This document shows, in pieces, positions 1 to 39,204 of a stretch of DNA of 39,204 nt (positions are counted from its first letter, which is position 1; each line of letters begins with the position of its first letter). Both the position numbers and the translations under genes were made by a program. The stretch lies in contig JAFZCU010000118.1 of the NCBI GenBank assembly GCA_017556145.1, positions 1 through 39,204 on the forward strand, written 5' to 3'. The stretch is from Prevotella sp. (GTDB lineage: Bacteria; Bacteroidota; Bacteroidia; Bacteroidales; Bacteroidaceae). The notes below the pieces were generated by a model. It ran no database searches. It saw only the letters and a list, made by a program, of their open reading frames with translations, and was not told where the DNA came from.

Positions 1-1
1 G

Positions 2-74
2 TCGAGGTGACAGGACTCGAACCTGCGACAGCCTGGTCCCAAACCAGGAACGCTACCAACTGCGCTACACCTCG
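2..74 (-). tRNA. tRNA-Pro (anticodon TGG)
   Basis: The reverse strand folds as a complete cloverleaf. A 7-bp acceptor stem CGAGGTG/CACCTCG closes it, and the anticodon stem CCTGG/CCAGG encloses the loop TTTGGGA, giving anticodon TGG, which reads proline codon CCA. The T arm has the usual GGTTCGAGTCC core. The discriminator base is A, at position 2. Only the first C of a possible CCA tail falls inside the window, so whether CCA is encoded cannot be seen. A -7 promoter element lies 18 bp upstream on the same strand. Confidence 0.95.
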
Positions 75-91
75 ATTTTTCTAAGCGGGTG

Positions 92-99
92 CAAAGGTA
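92..99 (-). promoter_or_regulatory. Promoter -7 element for tRNA-Pro
   Basis: On the minus strand this reads TACCTTTG followed by C, a match to the Bacteroidetes -7 consensus TAnnTTTG. It lies 18 bp upstream of the mature 5' end of tRNA-Pro, a normal distance for a short tRNA leader. Six bases further upstream a heptamer array begins and occupies the place where a -33 element would lie. Confidence 0.75.
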
Positions 100-105
100 C
101 TAAGA

Positions 106-140
106 ATAATTGATAATGGAAAATGGATAATGGATAATTA
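106..140. repeat. Heptamer tandem array (ATAATGG family)
   Basis: Five consecutive 7-bp units can be read: ATAATTG, ATAATGG, AAAATGG, ATAATGG, ATAATTA. The array abuts the tRNA-Pro promoter, ending 6 bp from its -7 element. Together with the array at 222-249, whose words are roughly the reverse complement, it flanks an 80-bp core that contains the 42-bp repeat. The region 106-249 could therefore be read as a small element with imperfect inverted ends, but no target-site duplication was identified. Confidence 0.85.
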
Positions 141-180
141 TTTGGAGGTTCACATTTTTTAACAGCTCACCCACCATTAT

Positions 181-222
181 CCGCTCGAGCTCTGCTCGCT
201 TGCTACCGAAGGGACGCAAGAA
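181..222 (-). repeat. 42-bp exact repeat, copy 1
   Basis: This 42-bp stretch is identical to 37624-37665. Read on the minus strand it begins TTCTTGCGTCCCTTCGG and ends GAGCTCGAGCGG. It holds two possible hairpins: CTTGC/GCAAG around a 12-nt loop, and CGAGC-AGA-GCTCG. Both copies lie just past the 3' end of a minus-strand gene in the same orientation and touch heptamer arrays. Here it follows the stop of the serine palmitoyltransferase gene by about 20 bp. Its function is unknown; a REP-like intergenic element is the closest analogy. Confidence 0.9.
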
Positions 223-249
223 TTATCAATTATCAATTGTCCATTATTT
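222..249. repeat. Heptamer tandem array (ATTATCA family)
   Basis: Four 7-bp units: ATTATCA, ATTATCA, ATTGTCC, ATTATTT. The array overlaps the stop codon of the serine palmitoyltransferase gene (244-246) and runs up to the 42-bp repeat. Its units are roughly the reverse complement of those at 106-140. Confidence 0.8.
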
Positions 250-1431
250 TATAATCCCTTGCTCAACGAAGATCTTCTTCAGGGCCACCACCGAGCGGTC
301 TACCTGCTCCTTGGTATGCGTAGCCATGAGGGCATAGCGTACGAGGGTATCCTGAGGTGCACATGCTGGCGGGATGACGGGATTGATGAACACACCGGCC
401 TTGAAGGCGAGTGCCGTCACCAGGAACGTCTTCTCCACATCGCGCACATACAGCGGGATAATCGGGCTCTCGGTATCGCCGATCTCGAAGCCTTCCTCAC
501 GGAAACGCTTCAGGGCATAGTTGGTAACATCCCACAGAGCCTGGATGCGCTCGGGCTCGCTCTGGATGATATGCAGGGCGGTCATGGCAGCAGCCGTGGC
601 GGCGGGGGTGTTCGAAGCCGAGAAGATATAGGTGCGGCAGGTGTGACGCAGATAATTGATGGTGTCCCAGTCGGATGCAATGAATCCACCGATGGATGCC
701 AGCGACTTCGAGAAGGTTCCCATGATGAGGTCTACTTCGTCGGTCAGTCCGAAATGATCGCACACGCCCCTACCCTGTTTGCCGAAGACACCGATGCCGT
801 GGGCCTCGTCGACCATCACCGAGCAGTTGTATTTATGCTTGAGTTCGATGATCTCAGGCAGCTTGGCAAGGTCGCCCTCCATGGAGAACACACCGTCGAT
901 GACAATCAGCTTGATGGCCTCCTGAGGCAGCTTCTGAAGCACGCGCTCCAGGTCCTGCATGTCGTTGTGCTTATAATGCAGCTGCTTGGCAAAGGCCAGA
1001 CGGCGGCCGTCAACAATCGATGCGTGGTCGCGGTCGTCGCAGATCACATAGTCATCCTTGCTCAAGAGTGCGGGAATCACGCCCTGGTTGACCGAGAATC
1101 CTGTAGAGAAGCACAGGCAGTCGTCTTTGCCGATGTACTCGGCGATTTCCTTTTCGAGCTGAACATGCAGGTCGAGCGTTCCGTTGAGGAATCGGCTGCC
1201 TGCACAGCCAGAACCGTATTTGTCGAGCGCCGCCTTGGCTGCATCGATGATACGCTGGTCGCCTGTCAGACCCGTATAAGCATTCGATCCGAACATCAGC
1301 ACCTTATGGCCGCCCATTTCAACTTCAGTCCCCTGCTTGCCCTCAATGGCACGAAAATATGGGTACACATCGGCCTCCATGTACTTCTGAGGTTCACGAT
1401 AATGCTTGAATCTTTCTTGTAACTGTCCCAT
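244..1431 (-). CDS. spt: Serine palmitoyltransferase (alpha-oxoamine synthase)
   Basis: A 395-aa cytosolic PLP enzyme of the alpha-oxoamine synthase family. Family knowledge: serine palmitoyltransferase condenses L-serine with a fatty acyl-CoA to give 3-ketosphinganine, the first step of sphingolipid synthesis, and sphingolipid-making Bacteroidales carry one such enzyme of about 395 aa. Seen here: the motif VDEAHGIG at about 207-214, the PLP lysine K242 in GTFSKSLASIGG, the cofactor-stacking His136 in DRDHAS, and an N-terminal KYMEADVYPYFRAIEG block typical of the Bacteroidetes enzymes. Full length, with an ATG start about 40 bp downstream of a -7 element. Alternatives within the family are KBL (glycine C-acetyltransferase) and BioF; the N-terminal block favours Spt. 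The divergent neighbour is a lipid kinase, which fits a lipid role. Confidence 0.88.
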   Translation of the reverse strand: MGQLQERFKHYREPQKYMEADVYPYFRAIEGKQGTEVEMGGHKVLMFGSNAYTGLTGDQRIIDAAKAALDKYGSGCAGSRFLNGTLDLHVQLEKEIAEYIGKDDCLCFSTGFSVNQGVIPALLSKDDYVICDDRDHASIVDGRRLAFAKQLHYKHNDMQDLERVLQKLPQEAIKLIVIDGVFSMEGDLAKLPEIIELKHKYNCSVMVDEAHGIGVFGKQGRGVCDHFGLTDEVDLIMGTFSKSLASIGGFIASDWDTINYLRHTCRTYIFSASNTPAATAAAMTALHIIQSEPERIQALWDVTNYALKRFREEGFEIGDTESPIIPLYVRDVEKTFLVTALAFKAGVFINPVIPPACAPQDTLVRYALMATHTKEQVDRSVVALKKIFVEQGIIK

Positions 1432-1472
1432 TCCGATAGGTAAGTTTTTTACTATATTTTTATTTCAAGCTG

Positions 1473-1480
1473 CAAAGTTA
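1473..1480 (-). promoter_or_regulatory. Promoter -7 element for spt
   Basis: Minus-strand TAACTTTG followed by C matches TAnnTTTG. A TTG at 1502-1504 on the same strand, 21 bp upstream, is a candidate -33 element. The spt start codon lies about 40 bp downstream. Confidence 0.75.
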
Positions 1481-1574
1481 CACATTTTTTGGCAAATCGT
1501 GCAAGAAAATCTTAATAAATGTGGTTTTAATCGTTTTTTCTTGAATATTTCATGCATTTTTCACCGGATTTTCG

Positions 1575-1582
1575 TACTTTTG
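1575..1582 (+). promoter_or_regulatory. Promoter -7 element for the lipid kinase
   Basis: TACTTTTG followed by C matches TAnnTTTG and lies only 10 bp before the ATG at 1593. The predicted transcript would have almost no 5' leader. No convincing -33 TTTG was found at 19-22 bp. Confidence 0.65.
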
Positions 1583-1592
1583 CATCGTAATT

Positions 1593-2624
1593 ATGAAGAA
1601 AAGGATAACATTTATCATCAACCCGATATCGGGCACTCATTCGAAGGAGGAGATACCACAGATCATCGAATCGGTGCTCGACCATGAACAATTCACACCC
1701 GAACTGCGCTTCACCGAATATGCCGGACATGCCTCCGAGATAGCCCATGAATGCACCGAAAAAGGTCAGGACATCGTGGTGGCCGTAGGTGGCGACGGTA
1801 CGGTGAACGAGGTGGCGCGCTCACTGACACACACGGATACCGCCCTCGCCATCGTGCCCTGCGGCTCTGGCAACGGCCTGGCGCGGCATCTCTGTCTGCC
1901 CCTCGATGTCAAGAAGGCCATAGAGACCATCAATGCCTGTAAGATCGAGGCGTTTGATTATGGCGTGATCAACGACCTGCCTTTCTTCTGCACCTGCGGC
2001 ATGGGCTTCGATGCGTTTATCTCGCTGAAGTTTGCCGAAGCAGGCAAGCGCGGCCCTATCACCTATGTGGAGAACGTGCTGAAGGAGGGGCTGAAATACA
2101 AGCCCGAGACCTACGAGGTATCGGATGAAACGGGCGCGAGACGCTACAAGGCCTTCCTGATAGCCTGCGCCAATGCGTCGCAATACGGCAATAATGCCTA
2201 TATCGCCCCAGGGGCCACGATGAAGGACGGCGAGATGGACGTGGTGATCATGGAGCCGTTTGATGTGCTCGACGCCCCGCAGATAGCCGCCGACCTGTTT
2301 ATGAAGACCTTCGGCAACAACTCGAAGATCAAGACCTTCCGTGCCAAGCGCATTCATATCCACCGCAAGGAGCCGGGTGCCATCCACTTCGACGGCGACC
2401 CTATCATGACCGATGCCGACATCGACGTGCATATTGAGCACGAGGGCATCCGGATCGTGACCAATCCAGAGGCCATCGAGGATGCCAGCCAGCCGAACTT
2501 CCTCCTGAATGCCTTCAGCGACTTCTTTAATAATATTAATAATGTACGTGAGGACATCGAGAAACGTGGCAAGCGGATACAACGGGTGAACAAGGTGATG
2601 CTGAGGAAGCTTACGAAGCTTTAG
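1593..2624 (+). CDS. DagK/YegS-family lipid kinase
   Basis: A 343-aa soluble lipid kinase with the DAGK catalytic fold. Such enzymes transfer the ATP phosphate to a lipid hydroxyl (diacylglycerol, sphingoid base or ceramide). Seen: the phosphate-binding loop GGDGTVNE at 66-73, the second glycine-rich loop PCGSGNGLAR at 89-98, and the C-terminal beta-rich part around HFDGDPI with its conserved acidic residue. The GSGNGLA loop looks more like the sphingosine-kinase form (GSGNALA) than the GTANDFA form common in YegS; that is inference from memory. The gene is divergent from spt, about 160 bp between start codons, which makes a sphingolipid substrate plausible but unproven. A five-unit heptamer array follows the stop codon immediately. 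Confidence 0.85.
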   Translation: MKKRITFIINPISGTHSKEEIPQIIESVLDHEQFTPELRFTEYAGHASEIAHECTEKGQDIVVAVGGDGTVNEVARSLTHTDTALAIVPCGSGNGLARHLCLPLDVKKAIETINACKIEAFDYGVINDLPFFCTCGMGFDAFISLKFAEAGKRGPITYVENVLKEGLKYKPETYEVSDETGARRYKAFLIACANASQYGNNAYIAPGATMKDGEMDVVIMEPFDVLDAPQIAADLFMKTFGNNSKIKTFRAKRIHIHRKEPGAIHFDGDPIMTDADIDVHIEHEGIRIVTNPEAIEDASQPNFLLNAFSDFFNNINNVREDIEKRGKRIQRVNKVMLRKLTKL

Positions 2625-2659
2625 AGTTGAAAGTTGAGAGTTGAAAGTTGAGAGTTGAG
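2625..2659. repeat. Heptamer tandem array (AGTTGAR)
   Basis: Five perfect 7-bp units directly after the lipid kinase stop: AGTTGAA, AGTTGAG, AGTTGAA, AGTTGAG, AGTTGAG. The A/G alternation gives a 14-bp higher-order unit. The array ends 5 bp before the ATG of the next gene, and its last bases (GAGTTGAGGTGAT) supply the purine-rich stretch where a ribosome binding site would be. Confidence 0.9.
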
Positions 2660-2664
2660 GTGAT

Positions 2665-2847
2665 ATGTGGCAGATGGGAGTGGTGATGATAGTGCTGGTG
2701 CTTTCGGCTGGATATGTCGGATGGCGGGTGTATCGGTCGTTCAGAAGCGATGCAAAGCCCTGTTGTGGGTGCGAGGGATGTCCGCTAAAAGGCCCCCATT
2801 GCGCGGATAAATGCCACGAAAAATGCAGCGAAAAACAGAAATCTTAA
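2665..2847 (+). CDS. Small Cys-rich single-pass membrane protein (FeoB-associated-like)
   Basis: A 60-aa protein with one N-terminal membrane helix (about residues 4-24) followed by a short basic stretch and a Cys-rich tail: CCGCEGCPL, then two more Cys in ADKCHEKCS. Such a helix plus CCxCxxC tail resembles the FeoB-associated Cys-rich membrane proteins (Pfam family of that name), which are small accessory proteins often found by ferrous iron transporters. No feoB is present in this window, so the assignment rests on the protein pattern alone. It lies 40 bp downstream of the lipid kinase, separated by the heptamer array, and is probably cotranscribed. Metal binding is likely; the function is uncertain. 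Confidence 0.6.
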   Translation: MWQMGVVMIVLVLSAGYVGWRVYRSFRSDAKPCCGCEGCPLKGPHCADKCHEKCSEKQKS

Positions 2848-2909
2848 TAGTGTTTGGGGGGGCGTAAAATCCCGCCTTGTGTTAAAATATGTTGTGCGGT
2901 AGCAAATTC

Positions 2910-2937
2910 TTCACTCTACACTCTTCACTCTTCACTT
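2910..2937. repeat. Heptamer tandem array (TTCACTC) upstream of tRNA-Cys promoter
   Basis: Four units: TTCACTC, TACACTC, TTCACTC, TTCACTT. The array ends 7 bp (TTTTTTG) before the -7 element of the tRNA-Cys promoter. The same word, in the same orientation and at almost the same distance, precedes the promoter at 5697. Confidence 0.88.
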
Positions 2938-2944
2938 TTTTTTG

Positions 2945-2952
2945 TACCTTTG
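2945..2952 (+). promoter_or_regulatory. Promoter -7 element for tRNA-Cys
   Basis: TACCTTTG followed by C is a clear TAnnTTTG match, preceded by a T-tract and a heptamer array. The tRNA starts about 94 bp downstream, so the primary transcript carries a leader with two predicted hairpins. Confidence 0.75.
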
Positions 2953-2969
2953 CACCCGCATTTGAAATA

Positions 2970-3033
2970 AAGGTGCGTTGATCTTCGATCGACCCACCTT
3001 CGCTCAGAAGAGCTGATGCGAGCATCGCTCTTC
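2970..3033 (+). other. Two hairpins in the leader of tRNA-Cys
   Basis: Hairpin 1 (2970-3000) is closed by AAGGTG/CACCTT with an inner GATC-TTC-GATC stem. Its left arm AGGTGCGTTGAT closely resembles the first bases of the tRNA-Cys (GGTGCGTTGGAT). Hairpin 2 (3007-3033) has the stem GAAGAGC/GCTCTTC with one bulged T and an inner GATG/CATC. Both lie between the promoter and the mature tRNA and would be removed by 5' processing. They may guide processing, or be remnants of a deleted tRNA copy. Confidence 0.55.
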
Positions 3034-3045
3034 ACTCGCTTAAAC

Positions 3046-3117
3046 GGTGCGTTGGATGAGTGGCTTAGTCTACGGTCTGCAAAACCGTCCACGGCGGTTC
3101 GAATCCGCCACGCACCT
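3046..3117 (+). tRNA. tRNA-Cys (anticodon GCA)
   Basis: A complete cloverleaf: acceptor stem GGTGCGT/ACGCACC, anticodon stem ACGGT/ACCGT around loop CTGCAAA (anticodon GCA), T arm GGCGG-TTCGAAT-CCGCC, and the U discriminator characteristic of tRNA-Cys. CCA is not encoded (CAG follows). A strong hairpin 10 bp downstream ends the transcript. Confidence 0.95.
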
Positions 3118-3127
3118 CAGAGGCAAA

Positions 3128-3159
3128 AAAGATCCCCAACCGAAAGGCTGGGGATCTTT
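3128..3159. terminator. Bidirectional terminator between tRNA-Cys and the DUF1232 gene
   Basis: AAAGATCCCCAACC, loop GAAA, GGCTGGGGATCTTT: a 14-bp stem with one mismatch, A-rich on one side and T-rich on the other. It can terminate both the plus-strand tRNA-Cys transcript and the minus-strand operon whose last stop codon is at 3161. Confidence 0.85.
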
Positions 3160-3160
3160 G

Positions 3161-3550
3161 TTATTCGCCATCGAAGAGATTGCCGATTTCGGCTATCTCG
3201 TCTTCATCAAACCATTTCGAGAGCCGTTTCCTGGCCTTTTCCTGAATCTCGGGGTCGATGTCTGTCCATACCTTCTTCAGTACATAGAGCAGCACGGCAA
3301 GGTCGTCGGTGAGGCCTGCGATGGGAATAGCATCGGGAATGGCATCGAGCGGACTGATCATATAGCCCAGGGCACCGATGATGATGGCCTTGTCCTTCTT
3401 GCTTACCTTGTCGCTTTGCAGCGTGTAGTAGAGAATCAGGGCCGCATAGACGAGCTTGGCACCTGCACGCTTGGCAATACGTGAAATCTTTTCTGCGAAG
3501 TCTCTTTTCGAGAACTTCCCGCCATAGTTCATAAAATCGGGTAATTCCAT
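3161..3550 (-). CDS. DUF1232 (YkvA-like) protein
   Basis: A 129-aa protein with the DUF1232 signature in its second half: GALGYMISPLDAIPDAIP, then GLTDDLAVL. This motif pair, a hydrophobic YxxSPxDxIPD hairpin followed by DD, defines the YkvA family, small membrane-associated proteins of unknown role. A moderately hydrophobic helix (LVYAALILYYTL) precedes it. It is the last gene of a leftward operon, 6 bp after the DUF1460 gene, and is followed by a strong terminator hairpin. No biochemical function is known. Confidence 0.85.
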   Translation of the reverse strand: MELPDFMNYGGKFSKRDFAEKISRIAKRAGAKLVYAALILYYTLQSDKVSKKDKAIIIGALGYMISPLDAIPDAIPIAGLTDDLAVLLYVLKKVWTDIDPEIQEKARKRLSKWFDEDEIAEIGNLFDGE

Positions 3551-3556
3551 ATTCTT

Positions 3557-4591
3557 TTAATTTTTCTGAGTATTCGGAGTATTCTGAGTATTCTGAGTTA
3601 TCGGAGTATTCTGATTGATTCGGATGATGCGGATGCCGGTGTGAGAGGGATGCTTCTGAAGATACTGATAGAGCGTCATGGGCTCCTCGATGACCTTCTT
3701 GTGCAACTGCGAGGCGTTGAGCAGATGAAGTCCATCCTGACGCCATACGGCAAAGCCCAGATGGGCAATGTCGAGTCCGGGCTTGTTGCAGGTGATGGCA
3801 ATGATGTCGCCATCGTGGATGGCTTCACGCATCGCCTTGGTATCCTTCACCTCCGATTTGGGGATGAAGCGGAACTTCTGTCCGGTAATGCGCTCCTCCA
3901 TCTTGCGGATGTCGGGCACATACTCGGGATGCGCCTTCAGGGCCTTGTAGCTCTGAGGGTGCTCACTCATATAGCTGACCTTGACGGTTTGTATCGCGGT
4001 GAATGGCGGATTGGGCTGCTGGATTTCACTGACGATGCCTGCCTTTTGATTGGTGACAATCCAATCGGTGAAATAATGGATGCGCGAGGTGTATTTGTCG
4101 ATGATGCCATTGTAATAGCGCATGTTGCGGAGATTATCCTGGAAGGCCGCGAAGGTGAACTGCTTCTGATAGGCGCAGCGTGTGAGGGCCGTGACGGTCT
4201 CCACCAAGGTGGTGCAATCAAGCTCACTGACATTGATAACGAGCTGCTCATCATCGTTGACCTCGAGGGTGTATGCCACGTAAGGCACATCGAGAAACTT
4301 GCGGGCAAAGAAGAGCGGGAAACAGGTATCGGCTGGCTTCTGAGAGGCCTCTTTGAGCAGGGTTTCGAGGAGGATGCGGTAGTCGGGCTTCTTGGAATTA
4401 TCGGAGTACTCGGAGTTTTCGGAGTAATCAGAGTTTTCTGAGTAATCTGAGTAATCGGAGTAATCAGAGTAATCGGAAGACTCGGATGAGGGGGCTGCTG
4501 GCTTCGAGACACCACCATTGGCACACGACTGCAGAGGCCAGATGAGGGCGCAAATGGCAAGCAACAGGATGATATGGGAATAATGCTTCAT
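3557..4591 (-). CDS. DUF1460 (NlpC/P60-like) lipoprotein with tandem-repeat linkers
   Basis: A 344-aa predicted lipoprotein. The signal peptide ends in the lipobox LQSC, with lipidation expected at Cys23. The body (about 75-320) is DUF1460, a papain-like NlpC/P60-related fold thought to act as a murein amidase or peptidase. Seen: the putative nucleophile Cys126 in ELDCTTLVE and the putative catalytic His277 in DIAHLGF. Two low-complexity segments stand out. Residues 37-66 are repeats of the type DYS/ENS/EYS/DNS, and the last 19 residues are NTQ/NTP-type repeats. Both are encoded by 9-bp tandem repeats of the same family as the uxuA-uxuB spacer. The gene is second in an operon, 12 bp after the oxidoreductase gene. 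Confidence 0.82.
   Translation of the reverse strand: MKHYSHIILLLAICALIWPLQSCANGGVSKPAAPSSESSDYSDYSDYSDYSENSDYSENSEYSDNSKKPDYRILLETLLKEASQKPADTCFPLFFARKFLDVPYVAYTLEVNDDEQLVINVSELDCTTLVETVTALTRCAYQKQFTFAAFQDNLRNMRYYNGIIDKYTSRIHYFTDWIVTNQKAGIVSEIQQPNPPFTAIQTVKVSYMSEHPQSYKALKAHPEYVPDIRKMEERITGQKFRFIPKSEVKDTKAMREAIHDGDIIAITCNKPGLDIAHLGFAVWRQDGLHLLNASQLHKKVIEEPMTLYQYLQKHPSHTGIRIIRINQNTPITQNTQNTPNTQKN
3564..3626 (-). repeat. In-frame 9-bp array encoding the C-terminus of the DUF1460 lipoprotein
   Basis: Plus-strand words TTCTGAGTA, TTCGGAGTA, TTCTGAGTA, TTCTGAGTT, ATCGGAGTA, TTCTGATTG, ATTCGGATG, the last two degenerate. On the coding strand these are TACTCAGAA-type units, the same family as 15191-15262. 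A 9-bp unit keeps frame and yields NTQ/NTP tripeptides in this phase. Confidence 0.88.
4400..4489 (-). repeat. In-frame 9-bp array encoding the Ser/Asp/Tyr linker of the DUF1460 lipoprotein
   Basis: Ten 9-bp units on the plus strand: ATCGGAGTA, CTCGGAGTT, TTCGGAGTA, ATCAGAGTT, TTCTGAGTA, ATCTGAGTA, ATCGGAGTA, ATCAGAGTA, then two degenerate ones. They encode DYS/ENS/EYS tripeptides just after the lipidated cysteine. The phase differs from the C-terminal array, so the same DNA family gives a different peptide. Confidence 0.88.
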
Positions 4592-4603
4592 TTCTTTTCG
4601 GAT

Positions 4604-5596
4604 TTAGAATTTGCCGAGAATACGATCCATGGCCCAGTTGACGGGCGTGGCCGATACACTCGTACAGGTGCAGACACCGATGCCCTGCAACTGCTCGATG
4701 ACATTCTTGATGATGGGATACTGCACATACGGCGGATTAGGCACCGTGATCTCCTGATCGCCCTCGCTCGTCTGCAGGCGAATGGGCTTGTAATCGAAGA
4801 TGGAGAAGCAGACCAAGCCCTCGGTGCCGATGATCTCAATGCAGTCTTCACGCGCACTCTCATGCGCCACATAGCACCACGAGCCACTGCCTGGCAAGCC
4901 GTTCTCAAACTGGAAGCAGGCGCTCACGGAATCCTCAGCCTCGTAATAGCCGCCACGATTGCTACAGATGCCTCGAGCTTCGAGAATCACGCCGAACATG
5001 TGTTGCAGGAGATCGAGCTGGTGAGGGGCCATATCGTAGAAATAACCGCCACCCGCAATCTCCGGGCGCAGACGCCATGGCAGCTCATCACCATTCCTGA
5101 TGGCCTCGGCATCAACAGCACGAAGGGGCTCCGTATAGCGCACCTGAACATTGATAATACGGCCTATAGCACCACTTTTAACAATATCGAAAACTTTCTG
5201 AAAATAAGGCAGATACCGACGATAGTAAGCCACAAAGCAAGGTACGCCCGTCTGCTCTGAGATACGATTGATACGGGCACAGTCTTCATAGCTCGATGCC
5301 AGGGGTTTCTCCACATACACGGGCTTGCCAGCCTTCATGGCCATGATGGCATAGGTGGCATGACTTGATGGCGGTGTGGCCACATAGACGGCATTGACAT
5401 CGGGATCATCGATGAGTTCCTGGGCATCGGTGTACCATTTGGGCACCCCATGCTTAACGGCATAGGTTCGTGCACGGCGCTCTGTACGGCTCATGACAGC
5501 CACCACGCTTGAGCCCTCCACCTCGCTGAAGGCTGGGCCGCTTTTGGTCTCCACCACCTCACCGCAACCGATGAATCCCCACTGCAATATCCTCAT
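4604..5596 (-). CDS. Gfo/Idh/MocA-family oxidoreductase
   Basis: A 330-aa NAD(P)-dependent oxidoreductase. The N-terminal Rossmann domain opens with WGFIGCGEV; the family signature lysine is in VEKPLA, where it acts in hydride transfer; the C-terminal GFO/IDH alpha-beta domain follows, containing GGGYFYDMAPHQLD with the usual Asp and His. Members act on sugars, inositols or related polyols, but the substrate cannot be read from the sequence. First gene of an operon with the DUF1460 and DUF1232 genes (gaps 12 and 6 bp), with a -7 element 18 bp before its ATG. Its relation to cell-wall genes is unexplained. Confidence 0.88.
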   Translation of the reverse strand: MRILQWGFIGCGEVVETKSGPAFSEVEGSSVVAVMSRTERRARTYAVKHGVPKWYTDAQELIDDPDVNAVYVATPPSSHATYAIMAMKAGKPVYVEKPLASSYEDCARINRISEQTGVPCFVAYYRRYLPYFQKVFDIVKSGAIGRIINVQVRYTEPLRAVDAEAIRNGDELPWRLRPEIAGGGYFYDMAPHQLDLLQHMFGVILEARGICSNRGGYYEAEDSVSACFQFENGLPGSGSWCYVAHESAREDCIEIIGTEGLVCFSIFDYKPIRLQTSEGDQEITVPNPPYVQYPIIKNVIEQLQGIGVCTCTSVSATPVNWAMDRILGKF

Positions 5597-5613
5597 ATTT
5601 TATAATTTTGGTG

Positions 5614-5621
5614 CAAAGATA
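5614..5621 (-). promoter_or_regulatory. Promoter -7 element for the oxidoreductase operon
   Basis: Minus-strand TATCTTTG followed by C, 18 bp before the start codon at 5596. The leader would be about 10 nt. Confidence 0.72.
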
Positions 5622-5660
5622 CTTATTTAAATTTAAAATTAAGAGCGCGGCAGCATTTTT

Positions 5661-5688
5661 TTCACTGTTCACTCTTCACTTTTCACTT
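5661..5688. repeat. Heptamer tandem array (TTCACTC) upstream of the 5697 promoter
   Basis: Four units: TTCACTG, TTCACTC, TTCACTT, TTCACTT. It ends 8 bp before the -7 element at 5697 and covers the place of the -33 element. It is nearly identical in word, orientation and distance to the array at 2910-2937. Confidence 0.88.
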
Positions 5689-5696
5689 CTTTTTCG

Positions 5697-5704
5697 TAAC
5701 TTTG
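5697..5704 (+). promoter_or_regulatory. Promoter -7 element for the membrane protein-hisB operon
   Basis: TAACTTTG followed by C, about 32 bp upstream of the chosen ATG at 5736. It also argues against a TTG start at 5709, which would lie almost on the transcription start. Confidence 0.75.
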
Positions 5705-5735
5705 CACGTTGAAAAGTAATACAAAACGCGAAATT

Positions 5736-6617
5736 ATGGAGAAAGAAAAAGACGATATCCTCTTGAAAGTGCGCAGTAGCCGGGGTTGTATCAGCGCTGG
5801 CTACAGGTTGTACACAGGTCATTTCAAGCATATCTTCAGATATTCGTGGGTGGCAGCCCTCATCTATGCCCTGTTCTGTAGTGTAAGCGGTGCCATGATG
5901 ATCATGGTTCCCAGACTGATGCCCATCACAGCGGCCATCCTCATTATCGTGGAGTGCCTATTTGCATCGTACGGCTTCAGCGTGCTCAAGCAGCACCAGA
6001 CCTACGGCAGCATCCGCAGGCCCACCAAGTGGTTCAGCATCGATACCCATATCTTCGTCCGTACCATCAAGTGCTGGCTCTGTATGTTGCTGATCTACCT
6101 TCTGGCCGGTGCCATTATCGCAGGAATGAGCGTCATTGCCGTCAAGTATCTGTCGGATTCAGCCTATACCGCCGTGGGATTCTTCACCTTAGGCAGTCTT
6201 GTGATTCTCTGTCTGCTGTTGCCGCTGGCATATATCTCAACGCGCTATGTGCTGAACGACGGCATCGGTTTCTGGAAACAGTTCAAGATCGGCTATGGTG
6301 TCGGCATGCGCCGCTGGGGCTTCATCTTCATCGTTGTGCTCGTGGCCGCCATCGTCGAACTGTTGCTGCTGATGCTCCTCTCGCTACCGGCTACCATCCT
6401 CTCAATCGCCAATACGCAGTCGATGTTCGGTGTGGCAATGGGTGATCCCTATGCCTTACCCTCGTATATGCCGGAATTGGCCGCAGGCACCTTCCTGATC
6501 ATCGGATTCCTGCAGGCTTACGTGATGCTTTCCTTCTTATTCCCCATCTATTATATGTACGGATCGATTGACGCACAGGAACAAGAGAAACAAGACTTTA
6601 ACAAACAACAGCAATGA
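5736..6617 (+). CDS. Multi-pass membrane protein of unknown function
   Basis: A 293-aa protein with about six hydrophobic helices, roughly at 36-58, 62-80, 112-135, 147-170, 198-225 and 252-280, and a charged, Gln-rich C-terminal tail. I recognise no catalytic motif or transporter signature. The ATG at 5736 was chosen because the in-frame TTG at 5709 lies only 5 bp past the -7 element. The gene shares the 4-bp overlap ATGA with hisB, so the two are translationally coupled, but nothing in the protein suggests a role in histidine synthesis. Similar poorly characterised membrane proteins occur in Bacteroidales. Confidence 0.75.
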
Positions 6618-7684
6618 AAAGACTATTGTTTATAGACCGCGACGGTACGCTGATTGAAGAGCCTGCCGACGAACAGATTGATGCCTTTGAGAAGCTGAAG
6701 TTCACCAAGGGTGTGTTCCGTAATCTGCACTTCATCCGCGAGCATACCGACTTTGAGCTCGTGATGGTGAGCAATCAGGACGGTCTGGGTACGGATGCCT
6801 TCCCTGAGGACACCTTCTGGCCCGTTCAGAACTTCATCCTGCAGACATTGGAGAGTGAAGGCATCACCTTCGATGAGATACTGATCGACTCGCATTTTCC
6901 AGAGGACAATGCACCCACGCGTAAGCCCAATACCGGCCTCGTGAAGAAATATATGAACGACCCTGAGTATGACATTGCCAACAGCTATGTGATCGGTGAC
7001 CGCGAGACGGATCGGAAGTTTGCGGAGAATATCGGCTGCAAGGCGTTGATCCTCTCGGATGAGGGCATGTCGTGGGATAAGATCAGCGAACTCTTGTTTG
7101 CCGGAGAGCGCACGTCTGAGGTGCGCCGTACCACCAAAGAGACTGATATCCACATCAAAGTGAATCTCGATGGGACGGGAAAATGCGATATCGCTACAGG
7201 ATTGGGATTCTTCGACCACATGCTGGAGCAAATCGGCAAGCACGGCAGCATTGACCTGCTCATCCATACCAAAGGCGATCTCGAGGTGGATGAGCACCAT
7301 ACCATCGAAGATACGGCCATCGCACTTGGGGAGTGTATCCTCACGGCGCTTGGCGACAAACGGGGTATTGAGCGCTATGGCTATTGTCTGCCGATGGATG
7401 ACTGTCTGTGCAGTGTGGCCCTCGACTTCGGCGGCCGCCCCTGGCTGGTATGGGATGCTGAGTTCACACGTGAGAAAATCGGTGAGATGCCTACAGAGAT
7501 GTTTCTGCACTTCTTCAAGAGTCTGTCGGATGCCGCGAAGATGAATCTGAACATCAAGGCCGAAGGGCAGAACGAGCACCATAAGATAGAGGGCATCTTC
7601 AAGGCCCTCGCACGGAGTCTGAAAATGGCAGTCCGACGTGATATCTATCACTACGAACTGCCAAGTACGAAGGGGATGCTTTAA
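6614..7684 (+). CDS. hisB: Bifunctional histidinol-phosphatase / imidazoleglycerol-phosphate dehydratase
   Basis: A 356-aa fusion enzyme of histidine synthesis. The N-terminal HAD domain (about 1-160) has DRDGT with Asp8 and Asp10 as nucleophile and acid, and is the histidinol-phosphatase (step 8). The C-terminal domain (about 168-356) is imidazoleglycerol-phosphate dehydratase (step 6), with the metal-binding motifs [12 protein letters not shown] and [14 protein letters not shown] and a later [14 protein letters not shown]. The fusion is known from E. coli and Bacteroidetes. No other his gene is in the window; its only operon partner is the upstream membrane protein, with which it overlaps by 4 bp. 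A terminator hairpin holds its stop codon in the loop. Confidence 0.95.
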
Positions 7685-7702
7685 GGCGTCCCTTTATTTT
7701 TT
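7670..7702 (+). terminator. Intrinsic terminator overlapping the hisB stop codon
   Basis: Stem GGGATGC/GCGTCCC with one T-G pair, extendable outward by weak A-T and G-T pairs, loop TTTAAG, then TTTATTTTTT. The hisB stop TAA (7682-7684) sits inside the loop, so a terminating ribosome would cover the hairpin. It separates hisB from the convergent dipeptidase gene, which stops 9 bp away. Confidence 0.65.
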
Positions 7703-9412
7703 GTCCTCTTTCGGAACAATCAGCTTTTCACCTGTCTGCTTGAGAATCTCACGGGCATATTCTTTGGGATAGCCGGGACGCTCCACACGGGCACCACCAC
7801 CCCACTTGTTGCGCTTGAAGGTGCCGTCGGCATTGGTGGGCTTCACTACCATATCGTTGTATTTCACAATCAGGAAGAAAGCCAACTGGCGCCAACGCTC
7901 AATCATCTCGTCACCCTTCTGACAACTGTAGTCGGTGAGATATTTAATGCGGGCATCGCCTTCAAGCGAATGTGCCTTCACCTCGATCTGCGACTGCAAA
8001 CGGTCGTAGGAGGCATCAAGCGAATCACGCACGGCTTCCAGCGACGGGAACATCAGGGAATATTTGGGATAGACCATGTTGCTCACCCAGTTGCATACCC
8101 AGAAAGCATTATCCATCGAGAAGGTAACATCGTCGGCACCCTCGCCTGAGAAGCAGAGGGGCAATCGTGTGATGCAGGAATACATCGGGGTATAGGCCAC
8201 CATATTGCCATCGTCGTTGCCAAACCAGAAGCAGCCGCCAATTTCACGTGGCAACCAGGAACGCATCTGTGAGATGAATGAGAAAGCGGTCTGGAAGGTG
8301 GAGATGGGGCGCTCGTTGAACATGCTCTTATCATCGAGCTTATACGACAGCGGTGAGAGACGATAAGGCATCTGATAGATACCGCCGCCGATGTCGGAGT
8401 CAAGTGCAAAAGGTGTGCCCTCATAATGGTCACGCATGGCGGCACGAATGTCCTGAATGCTCACCTTCTTGTTGGGGATAATCCACAAAGGCATCGGCTC
8501 GGCATTCTTCACCTTACCTTCGGCATAGGGCACATAGCGTGAGAAATCGTCAGAGAAACGGTTGAAGAAGCTCCATACACGGGCCTCACAATAGCGGCGA
8601 CCAGAGAAGTCGGGCTCGGCATAGGCGGCATTGTAGGAGAAATCAGCATCCTTGCCCTCGAACCAGCCCATCGTACGGGCATATTTCACGACATTGTCGG
8701 AATAAACCACGAGATTTGGAACGGACTTCTTACCGTCAAGGGGATACTTCTTCAGCAGATCTTTCATCTTCACCGCCGTATAGCGGCCATCGAGGAACTG
8801 CGTGATACGACTCTGATTGGCGTGAGCCGCGATGGCATCATCGGGAATACGGACAGCCACCCACACGGTGCGCTCCTTGGACTTATCACGGTCAGGGCCG
8901 CAACCCATCATCTCGAGCATCCAGGCTTCGTTAGGATCGGCCACAGAAAAGGTCTCGCCCTCGGAATAATAGCCGTATTGCTCAACGAGCTGCGTCATAA
9001 TCTGCAAAGCCTCACGGGCGGTCTTGGCACGCTGGAGGGTGATATAGATCAGCGAACCGTAGTCGATGATACCTGTGGAATCAACCATCTCCTCACGGCC
9101 TCCAAAGGTGGTCTCACCAATGGTGACCTGCCACTCGTTGGAATTGCCGATCACATTCCAGGTCTCAGCAGCCTCAGGAATCTCACCCAGATACTTGTTG
9201 GTGTCCCATTCATATACCTTCCGCATATCACCAGGCTGATGCTTGGCGGCAGGATAGTGATAAAGGGGCATAAAAGCACCGAAGGAGTCGGCATTATAGG
9301 TCACAAAGACAGACCCATCGCTGCTGGCTTTCTTTCCCACGATAAAATTCGTACACGCCGACGCTGTTGAGAAAGACAAGACAGACAAAAGAACAATTAC
9401 TATTTTTCTCAT
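7694..9412 (-). CDS. C69-family dipeptidase (Ntn hydrolase), exported
   Basis: A 572-aa predicted exported peptidase of family C69. A signal peptide (1-19, ending STASA) is followed directly by CTNFIVGKKAS. Family knowledge: C69 enzymes are N-terminal nucleophile hydrolases whose active cysteine becomes the first residue after processing; here Cys20 would be exposed by signal cleavage. Further family features: SDGSVFVTYNADS and ETTFGGREE. The length fits the long Bacteroidetes members. It is last in the operon cstA - barrel protein - nadC - dipeptidase (25 bp after nadC). Together with the CstA-type transporter this suggests use of peptides. Periplasmic location is inferred. Confidence 0.88.
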   Translation of the reverse strand: MRKIVIVLLSVLSFSTASACTNFIVGKKASSDGSVFVTYNADSFGAFMPLYHYPAAKHQPGDMRKVYEWDTNKYLGEIPEAAETWNVIGNSNEWQVTIGETTFGGREEMVDSTGIIDYGSLIYITLQRAKTAREALQIMTQLVEQYGYYSEGETFSVADPNEAWMLEMMGCGPDRDKSKERTVWVAVRIPDDAIAAHANQSRITQFLDGRYTAVKMKDLLKKYPLDGKKSVPNLVVYSDNVVKYARTMGWFEGKDADFSYNAAYAEPDFSGRRYCEARVWSFFNRFSDDFSRYVPYAEGKVKNAEPMPLWIIPNKKVSIQDIRAAMRDHYEGTPFALDSDIGGGIYQMPYRLSPLSYKLDDKSMFNERPISTFQTAFSFISQMRSWLPREIGGCFWFGNDDGNMVAYTPMYSCITRLPLCFSGEGADDVTFSMDNAFWVCNWVSNMVYPKYSLMFPSLEAVRDSLDASYDRLQSQIEVKAHSLEGDARIKYLTDYSCQKGDEMIERWRQLAFFLIVKYNDMVVKPTNADGTFKRNKWGGGARVERPGYPKEYAREILKQTGEKLIVPKEDKK

Positions 9413-9437
9413 AAACTATTTAATTTCTGTCAAAAAC

Positions 9438-10286
9438 TCAGCACGCCTTGAATGACATATCAAGGCCTTTCACAGAGTGTGTGAGGGCACCTACGGAGAT
9501 GAAGTCAACACCCTGCTCGGCATAGTCGCGAATGGTATCGATGGTGATACCCCCACTCGACTCCGTTTCAAAGCGACCGCCGATAATATCCACAGCCTTC
9601 TTCGTGTCGGGCACACTAAAGTTATCGAGCATGATACGGTCCACGCCACCATGATCCATCACCTGCTGCAATTCATCGAAGCTACGCACCTCGATCTCTA
9701 TCTTCAGGTCAAGGCCCTTTTCTTTCAGATAGGCATGACAACGATCGATGGCATTTACAATACCTCCTGCAAAGTCGACATGGTTATCCTTCAGCAGTAT
9801 CATATCAAAAAGGCCGATGCGATGGTTACAGCCACCGCCGATCTTAACAGCCTGCTTCTCGAGCATACGCATGCCAGGGGTGGTCTTGCGGGTGTCGAGC
9901 ACACGGGTATGGGTACCCTTCAGGCGCTGCACATATCTGTCGGTCATCGTGGCAATACCGCTCATGCGCTGCATGATATTCAGCATCAGACGCTCCGTCT
10001 GTAACAGCGAACGCACCTTACCAGTGACCACCATAGCGATATCACCTTTCTTCACACGGCTGCCATCACCCATCAACACCTCTACCTGCATGGTGGGATC
10101 AAAACGATGGAACACTTCCTTTGCAATCTCGACACCAGCCAGGATACCATCCTCCTTGATCAGCAGGTGTGACTTGCCCATCGCATCCTCAGGGATACAG
10201 CAAAGCGTGGTATGGTCACCATCGCCGATATCCTCGGCAAACGACAAGTCAATGAGCCTGTCAACCAATTCTTCTACACTCAGCAT
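9438..10286 (-). CDS. nadC: Nicotinate-nucleotide pyrophosphorylase (carboxylating)
   Basis: A 282-aa cytosolic enzyme that converts quinolinate and PRPP to nicotinate mononucleotide, the third step of de novo NAD synthesis. Seen: the N-terminal EDIGDGDHTT motif, TERLMLNIMQRMSGIAT, the conserved substrate-binding block TRKTTPGMR, the sequence GGCNHRIGLFD, and ILLKDNH in the TIM-barrel part. Length is normal. It lies 12 bp after the outer-membrane barrel gene and 25 bp before the dipeptidase gene. No nadA or nadB is present nearby. Confidence 0.95.
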   Translation of the reverse strand: MLSVEELVDRLIDLSFAEDIGDGDHTTLCCIPEDAMGKSHLLIKEDGILAGVEIAKEVFHRFDPTMQVEVLMGDGSRVKKGDIAMVVTGKVRSLLQTERLMLNIMQRMSGIATMTDRYVQRLKGTHTRVLDTRKTTPGMRMLEKQAVKIGGGCNHRIGLFDMILLKDNHVDFAGGIVNAIDRCHAYLKEKGLDLKIEIEVRSFDELQQVMDHGGVDRIMLDNFSVPDTKKAVDIIGGRFETESSGGITIDTIRDYAEQGVDFISVGALTHSVKGLDMSFKAC

Positions 10287-10298
10287 AACATCATCCTT

Positions 10299-10796
10299 TT
10301 AGAAATACAAGGCAAAACCAAGCTTCAGTCCGAGGCCGCTGTAGTCGCTGCACTTGGTACTCAGCTCATAGTAAACCTCAGGCTCAATGGTGATGTGCCT
10401 GGAGAGGAAGAAAGCATAACCCACATTAGCCTCGGGCAGGAAATCGTCAAAGCCTGACGTATGGGCATATTTGCCACCGACACCCACGTAGATACCGTTC
10501 TGCTCGATATAATAGCGCAGACCGGCACCCAGACTAAAGGCAGAATGGCCATAAGTACCGTTGTTGTAGCCCAACTTACCAGTGATCATCCAGTCGTCGA
10601 CGAGCAGATAACCGGCCTTGACATCCAGATTCATGTTCCATTCAGAACCCTTATGATAACTCAGGTCAAATCCGGATGCGGAGGCACCAATCATTACCTT
10701 GCCCTGATAGAATACTTTCTCAGGACTGTTCAGATACTGGGCATTTGCACACACTGCCATCATCAGGCCGATGGCTGCCATCAATAGTTTCTTCAT
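10299..10796 (-). CDS. Small outer-membrane beta-barrel protein
   Basis: A 165-aa exported protein. The start at 10796 gives MKKLLMAAIGLMMAVCANAQ, a clean signal peptide with cleavage after NAQ or nearby. An upstream in-frame ATG at 10844 would overlap the cstA gene and bury the signal. The mature part is Gly- and aromatic-rich with alternating strands (KAGYLLVDDWMITGKLGYNNG, later AFSLGAGLRYYIEQNGIYVGVGGKYAHTSG, each shown only to mark the pattern) and ends in FALYF, a terminal aromatic typical of outer-membrane barrels. About eight strands are likely. It is 7 bp after cstA and 12 bp before nadC. The role is unknown; a small porin or structural barrel is possible. Confidence 0.75.
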   Translation of the reverse strand: MKKLLMAAIGLMMAVCANAQYLNSPEKVFYQGKVMIGASASGFDLSYHKGSEWNMNLDVKAGYLLVDDWMITGKLGYNNGTYGHSAFSLGAGLRYYIEQNGIYVGVGGKYAHTSGFDDFLPEANVGYAFFLSRHITIEPEVYYELSTKCSDYSGLGLKLGFALYF

Positions 10797-10803
10797 AAAT
10801 AAA

Positions 10804-12267
10804 TTATTGTATTTTTTTAGTTTCTTTCTTATACCAGCAGGCAAACCATATAATGGCCACCAACAGACAGGCGCCGCCCAATGAATAGCCTAACGGCTCT
10901 GGCAGATAGAAGGCCTGTTTGGAGATAAAGAGGAAGGTGGAGCAGACGGTGGTCATGAAGAGGGCCGGTATCAACGTAATCCAGAAGGGTTTCTTGTGAC
11001 GCACGAGATAGACGGTCAGTGTCCAAAGCGTGAACACGCTCAAGGCCTGATTACTCCAGCCGAAATACTGCCAGATGGTATTGAAACCATCGGGATTCTC
11101 AATCTGCCAGACGAGCATTGCAATCGAACAAATAAACATCGGAATACAGATCATCAGTCGCTTGGCAATGGGGCGCTGATCCAGCTTCAGCCATTCAGCC
11201 ACAATCAGACGGCCAGAACGGAAGGCTGTATCACCCGAAGTAATCGGAGCAGCCACAACACCCAACATGGCCAACACGGCACCAGCCACACCCAGCCAGT
11301 CGTTACATACAAGGTTCACCACAGCCGGTGCTGAAGTATGGAAACCTGCTGTCGCATTGGCAATCAGTGTATAGCCAGGAGCCGGATCGCCATAGAAGAA
11401 CCACGAGGCTACCGTTGCCCATATCAGGGCTACAATACCCTCGGTAATCATGGCACCGTAGAAGATAGGACGACCCATCTTCTCACTCTTCACGCAACGG
11501 GCCATCAGCGGACTCTGCGTCCCATGGAAGCCGGAGATGGCTCCACAGGCTATCGTAATAAAGAGAGCCGGGAAGATGTTATCCTTCCAAGTATCGGGCT
11601 CTGTCGCTGCACCCATATTATAGAAGTTGGTCCATAGTTCCGGTACCGTTGGCCAGTGGAGGAAAAGCCAGATCATCAGGGCGCCCGCCATAAACAACAG
11701 CGAGAAAGCGAACAGCGGATACACCTTGCCAATGATCTTGTCGATAGGCAGCATCGTGGCAATGATATAATAGCAGAATATGATGATCACCCACATCATG
11801 GTCTCGCCACCGATGCTATGAAGGATCTCTGCAGGCGAATAGACGAACACCGTTCCCACCATGATCAACAACAACACGGTAAACACGAGCATCACACTCT
11901 TTGTGGTCTTACCCAGATAGTGGCCTATCAACTGCGGAAGGCCTGCACCATCGTGGCGCATGGAGAGCATACCCGACAAGTAATCGTGAGTAGCACCCGC
12001 AAAGATGCATCCGAAGACAATCCACAGATAAGCCACCGGACCGAACTTCGCGCCCATGATGGCACCGAAAATAGGTCCTGTGCCTGCAATGTTCAAAAAC
12101 TGAATCATGAAAATCTTCCAGTTCGGAAGCACGATGTAATCGAGGCCATCAGCCTTGGCCACAGCAGGCGTTACACGGTCATCGGGTGCAAACACACGCT
12201 CTACAAAGCGGCCGTAAAGCAGATAGCCTAACACAAGAGCCACGAGGCTCACCAAGAAAGTAATCAT
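10804..12267 (-). CDS. cstA: Carbon starvation protein CstA-family transporter
   Basis: A 487-aa inner-membrane protein with about a dozen helices, the short form of the CstA family. Seen: the signature NIAGTGPIFGAIMGAKFGP near residue 58, IFAGATHDYLSGMLSMRH, and GFHGTQSPLMARC. Family knowledge: CstA-type proteins import peptides or pyruvate under carbon limitation. It heads an operon with a barrel protein, nadC and a C69 dipeptidase. The combination with a dipeptidase fits peptide use; this is inference. It has its own -7 promoter element 33 bp upstream, divergent from the GH10-like hydrolase gene. Confidence 0.9.
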   Translation of the reverse strand: MITFLVSLVALVLGYLLYGRFVERVFAPDDRVTPAVAKADGLDYIVLPNWKIFMIQFLNIAGTGPIFGAIMGAKFGPVAYLWIVFGCIFAGATHDYLSGMLSMRHDGAGLPQLIGHYLGKTTKSVMLVFTVLLLIMVGTVFVYSPAEILHSIGGETMMWVIIIFCYYIIATMLPIDKIIGKVYPLFAFSLLFMAGALMIWLFLHWPTVPELWTNFYNMGAATEPDTWKDNIFPALFITIACGAISGFHGTQSPLMARCVKSEKMGRPIFYGAMITEGIVALIWATVASWFFYGDPAPGYTLIANATAGFHTSAPAVVNLVCNDWLGVAGAVLAMLGVVAAPITSGDTAFRSGRLIVAEWLKLDQRPIAKRLMICIPMFICSIAMLVWQIENPDGFNTIWQYFGWSNQALSVFTLWTLTVYLVRHKKPFWITLIPALFMTTVCSTFLFISKQAFYLPEPLGYSLGGACLLVAIIWFACWYKKETKKIQ

Positions 12268-12299
12268 TTCTTTTCTACTATTTAGATTAAAACTTGTTG

Positions 12300-12307
12300 C
12301 AAAAGTA
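12300..12307 (-). promoter_or_regulatory. Promoter -7 element for the cstA operon
   Basis: Minus-strand TACTTTTG followed by C, 33 bp before the cstA start codon. It is divergent from the promoter at 12352, with the heptamer array lying between the two. Confidence 0.72.
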
Positions 12308-12314
12308 CAAAATA

Positions 12315-12349
12315 ATTGTGAATTGTGAATTATGATTTGTGAATTATTT
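12315..12349. repeat. Heptamer tandem array (ATTGTGA)
   Basis: Five units: ATTGTGA, ATTGTGA, ATTATGA, TTTGTGA, ATTATTT. It fills the space between two divergent promoters, ending 2 bp before the plus-strand -7 element at 12352 and starting 7 bp from the minus-strand one at 12300. Confidence 0.85.
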
Positions 12350-12351
12350 AG

Positions 12352-12359
12352 TAACTTTG
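12352..12359 (+). promoter_or_regulatory. Promoter -7 element for the GH10-like hydrolase
   Basis: TAACTTTG followed by C, about 27 bp before the proposed TTG start at 12387. The heptamer array abuts it upstream. Confidence 0.72.
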
Positions 12360-12386
12360 CAGCAAATTTTAATAAAATACATCATT

Positions 12387-13856
12387 TTGAGAAAGATTCT
12401 TCATTTTTTTCTGTTGCTTGCCATAGCTATCAACATGCAGGCACAGACGCCTAAATACGAGGTACGCGCCGTCTGGCTCACCACCATCGGAGGAATCGAC
12501 TGGCCACATTCATTTGCCAATAGCACCTCATCCATCCAGCGTCAAAAACAAGAACTGACAACTATTCTCGACCAACTCCAACAGGCTAATATCAATACGG
12601 TGTTATTACAGGCTCGTGTCCGTGCTACCACCATCTTCCCCAGTAGCCGTGAGCCTTGGGATGTCTGTCTCTCCGGCAAGGCTGGTGTGTCACCAGGCTA
12701 TGATGCCCTGCAGTTTGCTATTGACGAGTGTCACAAGCGGGGTATGCAGTGTCATGCGTGGATTGTCACCATCCCAGTGGGGAAATGGAACAGCTACGGC
12801 TGCAAACAATTGCGCCAGAAATATCCGAAACTCATCGTCAAAGTAGGCGACGAAGGCTATATGAATCCCGAGAAGAGCGAGACTGGCGATTATCTGGCAC
12901 AATTCTGCCGTGAGGTAACACGACGTTATGATATCGATGGCATTCACCTCGACTATATCCGCTATCCGGAAACCTGGAAACTGAAGGTCAGCCGTACCCA
13001 AGGCCGACAGTATATCACCAATATCGTTCGTAAGATCTATCAGGCTGTGAAGGCCGAGAAACCTTGGGTCATGCTCTCGTGTTCGCCCATTGGTAAATAT
13101 GATGACCTCGCACGCTACAAGTCAGGGGGATGGAATGCCAACACCACCGTCTGTCAGGATGCTCAGGGTTGGCTTCGCGACGGACTCATGGACGCCCTCT
13201 TCCCGATGATGTATTTCCAAGGTAATAATTTCTTCCCATTTGCCGTCAACTGGAAGGAGTTTGCCTATGGCCGTATCATTGCGCCTGGCCTTGCTGCCTA
13301 TATGCTTCACCCCAAGGAAAGAAACTGGCCACTTGAGGTGATGCAGCGCGAGATGTATGTCATCAGAGAACAAGGACTCGGACAGACTTTCTTTAGATCT
13401 AAATTCCTGACAGACAATACAAAAGGCCTATATACCTTCACGAAAGACTTTAACATGAATCCAGCGCTCATTCCACCGATGACCTGGTATGGTAAACCCT
13501 CACCTTCAGCACCTCCCAAAATCCAGTTACAACGTGGCATGACAACAGATATGATGGTTTGGGAACAGCCTCGCGATTATTCCGGAGGCGACTACCTTAT
13601 TTATAATATATATGCATCGGCCGACTATCCTGTCGACATCACAGATGCCAGCAACCTGATCAGCACCCGCCAGCGTAGCAATCATATCACGGTGAAACAT
13701 GGCGGACGACAGCTCAACTACGCAGTGACAGCCGTCGACCGATATGGTAATGAGAGCCCTGCCATACAGACCGTCAAACCGGTTGCGCCGCTCCGGAAGG
13801 TCGACTTTAGAGAACTCATTGTGGGCAAATCACGAAAAAGAACCAAAAAAAGATGA
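12387..13856 (+). CDS. Exported glycosyl-hydrolase-like 10 (GHL10/DUF187) protein
   Basis: A 489-aa protein. The TTG at 12387 is preferred as start because it gives a signal peptide (LRKILHFFLLLAIAINMQAQ) and lies downstream of the -7 element; a GTG at 12339 lies before the promoter element, and an ATG at 12435 would lose the signal. The catalytic region (about 25-350) is a TIM-barrel of the GHL10 family, seen in EVRAVWLTTIGGIDWP, the conserved NTVLLQARVR, DGIHLDYIRYP with acidic active-site candidates, and PMMYFQG. A C-terminal fibronectin-like region (VSASDYPV... to PLRK) follows. Family members such as YngK act on cell-wall or polymer glycans, but the exact substrate is unknown. Probably periplasmic or surface-exposed. 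Confidence 0.82.
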   Translation: MRKILHFFLLLAIAINMQAQTPKYEVRAVWLTTIGGIDWPHSFANSTSSIQRQKQELTTILDQLQQANINTVLLQARVRATTIFPSSREPWDVCLSGKAGVSPGYDALQFAIDECHKRGMQCHAWIVTIPVGKWNSYGCKQLRQKYPKLIVKVGDEGYMNPEKSETGDYLAQFCREVTRRYDIDGIHLDYIRYPETWKLKVSRTQGRQYITNIVRKIYQAVKAEKPWVMLSCSPIGKYDDLARYKSGGWNANTTVCQDAQGWLRDGLMDALFPMMYFQGNNFFPFAVNWKEFAYGRIIAPGLAAYMLHPKERNWPLEVMQREMYVIREQGLGQTFFRSKFLTDNTKGLYTFTKDFNMNPALIPPMTWYGKPSPSAPPKIQLQRGMTTDMMVWEQPRDYSGGDYLIYNIYASADYPVDITDASNLISTRQRSNHITVKHGGRQLNYAVTAVDRYGNESPAIQTVKPVAPLRKVDFRELIVGKSRKRTKKR

Positions 13857-13896
13857 TTATGCAACGAAAAGACAAACGACATTCACAAAATATGCG

Positions 13897-13904
13897 TATC
13901 TTTG
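13897..13904 (+). promoter_or_regulatory. Promoter -7 element for uxuA-uxuB
   Basis: TATCTTTG followed by C, 33 bp before the uxuA ATG. No operator dyad is obvious around it. Confidence 0.72.
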
Positions 13905-13936
13905 CAAACGAATTTAAAAACTAAATACATAACAAT

Positions 13937-15190
13937 ATGGAAAGAACTTGGAGATGGTTTGGCAAGAAGGACAAGATCACTCTTGCACAGTTGAGACAAA
14001 TCGGCGTTGAGGGCATTGTAACCGCCCTGCACGACGTACCCTTAGGAGAGGTGTGGACACGAGAGAAAATCCGCGATTTGCGCGAATACATCGAGAGCTA
14101 CGGCATGCGCTGGAGCGTGGTTGAGAGCCTGCCGGTAGTTGAGACCATCAAGTACGGCGGTCCTGATCGCGACCACCAGATCGAGGTCTACAAGGAGAGT
14201 CTCCGCAACCTCGCAGCCGAGGGCATCCACTGCATCTGCTACAACTTCATGCCCGTACTCGACTGGGCCCGCACCGACCTGTTCCACGATAATCCCAACG
14301 GTGCCACGAACCTCTATTTCAACTATGCCGAGTTTGCTTACTTCGACATCTATATCCTGAAGCGCCCAGGTGCTCGCGAGGAGTGGGAGAAATTCCAGTT
14401 CCCCGAGGGATGGGGCAAAGACCGCAGTGTCATCGCCGAGTGCGACGAACTGGCCAAGACGATGACGCCAGAGAAGGACCACAAGCTGGTGGAGAACATC
14501 GTCATCAAAACGCAAGGTTTTGTGAGTGGCAACTTCAGCGAGAACGACGAGGCTCCCGTACAGAAGTTCCGTGAGTTCCTCGATCTCTACAAGGGTATCG
14601 ACAAGGCCAAGCTTCGCGCCAACATGAAGTACTTCCTCGAGGCTATCATGCCTGTCTGCGAGGAGTGCAACATGAACATGTGTGTTCACCCCGACGATCC
14701 CCCCATCGAGATTCTCGGCCTGCCACGCATCGTTCGTACCGAAGAGGATATCCAGTGGTTCCTCGATGCTGTGCCCAACAAGCATAACGGACTCACCTTC
14801 TGCGCAGGTTCACTTTCTGCCGGCGCCTATAACAATGTGGTTGAGCTGGCCAAGAAGTTTGCACCACGCACCCACTTCGTTCACCTACGTTCGTGCCACA
14901 TCTTCCCCAACGGCGACTTCACCGAAGCCTCTCACTTAGGCGGACGTGCTGATCTGATTGAGCTCTGCCGCATTTTCGAGAAGGAGAATCCGGAGTTACC
15001 CATGCGTGTGGATCACGGTATGACCTTCACCGATGAGCCTGGTGGCATCATGGACGAGAGCAGTCATGGCCACAATGCCGGCTATACTTTACTCGGACGT
15101 ATGTTCGCCCTCGGTCAGGTACAGGGTATCCTCGCTACCGTTGACCGTGAACTTGGCATCGAATACAAGCAGCCTGGCTTCTTCGATTAA
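13937..15190 (+). CDS. uxuA: Mannonate dehydratase
   Basis: A 417-aa cytosolic enzyme that dehydrates D-mannonate to 2-keto-3-deoxygluconate in glucuronate catabolism. Seen: the N-terminal TWRWFGKKDKITLAQLRQIG, HDVPLGEVW, the metal-site segments NMCVHPDDPP and HLRSCH, and the closing RVDHGMTFTDEPGG block with GYTLLGRMFALG. The length is somewhat above the E. coli enzyme (394 aa) and fits Bacteroidetes members, which carry a central insert. It is followed at once by a 72-bp perfect tandem array and then uxuB, so the two enzymes of this branch form an operon. Substrates probably come from pectin or xylan side chains. Confidence 0.95.
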   Translation: MERTWRWFGKKDKITLAQLRQIGVEGIVTALHDVPLGEVWTREKIRDLREYIESYGMRWSVVESLPVVETIKYGGPDRDHQIEVYKESLRNLAAEGIHCICYNFMPVLDWARTDLFHDNPNGATNLYFNYAEFAYFDIYILKRPGAREEWEKFQFPEGWGKDRSVIAECDELAKTMTPEKDHKLVENIVIKTQGFVSGNFSENDEAPVQKFREFLDLYKGIDKAKLRANMKYFLEAIMPVCEECNMNMCVHPDDPPIEILGLPRIVRTEEDIQWFLDAVPNKHNGLTFCAGSLSAGAYNNVVELAKKFAPRTHFVHLRSCHIFPNGDFTEASHLGGRADLIELCRIFEKENPELPMRVDHGMTFTDEPGGIMDESSHGHNAGYTLLGRMFALGQVQGILATVDRELGIEYKQPGFFD

Positions 15191-15262
15191 ACTCAGAATA
15201 CTCAGATTACTCAGAATACTCAGATTACTCAGAATACTCAGATTACTCAGAATACTCAGATT
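15191..15262 (+). repeat. Perfect 4 x 18-bp (8 x 9-bp) tandem array forming the uxuA-uxuB spacer
   Basis: ACTCAGAAT and ACTCAGATT alternate four times without a single mismatch, giving 72 bp that begin on the first base after the uxuA stop and end 3 bp before the uxuB ATG. The uxuB ribosome binding region must therefore lie in repeat sequence. The perfection suggests recent expansion or copying. The same words occur in frame within the DUF1460 gene at 3564-3626 and 4400-4489. Confidence 0.97.
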
Positions 15263-15265
15263 ATT

Positions 15266-16852
15266 ATGAAACTGTATGATATTTTTAGCGGTCAGTACAA
15301 TGCCGCAGAGTGGGAAGCCAAAGGCTATGAGCTTCCTAAGTTCGATATCAAGGCCGTACGCGAGAAAACGGCTAAAGAACCCACGTGGGTACACTTCGGA
15401 GGCGGCAACATCTTCCGTGCCTTTCCTGCTGCCATCCTCAACGACGCCCTGAACACAGGTAAATACGACCGAGGCGTCATCGTGGCAGAGACCTTCGATT
15501 TCGAGGTCATCGACAAGGCCTATGCACCCTACAACAACCTCTCGCTCTGTGTAAACCTTTGCTCTGACGGTTCTATCGAGAAGAAAGTCATAGCCTCAGT
15601 GACCGAAGCCCTGAAAGCCGATCCGCAGTTCCCCGACTGGAACCGACTGGTTGAGATTTTCAAGAATCCATCGCTGCAGATGATTTCCTTTACTATCACC
15701 GAAAAGGGCTATACCTTCAACGATGCCGATCTGGCTCGCGGGCTTAAGCCTGTATTCGCTATGGGAAAAGTGTGCGCATTGTTGTTGGAGCGCTATAATG
15801 CCGGACAGCTGCCACTTACCGTGCAGTCGATGGATAACTGCTCACATAATGGCGACAAGGTGAAGGCTGGTGTCTTTGCCTATGCTGAGCGTTGGGTGAA
15901 CGACGGACTCGTGCCAGCTGCCTTCCTCGACTATCTGAAGGACGAGAAGAAGATTACATTCCCCTGGTCGATGATCGACAAGATTACGCCCCGTCCGCAT
16001 GAGAAAGTAAAGGAACTGCTTGCTGCCGACGGCTTCGAAGACAACGACTACATTGAGACCGAGAAGCACACCTTCACCGCTCCCTTTGTGAACGCTGAGG
16101 AAGTGCAGTATCTGGTCATTGAGGACAACTACACCAACGGCCGTCCCCCACTCGACCTTGGAGGTGCCCTCTACACTACCCGAGAAACGGTGGATAAGGT
16201 GGAGACGATGAAGGTGACCACCTGTCTGAATCCACTCCATACAGCTATGTCCATCTATGGCTGCATGCTCGGCTATACCCTGATCTCTGCTGAGATGGCC
16301 GATGAGGATCTGCGCCCGTTTATCCAGAAAATCGGATATATGGAGGCCATGCCCGTTGTCGTAGACCCAGGCGTATTGAATCCTTACGAGTTCATCGGTG
16401 CCGTCATCAACCGCCGTCTGCCCAACCCCTTCATGCCCGATGCGCCGCAGCGTATCGCCATGGATACGAGTCAGAAACTGCCTATCCGTTTCGGTGAGAC
16501 ATTGAAGAAATATGTGGCCCGCGGGCTCGACAAGTCCAACCTTGTGCTGATTCCCCTCACACTTGCAGGTTATGCCCGTTATCTGAAAGGTATCAAGGAC
16601 GACGGCACCCCCTTCGAGCCATCACCCGACCCCATGCTGGCAGAATTGCAAGCCATCGTCGCTCCGTTGGAGATTGGCAAGCCCGATCAGGACTGGAGTC
16701 CCCTGAAAGCTCTCTATAGCCGCAAGGATGTCTTCGGTCTCGATCTCTATGAGGCTGGCCTCGGTGAGCAGATTGAGGGTATGGTGAAAGAGTTGTATGC
16801 CGGCCCAGGTGCCGTCCGCGCAACCCTCCACAAATACGTCGCCGCCCGATAA
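15266..16852 (+). CDS. uxuB: Fructuronate reductase-type mannitol dehydrogenase family enzyme
   Basis: A 528-aa NAD-dependent long-chain polyol dehydrogenase. Seen: the nucleotide-binding FGGGNIFRAF at 44-53 and the catalytic set K316, N322 and H325 in KVTTCLNPLHTAMS. Family knowledge: UxuB reduces D-fructuronate to D-mannonate, the substrate of UxuA. The operon with uxuA makes fructuronate the likely substrate; mannitol or tagaturonate are alternatives within the family. Its ATG follows the 72-bp tandem array directly, with no conventional ribosome binding site in view. A strong terminator follows 12 bp after the stop. Confidence 0.9.
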   Translation: MKLYDIFSGQYNAAEWEAKGYELPKFDIKAVREKTAKEPTWVHFGGGNIFRAFPAAILNDALNTGKYDRGVIVAETFDFEVIDKAYAPYNNLSLCVNLCSDGSIEKKVIASVTEALKADPQFPDWNRLVEIFKNPSLQMISFTITEKGYTFNDADLARGLKPVFAMGKVCALLLERYNAGQLPLTVQSMDNCSHNGDKVKAGVFAYAERWVNDGLVPAAFLDYLKDEKKITFPWSMIDKITPRPHEKVKELLAADGFEDNDYIETEKHTFTAPFVNAEEVQYLVIEDNYTNGRPPLDLGGALYTTRETVDKVETMKVTTCLNPLHTAMSIYGCMLGYTLISAEMADEDLRPFIQKIGYMEAMPVVVDPGVLNPYEFIGAVINRRLPNPFMPDAPQRIAMDTSQKLPIRFGETLKKYVARGLDKSNLVLIPLTLAGYARYLKGIKDDGTPFEPSPDPMLAELQAIVAPLEIGKPDQDWSPLKALYSRKDVFGLDLYEAGLGEQIEGMVKELYAGPGAVRATLHKYVAAR

Positions 16853-16864
16853 ACCCGATAAAAC

Positions 16865-16899
16865 AAATCATCCCCGCCACACAAGCGGGGATGATTTTT
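16865..16899 (+). terminator. Intrinsic terminator after uxuB
   Basis: Perfect 13-bp stem AAATCATCCCCGC/GCGGGGATGATTT with a 7-nt loop, followed by TT. It ends the uxuA-uxuB transcript and, since the left arm is A-rich, may also serve the convergent leftward operon ending at 16919. Confidence 0.88.
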
Positions 16900-16918
16900 G
16901 CATGACCTGTATAGCCCA

Positions 16919-18019
16919 TCAGCGGGTGAGGGCAATGTTGTAGTTGAGGTAGCGTGGATTGCCGGTGACATCTTCAAGCACCTTGATGAAAGGCGGGAAA
17001 TTGATGGTTTCCTGCTGAGCGATGCCCTTGGTTTCCATCATCACGAGTCCCGCAGAAGGCGAAAGGAATGTGTCGAGTTCGAAAAACTGGCCTTTCCAAA
17101 TAAAGCTCTGGCGACGCTTGCGGATGGTGACGCGATAGGGATCGGCCTGCTGGAGCATCTGCTCGTAAAGGTTGTTGTCAATCTGACGCTCCGTTTCGAT
17201 GTCTTCGGTCTCGGAGATACGTTTCTTGGAGCGGTGAACGTTTACAACCTTGCCGCCACTGAATACCCTGCGACGCAGGCGCACCTCACAACCAGGCTCG
17301 GCCACCAGGTAAGTCTGGGTAATCTCACTCTCCGAACACTCGGGTATCTCTCCCACAATCTCCACACGAAAAATCCTCTCTTCCTGAACAGGCTGCGGCA
17401 AACCGACAACCTTCGATATCTCTTTCAGTACACGGTTCAACTTGTTCTCAAAGTCATCGTGATTGTTGATGACACGCAGATGGGGATGGCCTGTCCAGGC
17501 CTTGATAACTTTCTTGTCCAACTCACGTGCGATACGCAAGCCCTCTTCATTGGCCTGTTCATAGCGGGTGGCATTCGTGGCAGTGGTATAATACTGCTCG
17601 GCACCATCGGCCGCACTCACCAAGTGGAGTACAGCATCGTAACGCTCAAGAAGTTCGTTGGGGTTGGTGCCTGCCATCGCAGTAATCTCCAACCACTCTT
17701 CTGGCTTGATATAGGCAGAAATGTCCATCGTTCCTCGGTCACAGACGATAAGCACGGGTTTCGTACATACCTCTGCAAGATTGCGGAACTGATCCTCAAG
17801 GGCTAATTGTGTCTCAAGGATGGCACGCTCACCCTGATAATATAGGTCACGATTGGGTGTGAGATAATTCCAACCCGCTGTACTGTAGATAGTAGGCACC
17901 TCGGGCACGTTAAACACCTTATAGCCGAATCCGGAAAAGTATTCCGTGATTTTCACCAAGGCAGTGGTCTTACCGGCACAAGGACCACCAGTCAGAACGA
18001 TTTTCTTAATGTCTGGCAT
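16919..18019 (-). CDS. P-loop kinase-like ATPase fused to a CYTH (triphosphate tunnel) domain
   Basis: A 366-aa two-domain protein. The N-terminal part (about 1-205) is an AAA_28/NadR-like P-loop domain with Walker A GGPCAGKTT (11-19) and the Walker B-like CDRGTMD. The C-terminal part (about 215-355) looks like a CYTH/triphosphate tunnel metalloenzyme domain: RLRRR, KKRISETEDIETER, TIRKRR, FELDTF and METKG alternate charged strands as in that fold. Family knowledge: the same domain pair occurs in animal TTD14 (TRPL translocation defect 14), a nucleotide- and phosphoinositide-binding protein; the bacterial role is unknown. It is third in an operon after nhaD and pfkA, 4 bp from pfkA. A role in nucleotide, polyphosphate or sugar-phosphate metabolism is speculation. 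Confidence 0.8.
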   Translation of the reverse strand: MPDIKKIVLTGGPCAGKTTALVKITEYFSGFGYKVFNVPEVPTIYSTAGWNYLTPNRDLYYQGERAILETQLALEDQFRNLAEVCTKPVLIVCDRGTMDISAYIKPEEWLEITAMAGTNPNELLERYDAVLHLVSAADGAEQYYTTATNATRYEQANEEGLRIARELDKKVIKAWTGHPHLRVINNHDDFENKLNRVLKEISKVVGLPQPVQEERIFRVEIVGEIPECSESEITQTYLVAEPGCEVRLRRRVFSGGKVVNVHRSKKRISETEDIETERQIDNNLYEQMLQQADPYRVTIRKRRQSFIWKGQFFELDTFLSPSAGLVMMETKGIAQQETINFPPFIKVLEDVTGNPRYLNYNIALTR

Positions 18020-18023
18020 GATA

Positions 18024-19001
18024 TTAAATGCTAAGTTCGTCGAGCACGGTAATCAGTCGCTTGTCGAAACGCTTGTCTGTACGGATGCACTCGCTGAAGG
18101 GCACATAGACCACCTCGTTGTTACGCACACCGACCATGATGTTGCGCTGGCCCTGTTTGATGGCCTCAATGGCACCGACGCCAGTGATGGAAGCGAGGAT
18201 ACGGTCACGGGCAGACGGGGTACCTCCACGCTGCAGATGCCCCAGGATAGACACTCGCACGTCGAACTCCGGGAACTCCTTCTTCACACGATCAGCATAA
18301 TAAAGGGCACCACACTTCGGACTCTCCGACACGATGACGATACAGGATTTCTTGGACTTGCGGATACCACGTCCCATAAACTGAGCCAACTGGTCGACAT
18401 TGGTCACCTCCTCAGGCACGATGGCTGCCTCGGCACCACAGGCAATGGCACAGTTCTGCGCCAGAAAACCGGCATCGCGTCCCATCACCTCGACAAAGAA
18501 GATGCGCTCGTGAGAATTTGCAGTATCGCGGATGCGGTCCACACAATCCATAATGGTATTCATCGTTGTATCATAGCCAATGGTTGAGTCGGTACCATAG
18601 AGGTCGTTATCGATGGTGCCAGGCAGACCGATCACGGGAAAGTCGAACTCCATACCGAAGTTTTTCGCACCTGTCAGCGAACCATTGCCACCAATCACCA
18701 CGAGGGCATCGATCTTTTCGTTCTGGCAGGTCTCGTAGGCCTTTTTCATACCATCGGCTGTCATAAACTCCTTGCTTCTTGCCGTTTTGAGAATCGTGCC
18801 GCCTCGGGTGATGATACCACTCACGTTCTCTGTGGTAAACGGTTTCACCTCACCCTTGATCAGACCATCGTAACCACGATAAATGCCTTTGATTTTGAAT
18901 CCGTTATAAATGCCGGCACGGGTGACGGCACGAATGGCTGCATTCATTCCAGGTGAATCGCCACCTGAGGTGAGAACACCTATCGTCTTGATCTTTGCCA
19001 T
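18024..19001 (-). CDS. pfkA: 6-phosphofructokinase
   Basis: A 325-aa cytosolic glycolytic enzyme phosphorylating fructose 6-phosphate. Seen: [14 protein letters not shown] (11-24), the nucleotide loop GGNGSLTGA (104-112), the catalytic TIDND with Asp131, and MGRDAGFLA, plus [15 protein letters not shown] near the C-terminus. The Gly after position 106 (GGNGS, not GGDDT) points to ATP rather than pyrophosphate as donor. Odd: the loop has Asn106 where E. coli PfkA has Asp103, a residue near the magnesium site. The gene sits 18 bp after nhaD and 4 bp before the P-loop/CYTH gene. Length and other motifs are normal. Confidence 0.92.
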
Positions 19002-19019
19002 AATTTCAATATTATCAGA

Positions 19020-20429
19020 TTAGTTACACATAAATACTTCGAGCCAGAGAATGCCGAATCCAACCAGCCATCCTGCCAGAACCTTGGGCGAGACGTTCTT
19101 CAGATACCAGCCCAGCTTGACATGCTCCATCTTCATCAGGGCAATACCGCTGGTAGAACCCACCGACAACAGACAGCCTCCTACAGCCGTAGAGAAGGCG
19201 ATGACCAGCCAATAGACACCATTGACCGCAAAGTTGCCCATATAATCGGCATCAGCCCAATGGCTTAGCTGGTGATACTCCAATACCGGATAGAGCGAGA
19301 TATCGCTGATGGCAATAGTGAATGTATCCACCAGACTGGAGAGAAGACCGGAGAGCGCACCCACAATCCAGATGTTATGGATATTGTAGTCGATCCACGC
19401 AGAGACATCGCCGAAGACGCCCGTCTCCATCACCACACCCATGCCCAGCATGATGCCCATGACGAACAGCATCTGCTGGATAGCACCGTATTTCAGGGCC
19501 TGCGGCATACGGCGCTCCGACATACGATCGGCCAGCATCAACTTATGATTAAAGGCCTCATTAACCACCCACAACACACTCAATACACAAAGGGCACCGA
19601 GGAACGGAGGCAGTTTGGTGATATTATGGAAGGTGGGGATAAACCACAGTCCACCGATGCCGACAAAAAGCATCAGGATGCGCTGCCAAGGACTCAGATT
19701 GGTCTCGTCGCCACGATAAGGCATCGGCGACCACTGGGTGTCAAGACTCTCGGGCAACTGGATATTGATCATGACCGTAGGAATCACCCACGCCATGATG
19801 GCGGGCAATGCCAGGAAGGCAGAGAAGTGTGTCGCGGTGACAGCACCGTTGCCCCACAACAGCAGGCCTGTAGGATCGCCAATCACGGTGAAGCAACCTC
19901 CACAACAGGCGGCTATCACGATTGCACTGCCGATAAGCATACGCTGACGCCTGTTTTGAACAATCCCACGCATAATAACCAGCATCATCGTAGCAGTGGT
20001 GAGGTTGTCGAGATTGGCGGAAATAATGAAAGTGGCGATGGTGATGGTCCATAGCAACCGTTTGGGGTTATGAGTCTTGATCCACTTCTGCACAAAGTCG
20101 AAGCAACCATTGTTGTCGAGAATCTCGATGATGGTCATCGTGGCCAACAGGAACATCACGATGCTGGCAGCCCTTCCCACATAATTCAAGAAGATCTCAT
20201 TGCAGATATATAGCTTCACAGCACTACTCGATGGTTCCTCGCCAGCCAGGTAGTCGGTATACTCGTGAGGGTGTTGTGACATCACGAAGTCAGCTCCCCA
20301 ACAGATATACAAAACCCACCCCACAGTACCTAAGAACATGGCGATGGCAGCCTTGTTGACACCTGTCAGATGACCTGTCGCAATCAGCAGATACCCACAG
20401 ATTAATAGTATGACGATGATGAGAGTCAT
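19020..20429 (-). CDS. nhaD: NhaD-type Na+/H+ antiporter
   Basis: A 469-aa inner-membrane protein with about a dozen helices, of the NhaD/ion transporter superfamily, exchanging sodium for protons. Seen: FIISANLDNLTTATMML with the charged intramembrane Asp, CCGGCFTVIGDPTGLLLW, SSLVDTFTIAISDIS and a Ser/Gly-rich GGCLLSVGSTSGIA near the C-terminus, which together are typical of this family. It heads a three-gene operon with pfkA and the P-loop/CYTH gene. Its promoter has a -7 element 25 bp upstream. The pairing of a sodium antiporter with glycolysis has no obvious explanation beyond shared transcription. Confidence 0.88.
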   Translation of the reverse strand: MTLIIVILLICGYLLIATGHLTGVNKAAIAMFLGTVGWVLYICWGADFVMSQHPHEYTDYLAGEEPSSSAVKLYICNEIFLNYVGRAASIVMFLLATMTIIEILDNNGCFDFVQKWIKTHNPKRLLWTITIATFIISANLDNLTTATMMLVIMRGIVQNRRQRMLIGSAIVIAACCGGCFTVIGDPTGLLLWGNGAVTATHFSAFLALPAIMAWVIPTVMINIQLPESLDTQWSPMPYRGDETNLSPWQRILMLFVGIGGLWFIPTFHNITKLPPFLGALCVLSVLWVVNEAFNHKLMLADRMSERRMPQALKYGAIQQMLFVMGIMLGMGVVMETGVFGDVSAWIDYNIHNIWIVGALSGLLSSLVDTFTIAISDISLYPVLEYHQLSHWADADYMGNFAVNGVYWLVIAFSTAVGGCLLSVGSTSGIALMKMEHVKLGWYLKNVSPKVLAGWLVGFGILWLEVFMCN

Positions 20430-20453
20430 AGCTTCACATTACACTTTCGGCCA

Positions 20454-20461
20454 CAAAATTA
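20454..20461 (-). promoter_or_regulatory. Promoter -7 element for the nhaD-pfkA operon
   Basis: Minus-strand TAATTTTG followed by T rather than C, 25 bp before the nhaD start. It lies in the short gap after tilS, which stops at 20511. Confidence 0.6.
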
Positions 20462-20510
20462 CAAAGAAAAAAAGAAACCTCCAAAACTTTTTAGAGGAAA
20501 ATATGCGAGA

Positions 20511-21854
20511 CTAACATAACTCTATTTTCAGAACCGATGTTGTGGTGGGGGTGATTCTGAAACGATGGTCAGTGCGATGACCCACCAGCCATACGATCTC
20601 ACCCTTGCAGTTGGTGACAACCATTTGACTGCGCTTAGACCAAAGGCTCACCTTCTTGTCGGTCAAATAGTCGCTTATGAGTTTCGAGCCATTCATACCA
20701 AAAGGTACAAAACGGTCGCCGGGCTGGATGATTCTAATGGTTAAAGGAAATTCTACCTTTTCTTTATCAACCGTCACACAATCATTTGATTTTGAAATCG
20801 CTACGCTATTTGTAAACGTGATTCTGAATTGAATGTCCTCTTGGTATTTATAGAGGCCTTCCTCAGGAATCTTCATAGGCGATGCTGGCTGATAATGGGA
20901 AGCAACAACCAACGATTCACGGTCGATAAAAAGCTGATGGGATGCAGAACTGAATACCTTTCCTGTCGGTGCATCAAGACTTTCGGCGATTTGCAGAATC
21001 TGTGCGGATGAGAAGCCGAAAGGTCGTAACCATTCAAACAGAAAACACTCTGAAGATGGTAAGTTCTGTAAATCTGCCAGCTTCACGGCTTCTGCCTCGT
21101 GGTGATCTGCAGAACCGGGTGAGGGTTGTAACTTTGTTACAATCTTAGAAAGTTCTGATTTGACCGCAACGTCAAACACCTTCTCCACCTCTTTTATATA
21201 GGCAGCCGTCTTTGCGATATTCTCCGATGATTTCGGCAAAATCTGATGCATCAGCGGAATCAGGTGGAGACGAATTTTGTTTCGGAGTACATCGTCAATG
21301 GCATTGGTAGAGTCTGTGACATAGGTCTGACCGATGGAATGGAGGAATTCTTCAATATCAGTCCTACTCACACACAAGAGCGGACGTACGATAGCGCCGT
21401 TCTTAGGACGAATGCCAGTCAGTCCGTGAATGCCAGTGCCATTCATCAGGTTCATCAACAAGGTCTCCACTGCATCGTCACGATGATGAGCCACACAGAT
21501 GGTGTCGGCACCAATATCCTGACGCAACTGCTCGAAATAGCGGTATCTGAGTTCACGGGCTGCCATCTCGATGCTCATTTTATGAAGGGAGGCATATGCC
21601 TTTGTATCGAAATGAACCCGATGGATTGGGACATTCTGCTCTGCACACAATTGGCAGACAAACGTCTCATCGCGATCTGATTCTTCACCACGAAGACGGA
21701 AATTACAATGAACCGCCTCGATGCGATAGCCCAGACGTTTCAACACCAAAAGAAGGGCCACACTGTCCGCACCGCCACTCACCGCCACGATATGCAGACC
21801 GTCGCGTGACAGAAGCTGATGCCTCCCGATGAAATCGGCAACTTTACTCCACAT
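20511..21854 (-). CDS. tilS: tRNA(Ile)-lysidine synthase
   Basis: A 447-aa cytosolic enzyme that modifies C34 of tRNA-Ile(CAU) to lysidine, an essential step for decoding AUA. Seen: the PP-loop SGGADS (26-31 from the chosen start), the conserved HCNFRLRGEESDRDE, VAHHRDDAVET and NGTGIHGLTGI, and a C-terminal TilS domain with GDRFVPFGMNGSKLISDYL. The ATG at 21854 was chosen; an earlier in-frame ATG at 21881 would extend the overlap with the upstream methyltransferase from 11 to 38 bp and adds residues unlike the family. Last gene of the exonuclease - methyltransferase - tilS operon. Confidence 0.93.
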   Translation of the reverse strand: MWSKVADFIGRHQLLSRDGLHIVAVSGGADSVALLLVLKRLGYRIEAVHCNFRLRGEESDRDETFVCQLCAEQNVPIHRVHFDTKAYASLHKMSIEMAARELRYRYFEQLRQDIGADTICVAHHRDDAVETLLMNLMNGTGIHGLTGIRPKNGAIVRPLLCVSRTDIEEFLHSIGQTYVTDSTNAIDDVLRNKIRLHLIPLMHQILPKSSENIAKTAAYIKEVEKVFDVAVKSELSKIVTKLQPSPGSADHHEAEAVKLADLQNLPSSECFLFEWLRPFGFSSAQILQIAESLDAPTGKVFSSASHQLFIDRESLVVASHYQPASPMKIPEEGLYKYQEDIQFRITFTNSVAISKSNDCVTVDKEKVEFPLTIRIIQPGDRFVPFGMNGSKLISDYLTDKKVSLWSKRSQMVVTNCKGEIVWLVGHRTDHRFRITPTTTSVLKIELC

Positions 21855-23016
21855 ACAGCACCAGCCCCTTGAGGTATTCACCTTCGGGATGATAAATGTT
21901 GATGGGATGATCAGCCGGCTGATGCAGCTGATGAAGGATACGCACCTTTCGGCCTGCCTGGGCGGCAGCTGTAAAGACGGCGTTGCGGAATTGATCCTTG
22001 GTCACCACCTGCGAACAGCTGAATGTGAACAGGATGCCACCAGACTGAATGATTTGGAATGCCTTGTTATTCAGACGGGTATAGCCCTTCAGCGCATTAT
22101 GCAAGGCGCCTCGGTGTTTGGCAAAGGCTGGCGGGTCGAGAATGATTAAATCATATTGATCGTCGGCCCCTTCCAGATACTTGAAGGCATCCTCGCAGAA
22201 AGCCTGATGGCGCACATCACCCGGGAAATTCAACTGAACATTCCTGTTCGTCAGTTCTATCGCCTTCGCACTGCTGTCTACGGAATGCACCAATGCTGCC
22301 CCGCCCCGCATCGCATAGAATGAGAAGCCACCCGTGTAGCAGAACATATTCAACACTTTCCTGTCTTTGGCAAATGTCTCAAGCAGCGAACGGTTCTCAC
22401 GCTGGTCTACAAAGAAGCCGGTCTTCTGCCCCCGAAGCCAATCGACATAGAACATCAGCCCATTCTCAACAGCTGTGTTGTCGCTGCCACCGCCGATGAT
22501 AAATCCGTTTTCCATCTCGTCTATAAAGGGCAAGGTGGTCTCGCTCTTATAATAGACATTCTCGATACGGCCCTTCATGACCTTATGCAACTGCTCAGCT
22601 ATGCTCACACGAGAGAGATGCATGCCAATGCTATGCGCCTGCATCACAGCCGTCTGCCCATAGATGTCGATGACCAGTCCGGGCAGGTTATCCCCCTCGC
22701 CATGTACCAGTCTGTACGTGTTATTATCAGGATTGTCAGCCAGTCCGATGGCAATACGCATATTCAATGCTGACGACAGACGGGAATACCAGAATTCATC
22801 GTTAATCACCACATCACGGAACGACAGCACTCGCACAGCAATAGAGCCTTTCTGATAATGCCCTACAGCGATGAAACGGCCCTCAGAATCTATGACACGC
22901 ACCAAGTCGCCATCCTCCAATCCCTCATCTGCCGACAGAATGGCGCCGGAGAATACCCAAGGATGGAAACGCAACAGGCTTTCTTCCTTACCTCTTTTGA
23001 GCTGCAAGTTCTTCAT
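21844..23016 (-). CDS. rlmI: RlmI-like class I SAM-dependent rRNA methyltransferase
   Basis: A 390-aa cytosolic RNA methyltransferase. An N-terminal PUA-like domain (about 1-75, starting LQLKRGKEESLLRFHPWVFSGAI with the part shown in conserved form) is followed by a linker domain with YRLVHGEGDNLPGLVIDIYG and the Rossmann domain with MFCYTGGFSFYA and LDPPAFAKHRG. Family knowledge: RlmI makes 5-methylcytosine 1962 in 23S rRNA; the close relative RlmK/L acts elsewhere, so the target position is inferred. It overlaps the preceding exonuclease gene by 29 bp and tilS by 11 bp, so the three genes are tightly coupled. Confidence 0.85.
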   Translation of the reverse strand: MKNLQLKRGKEESLLRFHPWVFSGAILSADEGLEDGDLVRVIDSEGRFIAVGHYQKGSIAVRVLSFRDVVINDEFWYSRLSSALNMRIAIGLADNPDNNTYRLVHGEGDNLPGLVIDIYGQTAVMQAHSIGMHLSRVSIAEQLHKVMKGRIENVYYKSETTLPFIDEMENGFIIGGGSDNTAVENGLMFYVDWLRGQKTGFFVDQRENRSLLETFAKDRKVLNMFCYTGGFSFYAMRGGAALVHSVDSSAKAIELTNRNVQLNFPGDVRHQAFCEDAFKYLEGADDQYDLIILDPPAFAKHRGALHNALKGYTRLNNKAFQIIQSGGILFTFSCSQVVTKDQFRNAVFTAAAQAGRKVRILHQLHQPADHPINIYHPEGEYLKGLVLYVE

Positions 23017-23665
23017 ATATCTTAAAATCCTCTTCTATCTCCAGTTCCGTCTGTTCGTCAACGAGCTCATACGCTCCACTCTCTTTGAGCCTGACAAGTT
23101 CTTCATACAAACGGATACAGGCCCACGCATCGATGGCGGCATACGTCATCTGCTTCTCCTGAAGGATGTCACGTTCCCAGTTCGACAGGCGCTCGGCCTT
23201 GCTGATACGCTCTTCGAAAAGGTTGGCATATAACTTCTGAAGACTAAGATCCTCGATGCCGATCTCACGCATGTGATGCTGCAAGTCGATGAAATTGCCT
23301 GGAGTAAACGGCCCCAGTTCATGTAGTGAATGGATATCGTCATGCCACGAGAGGCCCACCTTTGGCACCTTGGTGTCTTCTAACAGCCTGACGATAGCTG
23401 GCGACAATCCTATATAATTCAGGCGGAAAAGAAAGCAGTTATGATGGGTGGCCACCTGAAGCAGCGAACATTTATAATGCTGATTCTTGGTAAACGAAGG
23501 CCTCGTTTCCGTATCCACACCTAAAATGGACATCGACAGCAGGTAGTCAACGGCTTTTTCTGCCTCGTTGGCAGAGTTTACAACGAAGATTTTCCCGTTG
23601 TAGACCACTTTGGGCAAACCTTCCAGCCATGCTTTATTAAACCTATTATAGATTATTTTTTTCAT
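22988..23665 (-). CDS. RNase D-like 3'-5' exonuclease domain protein
   Basis: A 225-aa protein made almost wholly of a DEDDy 3'-5' exonuclease domain. Seen: exo I GVDTETRPSF with the Asp and Glu, exo II SWHDDIHSLHELG, and exo III YAAIDAWACIRLYEEL with the Tyr and Asp of the DEDDy type. The HRDC domains of full RNase D are absent, so it is a single-domain member as found in many Bacteroidetes; the substrate (RNA or DNA) is not evident. The start at 23665 was chosen because an upstream in-frame ATG at 23872 would run through both divergent promoters. First gene of the operon with rlmI and tilS. Confidence 0.88.
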   Translation of the reverse strand: MKKIIYNRFNKAWLEGLPKVVYNGKIFVVNSANEAEKAVDYLLSMSILGVDTETRPSFTKNQHYKCSLLQVATHHNCFLFRLNYIGLSPAIVRLLEDTKVPKVGLSWHDDIHSLHELGPFTPGNFIDLQHHMREIGIEDLSLQKLYANLFEERISKAERLSNWERDILQEKQMTYAAIDAWACIRLYEELVRLKESGAYELVDEQTELEIEEDFKIYEELAAQKR

Positions 23666-23674
23666 TATCAGGTG

Positions 23675-23682
23675 CAAAATTA
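23675..23682 (-). promoter_or_regulatory. Promoter -7 element for the exonuclease-rlmI-tilS operon
   Basis: Minus-strand TAATTTTG followed by C, only 9 bp before the start codon at 23665, so the leader is very short. It is divergent from the ftsK promoter about 45 bp away. Confidence 0.7.
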
Positions 23683-23726
23683 CATAAAAAAACGGGAAAA
23701 AATGATGAAATGTGAGTTTTTTACTA

Positions 23727-23734
23727 TACTTTTG
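23727..23734 (+). promoter_or_regulatory. Promoter -7 element for ftsK
   Basis: TACTTTTG followed by C, about 28 bp before the ftsK ATG at 23763. It lies inside the longest possible reading frame (from 23712), which rules against that upstream start. Confidence 0.72.
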
Positions 23735-23762
23735 CACAAAAAATATAGGAAGCGTACGTATT

Positions 23763-26216
23763 ATGGTTAAGAAAAAGCGGGAAAAGAAGGAGAATCGTCC
23801 TTCCGGATTCTTAGATACATTAGGTTTTAAGAACTTCTTTGCCAACGAGAAGTTAGGTTTTCTCCTGGGCATCTTATTGTTCCTTGTGGCTGGCTATCTT
23901 ACACTGGCTTTCATCTCCTATTTCTCAACGGGTGCAGCCGATCAGAGTATGATTGAGACCCCTCGTGAAGGGGAGATACTGAATGAGCATCATGAATTCA
24001 GCAACACCTGTGGCAGTGTGGGTGCCTATGCTGCATGGTATTTCATCAAGCGCAGTTTCGGACTCTCAGCCTTCTTCATCCCCATCTTCCTGTTCCTGGT
24101 GAGTATTCACCTCATCAAGGCCTATCGTGTCAACCTGCTGAAATGGTTCATGGCGCTGATGATTTTGATGATCTGGAGTTCTGTGACGTTCTCCAAGTTC
24201 CTCTCACCCTTCTTCACCGATGCCTGCTATAATCCTGGTGGTGATCATGGCCTGTATATCCAACAGGCCATAGAGAACCTGCTTGGCGCCCCTGGTCTTA
24301 CTGCCATCTTAGCGCTGACAGCCATCGCTTTTCTCACCTATTTAAGTGCAGAAACCATATTCATCATCCGCAAAATCCTCAACCCCTCGAAGTTCATTGA
24401 TAAGGTGAAGTTCAAGATCACCAACAATGACCCCAACGAGCCGAAGACTTCCTATGAAGATCAGATTCAGACGGACGATGATCCTACAGTCTTTGATGAT
24501 CCTACAGAACAGATTGTAGAATTCAAGCCAACTGGTGAGGCTGTCGTCACTGACAAAGGCTATAAAGAGGATGAACCTATTAAACCTGAACCCGTCCACA
24601 TCAAGCCTGCCGACAGTGTTGATATGAAGGTAGAGGTGGCAGGCGGTGAAGAGACGGCCGATTCCAAGACGCTTGGCATTTTGGAAAAAGCCGGGCCATA
24701 CGATCCGAAGAAGGATCTGGAGAACTACCGCTACCCCACGCTCGACCTGCTGAAGAAATACGATAACGACGGCAAGCCCTATATTGATATGGCTGAGCAG
24801 ACAGCCAACAAGAACCGCATCGTTGATGTGCTGCGTACGTTCGGTGTGGAGATCTCGAGCATCAAGGCGACAGTAGGTCCTACCATCACCCTTTATGAGA
24901 TCACCCTTGCTCCTGGCGTACGCATCACGAAGATCCGTGCCCTGGAAGACGATATCGCCATGAGCCTCTCGGCCCTCGGCATCCGTATCATCGCACCGAT
25001 GCCCGGCAAGGGAACTGTGGGTATCGAGGTGCCGAATGCCAAGCCCTCTATCGTATCGATGGAATCGATCCTGAACTCGAAAAAGTTCCAGGAGTCGCAG
25101 ATGGAACTGCCCTGTGCTGTGGGTAAGACTATCACCAACGAGGTGTTTATGTTTGATCTGGCCAAGGCCCCACACCTGCTTGTGGCCGGTGCCACCGGTC
25201 AGGGAAAGTCGGTAGGATTGAATGCCATCCTCACCTCTTTATTATATAAGAAACACCCCGCAGAGTTGAAAATTGTGTTGGTAGACCCGAAAATGGTGGA
25301 ATTCTCCATCTACCGTAAGATCGAACGCCACTTCCTTGCTGCCTTGCCAGAAGAGGCTGACAGTCCCATTATCACCGACACCTCGAAGGTAGTGCGCACA
25401 CTGAACTCGCTTTGCAAACTGATGGATTCACGCTATGAATTGCTGATGGAGGTGGGTGCCCGCAATATCAAGGAGTATAACCAGAAGTTCATTGATCGCA
25501 AAATCCCGCCTCGCAACGGTCACGGCTATATGCCGTATATCATCATGGTGGTTGATGAGTTTGGCGATCTGATCCTGACCGCTGGTAAGGAGATAGAACT
25601 GCCGATTGCCCGTATTGCCCAAAAGGCACGTGCCGTTGGTATTCATATGATCATCGCTACCCAGCGTCCATCAACGACCATCATCACAGGTAACATCAAG
25701 GCGAATTTCCCCGCCAGTATTGCATTCAAAGTCCGGTCAGGTATAGATTCAAAGATTATCTTAGACCAGACAGGTGCCCAGCAACTGATTGGTAAGGGTG
25801 ATATGCTTTATAAGAGCGGGGGTGACCCTGTGCGTGTGCAGTGTGCCTTCGTCGACACCCCCGAGGTGGAACGAGTCAACGAGTTCATCGCTTCGCAGCA
25901 GGGCTATCTCATGCCGTTCGAGCTGCCTGAGCCCGACACGCCGGAGGCAGACTTCGGCGATGGTGGCGACAAGGATGTCGACATGCAACACCTGGATCCG
26001 CTGTTTGAGGATGCTGCCCGTCTGATTGTTGTCAACCAGAGTGGCTCAACGTCGCTCATCCAGCGTAAGTTTGCCATCGGCTACAACCGTGCAGGCCGGT
26101 TGATGGACCAGTTGGAGAAGGCTGGTGTGGTGGGTGCCGCCATGGGCTCGAAGCCCCGCGAGGTGATGATACAGGACGAGGTAAGCCTCAATAACCTCCT
26201 CGCCTCACTGAAATAG
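23763..26216 (+). CDS. ftsK: DNA translocase FtsK
   Basis: An 817-aa inner-membrane DNA pump that moves chromosome ends through the division septum and activates dif recombination. The basic N-terminus (VKKKREKKENR) precedes about four membrane helices (roughly 35-210), a charged linker (about 215-330), then the alpha/beta motor domain with Walker A GATGQGKS near 475-482 and Walker B VVDEFGDL near 595, and a C-terminal winged-helix gamma domain (VNQSGSTSLIQRKFAIGYNRAGRLMDQ... shown in part) that in the family reads KOPS sites. The length fits Bacteroidetes FtsK. It is followed by a lolA-like gene, an order also known from E. coli (ftsK-lolA). Confidence 0.95.
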   Translation: MVKKKREKKENRPSGFLDTLGFKNFFANEKLGFLLGILLFLVAGYLTLAFISYFSTGAADQSMIETPREGEILNEHHEFSNTCGSVGAYAAWYFIKRSFGLSAFFIPIFLFLVSIHLIKAYRVNLLKWFMALMILMIWSSVTFSKFLSPFFTDACYNPGGDHGLYIQQAIENLLGAPGLTAILALTAIAFLTYLSAETIFIIRKILNPSKFIDKVKFKITNNDPNEPKTSYEDQIQTDDDPTVFDDPTEQIVEFKPTGEAVVTDKGYKEDEPIKPEPVHIKPADSVDMKVEVAGGEETADSKTLGILEKAGPYDPKKDLENYRYPTLDLLKKYDNDGKPYIDMAEQTANKNRIVDVLRTFGVEISSIKATVGPTITLYEITLAPGVRITKIRALEDDIAMSLSALGIRIIAPMPGKGTVGIEVPNAKPSIVSMESILNSKKFQESQMELPCAVGKTITNEVFMFDLAKAPHLLVAGATGQGKSVGLNAILTSLLYKKHPAELKIVLVDPKMVEFSIYRKIERHFLAALPEEADSPIITDTSKVVRTLNSLCKLMDSRYELLMEVGARNIKEYNQKFIDRKIPPRNGHGYMPYIIMVVDEFGDLILTAGKEIELPIARIAQKARAVGIHMIIATQRPSTTIITGNIKANFPASIAFKVRSGIDSKIILDQTGAQQLIGKGDMLYKSGGDPVRVQCAFVDTPEVERVNEFIASQQGYLMPFELPEPDTPEADFGDGGDKDVDMQHLDPLFEDAARLIVVNQSGSTSLIQRKFAIGYNRAGRLMDQLEKAGVVGAAMGSKPREVMIQDEVSLNNLLASLK

Positions 26217-26238
26217 AAACTAATAGATTAATAAGGAT

Positions 26239-26838
26239 ATGAAAAAGTATTTTGCAATGATAGCCCTGCTCCTGATGTGTGCAGGGGTTCAGGCAGAGAG
26301 TGCCAAGCGCATTCTCGACAAGGCCGCAGCCACCGTGAGCAATCCCGGAGGCGTCAAGGCCCACTTCCAGATGATCAGCAAACAGTTTGGAACCACCAAT
26401 GGCGAGATTGCCGTCAAGGGTAACAGGTTTCACGCCACCACACCCGATGCCACCATCTGGTTTGACGGCAAGACGCAGTGGACCTATATGAAGGGCAATG
26501 ACGAGGTGAACATCAGCAACCCCACAGAGGCACAGTTGCAGGCCATTAACCCCTACAACTTCATCAACATCTATAAGAAGGGCTTCAAACTGTCGGCAAA
26601 GGAAGTCAACAATTCCTACGAGGTTCATCTGGTGCCCGCCAAGAAAGAGACAAAAATCCAGGAGATGTATATCATCGTCGACAAGAATTCCTATCATCCT
26701 ACGCATGTCAAGATGAAGCAGAAAGACAAATGGAGCACCATCATCATCAGCCAGTTGACGACGGTGACTCTGAGCGACGAACTATTCCAGTTTAATTCCA
26801 AGGACTTCCCCAAGGCCGAAATCATTGATTTAAGATGA
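26239..26838 (+). CDS. lolA: LolA-like outer-membrane lipoprotein carrier
   Basis: A 199-aa periplasmic protein. Signal peptide 1-19 (MKKYFAMIALLLMCAGVQA) is followed by a LolA-like half-barrel: GGVKAHFQM, TTNGEIAVKGNRFH, PDATIWFDGKTQWTY and the later YIIVDKNSYHPTHVKMK match the strand order of the LolA/LolB fold. In the family it carries lipoproteins from the inner to the outer membrane. The place directly after ftsK (22 bp) is the same as in Proteobacteria and supports the call. Sequence similarity within the LolA superfamily is low, so a related LolA-like carrier cannot be excluded. It overlaps the next gene by 4 bp. Confidence 0.8.
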   Translation: MKKYFAMIALLLMCAGVQAESAKRILDKAAATVSNPGGVKAHFQMISKQFGTTNGEIAVKGNRFHATTPDATIWFDGKTQWTYMKGNDEVNISNPTEAQLQAINPYNFINIYKKGFKLSAKEVNNSYEVHLVPAKKETKIQEMYIIVDKNSYHPTHVKMKQKDKWSTIIISQLTTVTLSDELFQFNSKDFPKAEIIDLR

Positions 26839-28316
26839 ACAAAATTCAATTATACAAGCTTTTACGCAAGAATATCAACCTGAGTTATCGCCGTAGTCCG
26901 GCCTTTGAGCAAAATCGTTGGGCCAAGGTCCTGATGGGCTTTGGCGGAGTCATGTTCGTGCTCTACCTTATCCTGTATGGCATCATCATAGGAATGGCTG
27001 CCGACGGTGAGGCGGGTACACTGATCAACGCCATGATCATCATCCTGCCCATCGACTTCCTCTTGCGCTTTATCTTCCAGACGACACCCGCCATGATGGT
27101 CAAGCCCTATATCCTCTTGCCGATATCCCGCTATTCGGCCATCGAGTGTTTCCTGATATCCTCCCATGTGAGTGGTTTCAACTTTCTGTGGCTGGGGCTG
27201 TTCATTCCTTTTGCCATCATCGTGATCTGTGGAGGTGCACCATTCTTCCTGACACTCTATGTGGTATTGGTGGCTCAGTTGCTCATTATGCTCAACAGCC
27301 AGATCTATCTGTTTTTCCGAACGCTGATCAACCGCAACGTGTTGTGGATCATCCCAGGTCTGTTGCTCTATTCAATCCCTTTCATCCCCTCGCTTGTCAC
27401 AATGTCGGGGAAGACATTCAATCATACCCTCGATTTCATACGTACCTTCAATACCGCCTGGTGGCTCCTGCCGTTGGTGCTGCTGTGCCTGTGCGGCCTC
27501 TTTATGGTGAACCGCCATTTCCAGTTCAAGTATGTCTATGAGGAAATCTCAAAGCAGAAGGAGAAACAGTTGAAGAAAGTCTCGCAATTTGCCTTCTTCA
27601 ATCGCTTTGGCATCATTGGCGAATATCTGAAGATAGAGTTGAAGTCGAACCTGAGAAACAAGACCATGAAGGCACGCTGCATCATGAGTCTTGTCCTGGT
27701 GATTGTCTTCTCCAGTCTCGTGGCATATAGCAACATCTACGACAATCCCATGATGACCAATTTCTGGTGTCTGTATTGCTTCGCCATCTACAGTATGACG
27801 GCTCTCATCAAAGTGATGGGCCAGGAGGGCAACTATATCAGTCTGCTGATGACGCAGCGGGAAAACATCCTGTCGCTGCTGAAGGCCAAATACTGGTTCT
27901 ACTGCGTGGTGCTGATCATCCCCTTCCTCATTATGCTGCCGGCTGTCTTCACGGGCAAGTTTACCCTGCTCATGCTGTTTGGCTATATGCTGCTGATGGC
28001 AGGCTTCATCCATTTCATCATCTTCCAGTTGGCTGTCTACAACAAGCAGACGATTCCCCTCCAGCAGAAGGTGACGGGCAAAGGCAATCTGGAAAACGGC
28101 TGGCAACTTGTCATCGAGTTGGCCGCCCTCATCATACCAGGTCTGATTGTAGGTGTGGGTTATCTCACCGTTGGGCTGACAACCACCTATATCTTCATGT
28201 GTGTCGTGGGCTTGGCTTTCATCGTGACCTACCCCTTGTGGCTTCGTAATATCTACAACCGTATGATGAAACGTCGTTACGATAATATAGAGGGTTTCCT
28301 GGCAACTAAACCATAA
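26835..28316 (+). CDS. DUF5687 family multi-pass membrane protein (ABC-2-like permease)
   Basis: A 493-aa inner-membrane protein with about eleven hydrophobic helices, matching the DUF5687 family of Bacteroidetes: the N-terminal LLRKNINLSYRRSPAFEQNRWAK region (conserved basic start), a central helical bundle, and a cytosolic loop (YEEISKQKEKQLKKVSQFAFFNRF) before the second bundle. The layout resembles ABC-2 permeases, and family members often sit next to an ABC ATPase; none is adjacent here. Its ATG overlaps the stop of the LolA-like gene (ATGA), so it is coexpressed with ftsK and lolA. The substrate is unknown. Confidence 0.75.
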   Translation: MNKIQLYKLLRKNINLSYRRSPAFEQNRWAKVLMGFGGVMFVLYLILYGIIIGMAADGEAGTLINAMIIILPIDFLLRFIFQTTPAMMVKPYILLPISRYSAIECFLISSHVSGFNFLWLGLFIPFAIIVICGGAPFFLTLYVVLVAQLLIMLNSQIYLFFRTLINRNVLWIIPGLLLYSIPFIPSLVTMSGKTFNHTLDFIRTFNTAWWLLPLVLLCLCGLFMVNRHFQFKYVYEEISKQKEKQLKKVSQFAFFNRFGIIGEYLKIELKSNLRNKTMKARCIMSLVLVIVFSSLVAYSNIYDNPMMTNFWCLYCFAIYSMTALIKVMGQEGNYISLLMTQRENILSLLKAKYWFYCVVLIIPFLIMLPAVFTGKFTLLMLFGYMLLMAGFIHFIIFQLAVYNKQTIPLQQKVTGKGNLENGWQLVIELAALIIPGLIVGVGYLTVGLTTTYIFMCVVGLAFIVTYPLWLRNIYNRMMKRRYDNIEGFLATKP

Positions 28317-28348
28317 TACATAATTACATATTTGCAACTAAAATTGCG

Positions 28349-28460
28349 GACAAATCTTAAATTTGTCTACTGTTTAACAATAAGAGTGTTAAACGCAAAG
28401 AGCCGTTAACCCAAGTGGCAGAAGTGTTAAATTGGGACAAATATTCGTGACATTTTGTCA
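28349..28460. promoter_or_regulatory. Dyad-rich control region upstream of htrA
   Basis: The 234-bp gap before htrA holds no gene but several inverted repeats. GACAAAT-N5-ATTTGTC lies at 28349-28367. GTTTAACA-N7-TGTTAAAC lies at 28372-28394. GTTAAC is at 28405-28410 and TGTTAAAT at 28425-28432. GACAAAT recurs at 28436-28442. TGACA-TTT-TGTCA at 28448-28460 covers a TTTG at 28454-28457 that is 22 bp from the -7 element and so a candidate -33. A further GTTAAC lies at 28516. Two motif families (GACAAAT and GTTAA) thus occur repeatedly, as expected of operators. No regulator is identified. Confidence 0.6.
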
Positions 28461-28479
28461 GTATCAGAAAAAAGTCTAC

Positions 28480-28487
28480 TATATTTG
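28480..28487 (+). promoter_or_regulatory. Promoter -7 element for htrA
   Basis: TATATTTG followed by C, with TTTG at 28454-28457 as candidate -33. The leader before the ATG at 28551 is about 58 nt, longer than most in this window. Confidence 0.75.
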
Positions 28488-28550
28488 CACTCGAATTCAT
28501 GAGTATAGGCTCAGAGTTAACAACATCAACGAATTTAAATCATAACAAAA

Positions 28551-30056
28551 ATGAATGCAAATATGAAGAAGATTGTAAATGTGGCAACCCCGGCAGTATG
28601 CGTCGTTGCCTTGGCACTCTCTGTTGTGGCTTTCAACAAGACCAATGCTGCAACAACTCCTGATCCCTCTCCCGCAGTAGCTAACGTAGCAGCAGGCCAG
28701 CCCGTAGACCTGACCTACGCTGCAGAAAAGGCACTGCCCTCAGTGGTTTACATCAAGAACACGCAAAACTCGAAGGTTCAGACCGTCGAGTATTCCGATC
28801 CCTTCGAGGATTTCTTCTCCGATCCCTTCGGCGGATTCTTCGGCCGGGGACAGGGACAAGGCAACGGTGGCCGTCGCCAGCGTCAGGTACAGACCCCGAA
28901 GCGGGTGGCTGCAGGCTCTGGTGTGATTATTTCTACCGATGGTTATATCGTAACCAACAACCACGTGGTCGATGGTGCCGATGAATTGTTGGTGACGCTC
29001 AACGACAATAAGGAATACTCCGCCCGCATCATTGGTGCCGATGCCACCACCGACCTGGCTCTCATCAAGATCGACGGCAAGAATCTGCCCGCTATCCAGA
29101 TTGCCAACAGCGACGATGTGAAGATTGGCGAATGGGTGCTGGCTGTGGGCAATCCCCTCGGACTCAACAACACCGTCACTGCCGGTATCGTATCGGCTAA
29201 GGCCCGCAGCATGGGACAGGGTGTCTCTTCAATGATTCAGACCGATGCTGCCATCAACCAGGGAAACTCTGGTGGTGCATTGGTGAATACCCAAGGTGCG
29301 CTCATTGGCATCAACGCCATGATCTACTCACAGACAGGTTCAAACATCGGCTACGGCTTCGCCATCCCCACCACGATTATGAACAAGGTGGTCGACGACC
29401 TGAAGAAATACGGTAACGTACAGCGTGCCATGATCGGCATTCAGGGCTCTGATGTGAATGCCTATGTTGACAGTGAGAAGGAAAAGGGCAACGAGGTCGA
29501 CCTCGGCACAATGGAAGGTATCTATATCGCCAAGGTCATCGATGATGGTGCTGCTGCTGACGCAGGTCTGAAGGAGGGCGATGTCATTACCCATATCGAC
29601 AACCAGAAAGTAAAGACCTTCGGCGAGCTCCAGAACATCATTGCCCAGAAGCGTCCTGGCGACAAGATCACGCTCACCTACCTGCGCAACAAGAGCAAGA
29701 AGACCGCTACCCTTACCTTGAAGAATGAGAAGGGTAATACAAAGGTCGTGACAGGTACCGTTGACCTCGATGTACTTGGTGGACATTTCAAGCCTCTCAC
29801 CGACGCCCAGAAGGAACAGCTCAACATCGGCTACGGTCTGCAGGTGACCAAGATCAGCGGTGGCAAGTTGAAAGATGCCGGTGTGCCGCAGGGATTCATC
29901 ATCCAGCGCGTCAACGACGAGAGCGTCAAGACCATCGAGGACCTGCAGAAAATCGTGAAGGATGCCTCGAAGTCGAAGGAGCCCGTGCTCTATATCCAGG
30001 GTATCTATCCGACAGGCAAAAAAGGCTACTTTGCCGTACCACTTGAGGACGAGTAA
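28551..30056 (+). CDS. htrA: Periplasmic serine protease/chaperone DegP/HtrA
   Basis: A 501-aa envelope protease that degrades or refolds misfolded periplasmic proteins. After a signal-anchor-like N-terminus (about 5-33) comes a Gly-rich loop region (GRGQGQGNGGRRQRQ), then the trypsin-like domain with the triad His in NNHVVDGA, Asp in TTDLALIKI and Ser in QGNSGGALVN. Two PDZ domains follow (about 280-380 and 405-495), the layout of DegP. The ATG at 28551 is used; a second in-frame ATG at 28563 (KKIVNVA) is equally possible. It has its own promoter behind a dyad-rich region, consistent with stress control, and ends at a strong terminator. Confidence 0.94.
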   Translation: MNANMKKIVNVATPAVCVVALALSVVAFNKTNAATTPDPSPAVANVAAGQPVDLTYAAEKALPSVVYIKNTQNSKVQTVEYSDPFEDFFSDPFGGFFGRGQGQGNGGRRQRQVQTPKRVAAGSGVIISTDGYIVTNNHVVDGADELLVTLNDNKEYSARIIGADATTDLALIKIDGKNLPAIQIANSDDVKIGEWVLAVGNPLGLNNTVTAGIVSAKARSMGQGVSSMIQTDAAINQGNSGGALVNTQGALIGINAMIYSQTGSNIGYGFAIPTTIMNKVVDDLKKYGNVQRAMIGIQGSDVNAYVDSEKEKGNEVDLGTMEGIYIAKVIDDGAAADAGLKEGDVITHIDNQKVKTFGELQNIIAQKRPGDKITLTYLRNKSKKTATLTLKNEKGNTKVVTGTVDLDVLGGHFKPLTDAQKEQLNIGYGLQVTKISGGKLKDAGVPQGFIIQRVNDESVKTIEDLQKIVKDASKSKEPVLYIQGIYPTGKKGYFAVPLEDE

Positions 30057-30070
30057 GCCCCAAAACCACA

Positions 30071-30109
30071 AAAAAAGGCCGCAAACGTAAAAATTGCGGC
30101 TTTTTTTTT
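30071..30109 (+). terminator. Intrinsic terminator after htrA
   Basis: GCCGCAA/TTGCGGC stem with a 9-nt loop, flanked by A6 and T9, so the outer A-T pairs extend the stem. The T-tract end provides the TTTG (30107-30110) that is the likely -33 element of rpoD, so terminator and next promoter overlap. Confidence 0.9.
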
Positions 30110-30130
30110 GGTCGTGTCAAAAAAAAGGCA

Positions 30131-30138
30131 TAACTTTG
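30131..30138 (+). promoter_or_regulatory. Promoter -7 element for rpoD
   Basis: TAACTTTG followed by C. TTTG at 30107-30110 lies 20 bp upstream, the expected spacing for the Bacteroidetes -33/-7 pair. It is the best two-part promoter in the window and is placed before the gene of the sigma factor that reads such promoters. Confidence 0.82.
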
Positions 30139-30164
30139 CGCCTTGGCTATAAACGACTATCGAC

Positions 30165-31025
30165 ATGAGACAACTGAAAATCACCAAATCAATCACAAAC
30201 CGAGAGAGTGAAGCTCTCGACAAATACCTGCAGGAAATAGGTAAGGAAGAGATGATCTCGGTTGAAGAGGAAGTGGAATTGGCACAGCGCATCCGCAAAG
30301 GTGACAAGAAAGCACTGGAGCGCCTCACCAAGGCCAATCTGCGATTCGTTGTCTCTGTAGCCAAGCAATACCAGAACCAAGGTCTCTCCCTACCCGACCT
30401 CATCAACGAGGGCAACGTAGGACTCATCAAAGCCGCAGAGAAGTTCGATGAGACACGCGGTTTCAAGTTCATCTCATACGCTGTATGGTGGATTCGGCAG
30501 AGCATCCTCCAGGCCATCGCAGAGCAGAGCCGCATCGTGCGTCTCCCGCTCAACCAAGTGGGTTCCGTCAATAAGATCAACAAACTGCTGAACAAGTTTG
30601 AGCAGGAAAACGAGCGCCGACCCTCTGTCGAGGAAATCTCCGAGTCATTGGACTTACCAGAGGAGAAGATCGACGAGGCCATGAGTGTCAACACCCGCCA
30701 CGTATCCGTCGATGCTCCCTTCATCGATGGCGAAGACAACAGCCTGCTCGATGTGCTTATCAACGATGATGCCCCGATGGCTGACCGTACGCTCCTCATG
30801 GAGTCGCTAAAGGCAGAGATCAACAATGCCCTCAAGGTGCTCAACGAACGTGAGCGCGGTGTGATAGAAGCCTTCTACGGCATCAACCAGCCAGAGATGA
30901 CACTCGAGGAGATAGGCTCCAAGTTCGGCCTCACCCGGGAGCGCGTGCGTCAGATCAAGGAGAAGGCCATACGCCGACTCCGCACCAGTACAAAGAAACA
31001 TATATTAAAAACATTTTTAGGATAA
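30165..31025 (+). CDS. rpoD: Primary RNA polymerase sigma factor (short RpoD type)
   Basis: A 286-aa sigma-70 protein of the short primary type of Bacteroidetes (sigma-ABfr-like), without the long acidic region 1.1 of E. coli RpoD. Seen: region 1.2 ([23 protein letters not shown] in part), regions 2.1-2.4 with [18 protein letters not shown] and [15 protein letters not shown], region 3, and region 4.2 helix-turn-helix [20 protein letters not shown]. Family knowledge: this factor directs most housekeeping transcription and reads the TAnnTTTG -7 element found throughout this window. The following small exported-protein gene overlaps its stop codon by one base. Confidence 0.94.
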
Positions 31026-31459
31026 TGAAATATCTCAAGTTCATCGCCTTGGCTGTCGTTTTGTCGGCTTTTCTCGCTGTCCATGCGGATAAGAAGCCCG
31101 AGAATACCACCAAGGCATATCTCTTCGGCTTTGTAGCCAACTTCTCCGACTCCATCGTCTATTTCACCGACATCCAGGAAATCGAGCATGTCACCATTAT
31201 GAAAAAGACCAAGTTTCTGAAGGACCGCGATGCCTACTCCGATCAACTGCGCTATTATTTCGCCGAAAAGCTTAATATGCCGCATCGCACGTGCATCGTC
31301 TCTTTCGGACTGACACGCAAAGAGGCCGAGAAGAAATACGTCAAGATGCGTAGAATCTATACCGAGAAGAACGCTGGCCGCTACGATGTCCGCTACCTCT
31401 CGGAGAACGACTTCAAGTTCCAGGCTATCCTCCCCTCAGAAACCACCGAAACAGAATAG
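31025..31459 (+). CDS. Small exported protein of unknown function downstream of rpoD
   Basis: A 144-aa protein with a signal peptide (about 1-21, [21 protein letters not shown]) and a mature part of mixed alpha/beta character: AYLFGFVANFSDSIVYFTDIQ, HVTIMKKTKFLKDRDAYSDQL and YVKMRRIYTEKNAGRYD. No Cys suggests neither lipoprotein nor disulfides except one Cys in the body. I recognise no named family, though similar short periplasmic proteins occur beside rpoD in Bacteroidales. Its ATG overlaps the rpoD stop (TAATG), so it is translationally coupled to the sigma factor. It is probably periplasmic. Confidence 0.75.
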   Translation: MKYLKFIALAVVLSAFLAVHADKKPENTTKAYLFGFVANFSDSIVYFTDIQEIEHVTIMKKTKFLKDRDAYSDQLRYYFAEKLNMPHRTCIVSFGLTRKEAEKKYVKMRRIYTEKNAGRYDVRYLSENDFKFQAILPSETTETE

Positions 31460-31482
31460 CCGCCTGTTGCTCTGACCATTTA

Positions 31483-32055
31483 TCAGAACGTCAGGAGTTC
31501 GTTGTAGATGCGCTGCACAGGCAGGCCCATGACATTGAAATAACTGCCCGACAGGCTTGTTACGCCAATATAGCCTATCCATTCCTGAATCCCGTAGGCA
31601 CCGGCCTTGTCTAACGGCTTGTAATGGTCGACATAATAGTCGATTTCTGCCTCAGTCAGTGTCTTGAAGGTGACATCGGTGGTCACGGCGAAACTACGTT
31701 GGCGTTCACGCGTCATCAGACAGACGCCCGTAATCACCTGATGCGTCTGCCCGCTCAGTTCGCGCAGCATCCTTCGGGCATCGTCCAAATCGACGGGTTT
31801 GCCGAGCACCTCATTCCCCAGCACCACCACCGTATCGGCGGTGATGATGAGATCGTGCGCCGACATCATATCCTTGTAGGCAGCGGCTTTCTCTGAGGCG
31901 ATATACACCGGTATGTCGGGCGTAGCCAGAGAGGTCGGATAGCTTTCCTCGATATCAGGTAACACGCGGACCTCGAAGTCGATGTCAAGTCCGCTGAGCA
32001 GTTGGCGGCGGCGCGGTGAGTTGCTGGCGAGGATGATATGATAATTCTCAAGCAT
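31483..32055 (-). CDS. maf: Maf-like nucleoside triphosphate pyrophosphatase
   Basis: A 190-aa cytosolic Maf/Ham1-superfamily enzyme that hydrolyses non-canonical or modified nucleoside triphosphates (dTTP/UTP or m7GTP types). Seen: the N-terminal phosphate loop ILASNSPRRRQLL, the conserved ASEKAAA, the general base region ITADTVVVLGNEVLGKP, and DKAGAYGIQEWIG near the C-terminus. The AYGIQEWIG form is typical of the dTTP/UTP (YhdE-like) subgroup; that is inference. It is last in the operon nitroreductase - kdsC - maf, 12 bp after kdsC. Confidence 0.93.
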   Translation of the reverse strand: MLENYHIILASNSPRRRQLLSGLDIDFEVRVLPDIEESYPTSLATPDIPVYIASEKAAAYKDMMSAHDLIITADTVVVLGNEVLGKPVDLDDARRMLRELSGQTHQVITGVCLMTRERQRSFAVTTDVTFKTLTEAEIDYYVDHYKPLDKAGAYGIQEWIGYIGVTSLSGSYFNVMGLPVQRIYNELLTF

Positions 32056-32067
32056 AGACCAATTGGT

Positions 32068-32586
32068 TTACCAGCCGAAGGCTTTCTCGTCCATCACCCA
32101 TTTTCCCTGAGCACGCAACGTCTGTTCAATCACATCGCGGCCACAGCCATAACCACCGATGCAGTCGCTCACATAAAGACTTGCCTCCTTGATTTCAGGA
32201 CAGGCATCCTTGGGACATACCGGGCAGCCCACACGACGCATGATCTGCAGGTCGGGAATGTCGTCGCCCATATACATCACCTCGCGGTCATTCAGGCCGT
32301 ATTGCTGCAGGAATGCCTCGTAGGCCTTGATCTTCACGGCACACCCCACGTAGATGTCCTCAACGCCCAGGCCCTCATAGCGCCGGCAGATGCTCGACAC
32401 ATTGGCACCCGTCATAATGACGATACGGAGACCAAGTTTCATGGCCAGCTGGATGGCATAGCCGTCTTTGATGTTCACCGTACGCAAAGGCACACCGTCA
32501 GACGACAGCGTGATGGTCTCCGCACTCAGCACACCATCGATGTCGAAGATGATTGCCCTGATTTTCTTCAAGTCATAGTTAATCAT
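32068..32586 (-). CDS. kdsC: 3-deoxy-D-manno-octulosonate 8-phosphate phosphatase (KdsC-like)
   Basis: A 172-aa HAD-family phosphatase without cap domain, acting as a tetramer in the family. Seen: nucleophile motif DIDGVL with its two Asp, the motif II Thr in IMTGAN, and motif IV GDDIPDLQIM, followed by the KdsC-typical C-terminal GGYGCGRDVIEQ. It removes the phosphate from KDO-8-phosphate in the pathway to LPS core. It lies between the nitroreductase and maf genes. Its start codon and the preceding stop are joined by two copies of a heptamer, TATAAAC. Confidence 0.9.
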   Translation of the reverse strand: MINYDLKKIRAIIFDIDGVLSAETITLSSDGVPLRTVNIKDGYAIQLAMKLGLRIVIMTGANVSSICRRYEGLGVEDIYVGCAVKIKAYEAFLQQYGLNDREVMYMGDDIPDLQIMRRVGCPVCPKDACPEIKEASLYVSDCIGGYGCGRDVIEQTLRAQGKWVMDEKAFGW

Positions 32587-32599
32587 ATAAACTATAAAC
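32586..32599. repeat. Two-unit heptamer array (TATAAAC) between nitroreductase and kdsC
   Basis: TATAAAC occurs twice in succession and fills the 12-bp gap between the kdsC start and the nitroreductase stop. The same two-unit array occurs at 37607-37620, and the words match the array at 35137-35178. Confidence 0.7.
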
Positions 32600-33126
32600 T
32601 AATACTTATTCAGATGTACGTTCTCCCATTTCAGCTTATCCTCGTTCTGCGGCTTGCGCTCATCGGCCTTATGTCCCACGGCAAGGATGCAGAGGCAATA
32701 GAGATTGTCGGGGATGTCGAGCACGCCCCGGATCACGGTGTCGGCTGTAGTCCCGTCATCGAGTCCCCGTCCACGCATCTGAATCCAACAGGAGCCTAAG
32801 CCCAATTCTTCCGCCTGATACTGCATGGAGATGGCGGCAATGGCACCATCCTCTATCCAGCAGTCGTTCTGCACAGGATCGCCCAGCACAACAATAGCTA
32901 CGGGTGCCCCTTTGAGGAACTGTCCGCCGAGGTTCTTGGCATCAGAGAGTTTCTCGAGGTCTAATTTGTCGTCGACCACCACAAACTGCCACGCTCTTTG
33001 GCCCTTGGAGGTCGGTGCCATCAGGCCAGCCCGGAGAATCAGTCTGAGATCGTCGCCATCGATTTCCTGTTCCGTAAATTTGCGGTGACTGCGACGCAAC
33101 TGCGCCAGATCTTTGAAATTTGTCAT
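32599..33126 (-). CDS. Nitroreductase-family FMN oxidoreductase
   Basis: A 175-aa cytosolic flavoprotein of the nitroreductase superfamily. Seen: RRSHRKFTEQEID, the FMN-binding start of the family, APTSKGQRAWQFVVV, GAIAAISMQYQAEELGLGSCWIQ and a CILAVGHKADERK ending. These proteins reduce nitro compounds, quinones or flavins with NAD(P)H; the natural substrate is not evident. First gene of an operon with kdsC and maf, with a -7 element 24 bp upstream. Confidence 0.9.
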   Translation of the reverse strand: MTNFKDLAQLRRSHRKFTEQEIDGDDLRLILRAGLMAPTSKGQRAWQFVVVDDKLDLEKLSDAKNLGGQFLKGAPVAIVVLGDPVQNDCWIEDGAIAAISMQYQAEELGLGSCWIQMRGRGLDDGTTADTVIRGVLDIPDNLYCLCILAVGHKADERKPQNEDKLKWENVHLNKY

Positions 33127-33149
33127 ACACTTGGTCTTTAAAATTTTGG

Positions 33150-33157
33150 CAAAGATA
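33150..33157 (-). promoter_or_regulatory. Promoter -7 element for nitroreductase-kdsC-maf
   Basis: Minus-strand TATCTTTG followed by C, 24 bp before the start codon at 33126. It is divergent from the promoter at 33233. Confidence 0.72.
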
Positions 33158-33232
33158 CTTATTTTTTTAGATAAAAGAACAAAAGAAACAGAAAAAAATA
33201 TGTTCTTATGTCATTATGTCTGAAAAATATTG

Positions 33233-33240
33233 TATTTTTG
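33233..33240 (+). promoter_or_regulatory. Promoter -7 element for the FemAB-like gene (near-leaderless)
   Basis: TATTTTTG followed by C, only 4 bp before the ATG at 33245. Transcription would start at or next to the start codon, so the message is predicted to be leaderless or nearly so. Confidence 0.65.
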
Positions 33241-33244
33241 CGGC

Positions 33245-34222
33245 ATGAAAGGAATCACAACTACCATCTTTACCCATCTGGAGAAGTTGCCTGCCGTGAG
33301 CGACGCCAATTTCTTCCACAGCCGGGAGCTCTTCGCCATCAGTGCGAAGACGCCGAGAATGAAGCCTTATATGGTAGTGTGTACCGATGATTCCGGACGT
33401 ATACTGAGTCAGTTGCTGGCCATCGTCCGTTACCGTGCCTCCATCCTTCCTCCCTTCTTCTTCATGCATGGCCGTGTGATGGGTGAAGGCGAATATGCCT
33501 CCAGCGAATGGCGGAAGGAAGACCTGTTCGGCGAAATGCTGCAGGTTCTCACGAAGAAGATGGGCAGCAAGACGCTCTATATCGAGTTCAGTCATCTCAC
33601 GCAGAAGACCTTCGGTCACAAGTGGTTCCGTCAGCAGGGCTATTTCCCGGTGCATTGGATGAGCATCCACAATTCCCTTCACAGCCGTCTGCCCGAAGAG
33701 CGCATTAACGAGAAGTTGCAGCAACGTATCGACAATGCCTATTCGCGGGGGGTGACCACCGGTGAAGTGGAGAATGACGACGACTTCAAGGCCTTCGCTC
33801 AGTTGCTTCGCCAGCACAACTGGTTCAAGCCGAAACGGTATATCCCCGACAATCAGTTCTTCATTGAGGCAGCAAAGACCGACTCCTGTCGGCTCTTCGT
33901 TACCAAATACCAGCAGCATGTGATCGGCTGTTCTGCCTGTGTGTACAGTCAGGGCGACGCTTACCTATGGTATGCGGCTTTCCGGCGTAAGACCTATGTG
34001 ATGCTCCATCCTGACACGCTGACCATCTGGCACACCATCAAATACGCCCACCAGCATGGCTACAACCACATCAACTTCATGGATGTAGGCTTGCCTTTCC
34101 GCAAGAACTCCTTCCGCGAGTTCATCCTGAGTTTCGGCGGTAAGCCCGTCAGCACCGTGCGTTGGTTCCGCAGTTCCATCCGCTGGATCAACGCCCTCCT
34201 CTCGTGGATCTATCGCGACTAA
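33245..34222 (+). CDS. FemAB/GNAT-like acyltransferase
   Basis: A 325-aa soluble protein that resembles the FemAB/BioF2-like subgroup of GNAT acyltransferases, which transfer amino-acyl or acyl groups. Seen: LLAIVRYRASILPPFFFMHGR early (strand-helix typical of GNAT halves), a middle GYFPVHWMSIHNSL, a C-terminal GNAT half around IGCSACVYSQGDAYLWYAAFRRKTY, then HTIKYAHQHGYNHINFMDVG, a pattern common to this family. The ATG at 33245 is chosen over an ATG at 33230 that lies before the -7 element. Its stop codon overlaps that of the convergent EamA gene. Donor and acceptor are unknown. Confidence 0.7.
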   Translation: MKGITTTIFTHLEKLPAVSDANFFHSRELFAISAKTPRMKPYMVVCTDDSGRILSQLLAIVRYRASILPPFFFMHGRVMGEGEYASSEWRKEDLFGEMLQVLTKKMGSKTLYIEFSHLTQKTFGHKWFRQQGYFPVHWMSIHNSLHSRLPEERINEKLQQRIDNAYSRGVTTGEVENDDDFKAFAQLLRQHNWFKPKRYIPDNQFFIEAAKTDSCRLFVTKYQQHVIGCSACVYSQGDAYLWYAAFRRKTYVMLHPDTLTIWHTIKYAHQHGYNHINFMDVGLPFRKNSFREFILSFGGKPVSTVRWFRSSIRWINALLSWIYRD

Positions 34223-35136
34223 CGGCTTCCGATATAGAGGAACACCATTCCTAAGAGCACCAGCGCCAGATCGAAGGCTTTGGCCTTGAGGTTCTTTTCG
34301 TGGAAGAACATCGCACCGAACATGAAGCTCACCACCACGCTGCCGCGCCGGATCATCGACACGATGCTGATCATCGCATCTGGCAGACTCAGAGAATAGA
34401 AATACATGAAATCGGCAGTCGAGAGGAAGAGACTGACACCCAGGATCGACCACGACCAATGGAAAGGGGTGGTCTCCTCATGCTTCGGCCACCAGAGGAG
34501 CCACAGCATCAGGCCCATCATGACACACTGGTAGATATTGTACCACGACTGCACCATCATGCGGTCGAGTCCTACGCCTCCGCTTTCCACGGGTGCCATC
34601 AGGTATTTGTCGTAAAGTCCGCTCAGAGCCCCGAGGGCTGCAGCCCCCACAATCATATAGATCCAGTGGTCGTGTTTGAAATCGATGCCCTCCTTCTTGC
34701 CGCTCCGGCTCAGCAAGAGAAACGATGCCACCGCCAGGAGCACGCCAATCCACTGCCAGACGTTCAGGCGTTCGCCGAACACCAGCAGGGCGCCCACTAA
34801 TACCATCACCGGCCGTGTGGCATTGATGGGGCCTACGATGGTCAGGGGGAGATGCTTCATGCCGAAATAGCCGAGAATCCAGCTCGACAAGACAATCACC
34901 GCCTTCAGGACGATGTACTTGTGCATCTCCCAGCCGCCGCTCGCTACATGGAAGATACCGCCGTCGAGGCTATCCGACGTACCGCTGACGATGATAAAGG
35001 GCAGGAAGATCAGTGAGGAGAACAGGGTGTTGAGAAACAACACAGGAATGACCGCATTGCCCTTCAACGCCTGTTTCTTAAACGAATCATAGCAGCCTAA
35101 CAGCGCTGCCGACATAAATGCCAATATCAGCCACAT
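34219..35136 (-). CDS. EamA (DMT superfamily) transporter
   Basis: A 305-aa inner-membrane protein with about ten helices arranged as two EamA repeats, the layout of drug/metabolite exporters. Seen: a first repeat ending LTIVGPINATRPVMVLVGALLVFGERLNVWQWIG and a second with SLPDAMISIVSMIRRGSVVVSFMFGAMFFHEKNLK, each with the family's conserved Pro/Gly region and closing E(R/K) before the last helix. The substrate cannot be read from sequence. It is the last gene of a leftward series, 28 bp after truA, the gap being filled by heptamers. Its TAG stop and the TAA of the convergent FemAB-like gene share four bases. Confidence 0.88.
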   Translation of the reverse strand: MWLILAFMSAALLGCYDSFKKQALKGNAVIPVLFLNTLFSSLIFLPFIIVSGTSDSLDGGIFHVASGGWEMHKYIVLKAVIVLSSWILGYFGMKHLPLTIVGPINATRPVMVLVGALLVFGERLNVWQWIGVLLAVASFLLLSRSGKKEGIDFKHDHWIYMIVGAAALGALSGLYDKYLMAPVESGGVGLDRMMVQSWYNIYQCVMMGLMLWLLWWPKHEETTPFHWSWSILGVSLFLSTADFMYFYSLSLPDAMISIVSMIRRGSVVVSFMFGAMFFHEKNLKAKAFDLALVLLGMVFLYIGSR

Positions 35137-35178
35137 CTATAAACTCTAAACTATAAACAATAAACTATAAACTATAAA
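35137..35178. repeat. Heptamer tandem array (CTATAAA) between truA and the EamA gene
   Basis: Six units: CTATAAA, CTCTAAA, CTATAAA, CAATAAA, CTATAAA, CTATAAA. The array begins on the base next to the EamA start codon and runs through the truA stop codon (35165-35167) into the last few truA codons, so the end of TruA (YSL) is array-encoded. Confidence 0.92.
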
Positions 35179-35905
35179 CAACATCTTCCAGGAACAGCGC
35201 ATTGCCTGGCATCGACTCACCGGCATCCGAACGCTGCTTGCCTTCAATCACTTTCCTGAAGTCGTCAAGCGACAGACGGCCCCGCCCCACTTCAATCAGT
35301 GTGCCCACCACCGCACGGACCATGTTACGGAGGAAACGGTTGGCACGGATCTCAAAATACCAGGTGGTCGGCGAGGTCTGCACCCACTCTGCCTTGGTCA
35401 CTTCGCACAAGGTGGTCTTCACATCGGCTCCGCTCTTGCAGAAGGCCCCGAAATCCTCGTAAGTCATCAGAATACCAGCAGCCTCGTTCATCTTGGCGAA
35501 GTCCAACGGATAGTGTATCTCACACGAATAGGCCTTCAGAAAGGGGTCTTTCACGGTATGGATATAATAACGGTACATGCGCGAGGTGGCTGAGAAGCGG
35601 GCATGCTTGTCGTCGCTGACCGGTTCCACCTTGCTGACGGCAATGTCATAAGGCAGCAGACGGTTCAGCTTATAGGCCAGCTGCTGACAGTCAATCGCAT
35701 CACCCTCCCAATCGAAGTGTGCCACCATCATCCGGGCATGTACACCGGTATCCGTCCTGCCTGCGCCCGTCACCCCCACCGCTGCTCGCAGCAGCGTGGA
35801 GAGCGCTTCTTGCAGACGGGCTTGCACGGAATCACCGTTCGGCTGTATCTGCCAGCCGTGATACCGCGTCCCGTCATAACTCAATGTCACAAAATACCTA
35901 CTCAT
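35165..35905 (-). CDS. truA: tRNA pseudouridine(38-40) synthase
   Basis: A 246-aa cytosolic enzyme that makes pseudouridine at positions 38-40 of the tRNA anticodon arm. Seen: the N-terminal [15 protein letters not shown], the catalytic Asp in [17 protein letters not shown], and [21 protein letters not shown] near the end. Length and motifs are those of a normal TruA. Its last residues and stop codon lie in a heptamer array, and another array fills the gap to the preceding GH43 gene, so both ends of the gene are bordered by arrays. Confidence 0.94.
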
Positions 35906-35954
35906 ACATCAAACATCTTACATCATACATCATACATCTTACATCATACATCTT
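35906..35954. repeat. Heptamer tandem array (ACATCWW) between GH43 and truA
   Basis: Seven units: ACATCAA, ACATCTT, ACATCAT, ACATCAT, ACATCTT, ACATCAT, ACATCTT, with a partial eighth. It starts at the base adjoining the truA start codon and ends within the GH43 stop codon, so it fills the whole junction. Confidence 0.95.
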
Positions 35955-37602
35955 ACTTCGTCACCCTTATCCAGTCCGCGTCTACCCAGCCGCGATCACA
36001 TTTCGGATCGGTCTCCGCAGCGATGAATCCGAACTTTGCCCCGATCCATTTGCCTTCCTTCATCTGGAATGTCTGACCGCAATCCGTAAACTGCCTGCCG
36101 TTTGGGCTATACGAGAAACTGACCTTCGAGTCATTCACCTTCAGACGCAGATAGATATCCTCATGAACACCCGGCTTATAGTCAATCTTGTCGACGGCAG
36201 TGGGTTTCAGCGTGGCAATGATTTCCTCCGTCTGTGGATTACCCTTGTCGGCAGCTTTGCAGGTCATTTGCACCAGTTGGAACGTCTGACCCATCCGGCG
36301 AATCACGAGGGCGGAATAGTCGAGTCCCATCATGATCAGGCCTCCGAACTGTCCGTCGGCCTTCGAGGTCATACGGATCTTAGTGGTCACCGTGAACGCA
36401 TCGGCCGGTGTCTTCTGAAGCAGCAGGTTAGGCACTTCCCAGAAGTTCTTCCAGTTCTGTGAGAGTTTATAGGTGTAGATGCGGAAGGTGCCGAAGGCGT
36501 TGGGCACACCGAACTTCTCGTCGTAATTGGCATGCCATTGCCACTGTTTGCCCATCACAGGCGCATCAAACTCATCGCTCTCCACGGGATTGGTTATTGG
36601 ATATTGTTTATTGGTCACTGGCTTTCTGTAGGTCGTCACAGGCTCCCCTTTCTTACCCATGACGGGCCAGCCCGTTGACCAGTCGACGGGATTCAGGTGA
36701 ACCACCCTGCCGTAAGCTTCCTTATCCTGAAAGTGCAGAAACCAGTCCTCACCGTATTTCGTATGCACCCATCCGCCCTGATGAGGGCCGTTGATATTGG
36801 TCTTACCCTGTGCCAGCACAATCTTATGTTCATAGGGGCCGTATGGCGATTTCGAGCGCATAGCGAGCTGGAAGCCAGTGGGCACACCGCCTGCCGGACA
36901 CATGATCCAGTACCAGCCGTCGCGCTTATAGAACTTCGGACCCTCACAGGTGCGGTTCTCGGTGCCATTACCGTCGAATACAATCACAGGCTGTCCGATG
37001 GCCTTCGTACCATCTGCCGAGAGTTCGCGCACGGTGAGCACACTGGCGAATTTCGAGCGCGAATTGGCCCAGCCGTTCACCAAATAGCAACGCCCGTCTT
37101 CATCCCAAAGTGGTGTCGGATCGATATAGCCCTGTCCTTTGATCACGCAGACGGGATCCTCCCATTCACCGGCAGGGTCTTTGGTCTTCACCATATAGAC
37201 ACCGAAGTCGGGGTCGCCCCAATAGATATAGTATTCGCCATTGTGGTAACGGATGGAAGGCGCCCAGACACCATTACCGTGCTGAGGGGTGCTGAAATGC
37301 TGCTCCAGCTCGGCATCGCCCGTGTAGAGCGACTTCAGCGCATGGCCGATGATTTCCCAGTTCACCAGATCTTTCGAATGGAGGATGGGCAGGCCGGGCA
37401 CACAGTTGAACGACGAAGCCGTCAAGTAATAATCCTCGCCACTGGGGCCCACGCAGACATCGGGGTCGGAATAGTCGGCATTGATCACCGGATTCATATA
37501 GGTGCCGTCGCCCAGATCCGGCGACCAGACCTCGCTCCTGTAATTGGTTTGTGCATTTGCCATCAACGGCAACACCATAGTCAGTAAGATTAGTTTCCTC
37601 AT
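35953..37602 (-). CDS. Exported GH43-family glycoside hydrolase
   Basis: A 549-aa exported enzyme. Signal peptide 1-17 (MRKLILLTMVLPLMANA). The N-terminal five-bladed propeller (about 30-330) is GH43 with the likely general base Asp46 in ADYSDPDVC, the pKa modulator Asp161 in YIDPTPLWD and the general acid Glu220 in TCEGPKFY. The C-terminal part (about 345-549) is a beta-sandwich as in GH43 xylosidases/arabinofuranosidases. The linker KPVTNKQYPITNPV is encoded by a five-unit heptamer array, which is unusual within a gene. The enzyme probably removes xylose or arabinose residues from hemicellulose; the exact specificity is not evident. The gene lies 43 bp after the ATP-grasp gene. Confidence 0.9.
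   Translation of the reverse strand: MRKLILLTMVLPLMANAQTNYRSEVWSPDLGDGTYMNPVINADYSDPDVCVGPSGEDYYLTASSFNCVPGLPILHSKDLVNWEIIGHALKSLYTGDAELEQHFSTPQHGNGVWAPSIRYHNGEYYIYWGDPDFGVYMVKTKDPAGEWEDPVCVIKGQGYIDPTPLWDEDGRCYLVNGWANSRSKFASVLTVRELSADGTKAIGQPVIVFDGNGTENRTCEGPKFYKRDGWYWIMCPAGGVPTGFQLAMRSKSPYGPYEHKIVLAQGKTNINGPHQGGWVHTKYGEDWFLHFQDKEAYGRVVHLNPVDWSTGWPVMGKKGEPVTTYRKPVTNKQYPITNPVESDEFDAPVMGKQWQWHANYDEKFGVPNAFGTFRIYTYKLSQNWKNFWEVPNLLLQKTPADAFTVTTKIRMTSKADGQFGGLIMMGLDYSALVIRRMGQTFQLVQMTCKAADKGNPQTEEIIATLKPTAVDKIDYKPGVHEDIYLRLKVNDSKVSFSYSPNGRQFTDCGQTFQMKEGKWIGAKFGFIAAETDPKCDRGWVDADWIRVTK
36587..36621 (-). repeat. Heptamer array inside the GH43 coding region
   Basis: Plus-strand units GGATTGG, TTATTGG, ATATTGT, TTATTGG, TCACTGG, that is CCAATAA-type words on the coding strand. 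It is the only heptamer array seen wholly inside a gene and lies exactly between the catalytic domain and the C-terminal sandwich, where five units (35 bp) would be tolerated as linker. Confidence 0.65.
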
Positions 37603-37606
37603 ATAT

Positions 37607-37620
37607 TATAAACTATAAAC
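37607..37620. repeat. Two-unit heptamer array (TATAAAC) before the 42-bp repeat
   Basis: TATAAAC twice, then TCT, then the second copy of the 42-bp repeat. It fills the gap upstream of the GH43 start codon. Confidence 0.7.
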
Positions 37621-37623
37621 TCT

Positions 37624-37665
37624 CCGCTCGAGCTCTGCTCGCTTGCTACCGAAGGGACGCAAGAA
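37624..37665 (-). repeat. 42-bp exact repeat, copy 2, overlapping the 3' end of the ATP-grasp gene
   Basis: Identical to 181-222 over all 42 bases. Read on the minus strand it supplies the last six residues (VLASLR in effect) and the TAG stop of the ATP-grasp gene. The preceding bases (GGTTGAGAG) resemble AGTTGAG heptamers, and heptamers follow on the other side. This is the same surrounding as copy 1. Confidence 0.9.
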
Positions 37666-38692
37666 CTCTCAACCTATATCTGTTTTCAGAACATTCCACT
37701 CGCATCACATGGTCCGACGGCACCTGTTTGGAGAGTGCCAGCGCCACATGACCCATCGTGCGACGGAGGTTAATCTCCACACATGGATTCAATAAGAAAT
37801 GTTGATTGTCGTTGCCTCTCACCACCATCATATCCACCCCCAACGGACCAGCATATCTATGGCTATAACATTCACCGAGAACCTCACAAATCTTTTCTCG
37901 AACAGAAATTAATAAATTATTTGATATATAGCGACTTATCATCTCTTGCTTTTCTTCTTCTGTTGCAAGGATATTACCGGTATAGGCACCATTCTGCGTA
38001 TGGAAGAGCGAGAGGCCCAAGTAGCGCACATGTCCTTCACCATCGCTCTCAAACTCCATGCCGAAGTCCTTCACCTTATGGCAATAGGTCTCTATCACAA
38101 CACTCCCCTGCCGGTCGATTACATGCTGTATCCAACGCTCCAGTCCGCTCATGGAAACTGTCCCCTCAATAAACCGGACGCCCCTGCCGCTACTGCTCCA
38201 CGGTGCCTTCACCACAATCTGCTGATGCGCCTCAAGGGCCTGCTGCACCGCCGCCATCTCCTCAGCCAGCCACGATTGTCCGGTGGTACCTTCAAAGTCC
38301 AAAGCCCTCAACAGATCTATTGCATGCTTACGGTGCGACAGGTCGCGAATCACCTCTATCTCCTCTTCCGTAGGAACAGCCCCCACCCCATACCGAAGCA
38401 GGAAACTGCGGAGGGCCAGATCCCAACCCCAGGGCTCCACATGCGTGATACCGAGGCGGACCAGCTGGCGCTTATCCACGAACCGGTCAAACCTACGATG
38501 CATCACCCTCGCGAAATCCCGCTGTGCCGCCTCCACATCATCCACCAGCACAACATCATCGCCGTCTGCCCAGATGGCAGGCAGAAATCCGATATCCGCC
38601 CTCAATTGCCTTCCGGCATGGGGAGAAGTGAAATTGCTCAAGTTGGCTGCAAGAGCAAGATCGTGCTCGGGGTTAAATACATGTAACGTCAT
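37646..38692 (-). CDS. ATP-grasp-like protein of unknown function
   Basis: A 348-aa soluble protein. The start at 38692 (MTLHVFNPEHDLALA) was chosen because an ATG at 38779 lies upstream of the -7 element. The C-terminal half has an ATP-grasp look: VVKAPWSSSGRGVRFIEG as nucleotide loop, VVIETYCHKVKDFGMEFE, and GPLGVDMMVV ... NPCVEINLRRTMGHVA with the usual Glu and Asn metal ligands. The N-terminal half (NPEHDLALAANLSNFTSPHAG) is conserved-looking but unfamiliar. ATP-grasp enzymes form amide or ester bonds by acyl phosphates, but the substrate here is not evident. Its last six codons and stop are supplied by the 42-bp repeat. Confidence 0.7.
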   Translation of the reverse strand: MTLHVFNPEHDLALAANLSNFTSPHAGRQLRADIGFLPAIWADGDDVVLVDDVEAAQRDFARVMHRRFDRFVDKRQLVRLGITHVEPWGWDLALRSFLLRYGVGAVPTEEEIEVIRDLSHRKHAIDLLRALDFEGTTGQSWLAEEMAAVQQALEAHQQIVVKAPWSSSGRGVRFIEGTVSMSGLERWIQHVIDRQGSVVIETYCHKVKDFGMEFESDGEGHVRYLGLSLFHTQNGAYTGNILATEEEKQEMISRYISNNLLISVREKICEVLGECYSHRYAGPLGVDMMVVRGNDNQHFLLNPCVEINLRRTMGHVALALSKQVPSDHVMRVECSENRYRLRVLASLR

Positions 38693-38704
38693 CGTTTCCA
38701 GCTG

Positions 38705-38712
38705 CAAAATTA
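38705..38712 (-). promoter_or_regulatory. Promoter -7 element for the ATP-grasp gene
   Basis: Minus-strand TAATTTTG followed by C, 13 bp before the start codon at 38692. A second TAATTTTG on the same strand lies at 38829-38836 and could be an alternative start. Confidence 0.68.
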
Positions 38713-38872
38713 CTACAAAAAAACGATATTCCCGACAAAATCTCCTTAATATTTTACCTTTGACTTTAATCTGTCCCATGTTGCTAAAATTAAATTAATA
38801 AAACGTGTTAATTGAAAAGAAAGCACTGCAAAATTAAAATCGAAAACCGGATATTCCAAATCTTTTCCGCAA

Positions 38873-38886
38873 AATTTCCGGAAATT
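38873..38886. promoter_or_regulatory. Perfect 14-bp palindrome
   Basis: AATTTCCGGAAATT reads the same on both strands. It lies 160 bp upstream of the ATP-grasp promoter in a long non-coding region and may be an operator for a symmetric regulator. Confidence 0.45.
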
Positions 38887-38927
38887 CAGAAAATTCATTG
38901 CAAATTTTTGCCAAAAAACAAAACATC

Positions 38928-39022
38928 TTAAGCATTCAGAATGCTTTCGGTTAAGTGTCGTGCCAAGACGCGTTAAGTGTTTTTGCGAAAGCGGTTATGT
39001 TCGGGTCTGTTTCCAGTTAAGT
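38928..39022 (+). repeat. TTAAG-type motifs spaced by 22 bp
   Basis: TTAAG at 38928, TTAAGTGT at 38951, TTAAGTGT at 38973, TTATGT at 38995 and TTAAGT at 39017. Start distances are 23, 22, 22 and 22 bp, about two turns of DNA. Between them the sequence is not conserved, apart from CGG/GCG just before three of the motifs. A hairpin AAGCATT-CAG-AATGCTT covers the first. The layout resembles a set of protein sites on one face of the helix. Confidence 0.6.
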
Positions 39023-39089
39023 AATCTGTCAGTGGCGAAGGCATCTTAATCCGTAAATGCTACAGTATTGGCATTTAAACCGGCGAAGC

Positions 39090-39131
39090 GGTATCACGGG
39101 TATCACGGTATCACGGTATCATTGGTATCAC
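39090..39131 (+). repeat. GGTATCAC direct repeats (iteron-like)
   Basis: GGTATCAC at 39090, 39099, 39107, 39115 (GGTATCAT) and 39124, spaced 9, 8, 8, 9 bp. Copies of CGGCGAAG flank the cluster at 39081-39088 and 39140-39147, with a partial GGCGAAG at 39034. The repeats are followed by the AT-rich end of the window. No spacers are present, so this is not a CRISPR array. Confidence 0.8.
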
Positions 39132-39157
39132 GACAGGGTCGGCGAAGTTTTTTCCCT

Positions 39158-39204
39158 ATTTTTTATATATATATTAATATATTATTTTTTATATAATATA
39201 TAAA
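39158..39204. other. AT-rich tract at window end
   Basis: The last 47 bases are almost pure A and T with TATATA and TTAATA runs. From 38780 to here no gene is visible. The tract could be an easily melted site, a strong promoter spacer or just a contig end; the sequence beyond it is needed to tell. Confidence 0.5.

Follow-up and report, generated by a model that had tools for sequence, protein, structure and literature searches.

Eukaryotic foldback elements carry long inverted ends built of short direct repeats, and the REP/REPIN sequences of bacteria consist of a 20–40 bp palindrome with a tagged end, associated with a RAYT transposase. MITEs and REPINs are small, dispersed elements with inverted repeats and no gene of their own (PMC10969869, PMC3116915). 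Among the tandem repeats of prokaryotic intergenic regions, heptamers are the most abundant, as reported by Mrazek in 2007 (as quoted in PMC4679880) and counted in the SPADE survey, which in the portion consulted offers no clue to function (PMC6344855). Dispersed heptamer arrays have been described for GGGAATC in Xanthomonas and GGGGAYT in Nostoc, where most have four units and most are intergenic, closer to the upstream than to the downstream gene (PMC4692102). TAACTGA repeats lie directly upstream of start codons in five Bacteroidetes as well as in Beggiatoaceae and Cyanobacteria, and other heptamers share the intergenic region in some cases (PMC4679880). An excess of heptamers in prokaryotes is already known, and unexplained, and convergent pairs are known in Xanthomonas.

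Here, period-7 arrays are analyzed in Prevotella sp., in a window (the whole stretch of 39,204 bp, contig JAFZCU010000118.1) and beyond. The original prediction knew of no described system of this kind in Prevotella, and none was found in the literature searched, but the general abundance of heptamers has been described (PMC6344855, PMC4679880). In the reading that we favor, and consider fairly probable, the arrays are in good part the arms, paired or single, of foldback elements that are small (about 100–155 bp) and dispersed.

Heptamer arrays in the window

At least ten period-7 arrays, each with its own word, had been predicted in the window. TRF found arrays at all ten places named, with units 80–100% matched, together with a weak ATTGGTT array that the prediction had not listed (36589–36615, + strand), inside the GH43 gene at 35953–37602. 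Two of the ten are small, with only about two copies of TATAAAC: one, a weak array, lies between two codirectional genes (32586–32601, − strand), and the other (37607–37621, + strand) is followed by a 39-bp two-hairpin element (37625–37663) with AACTCTC on either side. The words do vary, as predicted, but not every array has its own: CTATAAA (35137) is the TATAAAC of 32586 and 37607 read in a different register, two arrays share TTCACTC, and the first two arrays belong to one word family on opposite strands. These two form an inverted pair, with the ATAATGG/ATAATTG array at 106–138 (+ strand) as the left arm, C-poor on the + strand, and the array at 221–247 (− strand; ATTATCA on the + strand) as the right arm. 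Nested in the array here is another copy of the 39-bp two-hairpin element (182–220, + strand), with ATTATC on either side; the 22-bp second half of this element occurs at 22 places in the genome at no more than 3 mismatches, versus none for a control.

The array at 106–138 is directly upstream of the promoter-like GTGCAAAGGTACT of tRNA-Pro (89–101, read on the − strand), and the AATTGTG array at 12314–12345 (− strand) is beside the promoter-like GCAAAAGTAC of the CstA gene (12299–12308, also read on the − strand). The AGTTGAR array at 2623–2659 (+ strand) begins at the stop codon of a diacylglycerol-kinase-domain gene (1593–2624). A solitary array reading TTTATAG in the sense direction (35137–35179, − strand) fills the gap from the truA stop to the start of an EamA-domain gene, and an ACATCAT array (GATGTAW in sense; 35902–35956, − strand) separates the GH43 stop from the start of truA. 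A higher unit of 14 bp, predicted for many arrays, or of 21 bp was seen in two, those beginning at 2623 (alternating units, 14 bp) and 35902.

Two further arrays sit in promoter-side layouts on the + strand. The first (2896–2956) comprises GCGGTAGCAAATT at 2896–2908, a TTCACTC array at 2908–2936, a T tract and TGTACCTTTGCACC at 2943–2956; the second (5647–5707) comprises GCGGCAGCA at 5647–5655, a TTCACTC array at 5659–5688 and CGTAACTTTGCAC at 5695–5707. The TTCACTC array and GCTRCCGC tail of the first layout recur in other species. These promoter-side arrays (AGTGAAR) have a different tail from the element described below, and may be another thing than the foldback elements.

A genome-wide excess of period 7

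Our own scan of 443,426 bases of the genome, window included, returned 35 period-7 arrays versus 0–7 for every other period from 4 to 30, the runner-up being period 9 with 7 matches. Six of the 35 lie in the window and 29 in 40 other stretches, which were picked by contig number; 20 further stretches, mostly from contigs already matching in sequence-word searches, were added to the sample of the genome. Non-coding matches numbered 25 at period 7 and at most 4 at each other period, an excess like that of the heptanucleotide SSRs of prokaryotes. A chance origin was ruled out by simulation, since Markov-simulated sequence gave 0 matches at any period at the score used. In the window itself, the scan gave 6 matches at period 7, all non-coding, 1 at period 8 and 3 at period 9 (1 non-coding, 2 coding). 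Loci of 80 relatives (1.36 Mb) contained 70 period-7 matches, followed by period 22 with 24 and period 8 with 22. Stretches from other families of the order held only 2 in 236 kb (16 stretches), below period 10 with 5, and the strong excess is therefore seen in the genus only. The scan that the original prediction had proposed, for an excess over periods 5–12 and for arrays beyond the window, thus came out in its favor. Its picture of a window-wide, free-standing junction family, however, gives way to arrays that are genome-wide, share words within the genome and are in good part arms of inverted-repeat elements. No Rfam family fits: five matches were returned (E 0.04–0.87), all under gathering scores.

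A constant core between heptamer arms

The full element reads, in order, as a run of heptamers on the C-poor strand, TATGATTAC, a short variable middle, GGCTTGCnnGGTAATCATA, and a run of the reverse complement of the heptamer. Eight copies were found in this genome by the core with no more than 1 mismatch; terminal inverted repeats that flank a short non-coding middle, in several copies per genome, are a feature shared with MITEs. Across 150 genomes of the genus, the core matched at 83 places in 44 of them; the core written backwards matched in 18 genomes, so many of the one-mismatch matches are due to chance. Fifty loci were read in context and showed different words on the same core, and among 30 loci from the search heptamer arms were judged by eye to be present in 11. 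Cores with GC-rich arms, without heptamers, also occur (L341, L342 and L363). Arm words differ between most genomes although the core agrees, so the terminal repeats are not homologous across hosts as those of a MITE family would be.

In the arms of core-found elements the match was 0.65 at lag 7 and 0.61 at lag 14, versus 0.28–0.31 at lags 3–6 and 8–13 and 0.333 ± 0.010 for letter-shuffled arms, which shows a 7-bp arm period. Among the 33 candidates used for this test are mirror duplicates, a small number of spurious cores within coding sequence (L098, and L321 twice) and one element (L319) whose left arm is interrupted by the 39-bp element and which also represents the present genome in the one-element-per-genome test below. 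The strongest lag was 7 or 14 in 12 of the 13 genomes counted, with lag 14 ahead of lag 7 in two and the thirteenth being the false core L098, and the words differed in most of them. To this extent, the predicted retention of 7-bp spacing while the word changes was borne out at a conserved core.

Both arms of an element change together. Complementarity between arms was 20.2 of 28 positions within elements versus 13.8 between genomes; with one element per genome (n = 10) it was 19.7 of 26 versus 12.8, and 10 of 90 swaps reached 19.7. The strand bias is pronounced, left arms containing 4.9% C and right arms 2.1% G. Among same-word pairs 8–200 bp apart in our own sample of 61 stretches, 8 were inverted and none direct, with the C-poor arm always first. 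An inverted same-word partner was found for 12 of 69 arrays of this genome (0–3 in ten word shuffles), and a direct partner for 1. Seven more of the 69 had only a core-like tail and the majority were solitary; descent of these solitary arrays from full elements is something that we infer. Among same-word pairs in relatives, 7 were inverted, two of these sharing one array, and 6 were direct.

Words shared within a genome

Words are shared within a locus and genome more often than between them. Same-word pairs made up 27 of 72 comparisons within a locus and 203 of 2343 between loci, and shuffling the locus labels gave a mean of 6.9 within-locus pairs, with none of 2000 shuffles reaching 27. The word CTATAAA recurs, with 152 overlapping matches versus 0 for its control, and threefold AGGAGWC and threefold AGAGGTR each occur in 6 genomes, this one included, among 247 from the phylum, with 21 matches for the former in a genome of another family (G060). 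Words that slip universally were considered as a cause and rejected, because a control word of the same letters backwards is also arrayed in single genomes (183 matches in G300); recurrence thus demonstrates dictionaries rather than one favored word. A unit order common to TTTATAG arrays is suggestive only, 13 of 500 shuffles reaching the observed value in a weak test.

Gene context and turnover

All 6 scan matches in the window are non-coding, in line with the predicted placement in non-coding junctions, but 28 of 69 arrays in the genome lie within called genes. The latter include conserved genes, namely LigA, MutS2, MurB and MiaB, with one word in all four; calls inside genes require an open frame by construction, and gene calls came from a simple codon-score caller that shifts some starts, making distances to starts approximate. 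Of the 41 intergenic arrays, 22 touch a stop with the C-poor strand in sense and none with the other strand, as expected of 5′ arms. A start is touched by 20, of which 17 have the C-poor strand as sense strand and 3 the opposite one, and some arrays abut both a stop and a start. If these were parts of full elements, the C-rich strand should be the sense strand ahead of starts, so the counts at starts speak against the foldback reading.

Comparison of orthologous sites, at the level of species, points to turnover. In 149 of 243 comparisons the relative lacked an array and its gap did not exceed 40 bp; the comparisons are non-independent and dominated by arrays beside truA, and the detector calls some degenerate arrays absent. 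Where both sides had an array, the word differed in 17 and agreed in 8, and the eight same-word cases differed in length by 0 (four times), 1, 12 (twice, from a single pair compared in both directions) and 15 bp, none a multiple of 7 apart from the zeros. The truA–EamA junction is empty or carries other words in many relatives, and the first unit of the array there overlaps ancestral codons. At the degenerate truA 5′ site, the GH43–truA gap is 57–64 bp here, depending on where the flank alignment ends, versus 29, 36 and 33 bp in three relatives (L053, L054 and L055). Behind ackA, 99 bp here correspond to 36, 20 and 23 bp in three relatives. An element present in L069 and L075 faces 18 bp at the same site in L072; at this L069/L072 site the start of the downstream gene is lost, so the insertion was not clean. 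No target-site duplication was evident at two sites compared with empty relatives, where the arms obscure the ends. At another orthologous site (L323 and L349) an element is conserved.

Origin of the arrays

Heptamers could conceivably arise by plain replication slippage with a built-in 7-nt preference, each array growing in place from a chance unit; such a preference might stem from contact of about 7 nt of DNA with the polymerase, an idea of Mrazek 2007 as quoted in PMC4679880 and PMC4692102. The lead of heptamers here and in many prokaryotes fits this, as do the overlap of the first truA–EamA unit with ancestral codons and the truA 5′ gap differences of 35, 21 and 24 bp, two of three being multiples of 7. 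We nevertheless regard it as unlikely, because slippage would not lead one to expect a word that recurs at many unrelated places in a genome, one word in LigA, MutS2, MurB and MiaB, inverted partners or a conserved core, and both the same-word length differences and the preponderance of differing words at orthologous arrays run against it. Selection at junctions, with heptamers as binding sites for S1, cold-shock or Csr proteins or as ribosome-friendly spacers before starts, as proposed for the TAACTGA repeats of Beggiatoaceae, is improbable in our estimation. It would account for the arrays that abut starts, most of them C-poor on the sense strand, and heptamer repeats can be bound by a cold-shock protein, with one molecule to each unit (PMC4679880), but stops are abutted as often, relatives have different words or no array at the same junction, and many arrays lie within genes.

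A bolder and quite doubtful idea is that the arms are actively rewritten, with machinery that works in 7-nt steps swapping the word in both arms of all family copies per lineage while the core is inherited; the boldest candidate writer would be an RNA-templated, telomerase-like enzyme. That a dedicated writer of this kind, such as a reverse transcriptase with the word set by its RNA template, produced the arms seems very improbable. DRT10 (UG17) enzymes provide a precedent, writing tandem-repeat DNA of variable words from a short RNA template (PMC12632851), and this incomplete genome yielded a single reverse transcriptase, of type UG26, whose next best PADLOC matches include the UG17 model. 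However, no template of the DRT10 type emerged in 4.5 kb around the UG26 gene, where 22 unit words gave 3 matches of at least 9 nt (1–7 in shuffles), and the many words per genome would require many templates. Finally, an artefact of assembly or binning is scarcely credible: the metagenome-assembled genome is 82.7% complete and 5.0% contaminated, in 242 contigs, but arrays also occur in loci of named isolates (Prevotella sp. ne3005, L059; Xylanibacter caecicola, L098; Prevotella sp. tc2-28, L111), four 20-kb stretches (G009, G010, G016 and G024, two being one-contig genomes) contain 8 period-7 matches when pooled, and the site shared by L323 and L349 keeps its element.

Under the foldback reading, the elements would multiply as parasites that form hairpins, carry no gene themselves and are copied to new places, and the solitary arrays that form the majority would be half elements. 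Weighing against this reading are the small share of arrays with a clear partner, the C-poor sense strand before starts, the direct pairs in relatives, the unclean L069/L072 site and the cores with GC-rich arms. They would survive where harm is least, namely just after stops, before starts and in protein loops in the stop-free orientation. In an extruded hairpin, the arms would stay matched because each templates the repair or replication of the other, and this mutual templating would spread changes by whole units, keeping the 7-bp register while the word drifts; copying within a genome would then give the whole genome a common dialect. Any consequence for the host is probably slight, such as a stem-loop at transcript ends or an A/T-rich spacer ahead of starts. 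A unit of 7, rather than 6 or 8, does not follow from this model or from the data.

Comparison with known systems

A close parallel among heptamers is that of Xanthomonas and Nostoc, where positions within the unit vary, as here, and where 70 (Xcc) and 75 (Xac) convergent two-site cases can be read as G-rich strand first, again as here (PMC4692102). In the accessible part of that work, one word is studied per group, the reading is of G-quadruplexes and no conserved core is described; 83% of the sites are common to Xcc and Xac (PMC4692102). In Prevotella the words are many, sites turn over and one core occurs with different words. The TAACTGA system, unlike the Prevotella arrays, is that of a single word, with no paired-arm element in the excerpts available (PMC4679880), and the long-SSR and SPADE surveys share the abundance of heptamers and, in the sections consulted, give counts without element structure (PMC6344855). 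A constant core with a changing word was not found described in the literature searched. The fixed core with exchangeable heptamer arms offers a handle on the abundance of 7-bp repeats in bacteria, because the core marks homologous copies and makes word change traceable through a phylogeny, and the arrays inside conserved enzymes bear on the origin of protein loops. Relative to MITEs and REPINs, the candidate mobile elements of Prevotella appear distinct in having arms of tandem heptamers with a genome-specific word. They resemble the foldback elements of eukaryotes, in which inverted ends composed of short tandem units likewise enclose a variable middle, and differ from them in host, size and unit length.

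Period-7 arrays across the genome and genus

The source genome is metagenome-assembled (3.46 Mb, 242 contigs; completeness 82.7%, contamination 5.0%). The window is its contig C22, and the TruA protein encoded there has its top matches in Prevotella and Prevotellaceae, many of them rumen-derived. Period-7 arrays were present at all ten window places named in the original prediction, which had also given each array a word of its own; the period held throughout, and the claim of private words went too far, as several arrays have a word in common. Those at 32586 and 37607 comprise two copies each and no more.

A self-match scan at lags 4 to 30, covering 41 stretches of the genome (443,426 bases; the window plus the beginnings of 40 contigs chosen by number), returned 35 period-7 matches at a single score threshold, 25 non-coding and 10 within called genes, with six of the 35 coming from the window. 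Period 9 gave seven matches, periods 8 and 15 five each and the remaining periods at most four each, and order-2 Markov sequences, simulated five times by 1-kb windows, yielded zero matches at any period. At 80 loci around truA in relatives (1.36 Mb), period 7 accounted for 70 matches, period 22 for 24 and period 8 for 22, and in 236 kb sampled from other families of the order (16 stretches) period 7 had two matches and period 10 had five. The excess of period 7 is therefore genome-wide, and it is strong within the genus.

Three units of CTATAAA, with up to two mismatches allowed, have 152 overlapping matches across the genome, and the same search with the pattern read backwards has none. When words differing by at most one mismatch are counted as the same, 27 of 72 array pairs within one of the 80 relative loci share a word, compared with 203 of 2343 pairs between loci; shuffling the labels gives a within-locus average of 6.9, with 27 reached in 0 of 2000 shuffles. 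Each genome therefore seems to have a dictionary of words. One strand usually has little C, and in 45 of 69 arrays of this genome it has none. The same holds for 34 of 70 arrays of relatives, for which length-matched random non-coding pieces give 1.9%.

Foldback elements with a common core

Same-word arrays lying 8-200 bp apart in 61 stretches of this genome were inverted in all eight cases, always with the C-poor strand first; one such pair occupies window positions 106-138 and 221-245. For 12 of 69 arrays, an inverted array of the same word lies no more than 200 bp away, compared with 0-3 in ten word shuffles. Pairs in relatives comprised seven inverted (six C-poor first; two of the seven have one array in common) and six direct. 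Folding of the native sequences alone predicted long stems for the inverted pairs. On reading, these pairs have a core in common, TGATTAC...GGCTTGCnnGGTAATCA.

The right half of the core alone, with the arms unconstrained, was found in 44 of 150 genomes of the genus, partly by chance, as the backwards control matches in 18. Among 50 contexts read, TTTATAG arms flank the core in this genome and two others (G018, G388). Elsewhere the arms read AACTCTT/CACTCTT (G031), TCAATTC (G405), TCATTTC (G321), TAATTAC (G342, G353), TTACTCA (G310), CACTCAT (G397) and CACTCTG (G328), and further words occur. In 33 candidate elements from 13 genomes, for which the arms were not a selection criterion, arm self-match was 65% at lag 7, 61% at lag 14 and 28-31% at lags 3-6, 8-13 and 15; shuffling the letters lowered the lag-7 value to 33% ± 1. 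The fixed period with a changed word, as originally proposed, is thus seen directly at a homologous position.

Within an element, 20.2 of 28 positions of the left and right arms are complementary, compared with 13.8 for arms from two genomes (19.7 of 26 compared with 12.8 when ten genomes contribute one element each). In the latter set, at least two kinds of Watson-Crick pair occur at 25 of 26 positions. Left arms contain 4.9% C and right arms 2.1% G.

Two variants were also seen. At one locus (L370; genome G397, contig C7) the core right half occurs three times at 71-bp spacing, reaching the contig end, and at three others (L363, L341, L342) core-like sites have GC-rich arms of the CCCTCCCTGTAGGGAGGGG type instead of heptamers.

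Insertion, turnover and position

Comparison of orthologous junctions shows turnover of the arrays. For 72 arrays and 243 non-independent comparisons, made with a detector that overlooks degenerate arrays, the relative had the same word in 8, another word in 17, a gap no longer than 40 bp without an array in 149, and other sequence in 69. The truA-EamA junction is a gap of a few bases in some relatives and holds TTTACAG, GCATTAA, AATTATG, TTCACTC or 8-bp arrays in others. At another junction, two loci (L069, L075) have an AACTTTG-armed element in common, and the corresponding sequence is 18 bp in L072, an AGAGGTR array in L093 and another foldback, with 9-bp units by eye, in L066. Behind ackA, a 99-bp element in this genome stands against 36, 20 and 23 bp in three relatives.

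Arrays also enter conserved proteins. Between its anchors, the LigA loop measures 52 residues in this genome, compared with 18-19 in five relatives that are 92-94% identical. The MutS2 loop has 27 residues compared with seven in 13 of the 22 relatives where both anchors were found, and in some others it is occupied by other repeats. In MurB and MiaB, the heptamer-coded residues face gaps in solved homologues. As read, 25 of 28 in-gene arrays are stop-free, a result favoured by the construction of the gene caller, and 17 of these have stops in all frames of the opposite strand.

Stop codons adjoin 22 of the 41 intergenic arrays in this genome, and in every case the C-poor strand is in sense, as expected of foldbacks whose 5′ arm is C-poor whichever strand they lie on. 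The distribution at starts (17 arrays with the C-poor strand in sense, three with the other) is not the one expected of full elements, and would fit only if those arrays are solitary 5′ arms.

Promoter-side AGTGAAR arrays have a different tail, GCTRCCGC, conserved in several species (window 2896-2956 and 5647-5707; L099, L109, L114, L129, L207 and L212 in the loci read). The window copies lie immediately 5′ of a promoter-like site, and the L109 copy lies at the truA-EamA junction with no evident promoter. Such promoter-side arrays may serve promoters or ride with them.

Other repeats nearby

A 39-bp GC-rich element with two small hairpins occurs at window 182-220 and 37625-37663 and in L133-L154. 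Its second half, with up to three mismatches, was found in 22 places (control, 0). Several copies sit inside or adjoin tandem arrays, and by eye 5-bp direct repeats (TTATC, CTCTC, TGCAC, CTATA, GGAGA) may border them.

Period-9 arrays of a single word family (TTCTGAGTA, occurring in both orientations) lie at window 3564-3614, 4400-4477 and 15191-15263, two of them in an AmiA-like gene and one between the genes for UxuA and mannitol dehydrogenase; in relatives, other 9-bp units seem to make foldback arms (L383, and the L066 junction). Of the 24 period-22 matches at the truA loci, 23 are non-coding (e.g., L080 5855, L091 7643, L096 15720), and period 23 has six (e.g., L117 14534). These arrays seemingly have their own word each, some palindromic, and would be a second case of fixed period with changing word.

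Probable origin of the arrays

The structure, word change and turnover of the elements are demonstrated. The elements are probably copied to new sites without a gene of their own. Extrusion of the hairpin would allow templated repair to match both arms, which would hold the 7-bp register while the word drifts. Purifying selection would account for both the position and the orientation of the arrays.

Another means by which arrays could be written is a reverse transcriptase, considered because DRT10 (UG17) enzymes write tandem repeats from an RNA template (PMC12632851) and because this genome encodes a UG26-type enzyme (L411 1069-2457, equivalent to contig C35 8201-9589, minus strand; PADLOC E 4e-162). 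This is the sole reverse transcriptase found in the incomplete genome; however, no template was found beside its gene.

Comparison with known systems

In the literature searched, which covered few subscription papers, no report was found of a core that stays constant while the words change, of period-7 arrays in Prevotella, or of heptamer arrays as inserts in conserved proteins, in-frame insertion having been searched more narrowly. An excess of heptamers in prokaryotes is known and unexplained (PMC6344855, PMC4679880). Finally, GGGAATC arrays of Xanthomonas include 70 and 75 convergent pairs in two species (PMC4692102), and a precedent therefore exists for the paired layout of heptamers.
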